Assembly: GCA_024762395.1 (NCBI GenBank) | Contig: JANTHP010000007.1 | Span: 1 to 35,304, forward strand | DNA from: Anaerolineae bacterium | GTDB taxonomy: Bacteria > Chloroflexota > Anaerolineae > Promineifilales > Promineifilaceae | Direction of reading: 5' to 3' | DNA length: 35,304 bases | Shown here: positions 1-35,304 of the stretch, piece by piece | Position numbering within the stretch: the stretch's first letter is position 1 | Layout: the number at the start of each line of letters is the position of its first letter | The notes under the pieces: generated by a model | The model's input: the letters and a program-made list of their open reading frames with translations, nothing else | Databases searched by the model: none | Told to the model about the DNA's origin: nothing | Program-made: the position numbers and the translations under genes

Positions 1-95
1 TCAGTGTTCAGTAATCTGTAAACAGTTATCAGTACGGTCTACCTCTGGAAAGTGCCTACTGAAAACTGTTTACTGACTTCTGTTTACTGGTACTA
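1..95. repeat. Intergenic word array (CAGT/ACTG type), foldable
   Basis: This stretch before cytochrome b is built from words around CAGT, CTGT and AACAGT, then from the complementary words ACTG, AACTG and GTTTACTG. The left part (about 1-36) and right part (about 57-95) can pair around TACTGA and AACTGTTTAC. It is the first of many such arrays in the window. I see no gene between position 1 and the cytochrome b start. Confidence 0.6.
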
Positions 96-229
96 GTAAA
101 CGGGCAACGGCCGTAACCCGCGCCCATAAGTAGGCGGCCAACAAAAACCCAACCGGCAAGCTGCTTACATAAAGCCTGTGCGCCCCATCTGCAAACTTTT
201 TGGCGAACGGGCGCTGAGGAGTAATGCTC

Positions 230-1558
230 ATGACCAATCTGAAAGAACGTTTGCTTTACACCGCGAATAACCCAACCGACGACCGCGGCCGAATGCGGGC
301 TGTCGCCAATAATCTGATTTTGCATCTGCACCCCACCAAAGTGCCCGCTCCGGCATTGAAGTGGAGCTACACCTGGGGGCTGGGCGGTATGTCGGCCACA
401 CTGGCGCTGGTTTTGCTCATCACCGGCGTTTTGCTCATGTTCCGCTACGATGCCAGCGTGGAACGCGCTTACACCAGCATCCAAAATCTGGAAACGCAGG
501 TGGCTTTTGGGGCGTTGATTCGCGGGCTGCACCATTGGTCGGCCAATTTGTTGATTGTGACCACTTTTTTGCATCTGATTCGCGTCTTTCTAACGGGCGG
601 ATTCAAACAAGGACGCACCACAAATTGGCTGATTGGCGTGATTTTACTGCTGCTGGTGGTGGCGTTTAATTTCACCGGCTACCTGCTGCCCTGGGATCAG
701 TTGGCATTCTGGGCGATTACGGTAGGGACGAGTTTGTTGAGCTATGTGCCGGTGGTCGGCGCCGCTATTTCCAACTTCTTACTTGCCGGCCCAGAGGTCG
801 GGCAGGGGGCGCTGCGGAATTTCTACGCCATCCATGTGGCCGTTTTGCCCGCCATCATGATCATCCTGCTCTCTTACCACTTCTGGAAAGTGCGTAAGGA
901 TGGCGGCATTTCCCAACCCATCAGCAAAGAAAGAACCCGCGTCGAACGGCTGACGACGATTCCCCATTTGGTACAAAAAGAGTTTGCGGCGGCGGTGGTG
1001 GTGATTACGGCTGTTACCATTTTTGCCATGCTCGTTCCCGCCCCTCTGGAAGCGCTCGCCAACCCCTCCCATCCGCCCAATCCGGCCAAAGCCGCCTGGT
1101 ACTTCATGGGCCTGCAAGAACTGCTGCTGCATATGCACCCATTGGCGGCCATGCTGCTGCCCGGCATAGTTCTAGCCGCCATCGCCGCCATTCCCTACTG
1201 GGATAAGCGGGAAGAAGACATTGGCGTTTATTTTCGGTCCAAAGTGGGGACGGGAACGGCCGTCATCGGCGCCATCTTAGGCATCGCTTTACCGCCAGTT
1301 CTAGTCATCGTAGACGAATACTGGCTGGACTTACCGGCGCTCATGCCTAACATATCCACCTTGATTTCCAATGGATTGATTCCGCTGGCGCTGAGTTTAG
1401 GTGGATTAGCCGCCATTTACTTCCTGTTCCGCGTCATTGCCCGCGCCAATCGCAGCGAAGCGACCGTCGGCTTATTCGTCTTCCTCATGGTCAGCCTGGT
1501 TACGCTAACCGTCATCGGTATCTTCTTCCGCGGCGCAAACATGGCGTTAGTCTGGTAG
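230..1558 (+). CDS. Cytochrome b of a bc-type quinol:cytochrome c oxidoreductase
   Basis: This 442-residue polytopic membrane protein fuses a b6-like N-terminal half to a subunit IV-like C-terminal half. Four histidines match the haem b ligands: H101 (LHHWSAN) with H202 (IHVAVLP), and H115 (FLHLIR) with H217 (YHFWKVRK), in the 14- and 15-residue spacing of cytochrome b. The Qo region reads PNPAKAAWYFMGLQELL, the form typical of menaquinol-type cytochrome b rather than PEWY. Residues aligned with the cysteine that holds haem ci in cytochrome b6 read GLGG, so that haem is probably absent. I chose ATG 230 because TGAGGAG at 215-221 is 8 nt away; an in-frame ATG at 224 is too close. The Rieske and triheme cytochrome c genes follow on the same strand, and together they should move electrons from menaquinol to a c-type cytochrome. 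Confidence 0.93.
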   Translation: MTNLKERLLYTANNPTDDRGRMRAVANNLILHLHPTKVPAPALKWSYTWGLGGMSATLALVLLITGVLLMFRYDASVERAYTSIQNLETQVAFGALIRGLHHWSANLLIVTTFLHLIRVFLTGGFKQGRTTNWLIGVILLLLVVAFNFTGYLLPWDQLAFWAITVGTSLLSYVPVVGAAISNFLLAGPEVGQGALRNFYAIHVAVLPAIMIILLSYHFWKVRKDGGISQPISKERTRVERLTTIPHLVQKEFAAAVVVITAVTIFAMLVPAPLEALANPSHPPNPAKAAWYFMGLQELLLHMHPLAAMLLPGIVLAAIAAIPYWDKREEDIGVYFRSKVGTGTAVIGAILGIALPPVLVIVDEYWLDLPALMPNISTLISNGLIPLALSLGGLAAIYFLFRVIARANRSEATVGLFVFLMVSLVTLTVIGIFFRGANMALVW

Positions 1559-1698
1559 TCTTTAGTCAAGTAGTCTGGTAGTCAATTAGTCATGCAGTCA
1601 CTCTGTCGACTGCCAGACCACACGACTAAAGACCACACGACTACAAGACTAAAGACTACTCGACTACAAGACTAAAGACTACTCGACTACAAGACTAA
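1559..1698. repeat. Intergenic word array (TAGTC/GACTA type) with 23-bp tandem unit
   Basis: Left words are of the type TAGTC and GTAGTC (1556-1605); right words are GACTAC, GACTAA and GACCAC (1610-1695). The halves are complementary and could form a long imperfect hairpin between the cytochrome b and Rieske genes. The right half contains a 23-bp unit starting at 1641, 1664 and 1687 (about 2.4 copies). The array reaches to within a few bases of the Rieske start and leaves no obvious Shine-Dalgarno site there. Confidence 0.8.
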
Positions 1699-1704
1699 TA
1701 AATC

Positions 1705-2193
1705 ATGAACAAAAACACAACACCTGAACTTACCCGACGCGATTTTATGAAGATGGGCGCCAGCGCATTAAGCCTGCTGGCTGTCCTGGAAGTGGGCGGA
1801 GCCAGCCTGATGTTTATGCAGCCGCGCAGCCTGGATGGCGAATTTGGCGGCGAAGTCAATGCCGGAGCGGTTGACAGCTTTCCCCCCGGCAGCGTAACCC
1901 ATTTCCCAGACGGCCGTTTTTACCTCATTCGCGCCGATAGTGGCGGATTTTTAGCCGTTTATCAACGCTGCACCCATCTGGGCTGCACCGTTAATTGGGA
2001 ACCCAATCAGAACCGCTTTTTCTGCCCCTGCCACGCCTCCGCCTTCGACATACACGGCGATGTCCAAAACCCGCCTGCTCCCCGTGCCCTGGACACCTTT
2101 GCCGTAACCATTGAAAACGGAGAAGTCATCGTCAACACTGCCGACATTCAAACCCGCGACCAGTTCGCACCGGAGCAGTTGGTACATAGCTAG
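1705..2193 (+). CDS. Rieske [2Fe-2S] iron-sulfur protein
   Basis: This 162-residue protein begins with a twin-arginine signal/anchor (TRRDFMKMG at residues 10-18, then a hydrophobic stretch to about 38). The Rieske fold follows: box 1 CTHLGC (C89, H91, C94) and box 2 CPCHAS (C107, C109, H110). C89, H91, C107 and H110 should bind the [2Fe-2S] cluster, with C94-C109 as the disulfide. It is the high-potential electron acceptor of the bc complex and takes electrons from quinol at the Qo site of the preceding cytochrome b. The start has no clear ribosome-binding site; the upstream bases belong to a word array, so translation may depend on a folded or leaderless context. Confidence 0.95.
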   Translation: MNKNTTPELTRRDFMKMGASALSLLAVLEVGGASLMFMQPRSLDGEFGGEVNAGAVDSFPPGSVTHFPDGRFYLIRADSGGFLAVYQRCTHLGCTVNWEPNQNRFFCPCHASAFDIHGDVQNPPAPRALDTFAVTIENGEVIVNTADIQTRDQFAPEQLVHS

Positions 2194-2257
2194 AGGATAG
2201 AGCTAGAGTTAGAGGGAAGCAGGCATTCTTTCTAGCGCTGCCCTCTAGCGCTAGCTT
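2192..2257. repeat. Short intergenic word array (TAGAG/CTCTA, AGCGCT)
   Basis: Words TAGAGGA, TAGAGC and TAGAGT at 2192-2216 are followed by complementary CTCTAGCGCTAGC-type words at 2231-2255. The array overlaps the Rieske stop codon and ends just before the GGAG ribosome-binding site (2260-2263) of the next gene. Confidence 0.55.
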
Positions 2258-2269
2258 TTGGAGATCATT

Positions 2270-3784
2270 ATGAACAAATACACATTCACCAGCGCCATCA
2301 CCCTGCTGCTGCTCATCATCATCTTGCCCGTTTACGCCTATTTAGAACCATTTCGCATGGAGAAGGCGCAGATAGAACTACGCGAGGAATTTGTGTCTGA
2401 CGCGGCTGTGCTGTACGTGCAAAACTGCGCCGTTTGCCACGGCGCATCCGGCGAAGGCATTGGGGCCATGCCCGCATTGGACAACGACGGTTTACGCACG
2501 GCCGATTACGACTTTCTTTACAAAACCATCGCGCGCGGCCGTTACGACACGGCCATGGCCGGCTGGCACATGGACGAAGGCGGCAGCTTCAACGATTATC
2601 AAATTGACGAACTCATCGCCATGATTCGTTATGTGGATTGGCCACAAGTTGGCGAATTGGCCGCAGCCCAAGGTCTCATCCCGCCAACCCTGCCTGTGCC
2701 TGAAGTAGATGAAGCATTTTTGGCAGAAGTAACCGCGCTTGACCCGGACGGAGCCGTTTGGGCTGAAGGGATGCAGCTCTTTGCCAACAACTGCACCATC
2801 TGTCACGGCGTTAACGGCGAAGGTTCTGACCTGGGCGCGCCTTTGAATACGCCGGAATTAAGAGCGCAGGAGGCAACGGCCGTTACCAATACCATCACCA
2901 ACGGCGTCCCCGGCACTGCTATGGTCGCCTGGGATAACGCCCTGACGCCCACAGAAATCGAATCCATCGTCAGCTTCCTGCAAAATTGGGACATCATCGA
3001 AGGGCAAGGGTTAGCCTTAACGCCGCCCGAACCTATCCAAATTGATTTAAACAATCCCGAAGAAGTCCTGGCATTGGGCGAGCATCTTTTTGCAACCGTT
3101 TGCGCGACTTGTCATGGCGAGGAAGGCAGCGGCGGAACCGGCCCGGCGCTAAACAGCCAACAGATTCTCACCCGCAACACAGATGAGCAAATTTTGAACA
3201 CGATTATCAACGGCGGTCATCGTCCCAATTCTACGATGCCCGCTTTTGGCGACCGGCTAACAATGGTCGAGATGGAAGCATTGGTCGAGTACATCCGCGC
3301 CTGGGAACCGACGGCGCCTGTGGTGGAAAATCCACGCGGTACGGCGCAAGGCGGCGGCCCGCCCTGGCTGCGCGCTACGCCGGATGCTGAAAACCCCATC
3401 GCGCCGCAAGGCGGCCAGGGGCAAGGGTATCGCGGCGGCGCCAATCCCGATTTCCAGCGGGGGAATCAAGGGCAGGGGCAAAATGACCAGAGCCAGGCCG
3501 CGCCTGAAACAATGGGGCCGACGGTTCATCTCAGCGGCGTTGTTGTGTCGGTGAACGAAAATCTGCTTGCCTTCCAGACGGCCGACGGCGCCGCGTTGGC
3601 AGCGATGCTTGGCCCGCCCTGGTTCTGGTCGGAAAACGGCATCCCGCTTAATCCCGGCGACCAAATCGAACTGGAAGGGTTTGAGTCGCCTGACCACATG
3701 GAATTGAATTGGATTGTGAACCTGACAACGGGCGAGAGGCTGGATTTAAGAACGCCTGACGGAATGCCGGTGTGGAATAATTAA
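2270..3784 (+). CDS. Triheme cytochrome c with C-terminal OB-like domain, bc complex subunit
   Basis: This 504-residue protein has one N-terminal membrane segment (about residues 5-24), then three mono-haem cytochrome c domains with CAVCH (53-57), CTICH (175-179) and CATCH (278-282). A Gly/Gln-rich linker (about 365-410) leads to a C-terminal domain of about 85 residues with alternating hydrophobic strands and the patterns LSGVVVSV, LGPPWFW and LNPGDQIELEGF. This looks like a small OB-fold-like beta-barrel, a judgement by pattern only. I chose ATG 2270, with GGAG at 2260-2263 six bases upstream, over an in-frame TTG at 2258. Its place after cytochrome b and Rieske marks it as the cytochrome c1 equivalent that passes electrons from the Rieske centre onward. 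Confidence 0.88.
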   Translation: MNKYTFTSAITLLLLIIILPVYAYLEPFRMEKAQIELREEFVSDAAVLYVQNCAVCHGASGEGIGAMPALDNDGLRTADYDFLYKTIARGRYDTAMAGWHMDEGGSFNDYQIDELIAMIRYVDWPQVGELAAAQGLIPPTLPVPEVDEAFLAEVTALDPDGAVWAEGMQLFANNCTICHGVNGEGSDLGAPLNTPELRAQEATAVTNTITNGVPGTAMVAWDNALTPTEIESIVSFLQNWDIIEGQGLALTPPEPIQIDLNNPEEVLALGEHLFATVCATCHGEEGSGGTGPALNSQQILTRNTDEQILNTIINGGHRPNSTMPAFGDRLTMVEMEALVEYIRAWEPTAPVVENPRGTAQGGGPPWLRATPDAENPIAPQGGQGQGYRGGANPDFQRGNQGQGQNDQSQAAPETMGPTVHLSGVVVSVNENLLAFQTADGAALAAMLGPPWFWSENGIPLNPGDQIELEGFESPDHMELNWIVNLTTGERLDLRTPDGMPVWNN

Positions 3785-4017
3785 AACGGGCTCTTTGGGA
3801 ATTCGCGGGGTTTTAGGTTGCGAGTGGCGAGTAGCGGGTGGGGCGTCCAGAGAACATACCCGCTACCCGCCACTCGCCACCCATACCAACCCCGTGAAAT
3901 CCTAGAGACCCTTAAAACGTGAAACGTGAAGCGTGATAGCTATTTCACGTTTCACGTTTTACGTTTTACGCTTCACGAAAAATCCCCAAATCTCCCAATC
4001 CCCGCTACAATTGGGGC
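3785..4017. repeat. Gap with two word-array hairpins
   Basis: The gap after the triheme cytochrome holds two foldable arrays. The first has heptads of the type GCGAGTG, GCGAGTA and GCGGGTG at 3820-3839, facing a 20-nt complementary arm at 3858-3877 with one mismatch. The second has AAACGTG-type heptads at 3914-3930, facing TTTCACG, TTTTACG and TTCACG words at 3943-3977. The second hairpin could end transcription of the bc operon, although no long T run follows. I see no gene in the gap. Confidence 0.75.
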
Positions 4018-4680
4018 ATGCAATCAAACACTGTGCAACGATTACGACTGACTTTTAGTAAAAAAGGGCCGGCGCGCTATATCGGTCACCTGGATTTGGC
4101 GCGGACGCTGGAACGGTCGCTGAACCGGGCCAGGATTCCGATGGCGTACACGCAAGGGTTTAACCCGCGGCCGCGAATGCAGTTTGCCGCCGCCCTGCCG
4201 TTGGGTTATACCAGCGATTGCGAGCTGGCCGATGTTTGGCTGGTGGAGCGGATGGAGCCGGAGCAGGCCAAAGCGCAAATGATGGCTAAAATCGCGCCGG
4301 GGCTGACGATTTTGCAGGTTGAGGATGTGCCTTTGAAGGAACCGGCGCTGCAAATGCAAACGGCCGTTTCCACCTACACCGCCGCCTTATTGGATGAAGT
4401 GGACACGGCCGTTCTCCAACAGCGCATCGCCGACATCCTGGCCTCAGACAGCCTCACCCGCGAACGCATCCGCAAGCGCAAGCGCAAAGAATACGATTTG
4501 CGCCCCCTGATTATTGATTTAGCGTTGGTAGAAACGGTTGACGGCCCTGTTATCCAAATGAAACTGGCGCTGGAACAAAACAAAAACGGCCGTCCCGACG
4601 AGGTTTTGTCCGCTTTAGAACTCGACCCGCTGGACGCCCGCATTCATCGCGCGGCGATCCTGCTAAAAAATAAAACGTAA
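4018..4680 (+). CDS. DUF2344 / TIGR03936 family protein (radical-SAM associated)
   Basis: This 220-residue protein matches the DUF2344 family from its start: LRLTFSKKGPARYIGHLDL, then a GFNPRPRMQFAAALPLG segment (about residues 46-62). Members are often fused to, or sit beside, a radical SAM protein and are thought to act in RNA or ribosome-related modification; the exact reaction is not settled. No radical SAM gene is next to it here, so the partner would be elsewhere. A basic segment RERIRKRKRKEYDLR lies near residues 148-162. The stop codon (4678-4680) falls inside a 14-bp terminator-like stem shared with the convergent PadR operon. Confidence 0.82.
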   Translation: MQSNTVQRLRLTFSKKGPARYIGHLDLARTLERSLNRARIPMAYTQGFNPRPRMQFAAALPLGYTSDCELADVWLVERMEPEQAKAQMMAKIAPGLTILQVEDVPLKEPALQMQTAVSTYTAALLDEVDTAVLQQRIADILASDSLTRERIRKRKRKEYDLRPLIIDLALVETVDGPVIQMKLALEQNKNGRPDEVLSALELDPLDARIHRAAILLKNKT

Positions 4681-4705
4681 AACGTGGAATGACGTTTTAC
4701 GTTTT
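4665..4705 (-). terminator. Perfect 14-bp stem terminator built from AAAACGT heptads
   Basis: AAAACGTAAAACGT (4672-4685) and its complement (4692-4705) form a perfect 14-bp stem with a 6-base loop. Read on the minus strand it is followed by A and six T, a good intrinsic terminator for the PadR operon coming from the right. The plus-strand DUF2344 gene ends inside the left arm. More heptads (ACGTTTT, ACGCATT) continue to about 4733, so the terminator is part of a word array. Confidence 0.8.
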
Positions 4706-4730
4706 AGTTTTACGCATTACGTTTTACGCA

Positions 4731-5021
4731 TCACATCTCTTTGGGTGGCTTTTCATCCGGGATGTCCTCATCGTCATCGTCCCACCACCAGCCCCAGCCG
4801 CGACCGCGACCAGACTCATGATGATGTTCGTGACGGCCGTGCCGGCGATGTCGTTTCATCTTAAACATCATACCGGGGCCAAATCCCATCATGCCGGGGC
4901 CGAAACCCATACCGGGGCCGAAACCCATTTTCTTAATGCGTTCCTTATCGCCCTTTACCTCGATGCGAAAACCGTCGTCTGTTTCAATAAACCGTACTTC
5001 GTGAATTACCTTTTCTGTCAT
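4731..5021 (-). CDS. Small GFGPGM-repeat, His/Arg/Asp-rich protein in PadR operon
   Basis: This 96-residue protein matches no family I recognise. Residues 1-32 look like a short beta-rich segment (VIHEVRFIETDDGFRIEVKGD). Next come three near-identical hexads GFGPGM, then a Met/Lys/Arg/His-rich stretch (KMKRHRRHGRHEHHH), a GRGRGWGWWW patch and an acidic tail (DDDDEDIPDE). Histidine, methionine and acidic clusters suggest metal or nucleic-acid binding, an inference only. I chose ATG 5021 because AAGGAG lies 6 bases upstream; a longer frame to 5111 has no such site. It lies 86 nt downstream of the PadR gene and shares its terminator, so it is probably regulated by it. Confidence 0.7.
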   Translation of the reverse strand: MTEKVIHEVRFIETDDGFRIEVKGDKERIKKMGFGPGMGFGPGMMGFGPGMMFKMKRHRRHGRHEHHHESGRGRGWGWWWDDDDEDIPDEKPPKEM

Positions 5022-5107
5022 TTTTGCTCCTTTTTGGCGGCTGGGCGCTGGCTGCTGGCGTCCGGTTGGTTGAACCGGCTGCCAGTTGCCATTACCAGCA
5101 ACCAACA

Positions 5108-5770
5108 TCAAATTTCATTTTTTACATCGCCATTCAGGTCGTCGGCTAATCCTTGCATGACCTCAACAGCTTCTTCCAATTTGGGCAGCACAACAGCGAT
5201 GAGTCGAGTCAACTCCTGCTCGCCCGCTTCCGTGATACGGTAAATGCGGACGGTGCGTTTACGCGGGTCTTCCCATTCGCCTTTGACTAACCCTTGCTCT
5301 TCCAACAGCGTCATGAGCGGGTAAATGGCGCCGGGATTGGCTACCCACTGCCCGCCGGTGCGCTCGGTGATGCGTTCCATCACCTCATTGCCATAACGCG
5401 GCTGCTGCGCCAGCAGGTGCAGGACGTAGATGGGCAGCAACCCGCCGCCTTTGCTCAATAAGCTGGCGACAAAGGGATTGAATTCATCCTTGCCCTGCCG
5501 CCAGGGATTGAACCGCCGCCCGCTGAACGCCCAATGATCTTCCGGCCAATCGCCCATGAAATCATGGAAGAATGTCCGCCAGAGAACGGCGCGTTTGCGC
5601 GGCGGGAAGGGCGGAGCTTCGTGATGTAACTGTCCGCGTTCGTCAGGTGGGCCGCCCATTTCCTGCCACAACCGGCGCCGTTCTTCGCGCCAATCGTTCC
5701 AGAAGTCTCTATGGCGTCTGCGATGGCTGCGTCTACGGTCATGCTCTTCACCGCGCATCTGTTTACTCAC
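5108..5770 (-). CDS. PadR family transcriptional regulator with long N-terminal extension
   Basis: This 220-residue protein carries the PadR winged helix at about residues 108-195: LLPIYVLHLLAQQPRYGNEV, then GAIYPLMTLLEEQGLVKGEW and the wing RIYRITEAGEQEL. PadR proteins bind a palindromic operator as dimers and are released by a ligand or stress signal. The first 100 residues are unusual for the family: rich in Arg, His and Trp (RRRSHRRRHRDFWNDW) and perhaps disordered or an extra binding surface. I chose GTG 5770 because AGGAG lies 7 bases upstream. A strong promoter and a perfect palindrome lie just upstream, so the gene is probably autoregulated together with the small GFGPGM protein. Confidence 0.9.
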   Translation of the reverse strand: MSKQMRGEEHDRRRSHRRRHRDFWNDWREERRRLWQEMGGPPDERGQLHHEAPPFPPRKRAVLWRTFFHDFMGDWPEDHWAFSGRRFNPWRQGKDEFNPFVASLLSKGGGLLPIYVLHLLAQQPRYGNEVMERITERTGGQWVANPGAIYPLMTLLEEQGLVKGEWEDPRKRTVRIYRITEAGEQELTRLIAVVLPKLEEAVEVMQGLADDLNGDVKNEI

Positions 5771-5810
5771 TGCACTTCTCCTGTTGTAAACTTCAATCAC
5801 TGCTTAACTA

Positions 5811-5834
5811 AACTATATTGAATTCAATATAGTT
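5811..5834. promoter_or_regulatory. Perfect 24-bp palindrome, likely PadR operator
   Basis: The two 12-base arms (AACTATATTGAA and its complement) meet at GAATTC. The site lies 2 bases downstream of the -10 box of the PadR promoter, where a bound dimer would block transcription. Position and symmetry fit PadR autoregulation. The binding itself is inferred. Confidence 0.8.
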
Positions 5835-5836
5835 GA

Positions 5837-5864
5837 ATTATAAAAAGAAAACGGCCGTTGTCAA
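5837..5864 (-). promoter_or_regulatory. Sigma-70-type promoter of the PadR operon
   Basis: On the minus strand TTGACA (5864-5859) and TATAAT (5842-5837) are separated by 16 bases, both perfect consensus boxes. One ACGGCCGT octamer (5851-5858) lies in the spacer and another (5871-5878) just upstream. Transcription would start within the palindromic operator. Confidence 0.85.
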
Positions 5865-5895
5865 GGGGGGACGGCCGTTCTTATACTTTTCTAAC

Positions 5896-5924
5896 AAAAA
5901 AGGACACCCAATCATGGATGTCCT
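5896..5924 (-). terminator. Intrinsic terminator of tRNA-Ser
   Basis: On the minus strand a 10-bp stem with one mismatch (AGGACATCCA, loop TGAT, TGGGTGTCCT) is followed by a T run. It begins 8 bases after the tRNA end. Confidence 0.85.
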
Positions 5925-5931
5925 CATTTAG

Positions 5932-6018
5932 CGGAGAGGGTGGGATTCGAACCCACGGTGACATTACTGCCACAACGCTTTTCGAGAGCGCCCCGATCAA
6001 CCACTCCGGCACCTCTCC
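5932..6018 (-). tRNA. tRNA-Ser(CGA)
   Basis: The minus strand folds as an 87-nt class II tRNA: acceptor stem GGAGAGG/CCTCTCC with discriminator G, a D arm starting at TGCCGGAGTGG, an anticodon loop CTCGAAA with anticodon CGA, a long variable arm, and a T arm containing GGTTCGAATCC. The long variable arm and the G discriminator fit serine. No CCA is encoded. It reads UCG codons. Confidence 0.95.
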
Positions 6019-6055
6019 AAAGAAAATGATGAAGGCAAAAAGGTAAAGGATGAAA

Positions 6056-6105
6056 GGCGTACTTCGCCACTTCGCTACTTCGCTACTTCGTTCCTTCGCC
6101 GTTCC
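6056..6105. repeat. One-armed word array (CTTCGCTA octads) overlapping the tadA end
   Basis: Octads CTTCGCCA, CTTCGCTA (twice) and CTTCGTTC run from 6063 to about 6100. The tadA stop codon (6083-6085, minus strand) lies inside the array, so the last residues of the deaminase are encoded by array words. I see no complementary arm. Confidence 0.6.
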
Positions 6106-6598
6106 GCTTCTCCCGCAAACTGCGGAAAAAAGTTTGTAACAGTTCAGCCGCCTTATTTTCCAAGATTCCGGGCGTAATGTCAACCTGGTGGTTAAACCCC
6201 TCGGCGGAAAAAACGTCAACGATGGAACCGTTGGCCCCAAAGCGCGTATCTTTGGCGCCGTAGACCAGTTTGGGCAGGCGGGCTTGAATCATCGCGCCGG
6301 CGCACATGGGGCAAGGTTCCAGCGTGCAGTAAAGAGTCACGTCAATCAGCCGCCAATTTTGCAAAAACTCAGCCGCCTGCCGCAGGGCGATGATTTCGGC
6401 GTGGGCGGTGGGGTCTAAATCGGATTCTTTGCGATTGTAGCCGCGCCCGATGACCTGCCCCTGCCAGACAGCGACCGCACCCACAGGAACCTCGCCCAAA
6501 TCGGCGGCCAGCTGGGCTTGTTCCAGGGCCAGGCGCATGTAGGTTTGGTGTACGGCCGTTTCCCCTTCCTCTTCCTCAATTAAATCCAGTTCAGTCAT
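6083..6598 (-). CDS. tadA: tRNA-specific adenosine deaminase TadA
   Basis: This 171-residue protein has the zinc deaminase core: HAE with H66 (zinc) and catalytic E68, and PCPMCAGA with C96 and C99 as the other zinc ligands. It also has the TadA-type segments GEVPVGAV and GYNRKESDLDPTAHAE. TadA converts adenosine 34 to inosine in tRNA-Arg(ACG) and acts as a dimer. ATG 6598 and the adjacent GTG 6601 are both possible starts; no clear ribosome-binding site decides. The last residues (RNGEGTK) come from an intergenic word array. tRNA-Ser lies just downstream on the same strand, possibly co-transcribed. Confidence 0.92.
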   Translation of the reverse strand: MTELDLIEEEEGETAVHQTYMRLALEQAQLAADLGEVPVGAVAVWQGQVIGRGYNRKESDLDPTAHAEIIALRQAAEFLQNWRLIDVTLYCTLEPCPMCAGAMIQARLPKLVYGAKDTRFGANGSIVDVFSAEGFNHQVDITPGILENKAAELLQTFFRSLREKRNGEGTK

Positions 6599-6730
6599 CA
6601 CAACTGTAAGTATAACAACCTACAAACCCATCAACCAGCTTGCCACCGTATCTCAACTTGCTATCATAAACCCCAACAAGTTCTCAGGAGGCGCCACGCG
6701 CCTCTGGCGCACCGCGAATAGATGAACAGC

Positions 6731-6757
6731 GTAAGTCGGATTGCCAATCCGACTTAC
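6731..6757. repeat. 27-nt palindrome centred on TTGCCAA
   Basis: Perfect 13-base arms (GTAAGTCGGATTG and complement) flank a single C. It lies 7 bases upstream of the AAGGAGA ribosome-binding site of the next gene. It belongs to a family with variable arms but a conserved TTG(C/G)CAA centre, also at 9962, 16421, 17774 and 19517. Confidence 0.85.
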
Positions 6758-6775
6758 ATTTACAAGGAGATAACC

Positions 6776-7108
6776 ATGAGCTTTGGCATTACCAAAACCA
6801 TCCCCGCCAAGCGCGGACAAACGGCCGTTGACGCATTGTACGACGGCACACTAGACGAATTTGAATTCCATATGGCAGGCAAACCGTCCAAACTAAACGT
6901 AGGCCACTACGTTTACACCATTTTCAACCATGAAATTGTGGGACGGCTCCAAATAAAGGAATTGATTGGCGGCGCGGTCAACCCCAAATCAGGACGGCCG
7001 CGCACATTAGTCATCGTCGCCTGCCCCGGCGAACGATCGGCCGTTCCCATTCCCCGCCGCGGTCATCAAGGCACACGCTATTATGATGGGGCAGAGTGGC
7101 TGGAATGA
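6776..7108 (+). CDS. Small conserved-looking protein of unknown function
   Basis: This 110-residue soluble protein is one I do not recognise with confidence. It starts MSFGITKTIPAKRGQTAVDALYDG and contains HMAGKPSKLNVGHYVYTIFNHEIVGRLQIKELIGG, a beta-rich pattern reminiscent of small PUA/ASCH-type barrels. That likeness is weak. AAGGAGA at 6764-6770, five bases before ATG 6776, fixes the start over an in-frame ATG at 6722 that would put the palindrome inside the coding region. It appears to be a single-gene unit. Confidence 0.7.
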   Translation: MSFGITKTIPAKRGQTAVDALYDGTLDEFEFHMAGKPSKLNVGHYVYTIFNHEIVGRLQIKELIGGAVNPKSGRPRTLVIVACPGERSAVPIPRRGHQGTRYYDGAEWLE

Positions 7109-7440
7109 TGAATTATGAGTGGGTGTGTTTCATTGCGGCCTAGGAGCTTGTCGGAGAAAGAATACTGGGACACGAATTTCGCGGATAGACACAGATTTGG
7201 GATTGTTTTGGGTCTTGAAATCCGAGTTTATCTGCGTTTATCCGTGTCCTACCAAAGTTTTTGAGACTTTTCCGATAGCCTGCTAGTACCGTAACTTTCT
7301 AAAGATGAGGAGTGGGCATCCTCAGATGCCCTCCGCATTTGAGAATACGGACTCCTCAAAATCATAAAATTGAGGTACTGGCTCATTAAAAACGCACCCA
7401 TTTTGAATGGTACATTGTAAAGTGACTGTCATTTGTACGG
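7109..7440. other. Gene-free region with imperfect inverted repeats
   Basis: I see no gene here. It holds an imperfect inverted repeat from GGACACG (7168-7174) to CGTGTCC (7243-7249), with further partial pairing of cgGATAGACACAGAT-like and ATCTGCGTTTATCCG-like words. A second hairpin has outer arms TGAGGAGT/ACTCCTCA (7306-7313, 7351-7358) and an inner stem GGGCAT/ATGCCC (7314-7319, 7326-7331). Near 7420 AAGTGACTGTCATTT resembles the GTGACAGTCAC palindromes elsewhere. Confidence 0.6.
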
Positions 7441-7444
7441 TTAC

Positions 7445-7489
7445 AAAAACAAAACGTGAAACGTGACCAGAGGCGCATCACGTTTCACG
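7445..7489 (-). terminator. Hairpin terminator made of CGTGAAA heptads
   Basis: CGTGAAACGTGA (7455-7466) and TCACGTTTCACG (7478-7489) form a perfect 12-bp stem. On the minus strand it is followed by TTTTGTTTTTG, so it should terminate the hydrolase gene that ends at 7532. Confidence 0.75.
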
Positions 7490-7531
7490 CAGAATCACGG
7501 GAAACCATTCCCCCGTTACCTTCAAATACCA

Positions 7532-9025
7532 TCAAGCATTCATATTAGAACGTAACTGTCCCTGATCAGCCACAACCCGGCCGATAAACGTGCGTTCAAC
7601 CGCCGGTTCCAACGCTCTCGCTTGCTGCTTCAACGCCGCCAGACGCCGTTCCTCAGCCCGATTCAACTGCCACAAAACAAACCGCACCCGCTTCGACATC
7701 GCCGTAGACATATTCCACATCAACCGCGCCCCCAACACCGCGTCGTCTTCCGCCAACGCCAGCAGCTTTTCCCGGTTAATCGTCAACAGCGTAACCCCTT
7801 CCGGCCCGGCAATCAAATCGGCGCTTCGCTTTTCCTTGTCAAACAGCGCCAATTCACCCGTAATTTGGCCGGGGTGCAAATTAGCCATATGCTGCATCTT
7901 GTGATGCGAATGGAGATGAGGGTCTATGCCATCCGGGTCCTTCCATACCTCAACCACCCCGTTTTGGATGATAAACAACTCCTCACCCTCATCGGCGGCA
8001 TGGACGATGACCTGGCCCGGCTTAAATTCCTTCCGCTGCAATTGAGCCGCCAACCGGGTGCGCTGCGCCAGATTCAAATCATTACCAATCGCCGAATGCG
8101 CTAAAAACTGCGCCGTTTCATTGATTTCCACTAACTCATCTTCAGCTACCGGCGTATAAAGCTGGTCGCTAAAGCGCGGCAGGCCCAGATAGGAGGCCAC
8201 CTGGCGGCGGGTAATATCCGGCGTTTCAAAATGGGGCCAATGGCCCGCTTTGGGGATGATGCGTAAATCAGCCTGCGGCCATTCGTCAGCTACCACGCCC
8301 GCATCCCGCAGTGGAACCGTGTTATCTTCTGCGCCCCACAAAATCAGGGTGGGCGTTTCAATTTTGTTCAAACGGCCGCTTAAATCATTTTCCCGCATCG
8401 CCGTAAAACATTCAGCCCGCACCTTGCCCTGCCCCGGCCGCCGCGCATCGTGCCGGATGTGTTCATAATCCGCGCGGGTAATGCCGGAGCGTTCTGCAAA
8501 CGAAACAGGGCGCATCAATCGGTCCGTAAGCCCTACAACCGTGCGCTCCACCGAAGAAACCAGCAAACTGCCCAACCCAAACCGTTCCATCATCGTGATG
8601 GGGGAAATGAGCAGGTTGATGGATGTTGAAAGACGGCCGCTTATCGTCGGACTAAGCAGCACCATTCTTTCCACCAGGGCCGGGTGCGTCAGCGCCAATG
8701 TGACGCTGGTCATGCCGCCCATCGAATGCCCCACCAACACCACCGGGCCGTCGCTGACCTCTTCAATTAAATCGGCCAATAATTCGACGTAGGCGGGAAT
8801 GGTGGTGCGTTCTTTTAACGGGGGAGATTGGCCGTATCCGGGCAAATCAACAGCAATGCAGTGGAAGCGCTGCGCCAGCAGTCCCAGTAAGGGGGATGTG
8901 GCGTACCAGGAGCTTGACCAGCCATGAATGAGCAAGGCAACTTGCCGCCCCGGTTTACCCGCTTCAACGGCATGAATTTTTTGGTTTCCAATAAAATAAT
9001 CGCGTTCTGAATATGCTTGTTCCAT
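7532..9025 (-). CDS. Alpha/beta-hydrolase fused to a cyclic-nucleotide-binding domain
   Basis: This 497-residue protein has two domains. Residues about 1-285 form an alpha/beta-hydrolase: oxyanion segment LLIHGWSSSWY, nucleophile elbow GHSMGG with S101, acid D234 (WGAEDNTVP) and H262 (AGHWPHFE). Residues about 315-440 form a cNMP-binding beta-barrel (FKPGQVIVHAADEGEELFIIQNGVVEV) with a phosphate-binding-cassette-like GELALFDKEKRSADL. A C-terminal helix-rich tail follows. No DNA-binding helix-turn-helix is seen, so the cyclic nucleotide probably controls the hydrolase or its location rather than transcription. The substrate is unknown. I chose ATG 9025, with AGAGG 7 bases upstream, over an in-frame ATG at 9058. 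It is monocistronic. Confidence 0.9.
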   Translation of the reverse strand: MEQAYSERDYFIGNQKIHAVEAGKPGRQVALLIHGWSSSWYATSPLLGLLAQRFHCIAVDLPGYGQSPPLKERTTIPAYVELLADLIEEVSDGPVVLVGHSMGGMTSVTLALTHPALVERMVLLSPTISGRLSTSINLLISPITMMERFGLGSLLVSSVERTVVGLTDRLMRPVSFAERSGITRADYEHIRHDARRPGQGKVRAECFTAMRENDLSGRLNKIETPTLILWGAEDNTVPLRDAGVVADEWPQADLRIIPKAGHWPHFETPDITRRQVASYLGLPRFSDQLYTPVAEDELVEINETAQFLAHSAIGNDLNLAQRTRLAAQLQRKEFKPGQVIVHAADEGEELFIIQNGVVEVWKDPDGIDPHLHSHHKMQHMANLHPGQITGELALFDKEKRSADLIAGPEGVTLLTINREKLLALAEDDAVLGARLMWNMSTAMSKRVRFVLWQLNRAEERRLAALKQQARALEPAVERTFIGRVVADQGQLRSNMNA

Positions 9026-9180
9026 TACACAACCTCTACGCTCTGATGATGACATCATACGCGAAATTAGTACTATTTATGATAAATGAGGCGTGAAAAT
9101 GGGGGAATGGGGGAATTGTACTGTCGTTCCACACTCCGCGCGGAATGCAGTTTGGCGGCACACTGCGCCCGCCTGTCGGC

Positions 9181-9209
9181 TTGACACATAATTTCCCCTT
9201 CGCTAAAAT
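9181..9209 (+). promoter_or_regulatory. Promoter of the toxin-antitoxin operon
   Basis: TTGACA (9181-9186) and TAAAAT (9204-9209) are separated by 17 bases, a near-consensus sigma-70 promoter 32 bases before the antitoxin start. Confidence 0.85.
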
Positions 9210-9226
9210 GGCTATATAGATAGCCA
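9209..9226. promoter_or_regulatory. Inverted repeat operator of the toxin-antitoxin operon
   Basis: TGGCTAT and ATAGCCA form 7-base arms around ATAG directly after the -10 box. Phd/YefM antitoxins repress their own operons at such repeats. Binding is inferred from position. Confidence 0.75.
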
Positions 9227-9241
9227 TGCAAGGAGGCGCTT

Positions 9242-9544
9242 GTGGGAACAATAAGAACAAATTACTCAATTGCTGAAACACGCAACCAATTTGCCGCTTT
9301 GGTGCGCGATGTGGAAGAAAAAAAACGTGCCATAAAAATAACGCGTCGGGGAAAACCTGTTGCTGTTATTCTCTCTGCTGATGAATATCAACGGATGCAG
9401 CGCAGCAGCGCTCAAAAGGGGTTTTGGGAAGCGTATCAGGAATGGCGCATCGCATGGCAAGCCGATGATTTGTCCGTTGACGATGATGTTTGGGGCGATG
9501 TACGTGATAAATCGCTCATGCCAGAGGAAATTGTATGGGACTAA
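9242..9544 (+). CDS. Phd/YefM family antitoxin
   Basis: This 100-residue protein has the family N-terminus, YSIAETRNQFAALVRDVEE, then KITRRGKPVAVILSADEYQRM, which together form the dimeric DNA-binding domain (about residues 6-55). The C-terminal 45 residues are acidic and aromatic-rich and would wrap around the toxin. The start is GTG 9242 with AAGGAGG 5 bases upstream. It overlaps the toxin gene by 10 nt, a usual arrangement for translational coupling. It probably represses its own promoter at the 9209-9226 inverted repeat. Confidence 0.9.
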   Translation: MGTIRTNYSIAETRNQFAALVRDVEEKKRAIKITRRGKPVAVILSADEYQRMQRSSAQKGFWEAYQEWRIAWQADDLSVDDDVWGDVRDKSLMPEEIVWD

Positions 9545-9960
9545 AATATTTGCTTGACGCCAACATTATTTCAGAGCCAATGAAGCCGCGTCCCAATACC
9601 AATGTACAAGATTCTCTACGGCACAAATGGATGGAAACGGCCGTACCCGCCATTGTCTGGCATGAACTTCTATATGGCTTACACCGCCTCTCCGATTCCA
9701 GGCGCAAACGCGCCATCGCCGATTATTTGTATACCGTTGTTCAAAACGAACTGGAGATTTTGCCGTATGATAAATTGGCTGCCGAGTGGTTGGCTGAGGA
9801 ACGGGCGCGTTTGACACAAATCGGCCGTCCGCCCCCCTACGCCGATGCTCAAATTGCGGCGATTGCAATCGCAAATGATTTGACTTTAGTTACGCGCAAT
9901 ACAAACGACTTTCTTCAATTTGATGGTCTTACCATCGAAAATTGGTTTGATAAGAATTAG
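9535..9960 (+). CDS. vapC: PIN-domain ribonuclease toxin, VapC type
   Basis: This 141-residue PIN-domain protein has the expected acidic active-site residues: D8 (YLLDANIISE), E44 (VWHELLYGL), D104 (YADAQIAAIA) and D125 (TRNTNDFLQF). Such toxins cleave tRNA or rRNA when the antitoxin is degraded. The start ATG 9535 lies inside the end of the antitoxin gene. A strong palindromic hairpin begins one base after the stop codon. Confidence 0.92.
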   Translation: MGLKYLLDANIISEPMKPRPNTNVQDSLRHKWMETAVPAIVWHELLYGLHRLSDSRRKRAIADYLYTVVQNELEILPYDKLAAEWLAEERARLTQIGRPPPYADAQIAAIAIANDLTLVTRNTNDFLQFDGLTIENWFDKN

Positions 9961-9961
9961 C

Positions 9962-9994
9962 AGGTGCGTCGCACTTGCCAAGTGCGACGCACCT
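9962..9994. terminator. 33-nt palindrome between convergent genes, TTGCCAA centre
   Basis: Perfect 16-base arms (AGGTGCGTCGCACTTG and complement) flank a single C. It separates the vapC stop from the end of the convergent alpha-2-macroglobulin gene. It would fold strongly in RNA from either strand. The T run is short, so its action as a terminator is likely but not certain. It belongs to the TTG(C/G)CAA-centred palindrome family. Confidence 0.75.
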
Positions 9995-10006
9995 TTAAGG
10001 GGGGAA

Positions 10007-13000
10007 CTACTCGGAAATGGTGAACAACATGCCGTCGGCACGGCCGTTTACCTCCGCAAAAAAGGCTTCTCGTGCAAACGTGGGCGGAACCTGGTACTCG
10101 CCAGGGATGTTGGTTTGCAGATAGTATGTGTACTGGTACGTCCCGGCCGGCAGGAAATTGGACATGAATATGACCTTTTCGTCGCGGTATTCAATGCGGT
10201 TAAAGTACCACCAACCCCAGTAGCCCCAGCGATAGTCCGTATCCGTCCGCGTTGTCTGGCTGCCAAACCCGCTGGCGCTTGTTTCTAAACCGGGGTCAAT
10301 GGCCTCGGCTCCGGCGGGGATTGGGTCTTCCACAACGGCATAAAGCAAATCATTGGGGGCGACAATAGTCAGCTCCACGCGCACGCGCTGCCCGGCCTGG
10401 ATTTGGGTGATGGGTTCACAACGTTCAACTTCCGGGTCGCATTCGGCGTCATAGTAGGCGCGCTGGACAGTAATGCCCCGGCTGATGGCGCTGATGTTGG
10501 CGGCGTTGATGTAGCTGTTGAGATGAGCAGTGTAGTAGAGACGGCCGTTCCCCGCCCCATGCTCAAAGTCCAAAAAATTCACCTCATCCGTCAGCAGTTC
10601 ACCCATCGGAACCGAGAGCGATTCGTTGTCCAGCATATTTTCCAGCGAGAAGTGACCTTCCGTTTGCGTTTCAGTATTCACATTCAGGCGATAATCAAAA
10701 TCCGCATCCAGTTCGCCGGTTGCCAGCATCCAGTTGGTGAGCGCGTAGATGCTCCAGGCCGTTTCGTGCCCCGTTGACCAATGCTGCGCCGTCCGGGCAG
10801 ACATTAGCCAGCGTACAGCATTTGGCCCCATCAGATTGCCCGGTTCGATTTGGGCCAGTGCGTTGATGACGACGGCCGTTCCCCGCACATCGCTGTTCAG
10901 ATTGCGGTAATCATGGCTGGCATCCTCCCAATGTGCGCCCGTTGCGCTCATGATGGCTGAATCACTCAGGTAAGCGACAAGCATGCCAATGTTATCTGAA
11001 CTGCTGTCATTCAGATGGAAGGCCAACGCCAGCAGCGCTTTGGCATAGGGATCAAGCAGGTCAAGATGTTCAGTCATCAAAGCCTCGGCATCGCTGTCAA
11101 CAAAGACGCCGGCTTCGGCCAGAACGTAGAGGTAGAAGGCTTGCCGGTTAATTTCATGCGATTCGGTCAGTTTAGCGGCGTCTTGCAGTCGGTTTTCAAC
11201 GTAGATGGCGGCGCGGTCAATAACGGCCGTATCCACCGCATATCCCGCCTGTTCCGCCTTCGTCAACGCCAACAGAGCATACGCCGACAGCCACGGCTCG
11301 CTCTGTTCACTGTAGCACCACCCCCAGCCGCCGTTGCTGTGAATCGCCTCTTCCAACAGCGCGATTTCCTCGCGGATAAGGCCATCCAACTCTTGGGCTA
11401 AATCCGGTTCATTCAACCCCAATTCAGCGATAGCGCGGGCCGTTGCCACATTGGGCAGCAGCAAATCCGTAGCCGAATAGGGGCAGATGATGGGCCAATC
11501 TCGATTGGCGGCTTCCAGCGCATCCAGCATGGCCGCCGCCAGTGAGGGACTCAGCGTCACATCAACGGATCCGCGCCGCGTATCCACGCCATCGGGCAGT
11601 AAAACAGCCTCCACGCGGCGGCCTTGCGAGTATAGCAAGCCTGACGTGCCCACGATGTCCCGCCCCGCGTAGCGGTAGACGGGAATGAGCTGGTCCGGCC
11701 CTTCGCCAAAAGTGGGCTTGGTGGCGTCGCTGTAGCCGCCCCCTTCCACGCGGAAGGTGAGGTCGGCAAAGCGCACATCTTCCACTTCTGCCTGCCATTG
11801 GACGAGTTGACGGCCGTTTCCCGCAATTGTCACCGTCTGTTCAGCAGAATCAGCCAAACTCAATCCGAACGCCTCCAGACTCACCGTTGCTTCAATCGTG
11901 CCGCCGGTATTGTTATTGACGATGGTTCCAATTTGCAGCACATCGCCGACGGTGAGGAAGCGGGGCGTTTGCGGGCGCAGCATCAGCGGCAGCGTGGCGA
12001 TTATATCGCTGCTGGATTGGCCTACCAGCGAATCGCCGGTCGCTGCTTTGGCGCTCAACCGCCACGTTGTCAAGTTATCCGGCAGCGGAATTTCGGCGAC
12101 GGCCTGCCCGTTGGCGTCGGTGGCGATGTGGGCCGTCCAGTAGGCCGTGTCGCGGAAATCTTTACGCACATCGGCGCCCTCTTCGTCTTCGGCGGCGCGG
12201 CTTAGGGCCGCTTCGGCCATGCCGTCGCCGCCGCCGCCGCCCAGCCCGCCACCTTCCAGCGGAATCTCAACTTCCAGCCCTTCGCCGGAGATGATGAGGC
12301 CGGAGCCGATGCGGCTGCGGTAGGGTTGGCGGGCGTAGAAAGCGTCCATGATGTCGGGCGCGTTGTCCTCTTTCAAGGTCAAGACGGCCAAATCTACCAA
12401 TGCCAATGACAAATCGGCGGAGACGGGTTGGCCCAGATAATTGGTGACTTTGATATCGAAGACGGCCGTTTCCTGCGGCGCAAAAAAGTCATTCCGAGGC
12501 GTCAATTCCACATTCAACGCCAACTGTTCCGGCGAAACAACCAGTTCCGTAATCCCTAACCGCATATCGGCGTAAGGATAGTCGTCGGTCTCGGGCCGGA
12601 ACGGTTTCATGGCCACTACAGAAACATGCACATTGGGCGCATACTCCGGCGGGATGGGGATGTCCAACACATCGCTGCCCGTTTGCAGGGTAACGACGCG
12701 CTGTTCCAGCAGTTCGCCCCGTTCGATGGTCAGCCACGCCTTAATCGGCCCGGCAAACGGCGATTGCACCAGGATGCGGGCCGTATCGCCGGGGGCGTAT
12801 TCCTCCTGGTCGGGCAGCAAATCCATCCGTTTTGCATGTGGATCGCTGCGCCAGCCAAAATAGCGGGAACTGATTGCCCATAGAGTCGTGCTGCTGGTGT
12901 GCGTGCGCCCGCTGCTGTCGGCGACGGTGGCGACGGCCAGATATGTGCCGCCTTCCGGGGGGACAAAATCGGCGGCGGCTTTGCCTTGCGCGTCGGTTGT

Positions 13001-16000
13001 GACTTGGGCGCGGGTAATTTCGGTGTCCACCGGCTCCCAACGGGTGCGGTAGATGTTGTATTGGGTGTCGCGGATGCGGTTCCATTCGCGCCGGTAGAAC
13101 ACGACTTCGACGTCTTGATTGCCGACGGTTTGCCCATCCCAATCAACAGTGAGCAAATTAACGCTGGCGGTTTTTTCGGCAGTGGCGATGTAGTCGTTGG
13201 GGGTAATGCCGACGTAGGTTTCGGCGGCGTGGAAGATGATCTCGGCGCGGGCAGCGACGGGGAAGTTGGCTAAATCGTTGACGACGGCTTCGACGGTGAC
13301 TTTGCGGCTGCCCTCTTCGGCGTTTTGGAGCAGGTCGGCGGGCAAGGTGATGATGAGACGGCCGTTACTATCCGTCATCCCATCCCCATCTATCACATAA
13401 CTGCCCAGCGCGCTGCCACCGCCGGGGCCAAAAAGGCCGTAATCGTAGTAGAAAAAGTCGCCGTTATCGCTAAAGCTGTAGTAGGGGCCGGGAACGCGCA
13501 TCCGGTAGACGTCTTCATATGCTGTCCAATGGACTTCCAAATCGGTGGCTGGGCCGCCGAAGAAGTAGCTGGCGTCCAGGGTGACGTTTACCGTCTCGCC
13601 GCGCAGCAGTTCCGGTTGGTCGGCGGTCATGTTGAGCAGGAATTCCGGTTTGCGGTATTCGGCGATGGTGAATTGGCGCGAGGCGTTGAAGTTGCCCTGG
13701 TGGATGGCGAATTGATAGGTTCCTAAATCCACGTTGTCGGGGATGACGTATTCGCCGTTGAAGGTGCCGTCGGGGTCAATGACGACGTTGAATGTTTCGT
13801 CCAGGCCGCCTTCGTTGAAGTAGAAGGCGGCGGAAAGGGTGACCTGGAGCTTGGTTTCGGTGGGGAGGGTGTAACGGCCGTAACCCGTATCGCGCACAAT
13901 CCCTTTGAAGAAAACAGTGTCGCCGGGGCGGTAGATGGGGCGGTCGGTGTAAATGTAAGCAAAGGCGGGCGGTTCGGCGCCGGTGTCGGCGGTCAAGCCA
14001 AATGCCCAGGGGCGGATGCCCTCGTCCCAAACGCTGGCCCCGATGCCGAAGCCGTCTTCGCCGGGACTGCCGCTGACGACAATTGCGCCGCGCAGGTAAT
14101 CGCTCATGGGGGTGGTAAATGTAGCAAACCCGTTGTCGTCGGAAACGGCCGTGCCCACACGCGCCCCATCTCGATTATATAAAACCAGATTGCGCCCGCC
14201 GAGCGGCTGGCCGGAGCGAAGCTCTGTTACCCAAACATGCGTTGCCCCGAACATCTCCTTCACGACGATGTTGGTATCGCCCACGATGAGCAGGTTGCTT
14301 TGATTTTGCCAATACAGCTCGTCGCGCGTCGTTTCCGGCGAACTGAGCCGAAGCAGATAAACGCCGGTGGGCAGCGCCGCCCCGCCATCGGCCAACGGCA
14401 GCGTGTAGACGCCGGTCGAGCCGCGCGGCGTGTCCGGCGTTATCGTCCAACTGCGGTCAGGTTCGACCGAAGGGCGATAATCTGTCACGTTGTAGGGATC
14501 GTTGACAAGGGTCATAGGCAGGCCCAGGTTATATAAACTAACATCCAGGCGCGAAACATTGCGGTTGATGATGTTGACTTCGGTGGCGATGTTGTTGCTG
14601 ACTTGGGAAATGCGTTGGGGTAAGTTGAAGGAGGCGATGGGCGTGCCTTCGGGGGTGCGGAAGCGCAGCACATAATCTTGCCCCAATCTGTTGCCATACG
14701 GGTCGGCGGCGTCGCCGGGGATGACGACGGTGTATTCAACGTCGGTTTCCAGCGCAAAGTCGAGGTATAGTTCGGTTCCGCCAGGGGTGTAAACATTGTA
14801 GTTGATGTGGGTTGGCTGGGGGGTGATTTGGATACGGCCGTCCAGCGTATTCCAATCCATTGGCGAAGCAAAACGGATGGAAACGCCCCGCTGCCACCGG
14901 TCGGCCAGTTGGTTTTGGCTGGGCTGTGTGGAGGTGACGGCGGGGTAGGGCACGGTGTAGAAGCCGCTGACGGTATCCCGGTCTAAATTGGCCTGTCCGT
15001 TGGCGGAGCGGGCGGAAACGGCCACGCCAACCTGGTAGCCGGCTGCCAAATCGAGCATTTGCCGGGGGGTGATGGTGAGAACGCGGTCGTTGTCGCTCCA
15101 TTCATAGGTCAGGCTGGCGGTTGAATTGGTGGAGCGGAGGGAAACGGCCGTTTCTGTGCTGGCTCTATCCATCGGCATGTTAAATGTAATCGTCACCGGC
15201 CCTTCCGGGCTGACTAATCGAGCGCCATTTTCCGGCTCAATGCTGACTACGCTGGGGCGCAGTGTCGTAAACTGCCACTCATACGTATCGGCCAATACGC
15301 CTTCGGTAATATCTTCCAATCCGGCGGCGATGCGGGCTGTGTAAGTCGTGGCTCCGGCAAACGACGTATCCGGCACAAAGCGGTAAATGCTGGTGGAAAT
15401 CCATTCACCTTTGCCCTCTACGGCCGGTTCAATGGTGAGCGGCTGGGGCAAATCGGCTTGCTGACCGCTGCTGACCAGCGGCACGACGGGGCGGTTAAAC
15501 AAAACCGTAATCGCGCCATCTGTCTGGACGCCGGTCATGCCGTCTTCAGGAATGACCTGGCTTACTTCCAGATAGCCTACTGTTTGCAATTGCAGATCGG
15601 CGGCGCTTTGCAGGGCCATGCCGTTGGCGCTTTTGGCGTTTTCGCCGATGCGTACCCGATATTGCTGCTGGCGTTCCAAATTGGCGCTGGGGGTGAAGAT
15701 GAGGGTGTCGGGGCGGGGCCAGCTAAAGCTGCCGCTGGCGGCTGGTTCGATGTTGAAGGCGGCTTCAACGGAGTCTTGGTCCATTGGCTGGTCAAAGCGC
15801 ACGGTGACGGCGCCGTTGAGCAGGGTTTCTTCGCCTGGGGCGGGGCTGCTGTAGACGACCTGGGGCGGCCAATCTATGTTTTCCGGATCAATGGCTGCGG
15901 CTGGTTGGGGAACGGCCGTTGCCGTTGGTTCAGGCGCTGGCGTGGCGGCTTCCTGGCTGGGTAATCTTTCCGGCACAATGGCGGTGGGGATGGGGGTAGG

Positions 16001-16084
16001 CAGCGGTTCTTCTTTTTTACACGCGGCCAGGATAACGGACAGAATGAGCAGGGATAGACTGATTCGCACAAGTTGTTTACGCAT
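10007..16084 (-). CDS. Alpha-2-macroglobulin family lipoprotein lacking the thioester
   Basis: This protein has 2025 residues. It starts with a lipoprotein signal (MRKQLVRISLSLLILSVILA-AC, lipobox cysteine C22), then a Pro/Ala-rich linker and several Ig-like domains with VVYSSPAPGEE/VTVRFDQPMD patterns. The MG2-like signature YIYTDRPIYRPGDTVFFKG lies in the middle, and the alpha-alpha-barrel domain near the end (GWGWCYSEQSEPWLSAYALLAL). Where the thioester motif CxEQ should be, the sequence reads ICPYSATDLLLPN (C1534), so no Gln is available to form the bond. Bacterial relatives are surface or periplasmic protease traps; this one may act without covalent capture. I chose ATG 16084 because it gives the lipoprotein signal; an upstream extension to 16237 does not. 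A 54-residue gene lies upstream on the same strand. Confidence 0.92.
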   Translation of the reverse strand: MRKQLVRISLSLLILSVILAACKKEEPLPTPIPTAIVPERLPSQEAATPAPEPTATAVPQPAAAIDPENIDWPPQVVYSSPAPGEETLLNGAVTVRFDQPMDQDSVEAAFNIEPAASGSFSWPRPDTLIFTPSANLERQQQYRVRIGENAKSANGMALQSAADLQLQTVGYLEVSQVIPEDGMTGVQTDGAITVLFNRPVVPLVSSGQQADLPQPLTIEPAVEGKGEWISTSIYRFVPDTSFAGATTYTARIAAGLEDITEGVLADTYEWQFTTLRPSVVSIEPENGARLVSPEGPVTITFNMPMDRASTETAVSLRSTNSTASLTYEWSDNDRVLTITPRQMLDLAAGYQVGVAVSARSANGQANLDRDTVSGFYTVPYPAVTSTQPSQNQLADRWQRGVSIRFASPMDWNTLDGRIQITPQPTHINYNVYTPGGTELYLDFALETDVEYTVVIPGDAADPYGNRLGQDYVLRFRTPEGTPIASFNLPQRISQVSNNIATEVNIINRNVSRLDVSLYNLGLPMTLVNDPYNVTDYRPSVEPDRSWTITPDTPRGSTGVYTLPLADGGAALPTGVYLLRLSSPETTRDELYWQNQSNLLIVGDTNIVVKEMFGATHVWVTELRSGQPLGGRNLVLYNRDGARVGTAVSDDNGFATFTTPMSDYLRGAIVVSGSPGEDGFGIGASVWDEGIRPWAFGLTADTGAEPPAFAYIYTDRPIYRPGDTVFFKGIVRDTGYGRYTLPTETKLQVTLSAAFYFNEGGLDETFNVVIDPDGTFNGEYVIPDNVDLGTYQFAIHQGNFNASRQFTIAEYRKPEFLLNMTADQPELLRGETVNVTLDASYFFGGPATDLEVHWTAYEDVYRMRVPGPYYSFSDNGDFFYYDYGLFGPGGGSALGSYVIDGDGMTDSNGRLIITLPADLLQNAEEGSRKVTVEAVVNDLANFPVAARAEIIFHAAETYVGITPNDYIATAEKTASVNLLTVDWDGQTVGNQDVEVVFYRREWNRIRDTQYNIYRTRWEPVDTEITRAQVTTDAQGKAAADFVPPEGGTYLAVATVADSSGRTHTSSTTLWAISSRYFGWRSDPHAKRMDLLPDQEEYAPGDTARILVQSPFAGPIKAWLTIERGELLEQRVVTLQTGSDVLDIPIPPEYAPNVHVSVVAMKPFRPETDDYPYADMRLGITELVVSPEQLALNVELTPRNDFFAPQETAVFDIKVTNYLGQPVSADLSLALVDLAVLTLKEDNAPDIMDAFYARQPYRSRIGSGLIISGEGLEVEIPLEGGGLGGGGGDGMAEAALSRAAEDEEGADVRKDFRDTAYWTAHIATDANGQAVAEIPLPDNLTTWRLSAKAATGDSLVGQSSSDIIATLPLMLRPQTPRFLTVGDVLQIGTIVNNNTGGTIEATVSLEAFGLSLADSAEQTVTIAGNGRQLVQWQAEVEDVRFADLTFRVEGGGYSDATKPTFGEGPDQLIPVYRYAGRDIVGTSGLLYSQGRRVEAVLLPDGVDTRRGSVDVTLSPSLAAAMLDALEAANRDWPIICPYSATDLLLPNVATARAIAELGLNEPDLAQELDGLIREEIALLEEAIHSNGGWGWCYSEQSEPWLSAYALLALTKAEQAGYAVDTAVIDRAAIYVENRLQDAAKLTESHEINRQAFYLYVLAEAGVFVDSDAEALMTEHLDLLDPYAKALLALAFHLNDSSSDNIGMLVAYLSDSAIMSATGAHWEDASHDYRNLNSDVRGTAVVINALAQIEPGNLMGPNAVRWLMSARTAQHWSTGHETAWSIYALTNWMLATGELDADFDYRLNVNTETQTEGHFSLENMLDNESLSVPMGELLTDEVNFLDFEHGAGNGRLYYTAHLNSYINAANISAISRGITVQRAYYDAECDPEVERCEPITQIQAGQRVRVELTIVAPNDLLYAVVEDPIPAGAEAIDPGLETSASGFGSQTTRTDTDYRWGYWGWWYFNRIEYRDEKVIFMSNFLPAGTYQYTYYLQTNIPGEYQVPPTFAREAFFAEVNGRADGMLFTISE

Positions 16085-16237
16085 GATGTTAAAATCTCCG
16101 ATACGCACCAAAAAAGGCTCCAACCCATTGTGAATGTATGATAACAAAATGGGGCGGTTAACGGCAAGGAGGCGTAGGAGATTTGGCGGGGAAGAGGCGG
16201 TGTAGGGGAGGGGAACGGCCGTTTCCCTCCCCATCAA

Positions 16238-16402
16238 TCATTTGTCCTGTAAACGGCGCGACTGTTCCGCCCGCTTTTCCAGCGAACTAACCCGTTTAGA
16301 CAAAGTTTGTAAATGCAAAATGATTTGACCGATGGCTTGCTCCGCCGTCAGTTTGTCCCGTTCCCAAAGCTTGATAATTTGTTGTAAATCGTAGGCGCTC
16401 AT
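16238..16402 (-). CDS. Small coiled-coil protein, unknown function
   Basis: This 54-residue protein (MSAYDLQQIIKLWERDKLTA...) is predicted by eye to be all helix, with leucines in heptad spacing in the second half (ILHLQTLSKRVSSLEKR). ATG 16402 has AGAGGG 4 bases upstream; an in-frame ATG at 16435 lies within a palindromic element and lacks one. It is 153 nt upstream of the alpha-2-macroglobulin gene and could share its transcript. I do not recognise a family. Confidence 0.65.
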   Translation of the reverse strand: MSAYDLQQIIKLWERDKLTAEQAIGQIILHLQTLSKRVSSLEKRAEQSRRLQDK

Positions 16403-16417
16403 AGTTCCCTCTGTAAA

Positions 16418-16467
16418 CGTAGAACGATTTGGCAAATCGTTCTGCCCGATTTACCAAATCAGGCTAC
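16418..16467. repeat. Nested palindromes with TTGGCAA centre
   Basis: AGAACGATTTG and its complement flank a single G (16421-16443). GATTT/AAATC follows at 16448-16460, and outer CGTAG (16418-16422) pairs with CTACG (16463-16467). The whole could fold as a small branched structure. It lies just upstream of the 54-residue gene. Confidence 0.65.
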
Positions 16468-16662
16468 GGTTTTCATCCTTCGTGGCGGGCAACTGCCCAT
16501 AGTCCTTCTTGAAAGGAATTGATGACACTGGCTGATAAGCCGGGTTTAGTTGCATGACTGCTTGACAAAGACGTTGGCGCATGACAAAATTGATTAGACA
16601 TTTTATCCGCCAACGTATTTGTATTTTATACGTTAGAGAATTAAATGTCAATACCATATTGC

Positions 16663-16692
16663 AAAAAAGGCCGATTTTGAACGAAATCGGCC
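16663..16692 (-). terminator. Intrinsic terminator of the HTH gene pair
   Basis: On the minus strand GGCCGATTT, loop CGTTCA and AAATCGGCC form a perfect 9-bp stem followed by six T. It lies 109 bases after the stop of the DUF7662-HTH gene. Confidence 0.85.
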
Positions 16693-16695
16693 GTT

Positions 16696-16783
16696 CCGGG
16701 GGTCTTTGGATAAGAGTTGACAAATTTCATCAGTGCCTCGTTTTACACGAGTACCATAGGAAAATTTGTCAACTCTCCCCCGG
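16696..16783. repeat. Long-armed inverted repeat with TTGACAAATTT core
   Basis: Perfect 15-base arms AGAGTTGACAAATTT (16713-16727) and its complement (16762-16776) are enclosed by CCGGGGG (16696-16702) and CCCCCGG (16777-16783). The loop has its own small stem CTCGT/ACGAG. It lies between the terminator and the HTH gene stop. A similar element with a related core is at 34929-34986. Confidence 0.75.
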
Positions 16784-16800
16784 AATATTGAGAGGATACG

Positions 16801-17277
16801 TTATTCGTACTTAAAACCGGCTTGTTCGGCGATCATCATCAACAGCTTGGACGAGGAACGTTTTGGCGCATAGACGCCGGTTTCCCATTCGCTGACGGTG
16901 GGTTGGCGGATGGCTAACTGTTGGGCAAATTCTTTTTGCGATAATCCCATGTGATGGCGCAGCGCTTTGACCAAATCGGCATCCCACAGCACTAAATCCC
17001 CTTCCCGCTTGACGTTGTAGACCAATCCCGGTTTGCGGAATGTGATTTGCTCGCCGACTAAATCAATCGTTTCGACATGATAACCGGCGCTCATCCAGGC
17101 GGACGATTGCACGGAACCGTCGCTGCGATTGCTCCACCAGGCGCGTTGGGCGCGGGCGGAGGCGGGCAGCCTGGCGCCAATGATCGTTTCGATTTGGGAC
17201 AGGGACAGCGTGAGTTCGTTTTGGTCGCTTTGCTGTAGGTGGATGTACAGCGGGTAGTATTTGGTTCCTTTTTTCAT
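16801..17277 (-). CDS. DUF7662-like domain fused to XRE-type helix-turn-helix
   Basis: This 158-residue protein has an N-terminal domain (about residues 6-85: YYPLYIHLQQSDQNELTLSL, IIGARLPASAR, AWWSNRSDG, AWMSAGYHVETIDL) matching the pattern of the DUF7662 family, often seen in defence or regulatory proteins. A C-terminal XRE helix-turn-helix (about 103-155: LRHHMGLSQKEFAQQLAIRQPTVSEWETG) follows. It is probably a DNA-binding regulator whose N-terminal domain senses or binds something unknown. It lies 25 nt downstream of the next gene on the same strand, so the two are likely one operon ending at the 16663-16692 terminator. Confidence 0.8.
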   Translation of the reverse strand: MKKGTKYYPLYIHLQQSDQNELTLSLSQIETIIGARLPASARAQRAWWSNRSDGSVQSSAWMSAGYHVETIDLVGEQITFRKPGLVYNVKREGDLVLWDADLVKALRHHMGLSQKEFAQQLAIRQPTVSEWETGVYAPKRSSSKLLMMIAEQAGFKYE

Positions 17278-17302
17278 GCGAATGCGCCTGTGTTTATTTT
17301 GC

Positions 17303-17752
17303 TTAAGTATACCCCATTCCCAGGCCGACTCGTTGGTTTAGTTTGAAGAAAGCGACGAAGCGTCGTACGGCCGTATCTTCCGACTGTACTTTTCTCATCA
17401 AAATCTTTTGTTGGCGCAGTAAAAATTTTTCTTTGCCGGGAGGAAAGACGAAACCAAAGCCGGCCGACATAGTAAAATCGTCCAACGGGATGAGCCGCAA
17501 AAAGAGGAGATAATCGGGAGCGGCCGTTTGACTGAGACTGATGTCTATTAACCTGATTGGCTCTTGTTCTGTAAGCAGGTCGGATAAAATCAACGTATTT
17601 TCCGCTTGTCGAATGGATTCAATACGGAAAAGCGACGTATGAGCGTGCAGCATCCGGCAAGTTTCCAGAGTCTGGTGGTTTATTGATTCACCAACGTCAC
17701 GGTACTTTTTATATTTTTTGACTAACGGGCTTTCTTTCATAAACCAGGACAT
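17303..17752 (-). CDS. Unrecognised 149-residue protein, partner of the HTH gene
   Basis: I do not recognise a family. The protein is soluble, has a basic N-terminus (LVKKYKKYRDVGESINHQTLETC), a hydrophobic beta-rich middle (PDYLLFLRLIPLDDFTMSAGFGFVFPPG) and a basic C-terminus. ATG 17752 has AAGGA 7 bases upstream. It is the first gene of a two-gene unit with the DUF7662-HTH regulator, so a shared regulatory or defence role is possible, but nothing in the sequence proves it. Confidence 0.72.
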   Translation of the reverse strand: MSWFMKESPLVKKYKKYRDVGESINHQTLETCRMLHAHTSLFRIESIRQAENTLILSDLLTEQEPIRLIDISLSQTAAPDYLLFLRLIPLDDFTMSAGFGFVFPPGKEKFLLRQQKILMRKVQSEDTAVRRFVAFFKLNQRVGLGMGYT

Positions 17753-17771
17753 ATCAGATTCCTTTGAAAAT

Positions 17772-17797
17772 GTAGGTCAAGTTTGCAAACTTGACCT
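17772..17797. repeat. Palindrome AGGTCAAGTTTG/CAAACTTGACCT, copy 1
   Basis: A perfect 24-nt palindrome (17774-17797) with a TTGCAA centre lies in the divergent region between the unknown protein and the LysM/M23 gene. The same sequence recurs at 19517-19544 on the other side of the LysM/M23 gene. Confidence 0.9.
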
Positions 17798-17809
17798 GCT
17801 GCTGTGTTT

Positions 17810-17824
17810 TAAGTGACAGTCACT
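17810..17824. repeat. Palindrome AAGTGACAGTCACTT
   Basis: Seven-base arms surround a central A. Closely related sequences occur at 22652-22715 and near 7420. It may be an operator or a short hairpin; no function is evident. Confidence 0.7.
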
Positions 17825-17927
17825 TTTGTTCACTCATTTGAAATGCACTCATAACATTTTCCCATAAAACATTGCAATGCGTCAAAAACCCATGTCTTGT
17901 TGCTGTAGATGGTATAAAATGCGAGCG

Positions 17928-19511
17928 ATGAAGATTTTTAGGCGATATTATCGGGTTCTTATCGGTATTTTTCTGGTTGTTTTGAGCGCCGCCGGCTGCG
18001 AACGGCCGGATCCGGAGGTGACGATTGTGGCCTCGCCGGGCGTTTTTGCGCCGCCGCCAACGCCGTTGGTGACGCCTTTCAGCGCCGATGTCCTGGCGCC
18101 GCCGACGCCGCTCCCGGCGCAGCCTGTCAGCCAATCGCCGCCAAACAGTTTGCCGGAATATGTTGGTAATCCCACGCCAGATCCGCCGCATTATGCTATT
18201 GAGGGAGAAAGTGAATCGTATGTCAGCCATAATGTGACGGCCGGGGAGACGTTGGGGTATATTGCTCAACTTTATGGCAGCAGTGTTGACGAGTTGCAGA
18301 CGGTTAACCAATTGGGGGAAGCTGATTTGTTGTTTGCGGGGCAGGTTTTACAGGTTCCTACTCAAGGCGAGTTGGCCGGGTCTGATTTTAAGATTATTCC
18401 GGACAGTGAATTGGTCTACGGCCCGGCGGCCAAAGGGTTTGATGCGGCGGCTTTTGCCGGGCAGTTGGGCGGCTATCTTACAGCTTATCGTGAAGAGGTG
18501 GAGGGACGGCCGTTAGACGGGCCGGCGATTGTGCAGCTTGTGGCTGACCGGCACAGCGTTAATCCGCGCCTGCTGCTGGCTGTTTTGGAGTATCGGACGG
18601 GCTGGGTGACGCAGGCGGCCGGTTATGTGGTTGACGATGGGTATCCGATGGGGCATGTTACGCCCAATGGCGCGGGGTTGTATAAGCAGTTGAGTTGGGC
18701 GGCGAATGCGTTGAATTGGGGGTATTACGGCCGTTCCGAAGCCAACATCACCTCCTTCCTTATCAACGACGGGACCCGGCTCGCCTTTGACCCAACCATC
18801 AACGATGGCACAGCCGGCGTACAGGCCATGCTGGGCGCATTTGATGCCGCCGACTATGAGAGCTGGCAGTTCGACGTTGGGCCTGATGGTTTGTTTGCTA
18901 CGTTTTCCCGCTTGTTTGGCAACCCTTTTGCCTACACCGTTGACCCGCTTTGGCCGGTCGGCCTGATGCAGCCGCCTATGAAATTGCCCTGGGCCGACGG
19001 CGAAACCTGGTATTTTACCGGCGGGCCGCATGGCGGCTGGAACAGCGGCTCGGCCTGGGCGGCGCTGGATTTTACGCCTACCGGCGAGCAAAATGGGTGC
19101 GTTCAATCGGAGGCGTGGGTGACGGCCGTTAGCGATGGCCTCGTCGTTCGCAGCGATTTTGGCGCGGTTGTGGTGGATTTGGATGGCGACGGCTACGCCG
19201 GAGCCGGCTGGGCTGTTTTGTACATGCACCTGGAAACGCGGGACAGAATTGCGGCGGGGACGTTTGTGCAGACGGGCGACCGGTTAGGCCATCCTTCTTG
19301 CGAGGGCGGGTTTTCTAACGGGACTCATTTGCATATTGCGCGGCTGTATAACGGCCGTTGGGTCTCCGCCGACGGTCCCGTTCCGTTTGACATGGGTGGC
19401 TGGGTCTCGCAAGGGCTGGGCCGCGAATATGATGGCCTGCTCATTCGCGGTGGCGAAACGAAAGAAGCCTGCGAATGCCGCGAAGAGTTGAACGCGATTA
19501 CGGCGGAGTAA
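17928..19511 (+). CDS. LysM and M23 peptidase lipoprotein
   Basis: This 527-residue protein starts with a lipoprotein signal (MKIFRRYYRVLIGIFLVVLS-AAGC). A Pro-rich linker leads to one LysM domain (about 97-144: HNVTAGETLGYIAQLYGSSVDEL), a helical middle region, and a C-terminal M23/LytM-type zinc peptidase (about 365-500). Zinc ligands fit H368 (GGPHGGW), D381 (AALDF) and H469 in HLH (467-469). LysM binds peptidoglycan and M23 enzymes cut its peptide cross-links, so the protein should act at the cell wall. The segment LLLAVLEYRTGW in the middle looks lysozyme-like in pattern, but no catalytic Glu can be assigned safely. I chose ATG 17928 because longer starts (17877, 17919) do not give a normal signal peptide. 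Confidence 0.88.
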   Translation: MKIFRRYYRVLIGIFLVVLSAAGCERPDPEVTIVASPGVFAPPPTPLVTPFSADVLAPPTPLPAQPVSQSPPNSLPEYVGNPTPDPPHYAIEGESESYVSHNVTAGETLGYIAQLYGSSVDELQTVNQLGEADLLFAGQVLQVPTQGELAGSDFKIIPDSELVYGPAAKGFDAAAFAGQLGGYLTAYREEVEGRPLDGPAIVQLVADRHSVNPRLLLAVLEYRTGWVTQAAGYVVDDGYPMGHVTPNGAGLYKQLSWAANALNWGYYGRSEANITSFLINDGTRLAFDPTINDGTAGVQAMLGAFDAADYESWQFDVGPDGLFATFSRLFGNPFAYTVDPLWPVGLMQPPMKLPWADGETWYFTGGPHGGWNSGSAWAALDFTPTGEQNGCVQSEAWVTAVSDGLVVRSDFGAVVVDLDGDGYAGAGWAVLYMHLETRDRIAAGTFVQTGDRLGHPSCEGGFSNGTHLHIARLYNGRWVSADGPVPFDMGGWVSQGLGREYDGLLIRGGETKEACECREELNAITAE

Positions 19512-19516
19512 ACGGC

Positions 19517-19544
19517 GTAGGTCAAGTTTGCAAACTTGACCTAC
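19517..19544. repeat. Palindrome GTAGGTCAAGTTTG and complement, copy 2
   Basis: A perfect 28-nt palindrome with a TTGCAA centre lies directly before the AGGAG ribosome-binding site of the sensor kinase. The 24-base core is identical to the one at 17774-17797, so the LysM/M23 gene is bracketed by two copies. Folding in mRNA could end upstream transcripts or affect kinase translation. Confidence 0.9.
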
Positions 19545-19554
19545 AGGAGACAAC

Positions 19555-21840
19555 ATGTTTAGCAACATCCGCACCAAACTTATTGCCGCTTTTCTGCTGA
19601 TTGTATTGGTTCCTCTCATTGGAACGGCTTTATACGGCAACTGGATTACCAGCCGCGTTATCAGCGAACGGGTGATTGAGTCGTCTCGCAACGATGTACG
19701 GCTTTATGCCGGGCAAGTCGTAAGTTTTCTAAATCACGTGCGCAGCGATGTGCTGTACCTGGCGCATATCTCCAGCCTGGAACAGTTGCTTGCGGCTCAG
19801 GCTGAGGAGGATGAAGCGGCGTTTGCGTTATGGCGTGAGCAGCTAGAACAAGATTTTCTTATTTTTTCTGCCGCCCGGCCTGAGTATTATCAGGTGCGCT
19901 ATATTGCCAATGATGGGCAGGAGGTGGCGCGGGTTGATTTTGACGGCCGTAACTCCTACATCATTCCCCAAGAGGCGTTGCAAAACAAGGCGCAGCGCTA
20001 CTACTTTCAGGAAGCGATGCAACTACCCCAATTCGGGATTTATGCCTCCCCGCTTGATTTGAATCGGGAACAGGGCGAGATTGAGGAGCCGTACAAGCCG
20101 GTTATGCGCTATGCGACGCCGGTTTTTGACGCCCATGACCAACGACAAGGCGTTGTTATCATCAATGTATACGCCGAGCAGTTTTTACGCCAGCCGCATA
20201 CAAGCAGCGGACGCTTGATAATGGCCGATCAGGATGGATACTATTTAGCGCATCCGGATCAATCGCGGTTATGGGGCGGCCCCAATGATTTGAATACCGG
20301 ATACAGTATCTGGCAGGATTATGACGACGCGGCGACTATTTTGGATGGGACCGGGGGCGCTATTGAGGGAAAATCGCGGGTGCTGGTGTACACGACGTTG
20401 TATCCGGTAGCTAATAACCGAACGCATTATTGGGTAATTATGCGGGACGAGCCGGCGGCGGCGTTGTTGGAACCGGTGACTTCTTTTCGGATAACGGCCG
20501 TTTCCATCCTGGCGCTCGCCGTATTCATTGCCTTTATTATGGCCCTGGCCTTGTCGCGCCAGCTAACCGCCCCTATTCTGGCGCTGCGCCGGGGCGTTGA
20601 GCGGTTCAGCCGGGAGGAATTTGATCAACCCATCCCCGTGCAGACAAATGATGAAATCGGGCAGCTTACGGCCGCCTTTAACGATATGGCCGCCGTCATC
20701 CAGCAGCATTTGATGCAGTTGGCCAAGCTGACCCATGCCGGACAGCGCATCGGCTCCGGGTTGGAGCAGCAGGCGACATTGAATGCGATTCTTGATGCGA
20801 CGCAGGATTTGTTTGCAGCCGAATACTGCGCCGTATCTTTGACCGATGAAGATGCCCCCGCCGAACTGCCTCCGTTAGCCGCGCAAAGGGGAGACGGCCG
20901 TTGGGCGGCGCTGCGAGAAACGGAAGATGTCATTCACGCGGGCCAACAAGCCTTAGCCAATGGGCAGTGGCGTTCTGTTTTTCTGGAAGAGAAAGATGGC
21001 TATTTTACCTGCGCTCCATTATGTATCGGAACCGAAAATATGGGCCTCATTGAACTTTATGGTTGTAACGCCGCCTTGAGCGAAGCAACGTGTGGCAACT
21101 TGCTTTTTACACTGGCTGTCGAATCGTCCATTGCTTTGGAAAACACGGAACTATATGAGACGCTGGACGATCATAAGCGGCAGTTGGAAGAACTAGTCGA
21201 ACAGTTGATTGACGTTCAGGAAGCCGAGAGGAAGTTTGTGGCCTACGATTTGCACGACGGCCTCATACAATATCTGGTAGCGGCCCGTTTGCAGTTGAGC
21301 AAATTGACCGGCCTGTACGCCAACCGCCCCCAGGACGATAAAGCGGCCGTTGCTCTGCAAGAAACAATGGCGCATCTGACCCAGGCCGTCCAGGAAGGCC
21401 GCCGGGTGGTGGAGGGATTACGTCCTACATTATTGGATAGTCTGGGATTGGTCCCGGCCCTTAACGAATTGGCGCGGGATGTAGGGCAGGTGTCTGGCTG
21501 GGAAGTCGCATTTGAAAACCAAATTGGCGATATGCGCTTATCGCCTACCGTTGAACTTACGGCGTTTCGCGTGGCTCAGGAAGCGCTTACCAATGCTCGT
21601 AAGCACGCCCGGGCCGGCAAAGTAGCCATTAAGCTAACTCAGGAAGATGGCGATTTATGTATTGTCGTGCAAGATGACGGCATTGGCTTTGATAAGGTAG
21701 AAACGCGCAAACACCGGCAATGTATCGGCCTGGTGAGTATGCGGGAACGGGCTACGTTGTTTGGCGGCGATTTTTCTGTGGAGAGCAATGTGGGCGAAGG
21801 AACGGCCGTCACTGTGCATCTACCTATTCGTGAGGTATAG
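19555..21840 (+). CDS. Sensor histidine kinase, NarL/HisKA_3 type
   Basis: This 761-residue membrane kinase has, in order: TM1 (about 8-28), an extracytoplasmic Cache-like sensor domain (about 30-305), TM2 (about 310-332), HAMP (LSRQLTAPILALRRGVERF...), a GAF-like domain (about 395-525: ATLNAILDATQDLFAAEYCAV), a short coiled coil, and a HisKA_3 dimerisation domain with phospho-acceptor H567 (AYDLHDGLIQYL). The ATPase ends it, with N box ALTNARKHA and G box DDGIGFD. It should sense an external signal and phosphorylate the response regulator encoded next. The ligand is unknown. ATG 19555 has AGGAG 5 bases upstream. Confidence 0.94.
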   Translation: MFSNIRTKLIAAFLLIVLVPLIGTALYGNWITSRVISERVIESSRNDVRLYAGQVVSFLNHVRSDVLYLAHISSLEQLLAAQAEEDEAAFALWREQLEQDFLIFSAARPEYYQVRYIANDGQEVARVDFDGRNSYIIPQEALQNKAQRYYFQEAMQLPQFGIYASPLDLNREQGEIEEPYKPVMRYATPVFDAHDQRQGVVIINVYAEQFLRQPHTSSGRLIMADQDGYYLAHPDQSRLWGGPNDLNTGYSIWQDYDDAATILDGTGGAIEGKSRVLVYTTLYPVANNRTHYWVIMRDEPAAALLEPVTSFRITAVSILALAVFIAFIMALALSRQLTAPILALRRGVERFSREEFDQPIPVQTNDEIGQLTAAFNDMAAVIQQHLMQLAKLTHAGQRIGSGLEQQATLNAILDATQDLFAAEYCAVSLTDEDAPAELPPLAAQRGDGRWAALRETEDVIHAGQQALANGQWRSVFLEEKDGYFTCAPLCIGTENMGLIELYGCNAALSEATCGNLLFTLAVESSIALENTELYETLDDHKRQLEELVEQLIDVQEAERKFVAYDLHDGLIQYLVAARLQLSKLTGLYANRPQDDKAAVALQETMAHLTQAVQEGRRVVEGLRPTLLDSLGLVPALNELARDVGQVSGWEVAFENQIGDMRLSPTVELTAFRVAQEALTNARKHARAGKVAIKLTQEDGDLCIVVQDDGIGFDKVETRKHRQCIGLVSMRERATLFGGDFSVESNVGEGTAVTVHLPIREV

Positions 21841-21863
21841 TGGAACCAGCGGACAACTTGAAG

Positions 21864-21964
21864 GAATTGTGAATTGTGAATTGTGAACGGTGAATTGTGA
21901 ATAAGGTGTCCAATCCACAACTCAAACGACTAAACGACTAATGACTAAACGATTAAACGATTAA
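21864..21964. repeat. Two word arrays (GAATTGT heptads; AAACGACT octads)
   Basis: GAATTGT and GAACGGT heptads run at 21868-21903. After a short spacer, octads AAACGACT, AATGACT, AAACGATT and AAATGACT run from 21925 to the start codon. The last word continues into ATGACTAACGAC, so the response regulator start codon is part of the array. The two arrays are not complementary to each other. Confidence 0.7.
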
Positions 21965-22624
21965 ATGACTAACGACAAAATCCGCGTTTGTATAGCCGAC
22001 GATCACGGCGTTGTGCGGGCTGGGTTACGCAGCCTGCTGATTGATTCCGGGTTAGATGTGGTGGGCGAAGCGGAAAACGGCCGTATCGCCATCGAAATCG
22101 TCAACCAACTCCAGCCCGACGTCCTCCTCCTCGACATCCGTATGCCCGACATGGACGGCCTGCAAGCGTTAGCCGCCATCAAAACCGCCCACCCCCAGGT
22201 CAGCGTCATCATGCTCACCACCTACGCCAACCCCGAATACCTGGCCCGCGCCGTTTCCCTGGGCGCCGCCGGCTACCTCTCCAAAGAAGTAGACCCCCAG
22301 CGCATCCCCCGCGCCGTCCGCGCCGCCGCCACCGGCGAAACCTTGCTGGACCGCGCCCTGCTCCGGGCCGCTCTGCAAAACGTCGCCGCGCCGCCCCCCG
22401 TTCAACCCGAACCCACCGCCATACCCATCCCCGACCTCACCGACCAGGAAATCGTCGTCCTTAAACTCATCGTCGAAGGGCTGAACAACGACGCCATCGC
22501 CGATGCCCTCTCCATCAGCCGCAGCACCGTCAAAACCCACGTCCGCCATATCTTCCAAAAATTAGACGTATCCGACCGCACGCAAGCGGCCGTTTGGGCC
22601 GTCCGTCACGGCCTGGCAAACTAA
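21965..22624 (+). CDS. NarL/FixJ-type response regulator
   Basis: This 219-residue protein has a receiver domain (1-120) with acidic pocket D12/D13, phospho-acceptor D57 (DVLLLDIRMPD), the T/S position in MLTTYA and K in YLSKEVD. A C-terminal LuxR-type helix-turn-helix follows (about 155-215: LTDQEIVVLKLIVEGLNNDAIADAL, SRSTVKTHVRHIFQKL). It is paired with the sensor kinase directly upstream. Its targets are unknown; the large respiratory operon starting 370 nt downstream is an obvious candidate. No clear ribosome-binding site precedes ATG 21965. Confidence 0.95.
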   Translation: MTNDKIRVCIADDHGVVRAGLRSLLIDSGLDVVGEAENGRIAIEIVNQLQPDVLLLDIRMPDMDGLQALAAIKTAHPQVSVIMLTTYANPEYLARAVSLGAAGYLSKEVDPQRIPRAVRAAATGETLLDRALLRAALQNVAAPPPVQPEPTAIPIPDLTDQEIVVLKLIVEGLNNDAIADALSISRSTVKTHVRHIFQKLDVSDRTQAAVWAVRHGLAN

Positions 22625-22651
22625 AGCGCCTTACAACCCCTACGCTTCCAG

Positions 22652-22715
22652 AGGTGACAGTCACTTAAAACGCATCGCGCTGTGGCGACAACCTTTGAGA
22701 CAGTGACTGTCACCT
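22652..22715. repeat. Inverted repeat AGGTGACAGTCACT ... AGTGACTGTCACCT
   Basis: Perfect 14-base arms (22652-22665 and 22702-22715) enclose a 36-base loop. Each arm is itself nearly palindromic (GTGACAGTCAC), so two small hairpins or one long one can form. It lies between the response regulator stop and the terminator. Confidence 0.8.
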
Positions 22716-22768
22716 TAGTAGATACTGTTCAGCAACCTTCCCTGAGCGTCAACAATTGCAGAACACCC

Positions 22769-22817
22769 AAATCACCCTGAAGGATGACCCTAAATCATCC
22801 CCCAGGGTGATTTTTTT
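22769..22817 (+). terminator. Intrinsic terminator of the two-component operon
   Basis: AAATCACCCTG (22769-22779) pairs with CAGGGTGATTT (22803-22813), with an inner stem GGATGA/TCATCC, and a run of seven T follows at 22811-22817. It cleanly separates the sensor/regulator genes from the respiratory operon. Confidence 0.9.
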
Positions 22818-22880
22818 ATGCCAACCTTAATGGAAAATAAGAAACAGAGAGATTAGTCTCATACCCAACTCGTGTCCGCA

Positions 22881-22996
22881 ATTAGGAGGTGAATATCGAA
22901 AGAAAAGCATAACCGATCGGGAGATGCGCCATTTTTTTGCCGGTGATGGCTCATCATAATCGTTTTTTTGGCGACACCGGCAGAGGAGAAATTTTT
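22881..22996 (+). promoter_or_regulatory. Candidate structured leader of the dodecaheme cytochrome gene
   Basis: The leader contains GCCGGTG (22939-22945) pairing with CACCGGC (22975-22981), immediately before the AGAGGAG ribosome-binding site (22982-22988). CGCC at 22927-22930 can instead pair with GGCG at 22970-22973, which conflicts with the first stem. Further upstream ATCG/CGAT and GCAT/ATGC lie in an interleaved order. Such competing pairings are seen in translation-controlling leaders. I could not match it to a known riboswitch class. Confidence 0.35.
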
Positions 22997-25633
22997 ATGA
23001 AGAAGTACACCATAGTTGTTGTAGCAGCCTTGATCTTGACGTTAGCAGTCGTCGGTGTTGCTTTAGCTTCTTCGGTCAACGAATCCGTATCCTCCCCTGT
23101 AGCTTCTGCCCCGCAAGCTGCACCCGCGGCCCAAACCGACGGCGAAGGCTGCCTGGCCTGTCATGACGGCATCGAAGACATCCGCGATCCCAGTTCAGAC
23201 ATGATGAAACAAATTCAGGCGCAGGGCGAATGCACCACCTGCCACGGCGGCGACCCCGATGTGACCGACGATGCTGACGCTGCCCACATGATTGGCGAGG
23301 AGGGCAAATTCTACCCCGATCCTGGCGCGCCCAATGTGGTAGATAAAACATGCGGCCGCTGCCACGTGGATTATGGCTATGCCATGAACCTCTCCCTGAT
23401 GAACACCGAAGCCGGTAAAATTCAGGGTAACTTGTGGGCCTGGGGCGTCCACGGCGAGTATGGCGAAGAACGCGCCCATGTATTTGCCAACTACACCCTC
23501 GACGATGTGGATGGAACCACACCCATCTTCGGGACAGACACTTACAAAGCATACATGGAAGCGCTCATTGCCGCTTATCCCGACCAGATGCCCACCCACA
23601 TGGACGAACTGCCTAACCCCACCGTCGAAGAGATCGTTGCCGACCCATCGCTGGCTGCTTTCACCTACCAACGCAACCAATGCCAGCGTTGCCACGTTGG
23701 CACGCCTCCCCGCAGCAAACGCGGCGACTGGCGCGGCATGGGCTGCTCATCCTGCCACATCCCCTACAGCAATGAAGGTTTCTACGAAGGTAGCGACCCC
23801 ACCATCCCCACGGATGAACCGGGACACTTGTTGACACACTCCATCCAGGGAACCCGCGAAACAGGCGGCATTCCGGTGGAAACCTGCAACTCCTGCCACA
23901 ATCGAGGCAAACGTATCGGCGTCAGTTTCGAAGGCATCATGGAATTTCCGTATGGGACACCCACCGATGAAACCGGTATGGGCGAACCCAAGCTGCACAC
24001 CAAGAAATACTTGTACATCAAAGACGACTTGCATCACGATCCCATCAGCCGGGATGGCAACCCCGAAGGCGGGATGCTCTGCCAGGATTGCCACACCAGC
24101 ATTGACATGCACGGCGATGGCAACCTGTTCGGCACCACGCTGGCTCAGGTCGAGATCGAATGCTCCGACTGCCACGGCACAACCGACGCCTTCCCCTGGG
24201 ACCTCCCTATTGGCTATGGCGAAGAAATCCTGGATGCAAGTGAAATGGGCACGTCGGGCGAAGGACGCGGAACAGTAGCTCAGTTGTCTACCAATATGCT
24301 TGACGGCACAGTTTACGAAGCGGAGGATGGCTACATGCTTACTGCGCGTGGCAACCCGTTTGGTAACGTAGTACGGCGCGGCGACGATGTTATCGTTCAC
24401 TCGGCAACGGGACGCGATTACACCGTACCCACGCTGCACGGCATCAAGCTAGCCGGTACATGGAAATCGCCTGACGCAGAAGTCGCTATGGATGCGGTTG
24501 GCGCGCACAAGGACAAGCTGGAATGCTACTCCTGCCACGCCGATTGGGCGCCGCAGTGCTACGGCTGCCATGTCACGGCCGATTACACCGAAGGTAATAC
24601 CGGTACTGACTGGGTTGCGGTTGGTAATTCCAAGAATGCCAGCGGCGTAGCCGATACTAGCCTGGTATTGGACGGTAAGATCAGCGAAGGTCGCACCTAT
24701 CTCCGTTGGGAAGACCCGATTTTGGGTATCAACGGCGAAGGGCGCGTTACTCCGCTCATCCCCGGCTGCCAAGTTATCTACACCGTCATCGGCCCGGATG
24801 GGCAAAATGTGGTCAACAACGTAATTGGTCACACCCTGCCCGGTGAGGAAGGCGGTGGCGAGAATGGACAGCGCGGCATTGACATGGCCCCGGCCCAGCC
24901 GCATACGGTTGGCCGTGAAGCCCGCAAATGTGAATCCTGCCACAGCGATCCCAAGGCGTTAGGCTACGGTATCGGCGGCGGTAAGTTCATGCAAGGGTAT
25001 GACGAAGGGTTTGTCATTGATCTACGTGATGCCGACGGCAACGTCATCCCTTCCAACTACCAGACGCAGATAGCGGCCATTCCTGATTTGCCAATGGACT
25101 TGACCCAGATTGTGGACCCGGAAACGGGCGAACAAATGCAGACGGTCGGGTCTCACTGGCCTGGTTCTGGCCCGTTAACGGCCGATCAGCGAGAACGGAT
25201 GGAACGTACCGGCGTTTGCATGGGTTGCCACACTAACATGGCTGACGCTGCATTCTGGAACGAGCAGGTCATCGCAAAATACGGTGAAATCGCCTCCAAT
25301 GATGATCACATCAACATGATGAACCAGCTCTTACAGGACGCGGTAGCCGGCCCTGAGGTAATCGAGGCTCCGGCCGCGGACAACGGTTCTGATGAAGCAT
25401 TGGCGGCAGCGCAGGAACAGGTACAGGGTTTGGAATCCGAGCTGGCCGAATCGCAGGCGGCATTGACAGACGCTCAGGCGGAACTGGCCAATGCGGAAGC
25501 CACTGTGGAAGCTATGCCTGAAGCGGCCCCGACTGAAGAAGCTGGCGGCGGCAATACGTTGTACGTCATTCTGGCTTTGATTGGCGGGCTGTTGGTTGGC
25601 GCTGGCGGCATGTTTGCCATGAAGAAAAGTTAA
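22997..25633 (+). CDS. Dodecaheme c-type cytochrome with C-terminal coiled coil and membrane anchor
   Basis: This 878-residue protein has an N-terminal signal (MKKYTIVVVAALILTLAVVG, cleaved or anchoring near 26) and twelve CxxCH haem motifs between residues 52 and 745: CLACH, CTTCH, CGRCH, CQRCH, CSSCH, CNSCH, CQDCH, CSDCH, CYSCH, CYGCH, CESCH and CMGCH. An alanine/glutamate-rich coiled coil (about 798-842) leads to a C-terminal membrane segment (about 853-873) ending AMKKS. It should be an electron conduit on the outside of the cytoplasmic membrane. ATG 22997 has AGAGGAG 8 bases upstream; a longer frame from 22937 lacks one. It heads the Act-type operon, so exchange of electrons with ActA or ActE is likely. 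I do not know an exact family name. No ACGGCCGT octamer occurs in it. Confidence 0.9.
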   Translation: MKKYTIVVVAALILTLAVVGVALASSVNESVSSPVASAPQAAPAAQTDGEGCLACHDGIEDIRDPSSDMMKQIQAQGECTTCHGGDPDVTDDADAAHMIGEEGKFYPDPGAPNVVDKTCGRCHVDYGYAMNLSLMNTEAGKIQGNLWAWGVHGEYGEERAHVFANYTLDDVDGTTPIFGTDTYKAYMEALIAAYPDQMPTHMDELPNPTVEEIVADPSLAAFTYQRNQCQRCHVGTPPRSKRGDWRGMGCSSCHIPYSNEGFYEGSDPTIPTDEPGHLLTHSIQGTRETGGIPVETCNSCHNRGKRIGVSFEGIMEFPYGTPTDETGMGEPKLHTKKYLYIKDDLHHDPISRDGNPEGGMLCQDCHTSIDMHGDGNLFGTTLAQVEIECSDCHGTTDAFPWDLPIGYGEEILDASEMGTSGEGRGTVAQLSTNMLDGTVYEAEDGYMLTARGNPFGNVVRRGDDVIVHSATGRDYTVPTLHGIKLAGTWKSPDAEVAMDAVGAHKDKLECYSCHADWAPQCYGCHVTADYTEGNTGTDWVAVGNSKNASGVADTSLVLDGKISEGRTYLRWEDPILGINGEGRVTPLIPGCQVIYTVIGPDGQNVVNNVIGHTLPGEEGGGENGQRGIDMAPAQPHTVGREARKCESCHSDPKALGYGIGGGKFMQGYDEGFVIDLRDADGNVIPSNYQTQIAAIPDLPMDLTQIVDPETGEQMQTVGSHWPGSGPLTADQRERMERTGVCMGCHTNMADAAFWNEQVIAKYGEIASNDDHINMMNQLLQDAVAGPEVIEAPAADNGSDEALAAAQEQVQGLESELAESQAALTDAQAELANAEATVEAMPEAAPTEEAGGGNTLYVILALIGGLLVGAGGMFAMKKS

Positions 25634-25648
25634 TTAAAAGAGAAGGTA

Positions 25649-25680
25649 TGGTGGGCAAATGAGCGGACAGTTGCCCACCA
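25649..25680. repeat. Hairpin TGGTGGGCAA/TTGCCCACCA
   Basis: Perfect 10-base arms enclose a 12-base loop, 15 bases after the dodecaheme cytochrome stop. No T run follows, so it is more likely an mRNA-stabilising or attenuating hairpin than a full terminator. Confidence 0.7.
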
Positions 25681-25746
25681 CAATGAATGGGGGTCGTCTC
25701 GTCTGGCTTGGTGCGTGGACGGGGCGGCCTCCTTCAGGGGACTAGT

Positions 25747-26616
25747 ATGAAGCAAATGGCTTTAAATCACAAGAAACCGTTCAACTGGCAGGCTGTTCTT
25801 ATTGTTTTGGGCGTTATTCTAATTTTGACAAGCGGTGTTTTATGGTGGACGAATCGGAGCGGCGCTGCGTCGGTGGAGTCGTCTCCGGCTGTGGAGACCG
25901 AAAGCAAGTCGCCGGCCGATGATTTTGTGGAGTTGGGGCTGAAACGCGCTCAGTCAGGCGATGTTGAAGGGGCGATGGAAGCGTTGGATATCGCTATTGC
26001 TTCTGATCCTGGCGGGGCGGCGCAAGCGTATTACTATCGCGGCTTGATCCAGGCCCAGCAGGGGGAGTTGAGCGCCGCGCTAGATGATTTTGACAGCGGT
26101 ATTGCTGCCAATCCTCATTTGCCGGAATTGTTTGCCGCACGGGGGACGACGTATGCCTCAATGGGGCGTCCGGCATCGGCGATTGATGATTTTTCGCAGG
26201 CGATTAAATTGGACGCGACTCATGCGGCAACGTATGTGAATCGGGGACAGGCTTATATGAATATGGGCGAGCCGGATTTGGCGATGGAGGATTTTAATAC
26301 GGCGCTGGAGATGGATCCGGAGTTGACGGCCGCTTACTTTAATCGCGGCGTCTTGTATTTGGAGAAGAGCGAGAATGAGAAGGCGCTGGCTGATTTTGAT
26401 GCCTGTATTGATTTAGCCCCGGAAGCGCCCGCCCCTTATTTTAACCGGGCGGTGGCGTACATGAATTTGAATGAATTGGAGTTGGCGGCGACGGATTTAA
26501 CGATCTACATTGGCATGACGGATGATGAAGAAGGCCGCCATCAAGCCCAGGCGCTGCGGGATTCGATGCTGGATTATGAGGGCGCCAGTCATCTGGATGT
26601 GGATGCGCAGGAGTAG
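25747..26616 (+). CDS. Membrane-anchored TPR protein
   Basis: This 289-residue protein has one N-terminal membrane segment (about 14-36), then a linker and about six tetratricopeptide repeats (about 60-270), for example AYYYRGLIQAQQGELSAALDDFD and TYVNRGQAYMNMGEPDLAMEDFN. TPR proteins hold partners together; here the place between the dodecaheme cytochrome and ActA suggests a role in assembly of the respiratory complex or in cytochrome maturation. That role is inferred. I chose ATG 25747, preceded by AGGGGA, because an in-frame upstream start at 25687 gives an unlikely N-terminus. Confidence 0.87.
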   Translation: MKQMALNHKKPFNWQAVLIVLGVILILTSGVLWWTNRSGAASVESSPAVETESKSPADDFVELGLKRAQSGDVEGAMEALDIAIASDPGGAAQAYYYRGLIQAQQGELSAALDDFDSGIAANPHLPELFAARGTTYASMGRPASAIDDFSQAIKLDATHAATYVNRGQAYMNMGEPDLAMEDFNTALEMDPELTAAYFNRGVLYLEKSENEKALADFDACIDLAPEAPAPYFNRAVAYMNLNELELAATDLTIYIGMTDDEEGRHQAQALRDSMLDYEGASHLDVDAQE

Positions 26617-26700
26617 TCGAGCAGTCATTTAGTCTTGTAGTCGAGTAGTCCGACTACCAGACTACGCGACTACGCGACTAACAGACTAACAGACTAAGAG
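26612..26700. repeat. Word array (GTAGTC then GACTAC/GACTAA)
   Basis: GTAGTCGA, GCAGTCAT and TTAGTCTT words at 26614-26650 are followed by complementary GACTACCA, GACTACGC and GACTAACA words at 26652-26697. The words are close to those of the 1559-1698 array, 25 kb away. The array ends next to the AGAGGAG ribosome-binding site of actA. Confidence 0.8.
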
Positions 26701-26709
26701 GAGTTTTTT

Positions 26710-27243
26710 ATGTCCCGAATTGTGTCCGGGCTGAGACGTCAGCCGGTGATTTTGTTGGCGGGATTGGTTTTGGTTGTGGTTTTGGTTGGCGGGGTAGTGA
26801 GCCGGGGAACGGCCGTTGCCCAAGACCAGCCCCTCGATTACAGCCACCAAACCCATATCGCTGCCGGGATGGACTGCTTGTTCTGCCATTCCAGCGCCAC
26901 TCGCTCCCAAATAGCCGGCGTACCGTCAGTCCAAAAATGTATGGGCTGTCATGAAACGATTACGCCGGAGAGCGAATCCATGCAAACCTTGCAGGGATAT
27001 TGGGAACGGCAGGAGCCAATCCCCTGGGAACGAGTGAATAAACAACCTGATTTTGTCTATTTCAGCCACCAGCCGCATGTGAACAGCGGGCTGGCCTGTG
27101 AAAACTGTCACGGCGACGTTAGCTCGATGGATCAAGCTCAAAAGTCGGTGGAAATGGATATGGGTTGGTGTTTGGACTGCCACGCGCAGCAGGATGAGGC
27201 AATTGCGCCACATTTGTGGGATTGCGTGGTGTGTCATCAGTGA
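26710..27243 (+). CDS. actA: ActA-like pentaheme cytochrome c
   Basis: This 177-residue protein has an N-terminal membrane anchor (about 12-31) and five haem motifs: CLFCH (56-60), CMGCH (77-81), CENCH (130-134), CLDCH (154-158) and CVVCH (172-176, one residue from the end). Histidines in YSHQTHI and YFSHQPH are the usual sixth ligands of class III-type domains. Five haems match ActA of alternative complex III, which receives electrons from the iron-sulfur subunit. AGAGGAG precedes ATG 26710 by 6 bases. Confidence 0.9.
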   Translation: MSRIVSGLRRQPVILLAGLVLVVVLVGGVVSRGTAVAQDQPLDYSHQTHIAAGMDCLFCHSSATRSQIAGVPSVQKCMGCHETITPESESMQTLQGYWERQEPIPWERVNKQPDFVYFSHQPHVNSGLACENCHGDVSSMDQAQKSVEMDMGWCLDCHAQQDEAIAPHLWDCVVCHQ

Positions 27244-27465
27244 TGGTGGCTGGTAGCTGGTGGCTGGTAGCTGGTGGCTGGTGGCTGGTGGCTGGTGGCT
27301 GGTAGCTGGTGGCTGGTGGCTGGTGGCTGGTAGCTGGTGGTTGGTCTCTAGTTTGCCAACGACCAACGACCAACAACCAACGACCAACAACCAACGACCA
27401 ACGACCAACAACCAACAACCAACGACCAACAACCAACAACCAACAACAAACAACCAGCAACAGGA
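27244..27465. repeat. Large heptad array (GGTGGCT/GGTAGCT then CCAACGA/CCAACAA)
   Basis: About 100 bases of G/T-rich heptads (GGTGGCT, GGTAGCT) at 27244-27345 are followed, after CTCTAGTTTG, by about 100 bases of A/C-rich heptads (CCAACGA, CCAACAA) at 27356-27460. The halves are roughly complementary and could form a very long imperfect hairpin between actA and actB1. The frame of actB1 stays open through the right half for 55 codons, but the ribosome-binding site lies after the array. Confidence 0.9.
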
Positions 27466-27473
27466 ATTTTTTT

Positions 27474-29696
27474 ATGCAAGAGAAATTATCACGCCGAAAC
27501 TTTTTGAAATTGGTAGGCGGCGCGGCGGCGGCAGGAACGGCCGTTGCCATTCCCGTGGCGGCGAAAGGGGTGGGGCAGCAGTTCGTCCCTTACGTCAAAC
27601 CGCCGGAAGAGGCCCTGCCGGGCGACGCGACCTGGTACGCCTCCACCTGCCGCATGTGTCCCGCCGGCTGTGGGATTATGGTGCGAACGATAGACGGCCG
27701 TGCCAAAAAAATCGAAGGCAACCCGGCTTACCCCTTGAACCAGGGCAAACTATGCGCGCGCGGACAGGCCGGCGTCCAGAGCCTGTACAACCCCGACCGG
27801 CTCAAAAACGCCGTCAAGCAAAACGGACGCGGTTCGCGCAGCTTCGAACCCGTCTACTGGGACGCGGCATTGGACGAGGTGTTGGCAAAATTAGACAGCG
27901 TTGACCCTTCCAAAATCGTCTTCTACGCCGGAACCATGCCCGACAATCTTTACTATTTGGTCAGCGAGTGGCTAACCGCCATTGGCGCGCCCGCCCCCGT
28001 CATATACGACCTGCACGCCGCGTTGGAAGGGCGGGCCGTTAGTTTGCAAGCCGCCGAGGAGATGTTCGGCGCAGCGCAAATGCCCGTTTACGATATCGCC
28101 AATGCCGATGTTGTGTTGTCCTTTGGGGCCAATTTCACCGAAACGTGGCAGTCGCCCGTCGCTTACAACAAAGCGTATGGCGATTTTCGCGGGCAGGCAG
28201 GCGGGCGCGGCTTCTTCATCCAATGCGAACCGCGCCTGTCGGCGACGGCGGCCGTGGCCGATGAATGGGTTCCCATTCGCCCCGGCGTAGACGGTTTGGT
28301 GGCGTTGGCGTTGGGCCGCATCATTATTGAGGAGCGGCTGGGAACGGCCGGAACCCTCGGCCAGATTTACGCCGGTATGTACCGGGGCGTGGACGTGCCC
28401 ACCATTGCCAACGCCGCCGGGCTGGAAATTGAGCAGCTACACCGCCTGGCCCGCATTTTGGCCGAAGCGGATCGCCCGGTGGTCATCCCCGGCGGCTACA
28501 CGGCCGGACAAACCAACGGCTACGGCAGTTACCAGGCCATCCAGGCATTGAATTTGGTATTGAGCCGGTTAGGACGGCGCGGCGGTGTTTATTTGTCGCA
28601 GCCGGCCCCGGCGGAAACGCTGCTGACGATGCCCGCGCCCAACAGCTTCGCCGACGTGCAGGCGCTTATCGAAAGAATGAATGCAGGCCAGGTGGAGATG
28701 TTGTTTGTGTACGGTGCGAATCCGGTTTTTGAACTGCCGCAGGCGGCGGGGTTCAAAGAGGCGTTGGCGAAGGTTCCGTTTGTGGTCTCGTTTAGCTCGT
28801 TTGTGGATGAAACGGCCGTGCAATCCGACCTCATCCTCCCCAATAACACCTACCTGGAAAACTGGGGCTACCAGGTCGCCTCGCCCGGCGCCGATCGGCC
28901 GGCGGTGGCCTGCCAACAGCCTGTGGTACGGCCGTTGTACGATACCCGTTCTACTGCCAGCGTCATTTTGGATTTGGCGCACGCGATGGGTGGCGCGGCG
29001 GCGGAGGCATTGCCCTGGGGCAGCGAAATGCTGTTCATGGAAGATGTCGCCAGTATCTTGTTCGGCTCCAGCCTGAACCCGTACACGGCGCAAACGGCGG
29101 GCGAATTTTGGGCTGCTTTTCGTCAACACGGCGGCTGGTGGTCAGATCGGCCGTTGCAGCAGGAGCCGGAACCGGTTGGATTGGGCCAACGCCCCATCAT
29201 CGTAACTGCACCGGCGTTTGACGGCTCGGCCCGCGACTACCCGCTGACCCTTTACCCGTACCCCAGCGTTGTGATGAGCGATGGCCGGGGCGCGAACCTG
29301 CCCTGGCTGCAAGAAACGCCCGATCCGATGACGACGGTCGCCTGGAATACCTGGGTGGAAATCAATCCGGCAACGGCGCACCGGCTGCATCTAAAAAATA
29401 ACGATGTGGTCAAAATTGTCTCGCCGCAGGGGGAGATTGAGGCGACGGTGGTGGAATATCCCGGCATCCGGCCCGATGTGATTGCCATCCCGGTGGGATG
29501 GGGGCATGAGGATTACGGCCGTTACGCCGAAAACCGAGGCAGCAACCCGATAGATTTATTAGCGCCTATCACCGACCCGGAGAGCGGCGCATTGGCCTGG
29601 GGCGCGACCCGCGTGCGTATCGAACGCACCAACCGCACGCACGCCCTGGCACGATTGGAGAGTTTACATGGCGAAGGCAGAGAATCGTTATCGTAA
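27474..29696 (+). CDS. ActB1: molybdopterin-oxidoreductase-like subunit with [4Fe-4S] motif
   Basis: This 740-residue protein has a Tat signal (SRRNFLKLVGG, residues 6-16) and the molybdopterin-oxidoreductase fold. The N-terminal motif C59-x2-C62-x3-C66-x27-C94 should bind one [4Fe-4S] cluster. No Cys, Ser or Sec molybdenum ligand is evident in the expected segment (YDLHAALEGRAVSLQAAEEMFG), so it probably has no molybdenum site, as in ActB and QrcB. Later parts match the fold: FVYGANPVF, SDLILPNNTYLENWG and a C-terminal dinucleotide-binding-type barrel. It is separate from the ferredoxin-like ActB2, whereas ActB in alternative complex III is usually one fused chain. ATG 27474 is chosen because the longer frame only reads array words; CAGGA lies upstream. 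Confidence 0.88.
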   Translation: MQEKLSRRNFLKLVGGAAAAGTAVAIPVAAKGVGQQFVPYVKPPEEALPGDATWYASTCRMCPAGCGIMVRTIDGRAKKIEGNPAYPLNQGKLCARGQAGVQSLYNPDRLKNAVKQNGRGSRSFEPVYWDAALDEVLAKLDSVDPSKIVFYAGTMPDNLYYLVSEWLTAIGAPAPVIYDLHAALEGRAVSLQAAEEMFGAAQMPVYDIANADVVLSFGANFTETWQSPVAYNKAYGDFRGQAGGRGFFIQCEPRLSATAAVADEWVPIRPGVDGLVALALGRIIIEERLGTAGTLGQIYAGMYRGVDVPTIANAAGLEIEQLHRLARILAEADRPVVIPGGYTAGQTNGYGSYQAIQALNLVLSRLGRRGGVYLSQPAPAETLLTMPAPNSFADVQALIERMNAGQVEMLFVYGANPVFELPQAAGFKEALAKVPFVVSFSSFVDETAVQSDLILPNNTYLENWGYQVASPGADRPAVACQQPVVRPLYDTRSTASVILDLAHAMGGAAAEALPWGSEMLFMEDVASILFGSSLNPYTAQTAGEFWAAFRQHGGWWSDRPLQQEPEPVGLGQRPIIVTAPAFDGSARDYPLTLYPYPSVVMSDGRGANLPWLQETPDPMTTVAWNTWVEINPATAHRLHLKNNDVVKIVSPQGEIEATVVEYPGIRPDVIAIPVGWGHEDYGRYAENRGSNPIDLLAPITDPESGALAWGATRVRIERTNRTHALARLESLHGEGRESLS

Positions 29697-29762
29697 TGTG
29701 GCGAGTGGCAGGTTGGCGAGTGGCAGGTTGGCGAGTGGCAAGTTGGCAAGTGGCAAGTTGGT
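29697..29762. repeat. Word array (GGCGAGTGGCAGGTT, 15-bp unit)
   Basis: The unit GGCGAGTGGCAGGTT and close variants (GGCAAGTGGCAAGTT) repeat about four times directly after the actB1 stop. Only one arm is present. The next array, of different octads, starts at the actB2 start codon, with the ribosome-binding site AAGGAGG (29765-29771) between them. Confidence 0.8.
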
Positions 29763-29777
29763 TGAAGGAGGTGTTTT

Positions 29778-30512
29778 ATGACTACCCGACTATCCGACAA
29801 CCCGACTACCCGACTATCCGACCATCGCTGGGGCATGGCGATTGACCTGGATAAATGCACCGGCTGTCAAGCGTGTGTGGTGTCCTGCCATGCCGAAAAT
29901 AATGTGCCTATTGTTGGTGAAGAAGAGGCGGCTTACGGCCGTACTGCCCATTGGCTGCGGATCGAACGGTACTGGGAAGGGGAATACCCCAACGTGAAGG
30001 CCAAATTCATGCCCGTTATGTGCCAGCAGTGCACCGAAGCGCCCTGCGAAGCCGTCTGCCCCGTCTACGCCACCTACCACAGCGATGAGGGGCTAAACGG
30101 GCAAATTTACAACCGCTGCATCGGAACCCGCTTCTGCGGCTCCGCTTGCCCTTACAAACAGCGCATGTACAACTGGTTCGACCCCGTCTTCCCCGAACCG
30201 CTGGAGCAGCAGCTAAACCCGGACGTAACCGTCCGCAGCCGGGGCATCATGGAAAAATGCACCTTCTGCGTCCAGCGCATCCGTCGCGTCAAAGAGGACG
30301 CCAAAGCGGAGGGGCGCGAGGTAACCGACGGCGAAATCCAACCCGCCTGCGCCCAGTCCTGCCCTACCAACGCCATTGTCTTTGGCGATTTGAACGACCC
30401 GGAAAGCCGGGTCAGCCAGATGGCCCGCAGTTCTCGCGCCTTCCGTTTGCTGGAAAACTTGGGAACCGAGCCGGGCGTTGTGTACCTCAAAGGAGGCGAA
30501 ACCCGTGTCTGA
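29778..30512 (+). CDS. ActB2: ferredoxin-like iron-sulfur subunit, 3 x [4Fe-4S] + [3Fe-4S]
   Basis: This 244-residue protein of the DmsB/NrfC/HybA type has four cluster-binding sets: C27, C30, C33, C37; C82, C85, C90, C94; C114, (T117), C120, C124; and C161, C164, C191, C195. The second cysteine of the third set is replaced by threonine, as expected for a [3Fe-4S] cluster and in line with one [3Fe-4S] plus three [4Fe-4S] reported for alternative complex III. It should carry electrons from ActC to ActA or ActB1. ATG 29778 has AAGGAGG 6 bases upstream, so the first 17 residues (MTTRLSDNPTTRLSDHR) are encoded by octad repeat words. It overlaps actC by 8 nt. Confidence 0.93.
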   Translation: MTTRLSDNPTTRLSDHRWGMAIDLDKCTGCQACVVSCHAENNVPIVGEEEAAYGRTAHWLRIERYWEGEYPNVKAKFMPVMCQQCTEAPCEAVCPVYATYHSDEGLNGQIYNRCIGTRFCGSACPYKQRMYNWFDPVFPEPLEQQLNPDVTVRSRGIMEKCTFCVQRIRRVKEDAKAEGREVTDGEIQPACAQSCPTNAIVFGDLNDPESRVSQMARSSRAFRLLENLGTEPGVVYLKGGETRV

Positions 30513-31932
30513 CAGCGTAAGCAGAATCAAGAAGAGCGATGGCATCATCATCCCTGAAGATGTCCGCGACCAATTGTTGTTGACGACGTTGAGCGACGAC
30601 GAACTGAACCAAAAGATGTTGGGACCGATGCAAAAAACCGGGCCGATGTTCTGGACGGCCGTTGTCGTCTTAGCTGCCATCTTTGCCTGGGGATTATACG
30701 CCTGGGGCTACCAAATCTACTGGGGCTTCGGCGTTTCCGGCATCAACCGTCCCGTTTACTGGGGCATGTACATCACCACCTTCGTCTTCTGGGTGGGCAT
30801 CAGCCACGCCGGAACGATGATTTCGGCCGTGCTGCGTATCTTCAAAGCGGATTGGCGGCGTCCCATCACCCGCGGTGCGGAAGCGATGACCGCCTTTGCC
30901 CTGATGATGGCCGGGCTGTTCCCCCTCATCCACGTGGGGCGCGTCTGGAAGGTGTACTGGATGATTCCCTATCCCAACAATCGCCACCTGTGGCCCAATT
31001 TCCAATCGCCGCTCATGTGGGACATGATTGCCATCACCACCTACCTGGTAGGCAGCAGCCTTTACCTTTACCTGGCGCTCCTTCCCGACTTGGGGATGGC
31101 CCGCGATAACAGTACCGGCTGGCGTTACAAACTCTACCGCATCCTGGCTCTGGGCTGGCGCGGCACGGAACCGGGCTGGCACAAGCTGGAAACAGCTTTG
31201 GGCATTTTCGCTATTGTTATCATCCCCGTATTCCTCTCCGTTCACTCCATCGTCTCCTGGGACTTTGCCGTGACCAGTCAGCCCGGTTGGCACAGCACCA
31301 TCTATCCGCTGCTCTTCATCATCGGGGCCATTTTCTCCGGCCTTTCGGCGTTAGGCTCCATTTTGGTTGTCGTGCGTTGGGGGATGAAGCTGGACTTCTT
31401 CTTGCGTAAGGAGCATTTGGACAATGTGGGCAAACTGGTCATGGTTGCCGGGCTGTTTTGGCTGTACATCTGGTTTGCCAGCCTGATTGTGAATTGGTAC
31501 GGCAACATGCCTGTCATCCGCGAATTGATGCACGATGAATTTAGCGGCGAAATGGCCCCGTTTTTCTACACGATGATGATTGCCAATGTCGTTCCCATCA
31601 TTCTTTTGATGTTCCGGCGCGTGCGGCGCAGCCCAATCTTACTGCTCATCCTGACGTTGTCGGTTAATGTGGGGATGTATGTGGAACGGTTCCTGCTGGT
31701 TTCCGGCAGTTTGTTACGCAACTATTTGCCGTTTAACTGGGGCCAATTCCGCCCGACCTGGGTGTCGTTAAGCATTGTGGCCATGACGTTTGCCGGATTT
31801 ATTCTGTTTTACATGCTCTTTACGCGGCTGATTCCTTATGTGCCGGTATGGGAAGTGAAACAGGGGCGTTTGCGCTACGGTACACGCCTTGTCGGCCGGG
31901 TCCAGGTTCCGACGATTACGCAGGTGGATTAG
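30505..31932 (+). CDS. actC: ActC: NrfD/PsrC-type membrane subunit
   Basis: This 475-residue polytopic protein of the NrfD family has about ten membrane segments. Landmarks are GINRPVYWGMYITTFVFWVGISHAG, ADWRRPITRGAEAM, HSIVSWDFA and NVGMYVERFLLV. NrfD-type ActC binds menaquinol and takes part in proton handling. GTG 30505 is chosen because AAAGGAGG lies 8 bases upstream and its GTGTCTGA overlaps the actB2 stop, a sign of translational coupling. No second NrfD gene (actF) is found downstream. Confidence 0.93.
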   Translation: MSDSVSRIKKSDGIIIPEDVRDQLLLTTLSDDELNQKMLGPMQKTGPMFWTAVVVLAAIFAWGLYAWGYQIYWGFGVSGINRPVYWGMYITTFVFWVGISHAGTMISAVLRIFKADWRRPITRGAEAMTAFALMMAGLFPLIHVGRVWKVYWMIPYPNNRHLWPNFQSPLMWDMIAITTYLVGSSLYLYLALLPDLGMARDNSTGWRYKLYRILALGWRGTEPGWHKLETALGIFAIVIIPVFLSVHSIVSWDFAVTSQPGWHSTIYPLLFIIGAIFSGLSALGSILVVVRWGMKLDFFLRKEHLDNVGKLVMVAGLFWLYIWFASLIVNWYGNMPVIRELMHDEFSGEMAPFFYTMMIANVVPIILLMFRRVRRSPILLLILTLSVNVGMYVERFLLVSGSLLRNYLPFNWGQFRPTWVSLSIVAMTFAGFILFYMLFTRLIPYVPVWEVKQGRLRYGTRLVGRVQVPTITQVD

Positions 31933-32150
31933 TGGCGGTTGGCGGTTGGTAACTGGTAACTGGTAGTTGGTGGTTGGTAACTGGTAGTTGGTAACTGGTA
32001 GTTGGTAACTGGTAGTTGGTAGTTGGTAGTTGGTAGTTGTTCACCAGCAACCAGCCACCAGCCACCAGCAACCACCCACCAGCCACCAGCCACCAGCCAC
32101 CAGCCACCAGCAACCAGCAACCAGCCACCAGCCACCACCCGCAGGTTGGT
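31933..32150. repeat. Large heptad array (TGGTAGT/TGGTAAC then CCAGCAA/CCAGCCA)
   Basis: G/T-rich heptads TGGTAAC, TGGTAGT and TGGTGGT run from about 31944 to 32038, then A/C-rich heptads CCAGCAA, CCAGCCA and CCACCCA run to about 32140. The halves are largely complementary, forming a possible hairpin of about 190 bases between actC and the four-helix-bundle gene. No gene is present. Confidence 0.9.
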
Positions 32151-32155
32151 GAGTT

Positions 32156-32524
32156 ATGGGTAAGATTCGGCATTATCGTGATTTGGAAGTCTGGAAAAGA
32201 GGCGTGGAAATTGCGGTGATGGTTTATGAGAATACGAAACAGTTCCCTAAAACAGAGGCTTATGGGTTGACGAATCAGATACGACGCGCGGTGGTTTCGA
32301 TTCCTTCAAATATCGCCGAGGGATACGGCCGTTCCAACAAGGAATTTGCCCGTTATCTCACAATTGCCAGAGGATCGTTATCTGAACTAGAGACGCAACT
32401 TGAAATTGCACAAAGGATTGGCTTTTTGCCGATGGCATCATTTACTGCAATCAACAAAGAGCTAACAATTCTGGGCAAACAACTCAACGTCCTGTCACAA
32501 AAAGTCAACGCGACCTACCGATGA
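32156..32524 (+). CDS. Four-helix-bundle protein (S23 / 23S rRNA intervening-sequence family)
   Basis: This 122-residue protein shows the family pattern from end to end: YRDLEVWKRGVEIAVMVYE, TNQIRRAVVSIPSNIAEGYGR, ARGSLSELETQLEIA and a final helix. Members were first found in intervening sequences of 23S rRNA genes and include the Avd accessory proteins of diversity-generating retroelements; most have no known role. Here it sits inside the Act operon between actC and actD, with large heptad arrays on both sides. Its stop overlaps an in-frame ATG (ATGA at 32521-32524) that reads through the next array into actD. The start ATG 32156 has only a weak GGTGAG site. Confidence 0.92.
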   Translation: MGKIRHYRDLEVWKRGVEIAVMVYENTKQFPKTEAYGLTNQIRRAVVSIPSNIAEGYGRSNKEFARYLTIARGSLSELETQLEIAQRIGFLPMASFTAINKELTILGKQLNVLSQKVNATYR

Positions 32525-32632
32525 CCAGCAACCAACAACCAGCAACCAACAACCAGCAACCAACAACCAGCAACCAACAACCAGCAACCAACAACCAGCA
32601 ACCAATAACCAATAACCAGCAACCAACAACAG
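32525..32632. repeat. Heptad array (CCAGCAA/CCAACAA), one arm
   Basis: About fifteen heptads CCAACAA and CCAGCAA run from the end of the four-helix-bundle gene to just before actD. There is no complementary arm beside it, but it is complementary to the G/T-rich left half of the 31933-32150 array, so the two could pair around the four-helix-bundle gene. It stays open in the actD frame and would encode a Gln/Asn/Pro/Thr-rich stretch (ATNNQQPTTSNQQP). Confidence 0.9.
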
Positions 32633-32640
32633 GTGATTCT

Positions 32641-33168
32641 ATGACTAAAACAATCAATCTCATGGGCTTGTTTGACGATGACAAAGCGACGTCGGCGGCG
32701 CTGGACGATATTTACGAATTAGGCGTGCGCGACGATCAGATTACGGTTATCTCCAGCATTCCTTACCCAGAGCAGGCATTGGGCCGCCATCATGTGTGGG
32801 TTCGGCTGCCGTTTATTGTGCTGGCCGGGGCTTTTGTCGGTTTTCTGTTTGGCTATTTTCTATCGGCCATTACGCCCCGGCTGTACCCGATTAACGTGAG
32901 TGGACACCCCCTTAGCGGCGGGCCGCCGGCGGCCATCATCACCTATATCTTTACGATGTTGTTTGCCGTTATTTCGACATTCATCGGTGTGCTGTGGGAA
33001 ATTGATGTGCCTGGCTTTGAGAAGAAATTCTATGACCGCAAGGTCACGAGCGGACAGTTGGCCGTCGTGTTGGAAGGTCTTCCGGCCGATAAGGAGAAGG
33101 CGGCGACGGCGGCGATGACGGCTCATGGCGGTCAGGATATCCGCCGCCCGGAGAAGATAACATTATGA
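32641..33168 (+). CDS. actD: ActD: DUF3341 membrane subunit
   Basis: This 175-residue protein matches DUF3341: a soluble N-terminal part (NLMGLFDDDKATSAALDDIYELGVRDDQITVIS), then two membrane segments (about 58-80 and 98-122) with HPLSGGPPAAIITYIFTM between or near them, and a soluble C-terminus. ActD is a peripheral structural subunit of alternative complex III. ATG 32641 has AGGTGA 4 bases upstream. A longer version from ATG 32521 would add 40 array-encoded residues and would overlap the preceding stop as ATGA; this is less likely but open. It overlaps actE by 4 nt. Confidence 0.9.
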   Translation: MTKTINLMGLFDDDKATSAALDDIYELGVRDDQITVISSIPYPEQALGRHHVWVRLPFIVLAGAFVGFLFGYFLSAITPRLYPINVSGHPLSGGPPAAIITYIFTMLFAVISTFIGVLWEIDVPGFEKKFYDRKVTSGQLAVVLEGLPADKEKAATAAMTAHGGQDIRRPEKITL

Positions 33169-33683
33169 GCAGACAAACGAAACGCGCTTATCTTATTTTA
33201 GGACTGATTATTCTGCCGTTTGTGGTCGGTTTGGTGTTTACCTACCAGAAGGTCAAGATTAGGTTTACGACGAACATGGCTGAAAACCCGACGGCCGGAT
33301 ATCAGGAAGGCCCGCGGTTGCTGCCGCCGGAAGGGGCTGTCTCTACGATGGGACAGCCGATTGTGGTGGGCAGTGTGCCGGAAAATCCGGTGGCTGCCGA
33401 TGAGGTGTCTTTACAGCGCGGTGAGATACTTTTTTCTATTCATTGCGCCTTGTGTCATGGCGACGCAGGCATGGGGGACGGCCCGATTGCGGCTTATTAT
33501 GAGGAGTACGAAGCGGATCCGCCGCCGGATTTGACGGGCAGCAATATCGTCAACCAATTTGACGGGGCGATTTTTCGCACGATTACGCAAGGGACGGGGA
33601 AGATGCCGCCGCTGGCGGAGAATTTGACGCGGCGCGAGCGATGGGACGTGGTGAATTATGTTCGCACGCTGGAAGTAAAATAA
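33165..33683 (+). CDS. actE: ActE: membrane-anchored monoheme cytochrome c
   Basis: This 172-residue protein has an N-terminal membrane segment (about 8-27), one haem motif CALCH (94-98) and a probable axial methionine in GTGKMPPL. ActE is the mono-haem cytochrome of alternative complex III that hands electrons to the next carrier. It starts at ATGA overlapping the actD stop, so translation is coupled. Confidence 0.9.
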   Translation: MSRQTKRAYLILGLIILPFVVGLVFTYQKVKIRFTTNMAENPTAGYQEGPRLLPPEGAVSTMGQPIVVGSVPENPVAADEVSLQRGEILFSIHCALCHGDAGMGDGPIAAYYEEYEADPPPDLTGSNIVNQFDGAIFRTITQGTGKMPPLAENLTRRERWDVVNYVRTLEVK

Positions 33684-33752
33684 TTATGAATTAGGAATGA
33701 TGAATTATGAATGGCGTTCATTCCTAATTCATCATTCATCATTCGTAATTCT
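33684..33752. repeat. Foldable word array (GAATTA/GAATGAT then ATTCATC/AATTC)
   Basis: GAATTAG, GAATGAT, GAATTAT and GAATG words (33686-33716) are followed by complementary CATTC, AATTCATC and ATTCATC words (33719-33752). They would fold as a hairpin between actE and the triheme lipoprotein gene. Confidence 0.8.
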
Positions 33753-33772
33753 CTGATTTGGAGAAGATGATT

Positions 33773-34885
33773 ATGCTGAAGAAAATGATTTTAATTGTAG
33801 GTTTGCTCTTGGTTCTGGCAGCCTGTTCCGGGAATCCGAATCCGCTGCCGACGGGGGCGACGCCGATTCCGACGTTGATTCCGGCGACGCTGCCGCCGCG
33901 CGATTTTGCCGCGGAGACGGAGGCGAAACCGGCCCCGGTGGAGGTGAGTTTTCCGGCGGCGCCGCCTTCGGCGGCTAATGGGCAGGCGCTGTATGAGGCG
34001 AACTGCGCTGAATGTCATGGACTGGATGGTAAGGGGCTGGTTCCGAATGCGCGTGATTTTAGTGATGTGGCTTACCGCCGCGGTGAAACGCCATTGAATT
34101 TTTATTTGAATATCACGGAAGGGCACAGCGGCGCGGGTACGGGCGATGATATGCCGGCGTTTGGCGATGTGTTGACGTCGGATCAGCGTTGGGATGTGGT
34201 GTATTATGCGTGGCGCTTTGCGGCTCCGGATGAGTCGTTGATTGCGGGGCAGGCTCTTTATGCTGAGAATTGTGTGGAGTGCCATGGGGTGAACGGCCGT
34301 TCCCGCATCCTCGGCGCGGCTGACTTTTCCGATCAACGGTTCATGAGCGACCATCCGGCCAGCCAGTTGTACGTTTCCATCACCCAGGGGCGAGGCAACA
34401 TGCCCGCATGGCAGGCTCGGTTGAGCCAGGATGAGCGCTGGGCAGTGATTGATTACCTCCGCACATTCACTTACGATCCGGTCTTGGCGGCTCCTGAAGG
34501 GGAAGCTGGCGCGGGCGGCGAAGAGGCGGCTGCGTTTGCGCCCACAGAGGTGGAGGAGCCGGAAAAACCGGAGTGCGCACCTGAATATCTGGAGCAAACT
34601 AATCCCTTCGCCTGGGACGATGCGGATGTGATTGCCGCCGGCGGCGAGTTATACTCCCAATTCTGCACCCGTTGTCATGGCGAGGACGGGACCGGCGTGG
34701 CCGATTTGGCTTACGTTCCCGCCGATTTGACCAATCCCGGCATTCAAACGCTGCTGCATGAGCAGGGCGGCGAGTATGTGTGCCGTGTTGCCGAAGGGCT
34801 GAATGAGATGCCCGCCTTCAAGCGGCAGATGAGTCCGGAGGAAATGTGGCAGGTGTTGACCTTTGTGGGGACGTTGGGGGATTGA
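33773..34885 (+). CDS. Triheme cytochrome c lipoprotein
   Basis: This 370-residue protein starts with a lipoprotein signal (MLKKMILIVGLLLVLAAC, lipobox C18), then a Pro/Thr-rich linker and three mono-haem domains with CAECH (78-82), CVECH (167-171) and CTRCH (298-302). Each domain is followed by a likely methionine ligand (DDMPAF, GNMPAW, NEMPAF). A linker rich in Glu and Ala lies before the third domain. ATG 33773 has GGAG 9 bases upstream; an in-frame ATG at 33767 is too close. It stands where actF is found in standard operons, and probably takes electrons from ActE to a terminal oxidase or another acceptor. Confidence 0.9.
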   Translation: MLKKMILIVGLLLVLAACSGNPNPLPTGATPIPTLIPATLPPRDFAAETEAKPAPVEVSFPAAPPSAANGQALYEANCAECHGLDGKGLVPNARDFSDVAYRRGETPLNFYLNITEGHSGAGTGDDMPAFGDVLTSDQRWDVVYYAWRFAAPDESLIAGQALYAENCVECHGVNGRSRILGAADFSDQRFMSDHPASQLYVSITQGRGNMPAWQARLSQDERWAVIDYLRTFTYDPVLAAPEGEAGAGGEEAAAFAPTEVEEPEKPECAPEYLEQTNPFAWDDADVIAAGGELYSQFCTRCHGEDGTGVADLAYVPADLTNPGIQTLLHEQGGEYVCRVAEGLNEMPAFKRQMSPEEMWQVLTFVGTLGD

Positions 34886-34928
34886 CGGTTGATGATTGAA
34901 GATTGGTAACTGTGCAGCGTTGTCGAGA

Positions 34929-34986
34929 AGATTTGTCAAATTTTTTAGCATGGCCAGATGTTTACCAGACTAAATTTGACAAATCT
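34929..34986. repeat. Long-armed inverted repeat with TTTGTCAAATTT core
   Basis: Perfect 15-base arms AGATTTGTCAAATTT (34929-34943) and its complement (34972-34986) enclose a 28-base loop. The arms resemble those at 16713-16776 (AGAGTTGACAAATTT). It lies between the triheme lipoprotein stop and the terminator. No gene is present from 34886 to 35178. Confidence 0.8.
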
Positions 34987-35035
34987 AAGGGAGGACACCT
35001 GAATAGTTACGAAGATTGTTAGTTTGGTTATTGGA

Positions 35036-35063
35036 GAGGCTCCCACCCGGGAGCCTTTTTTTG
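35036..35063 (+). terminator. Intrinsic terminator of the Act-type operon
   Basis: AGGCTCCC (35037-35044) and GGGAGCCT (35049-35056) form an 8-bp stem with loop ACCC, followed by a run of seven or eight T. It ends the respiratory operon and precedes the next lipoprotein gene. Confidence 0.92.
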
Positions 35064-35178
35064 TTGTTTGTCCGTGCTGTCTACCAGTTATTCGGATTTT
35101 CTTTTCAGATGCGGCGCGATTGTTTATGATTCTGCGCAGCGAATGCTGCGGGGGAAATTTTCTCGAAGGATGAATTGT

Positions 35179-35304
35179 ATGAATTATTTGAAATTTGTTT
35201 TTCTGACGCTGTTGGGATTGATGGTTGCGGGCTGCACGGCCGTTTCCGCCCAGACGACGCCCATTACCGAGACGACAGAGGCAACGGCCGTTCCTACCCC
35301 ATCC
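35179..35304 (+). CDS. Lipoprotein, partial (cut by window edge)
   Basis: The first 42 residues are visible: MNYLKFVFLTLLGLMVAGC is a lipoprotein signal with lipobox VAGC (C19), followed by a Thr/Ala/Pro-rich linker typical of surface lipoproteins in this window. AAGGA lies 8 bases upstream of ATG 35179. Two ACGGCCGT octamers fall in this short stretch (35236, 35284). The function cannot be judged from the visible part. Confidence 0.8.
   Translation, partial: MNYLKFVFLTLLGLMVAGCTAVSAQTTPITETTEATAVPTPS

Follow-up and report, generated by a model that had tools for sequence, protein, structure and literature searches.

The window, a stretch of 35,304 nucleotides from an Anaerolineae bacterium (contig JANTHP010000007.1), contains an open reading frame at 32156-32524, preceded by an NrfD-type (actC-like) gene and followed by actD (ActD PF11821). 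By its sequence, the frame belongs to the 23S_rRNA_IVP protein family: it scores 125 bits against PF05635 ('23S rRNA intervening sequence protein', IVP/S23p; cut-off 33.8) and 118.4 bits against TIGR02436 (cut-off 24). The frame is flanked by complementary words, with those at 31933-32039 matched by those at 32042-32137 and 32524-32630 (TRF). An earlier, sequence-only reading of this DNA overlooked the gene, which lies between its arrays 31933-32137 and 32524-32630. The IVP gene and the word arrays are collected in Table 1. Rfam finds no rRNA in the window, its sole match there being a tRNA, and none at 20 other IVP loci (six tRNAs were found in L159); IVP loci without a strong array were thus ruled out as rRNA insertions.

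Table 1 The IVP gene and word arrays of the window
Position	Strand	Feature	Evidence
1..95	+	Solo array at contig start, TCAGTAA-type words and complement	TRF; fold z -4.8
1548..1698	+	Solo array, TAGTC+NNN then GACTA+NNN words; runs over stop codon of cytochrome b gene	TRF; fold z -8.8
2192..2257	+	Hairpin, AGCTAGAG-like words; periodicity at chance level	Inverted-repeat score 14, shuffle maximum 11
3815..3890	+	Solo hairpin, GCGAGTG words and complement	Fold z -8.6
3906..3977	+	Solo hairpin, AAACGTG then TTTCACG words	TRF; fold z -8.6
4671..4731	+	Solo array, TAAAACG then ACGTTTT words; overlaps end of preceding ORF	TRF; fold z -4.2
6060..6099	.	One-armed period-8 array, TACTTCGC	TRF 59; no inverted arm
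7452..7495	+	Short solo hairpin, AAACGTG words and complement	TRF; inverted-repeat score 12, shuffle maximum 7
21864..21980	+	Two arrays, GAATTGT then AAACGACT, mutually non-complementary	TRF; inverted-repeat score ties best shuffle
26612..26697	+	Solo period-8 array, TAGTC then complementary GACTA words	TRF; fold z -7.1
27244..27461	+	Solo array, TGGTGGC/TGGTAGC arm then CCAACGA/CCAACAA arm; occupies whole gap between cytochrome c7-type and molybdopterin genes	TRF 169, 175; inverted-repeat score 47, shuffle maximum 15
29698..29761	+	One-armed array, GTGGCGA/GTGGCAA	TRF 105; no inverted arm
31933..32039	+	Left arm of IVP element, GTTGGTA/ACTGGTA, period 7; begins directly after actC-like stop codon	TRF; fold z -8.6 with following arm
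32042..32137	+	Right arm, CACCAGC/AACCAGC, complements left arm	TRF; inverted-repeat score 48, shuffle maximum 16
32156..32524	+	IVP gene (S23p, four helix bundle protein, 122 aa), presumed autonomous part of element	PF05635, TIGR02436
32524..32630	+	Third array, one-armed, CCAGCAA/CCAACAA, 3' of IVP stop	TRF 179; no self-complement
33682..33751	+	Solo hairpin, AATTATG then ATTCATA words; runs over stop codon of cytochrome gene	TRF; fold z -8.1

The sequence-only reading had described 14 gaps filled with repeated words of 7-8 bp, which were scored here as 15 stretches (3820-3977 was divided in two and some limits were shifted). Periodicity was measured as the best self-match at lags 5-9 against 200 dinucleotide shuffles per stretch, and complementarity as an inverted-repeat score against 60 shuffles per stretch. 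The self-match at lag 7 or 8 exceeded all 200 shuffles at 14 of the 15 stretches, in agreement with that description; the exception is 2192-2257, where the best lag is 6 and 20 of 200 shuffles are equally periodic. The further claim, that in most gaps the second half is complementary to the first, holds at the 11 stretches whose inverted-repeat score exceeded all 60 shuffles. It fails, however, at 6056-6105, 29697-29762 and 32525-32632, all three of which are one-armed, and at 21864-21980 the score equals the best of the 60 shuffles. The word arrays are genuine, and the observation as a whole is partly confirmed. In 435 kb of this genome (G000), TRF reports 93 arrays with a score of at least 50, versus none in first-order Markov shuffles of the same sequence. 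Period 7 accounts for 47 and period 8 for 19 of the 70 G000 arrays called intergenic, with 58 more overlapping an ORF by what is a crude ORF call.

That each locus has its own word is contradicted by a vocabulary recurring between window loci. By our reading of the TRF words, TAGTC+NNN or its complement is found at 1548, 21924, 26612 and 29780, ACGTGAA/ACGTAAA types at 3906, 4671 and 7452, and TGGTNGC/CCANCAA at 27244, 31933 and 32525; AATTNTG is common to 21864 and 33682, and GTGGCGA to 3820 and 29698. When words from IVP loci are aligned by rotation, they yield a degenerate consensus, RGTNRTY, with an information content of 3.60 bits versus 2.72 (s.d. 0.10) for letter-shuffled words. The words are also polar, with G exceeding C in 74/89 upstream of IVP and C exceeding G in 54/67 downstream. 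Within upstream arrays, variation is least at the G and T of RGT (0.022, 0.053) and greatest at N and R (0.182, 0.209), although the motif itself served to choose the frame, which makes this test partly circular.

Genomes were searched for RGTNRTYx3, using the same pattern read backwards as the control. At least four matches occurred in 20 of the 60 genomes with IVP versus none of the 141 without; no match was found in 33 of the former, and one to three in 8 of the latter. The backward pattern gave 253 matches versus 1049 across all genomes and 63 versus 140 in G000, and it outnumbers RGTNRTYx3 itself in G104 and G111. Since the backward pattern also matches, words outside the consensus must be common. 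We also considered whether the IVP protein sequence dictates its word. This idea is weakly supported: relatedness of the proteins correlates with word similarity at a rho of 0.11 (permutation p 0.004), and related proteins at different sites mostly have different words.

Word arrays adjoin all 11 PF05635 matches in G000, and 10 of them have an array with a TRF score of at least 36 no more than 250 bp away on one or both sides. Visual inspection shows 9 of 10 IVP genes (the halves L034/L037 counted once) standing between complementary words, the exception being L036, where the downstream words are direct copies as far as the contig end. The arm-gene-arm anatomy recurs across phyla. Thus, at named loci from many phyla, which are the best 80 of at least 583 confirmed and are not independent because several congeners are included (Flavobacterium, Chryseobacterium, Poribacteria), 64/78 IVP genes have an array no more than 250 bp away, versus 20/71 control ORFs of the same loci. 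Arrays were upstream in 60/78, downstream in 35/78 and on both sides in 31/78, versus 7/71, 15/71 and 2/71 for the controls; 6 of 120 loci (2 own, 2 family, 2 named) were left out of the array count for short flanks. When the upstream flank was compared with the reverse complement of the downstream one, the match exceeded the 99th percentile for pairs from different loci at 7/8 own, 18/26 family and 31/78 named loci, versus 1/76 control ORFs (71 of them from named loci), with 8 of 120 loci left out. The median arm score was 18.5 for same-locus versus 9 for other-locus pairs. At 15 named loci without a TRF array on either side, short words are still visible by eye in most; none were seen at L144, and at L087, L094 and L111 they were seen upstream only.

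Array load is linked to IVP presence within the phylum. In sampled stretches, genomes with IVP contain 25 period-7/8 arrays in 374 kb, at least two of which (L249:3908, L265:3574) adjoin an IVP gene, versus 2 in 335 kb of 13 genomes without it; arrays of other periods number 23 versus 17, and in this census a few with TRF periods 17, 18, 21 and 27 are possibly repeats within coding sequence. Families f31 and f34 show no such difference.

IVP genes run in the sense of both neighbouring ORFs at 102 of 123 loci and antisense to both at 7. They are under purifying selection in the measurable pairs (dN 0.04-0.16, dS 0.95-2.6; three pairs with finite, non-zero dS). The solved relatives of the window protein, 2gsc and 2rld, are both pentamers. 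No IVP was found in phage records at E 1e-5. In the window copy and compact ones such as cas10-IVP-cmr3 of Picosynechococcus sp. PCC 7003, the IVP frame stands alone between the arms, with no recombinase in the copies read. An integrase or transposase gene adjoins IVP at 3 of 12 plasmid loci.

Which sites are occupied changes from one genus to another. The cytochrome b-Rieske gap (1548..1698 in the window), compared in 15 genomes, has other words or another hairpin in the genus mates G001 and G002, and in G003, G026 and G013 it has REP-like hairpins without words. A given gap can thus carry different words, other hairpins or nothing in related species. The sequence-only reading had proposed testing whether the two arms change their words in step, and at two shared sites they do. 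At arcB-arcC (G000 versus G010, G016 and G024), a species difference in the words of one arm goes with a difference in those of the other, and the same is seen before arcB (L050 versus L045), where the two loci, with an IVP identity of 56%, are possibly separate insertions. Local alignment was ambiguous as a measure for arcB-arcC, and after this result we adopted instead the number of 6-mers common to an upstream arm and its own downstream arm versus the other species' arm. Own-arm sharing was greater in 19 of 26 comparisons from six locus groups, smaller in 6 and equal in 1, with arm limits set by hand. Two of the groups hold loci with only one flanking gene in common (L041; L054 with L060); without these, it was greater in 14/20 and smaller in 6/20, a modest excess from comparisons that are not independent.

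We propose a selfish element of the IVS type, present as gene-bearing and solo copies, whose terminal inverted arms are the arrays; we give this reading a probability of about 0.6. Such a family would consist of small intervening-sequence elements, mainly in operon spacers, which by eye range from tens of bp to about 0.7 kb. In the full form, an arm of RGTNRTY-like 7/8-bp words, a sense IVP/S23p gene of ~120 aa and a complementary arm would follow one another, and the words of either arm would point inward to the gene. Most G000 copies would be solo forms. Solo arrays far outnumber IVP (84 period-7/8 arrays in 400 kb in the census versus 11 IVP matches genome-wide), which weighs against the proposal. 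So do the absence of a recombinase between the arms in the copies read, the genomes with IVP but no match to RGTNRTYx3 and those without IVP that have some, the backward matches, families f31 and f34, the weak correlation between word and protein, and the modest size of the 6-mer excess. The IVP gene presumably has no promoter of its own. The arms may pair in the host transcript, placing the IVP frame in a loop, and RNase III may cut the paired arms by analogy with the Coxiella 23S rRNA IVS, an extrapolation from rRNA to mRNA; paired and cut in this way, the element would ride the operon harmlessly. We further infer both mobility and a word-making step. IVP would bind the words and help the elements to spread, solo copies in trans, while slippage in 7-8 bp units would make the words drift. 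Complementarity would be kept as the sequence changes because words are re-copied from arm to arm, perhaps by template switching in the hairpin.

The large excess of solo arrays over IVP genes, and the different words, other hairpins or nothing found at one gap in related species, would also fit if the arrays were a by-product of host mutation, with 7-8 bp polymerase slippage and quasi-palindrome correction making the words and IVP genes hitchhiking into the hairpins. A slippage mechanism linked to how large a DNA segment the polymerase binds has been put forward for heptamers (accessible part of PMC4692102). Sampled genomes of the phylum without IVP are, however, nearly free of period-7/8 arrays while other periods are about equal, matched arms also occur at IVP loci in many other phyla, and a shared degenerate consensus is unexpected from slippage alone; we regard this explanation as quite unlikely. 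A related claim of the sequence-only reading, that the arrays are purely local products with no sequence in common, is not supported, given the shared vocabulary, consensus and associated gene.

The arrays might instead serve operon regulation, as sites on RNA or DNA to which the IVP pentamer binds, a role for which TRAP, which binds spaced triplets, offers a likeness. The conserved core and variable spacer positions of upstream arrays (in the partly circular test), the low dN of IVP relative to dS in three pairs and its sense orientation would fit such a role. It is nevertheless unlikely in our view, given the turnover of occupied sites between genera, the weak correlation between word and protein, and neighbouring genes without a common function by informal reading. 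Finally, several unrelated REP/MITE-like palindromes, periodic by coincidence, would account for the wordless hairpins in the gaps of G003, G026 and G013, and REP/MITE palindromes resemble the arrays in being spacer hairpins and presumed non-autonomous copies. Their arms differ from those seen here, which are tandem 7/8-bp words varying by locus and surrounding one gene family. A fixed repeat was rejected, as the words differ and no single one lies beneath the loci, and we consider this explanation highly improbable. Unlike REP elements, the loci have no single conserved palindrome in common, and all that they share is the degenerate RGTNRTY. As a whole, the interpretation of the sequence-only reading is partly supported.

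If the selfish-element reading is correct, where bacterial heptamer repeats such as STRR come from and what S23p/IVP does can be tested as a single question. Word-filled spacers have so far been read as regulatory signals or slippage. As element copies, they would call for a re-reading of operon-spacer annotation, of ideas on regulatory heptamers and of STRR-PCR, which is used for strain typing. A step altering the two arms jointly would make DNA sequence in an unusual manner.

Among known systems, Avd of diversity-generating retroelements is a distant sequence relative of the window IVP. Unlike in these retroelements, the Avd models score below their curated cut-offs (DivGenRetAVD 29.8 bits against 80, bAvd 22.9 against 40), and the sole RVT_1 match in G000 lies on contig C350, which has no IVP match; a retroelement with its own reverse transcriptase was accordingly rejected. 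The element also differs from a transposon in having no transposase or integrase inside it in the window and compact copies read.

STRR of cyanobacteria, matched by form, resemble the G000 arrays as intergenic tandem heptamers at many loci per genome. To our knowledge, they are known as repeats only, and no link between STRR and IVP appears among the literature matches listed. The sequence-only reading had named them as the nearest parallel, which gains support from cyanobacterial plasmids: heptamer or octamer words adjoin the IVP gene at all 12 loci examined, sampled from 29 plasmid records with IVP. Cyanobacterial heptamer repeats are probably the same thing as the element arms, and an IVP element may explain the source of seven-letter repeats in cyanobacteria and other microbes. 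The TAACTGA repeats of Beggiatoaceae, cyanobacteria and Bacteroidetes, a study of one word that was read as a possible translational signal (MacGregor 2015, PMC4679880), are likewise heptamer arrays in spacers. The rotated reverse complement, AGTTATC, fits RGTNRTY and occurs in array-rich genomes of this analysis; 'S23', 'helix bundle' and '23S' each occur 0 times in the main text of that article. In the accessible part of PMC4692102, where 'S23' occurs 0 times, GGGAATC and GGGGA(T/C)T of Xanthomonas and Nostoc are handled as G-quadruplex repeats, and are intergenic heptamers with noted inverted repeats, differing in length and sequence even among close relatives. XCC0516, the S23p of Xanthomonas campestris, is the solved IVP 2gsc, a hint that may tie the Xanthomonas heptamers to IVP.

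In the 23S rRNA of Coxiella burnetii, according to the accessible part of PMC4990558, the IVS is excised by RNase III and forms an inverted-repeat stem whose loop carries an S23p frame, and tandem GACAGAT heptamers, variable in number between strains, precede the start codon; the authors consider that S23p is probably not made there. The likeness extends to the family name, the frame amid inverted repeats and the tandem heptamers (same part of that article). Unlike that IVS, the window IVP lies in a protein-operon spacer and not inside a 23S rRNA gene, the arrays of its genome are longer, with many solo copies without a gene, and cleavage is putative. Tentatively, and at somewhat less than even odds, we suggest an undescribed class of mobile elements in bacteria and archaea, made of a single four-helix-bundle protein together with inverted word arrays that renew themselves, in which the protein would recognise RGTNRTY and make or remake the arms of gene-less copies in trans. 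The heptamers of cyanobacteria, Beggiatoaceae, Xanthomonas and the window would then be one family, and the rRNA IVS would be members that landed in 23S rRNA.

The intergenic repeats of the window most likely represent the arms of a family of IVS-type elements, some of which bear a gene and some of which are solo copies. One pair of arrays flanks an ORF that matches PF05635 (23S rRNA-intervening sequence protein, IVP or S23p) with 125 bits and TIGR02436 (four helix bundle protein) with 118.4 bits; two solved structures, 2gsc and 2rld, each of five chains, are related to it. In three other genera the homologous flanking genes adjoin, as judged by reading, without an IVP gene. An insertion in this lineage is therefore the simplest account of the element.

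Positions in the window of the IVP gene and of the repeats discussed in the text
Feature	Position	Remark
IVP ORF, 122 aa	32156-32524	flanked by arrays 31933-32137 and 32524-32630
Overlap of an array with the end of the cytochrome b gene	1548-1560	
Period-8 array at start of iron-sulphur subunit ORF	29778-29822	GACTACCC
Palindrome, first copy	17774-17797	AGGTCAAGTTTGCAAACTTGACCT
Palindrome, second copy	19519-19542	AGGTCAAGTTTGCAAACTTGACCT
REP-like dispersed palindrome, ~60 bp	34930-34990	GATTTGTCAAATTT...AAATTTGACAAATC

The sequence-only reading described locus-specific arrays of 7-8 bp words, mostly with complementary second arms. The arrays were recovered by TRF, with periods mainly of 7, 8 or multiples thereof; periodicity exceeded all 200 shuffles in 14/15 window stretches and inverted complementarity all 60 shuffles in 11/15. 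The observation holds apart from the exclusiveness of the words, some of which are common to several loci. In the host assembly G000 (4.9 Mb, 500 contigs, of which the 35,304-bp window is contig C7), 93 arrays with TRF score ≥50 were found in 435 kb, against none in Markov shuffles. At score ≥45 there were 128, of which 70 were called intergenic (47 of period 7, 19 of period 8); the other 58 overlap an ORF of ≥100 aa by a crude call, so their intergenic position is unproven.

The window, probably from a member of the Chloroflexota, carries genes for cytochrome b and Rieske proteins and genes of alternative-complex-III type, ActD among them. Cytochrome b ends in VW* here, as opposed to PF* at three compared loci (L168, L169, L170), and the array has apparently expanded into the end of the gene. 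The iron-sulphur subunit ORF begins within an array, so that its N-terminus is apparently encoded by repeat words. The twice-occurring palindrome is a dispersed hairpin of the ordinary kind and does not resemble the word arrays. The REP-like palindrome recurs in G000 where a break between contigs divides an IVP gene (L034, end of C292; L037, start of C12).

G000 has 11 PF05635 matches, 10 of them over the cut-off; L034 and L037, at contig ends, look like two halves of a single gene. Word arrays adjoin all 11, and 10 have a TRF array of score ≥36 on one side or both, the remaining match being, most likely, L037, the half gene, where a right arm can be made out by eye. Complementary words are opposed, by eye, across 9 of the 10 genes, for instance GTAGCGGGTGGCGA before and CACTCGCTACCCGC after the gene at L035, and AATGAGGAATGATG facing TCATTCATCATTCC at L033; at the exception, L036, the words after the gene are direct copies that continue to the contig end. 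At L031 (C431), the IVP gene and the flanking protein matches are identical to those of a congeneric species (L237, G002 C106), a hint that either a bin is contaminated or the locus was transferred very recently.

The association extends well beyond this genome. PF05635 is present in 47/52 genomes of the family, and an array (TRF ≥36, within 250 bp, either side) lies beside the gene at 26/28 testable family loci and 19/20 further fetched loci. A scan of a species-genome collection gave at least 583 confirmed relatives, the best 80 of which were retained; these come from Nitrospirae, Poribacteria, Planctomycetota, Bacteroidota, Clostridia, CPR groups, Proteobacteria, one archaeon and others. 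At the named loci an array was found upstream of IVP in 60/78, on both sides in 31/78 and on either side in 64/78, compared with 7/71, 2/71 and 20/71 for control ORFs (≥150 aa) from the same loci; downstream, the contrast is weaker (35/78 versus 15/71). The upstream flank scores a median of 18.5 against its own reverse-complemented downstream flank and 9 against those of other loci, its own partner ranking best of 112 in 55 cases; 1/76 control ORFs exceeds the 99th percentile. Because many of the assemblies used are metagenome bins, individual loci may be contaminants. IVP is codirectional with both neighbouring ORFs at 102/123 loci where both were (mechanically) called, and antisense to both at 7. 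In the three IVP pairs with finite, non-zero dS, dN was 0.04, 0.10 and 0.16 and dS 0.95, 2.6 and 1.1, which fits selection keeping the protein; three further pairs were saturated and one identical. At L249 (G229 C2 600-7800), seven period-7 arrays with differing words and one of period 8 surround an IVP gene within ~7 kb, and may represent several elements at a single site.

The words share a polarity. Rotation-aligned 7-mers of 58 upstream arms gave the common form T-Y-R-G-T-N-R, i.e. RGTNRTY (3.60 bits; null 2.72, s.d. 0.10), and 42 reverse-complemented downstream arms a similar one (3.14 bits; null 2.74, s.d. 0.11); therefore, words on both sides point inward. Accordingly oriented skews are seen, with G > C in 74/89 upstream and C > G in 54/67 downstream arms, and within arrays the least variable positions are the G and the T of RGT, in a partly circular test.

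Among 201 genomes of the phylum at least 90 complete, 60 have IVP. In what is, judging by the genome identifiers, the same set, RGTNRTY x3 occurs in 27/60 of these versus 8/141 without IVP, and four or more times in 20/60 versus 0/141; the Fisher tests on these counts ignore descent, and G000 is among the carriers. The backward control pattern also matches, in 34 genomes (24 with IVP, 10 without; 253 matches versus 1049), and the consensus is therefore by no means exclusive. Since the pattern derives from IVP arms, a pattern-free count was added, on stretches of 14 genomes with IVP (one, G260, of 865 bp only) and 13 without: 25 arrays of period 7/8 in 374 kb versus 2 in 335 kb, and 23 versus 17 of other periods. 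The difference recurs within families f25 (9 in 80 kb versus 0 in 120 kb) and f36 (10 in 121 kb versus 1 in 87 kb). The link is not uniform, as sampled stretches of IVP-bearing f31 and f34 genomes have no period-7/8 arrays.

Across 15 genomes the cytochrome b-Rieske gap holds differing words, other hairpins or nothing. Between two genes taken, from their sequences, to be arcB and arcC, the IVP form of G010, G016 and G024 has AGATAGAGTGTAG words, both arms of G000 have GAGCTAGAG words, G013 has a geneless form with related words, and other genera have unrelated words or no array. The G013 loop-to-right-arm junction (ACGCCTCTCTA) resembles the G016 sequence 3' of the IVP stop (ACGCCCTCTCTA), which fits a full element that lost its gene. 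Word sharing is weak between similar IVP proteins at different sites. The suggestion that both arms change in step was borne out in part: over six locus groups the own arm was closer in 19/26 comparisons, less close in 6 and equal in 1, and at loci sharing both flanking genes closer in 14/20 and less close in 6, with clear cases at arcB-arcC of G000 and at L050 versus L045.

We regard the anatomy and the association of arrays with IVP as well supported (probability near 0.9). The solo copies are probably derivatives. Processing of the elements in mRNA by RNase III has about an even chance, and action of IVP on the words in trans is a more tentative proposal.

Elements of this kind also reside on plasmids: at E 1e-8, 29/72,556 plasmid records have IVP, 26 of them cyanobacterial by name, and phage records have none at E 1e-5. 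Heptamer or octamer words adjoin IVP in 12/12 fetched cyanobacterial plasmid loci (downstream TRF array ≥36 in 8/12), as in Nostoc edaphicum, with GGGAACA before the gene and TGTTCCC after. In Picosynechococcus a compact copy separates cas10 from cmr3; IVP elements lie amid CRISPR genes (cas6-cas4, cas10-cmr3) at L287, L292 and L295, and a transposase or integrase gene lies nearby on 3/12 stretches (L288, L290, L293).

Among the freely accessible literature matches listed, none connects IVP/S23p genes to heptamer arrays between genes. PMC4679880, PMC4692102 and PMC6749651 describe heptamer repeats, with no IVP/S23p link in the text consulted, and PMC11270868 mentions IVP in rRNA insertions. 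The Coxiella 23S rRNA IVS is reported to have an S23p frame inside a stem-loop, to be excised by RNase III, and to bear tandem GACAGAT heptamers 5' of the start codon whose number differs among strains (PMC4990558); it resembles the word-array/IVP anatomy described here.

Follow-up and report, generated by a model that had tools for sequence, protein, structure and literature searches.

S23-family genes between complementary heptad arrays: a probable mobile cassette at bacterial operon junctions

In REPIN-RAYT systems a gene is flanked by inverted short elements, and many gene-free relatives of these elements are found in the same genome. The intervening sequence (IVS) of the Coxiella burnetii 23S rRNA gene holds an S23 open-reading frame and a 28-bp stem, is excised by RNase III and carries tandem heptads (GACAGAT) directly before the S23 start in a copy number that varies between strains, whilst S23p itself seems to be untranslated (PMC4990558). 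Heptameric intergenic repeats (STRR) are described in cyanobacteria and Xanthomonas, with 70–75 inverted pairs in Xanthomonas (PMC4692102), and TAACTGA intergenic repeats in Beggiatoaceae (PMC4679880); S23/IVP genes have been listed in DGR-like or CRISPR neighbourhoods (PMC10053308, PMC10910872). S23 or ‘four helix bundle’ genes, known so far chiefly from insertions in rRNA genes, have been on record for years with no function assigned, and so have heptad arrays in intergenic DNA. No link between S23 genes and flanking heptads was found outside rRNA in the literature covered, which largely left aside subscription journals and preprints, and the novelty of the link is limited to that literature.

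Here we analysed a 35,304-nt stretch of an Anaerolineae genome (the window), in which an S23 gene lies inside the Act operon, preceded by a GT-heptad and then an AC-heptad array and followed by a second AC-heptad array. The features discussed are:

27244..27461, + strand, hairpin built from the same words, (TGGTGGC)n(CCAACAA)n, in the actA–actB spacer, lacking S23 (TRF)
30478..31932, + strand, actC (NrfD-like), upstream operon neighbour
31938..32039, + strand, outer 5' arm, an array of GT-rich heptads (GTTGGTA/ACTGGTA) with complementarity to each of the AC arrays (TRF score 147)
32042..32137, + strand, AC-rich heptad array (CACCAGC) adjoining the GT array, with which it forms the favoured local hairpin (TRF score 157)
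32156..32524, + strand, S23/23S_rRNA_IVP gene (PF05635, TIGR02436, AlphaFold, Foldseek)
32524..32630, + strand, AC-rich heptad/14-mer array (ACCAGCAACCAACA), 3' arm (TRF score 179)
32641..33168, + strand, actD, downstream operon neighbour (PF11821, E=8e-24)

We consider it probable (roughly 0.6) that such units, an S23 gene with two cognate, complementary arrays of 7- or 8-nt words, placed in sense orientation at operon junctions, are mobile IVS-like cassettes. They share with the 23S rRNA IVS an S23 frame between terminal inverted repeats, which in the IVS form a stem with the frame in its loop and may do so here, heptads before the S23 start, patchy occurrence and a probable horizontal acquisition (PMC4990558). 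They differ in that the cassette here stands between protein genes of an operon (actC–actD) and not within an rRNA gene, and in that the arms are long arrays of 6–8-mers with matching gene-free arrays scattered through the genome. None of 20 selected S23 loci from other phyla lay in rRNA, so the connection to rRNA IVSs rests on the Coxiella study (PMC4990558). On this reading, the Coxiella IVS would be a special case of a wider S23 element.

The gene between actC and actD is a bona fide S23/23S_rRNA_IVP gene of 122 aa, as a preliminary description of this DNA had proposed. Profile searches placed it far above the curated cut-offs of PF05635 (E=1.8e-36, 125 bits against 33.8) and TIGR02436 (E=1.6e-34, 118 bits against 24), and the AlphaFold monomer prediction is a four-helix bundle (pLDDT 96.4) whose nearest structure in a Foldseek search is Xcc0516 (2gsc; TM 0.89, E=1.6e-8), a relative that forms a homopentameric ring (PMC4990558). 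The mechanical actD frame begins at the array's edge (32521), and its PF11821 match begins only at residue 47, so the likely actD start is the ATG at 32641. An Rfam scan of the window detected no structured RNA family at the S23 locus and no rRNA; the sole match was a tRNA gene (5932–6018, − strand).

The same description had linked the family to diversity-generating retroelements (DGRs), and this link is limited to the fold of the protein. The protein resembles the DGR accessory protein Avd as a four-helix bundle (4dwl TM 0.79; 8ub7 TM 0.78), though more distantly than it does 2gsc, and it matches the Avd model NF033474 weakly (E=5.6e-7; 29.8 bits, below the cut-off of 80). There is no reverse transcriptase at the S23 locus, and the only match in the source genome is on contig C350, outside the window. 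Retrohoming in which S23 acts as Avd whilst a reverse transcriptase in trans copies array RNA to new sites would account for the fold and profile similarities, yet several S23-bearing genomes gave no reverse transcriptase match, among them one (G025) that is 99% complete in 3 contigs and holds 4 S23 genes with strong arms, and we regard this mechanism as very improbable. A reverse transcriptase as a requirement for S23 persistence was rejected on the basis of such genomes.

The G/T-rich array on the left of the gene had been described as complementary to the A/C-rich array on its right, and it is (75/97 positions, duplex −121 kcal/mol), but a second array left of the gene, the near AC array, had been overlooked and pairs with it similarly (72/98, duplex −127 kcal/mol). 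In the minimum-energy fold of 31933–32640 (z=−6.85) the GT array pairs with this near array and the right array is almost wholly unpaired. The large stem with the gene in its loop, also put forward in that description, is therefore possible from the complementary arms but is not the preferred fold at this locus, where the near AC array competes for the GT array. The gene-free hairpin between actA and actB resembles the arrays around the S23 gene (Smith–Waterman (SW) scores 90 and 131), and the cassette of the S23 locus seems to have inserted into a hairpin of arrays like the one that is still gene-free at actA–actB.

The association between S23 genes and arrays extends well beyond this locus. 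In the source genome (4.9 Mb, 500 contigs) all 11 PF05635 matches, of which two seem to be parts of a single disrupted gene, were adjoined by tandem arrays of 6–8-mers found by TRF or by eye. Their words were locus-specific (TGAGGGA, GGTTATC, AATTGTC, GCGGGTA, GAATGAT, GAGCTA and others), and when the 5' flank of a locus was compared with the reverse-complemented 3' flanks of all loci, the best match was usually its own. Across Chloroflexota we collected 81 distinct S23 genes, 78 of them with full flanks, and inverted arms (SW≥30) were present at 50/78 compared with 5/182 for the other genes at these loci, a strong association and the opposite of one outcome that the preliminary description had named as refuting it. 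Similarly, arms were found at 64/97 S23 loci in Bacteroidota, Planctomycetota, Cyanobacteriota, Clostridia, Proteobacteria and others, against 2/161 controls. When 169 S23 loci from many phyla were pooled, the 5' and 3' flanks were complementary in 65.7% of cognate pairs and in 2.0% of non-cognate ones, with thresholds picked by inspection and a flank scoring that favours long arms. Pooled ordinary genes had arm pairs at 7/343, and PIN genes, of similar size and from the same genomes, at 0/29. About a third of the S23 loci (34%) carried no significant arm pair; the genomes surveyed are drafts in which many S23 loci are close to contig ends, and possible causes are that arms have decayed, were misassembled or are not needed.

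Among the families tested the array-arm architecture is specific to S23, with the exception of PF13366. GxxExxY genes (PF13366, PD-(D/E)XK) of the same Chloroflexota had cognate inverted, imperfect arrays at 18/26 loci compared with 6.3% of non-cognate pairs (loci L322–L351, first noticed at L083:7614-7998), built of longer words such as CACAGAGG, ACGGATAAAACGGATTAG and TCTGCGTTAATCTGCG, and may represent a second gene family with this architecture. The putative interrupted S23 gene of the source genome comprises two contig-end matches (C292:5685-5939 and C12:1-265 of G000; L008 and L011) that share ~97 nt; they look like one gene split by an insert of ~100 bp with inverted ends (AGATTTGTCAAATTT ... 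AAATTTGACAAATCT) and flanked by arms whose arrays have the GAGCTA word.

The arms keep close to the gene, the 5' arm lying a median of 22 nt ahead of the S23 start codon and the 3' arm 9 nt beyond the stop, and are strand-polar, with G exceeding C in the 5' arm in 100/108 cases. Where a period could be called it was 7 at 71 loci, 8 at 27 and 6 at 2, so that 98/178 loci had a period of 7 or 8, which was never found in shuffled S23 flanks. Of 127 S23 genes between co-directional neighbours 117 were sense and 10 antisense, but this co-orientation is by itself weak evidence, because ordinary genes in such positions show a nearly equal bias (157 sense, 24 antisense; 157/181).

At the level of single junctions, presence and absence of the unit differ between relatives. 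In the best-conserved relative (G016, ActC 85% identical) the actC–actD spacer is 4 nt long and lacks S23, and in another relative (G013) it is 42 nt long and contains a short array of a different word but no gene; the S23 gene is therefore not a fixed member of actC–actD, and the second refuting outcome named in the preliminary description was likewise not observed. In Flavobacteria, the S23 gene at the sdhA–sdhB junction is flanked by AGGCAATAG arms in one set of species and by TAATTAGTGA arms in another. Proteins of the second set resemble those encoded between gmk and nadD, where the arms are TAATTAGTGA as well, more closely than they resemble the remaining sdhA–sdhB proteins. Since the TAATTAGTGA-arm proteins group with the gmk–nadD proteins and the arms differ, this junction was filled by two S23 lineages. 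Together with the linkage of words to protein lineage described below, this carries the earlier proposal, that array, gene and array form a cassette that entered a conserved operon, well beyond the window locus. Every move of a cassette is deduced from the comparison of genomes and would correspond to insertions that were not themselves observed. No S23 gene was present in the phage records searched, so carriage by phages is unsupported.

Arm words and period follow the S23 lineage and not the locus. Among 111 arm-bearing loci, same-sense arm words were common to 0.5% of pairs at unrelated sites below 35% protein identity, to 24% of pairs at 65–80% identity and to 75% above 80% (n=8 pairs in this last bin), whilst there was essentially no antisense similarity. 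Between phyla, arm-word similarity climbed from 0.8% to 13.5% with S23 identity, and within-group permutation supported both the correlation (p<0.0005) and the proportion of similar pairs (p=0.011); related S23 pairs within single genomes were too few for a test. In the S23 tree, a clade with the AGGCACAA word spans Deltaproteobacteria/Myxococcota, KSB1, Planctomycetota, Calditrichota and Bacteroidota, and a clade with the TTAGC word spans Bacteroidota, a cyanobacterial plasmid and Chloroflexota. The period of the arrays also follows the protein tree, requiring 13 changes compared with 18–23 in 30 shuffles.

This linkage bears on whether the arms belong to the gene at all. Heptad arrays could arise in junctions by polymerase slippage and strand switching and simply offer a safe harbour in which S23 genes land, the arms and the protein being functionally unrelated. 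Words and period that track the lineage of the protein even between unrelated loci and between phyla, the absence of PIN genes from such arms and the occurrence, already partly seen, of same-word cassettes at different loci in distant hosts argue against this. Two observations speak for it: most arrays of the source genome are gene-free, and intergenic heptads with no noted S23 link occur in Xanthomonas and Nostoc (PMC4692102) and in Beggiatoaceae (PMC4679880). The tandem 7-nt words in intergenic DNA are indeed common to those repeats and the arrays of the window; what differs is that here the identity of the word is tied to the S23 lineage, whereas PMC4692102 and PMC4679880 report no S23 link.

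The gene-free arrays were surveyed with TRF in an 835-kb sample of the source genome, which contained 303 arrays, mostly of period 7 and 8, compared with 19 in a shuffled copy. Of these, 218 had a period of 6–8 or 14–16, and for 41 of the 218 a complementary array followed on the right, at a distance of up to 40 nt in 34 cases. Array pairs with a gene-sized gap but no S23 gene proved on inspection to enclose ordinary genes or to be arrays within coding sequence. Gene-free arrays with the same words as S23 arms are scattered through the genome: dispersed arrays matched 8/10 of its own S23 arms, and the matches per arm fell from 9.8 for own S23 arms to 7.7 for arms of the same genus, 3.2 for the same family or class and 0.5 for other phyla, the first count being inflated because the own arms are longer (53 vs 34–42 nt). 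Sampled relatives without S23 had one array of period 7 or 8 in 466 kb compared with 33 in 410 kb of S23-bearing relatives, in counts that ignore kinship. This near absence of heptad arrays from S23-less relatives is a further point against hitchhiking of S23 genes in pre-existing arrays, which we consider unlikely.

Dispersed gene-free elements that share sequence with the flanks of a gene recall REPIN-RAYT systems. The units described here differ in having an S23 (PF05635) gene and no RAYT (Y1/TnpA-like) transposase between the repeats, and in being composed of tandem 6–8-mers that differ at nearly every gene. To our knowledge the S23 four-helix bundle, unlike RAYT, has no known catalytic site.

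The position of the arms could also reflect autoregulation, in which S23 would be a domesticated RNA-binding protein and the arrays its translational operator and a 3' element, recognised by a TRAP-like ring, with regulation and not mobility as the outcome. The short distances to the start and stop codons, the strand polarity and the variation of the arms with the protein lineage are all consistent with this, as are the pentameric ring of 2gsc (PMC4990558) and the long vertical retention of S23 genes at gmk–nadD and sdhA–sdhB in Flavobacterium. Autoregulation leaves unexplained, however, the gene-free arrays of the same words, the patchy occupancy of junctions and the rRNA IVSs whose S23 frame is apparently untranslated (PMC4990558), and we judge it distinctly improbable.

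On the preferred reading of a mobile cassette, the arms would pair in the transcript and leave the S23 frame in the loop, and RNase III would cleave the resulting stem, as it does in the rRNA IVS of Coxiella, making insertion into an operon tolerable. Among flavobacterial nadD orthologues, cognate arms matched no better than swapped ones (33.7 vs 32.4), which gives no fine-scale compensatory evidence for a stem. A pentameric S23 ring may recognise the word that its own arms repeat, perhaps with one word per subunit, and such recognition would keep gene and arms together. It might also contribute to the copying or seeding of arrays at further junctions and so give rise to gene-free derivatives, comparable to REPINs in relation to RAYT. 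Such a role of the protein in binding or spreading the arrays, raised in the preliminary description, is less secure than the cassette reading. A broader proposal would make S23 cassettes a new class of bacterial mobile element, with a ring-shaped RNA- or DNA-binding protein that recognises a lineage-specific tandem word and by this recognition builds, copies or maintains the complementary arms around its gene and the gene-free hairpins elsewhere. We put it forward tentatively, as somewhat less likely to be right than wrong. The tie between S23 and arrays provides a testable origin for heptad arrays and makes rRNA IVSs one niche of a wider element; if the proposal is true, S23 cassettes would be a single origin for many unexplained bacterial heptad repeats, and the numerous S23 lineages with their different words would form a natural series of protein–repeat specificities.

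S23 genes were also encountered within CRISPR operons, between cas10 and cmr3 on a Picosynechococcus plasmid (L256) and between cas6 and cas4 on a Pseudanabaena plasmid (L251). Because array arms occur on both sides in each case, S23 genes in CRISPR operons (for instance cas10–S23–cmr3) and in other operons may be passengers and not functional members. Arrays may mislead automatic annotation, as the mechanical frames of actB and actD run upstream through arrays (27309–27461 and 32521–32640) and the likely start codons come after them, so that array-encoded N-termini may result. Elsewhere in the window, a gene pair at 9242–9960 consists of an antitoxin-like gene and a PIN-domain gene (PIN match at G000:C7:9547-9924). 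Further arrays of 7–8-mers are located at 1548–1697, 3942–3977, 4692–4731, 21864–21980, 26652–26696 and 29699–29822, several of them short hairpins, and a TAGTC/GACTA octamer word is present at three far-apart spacers.
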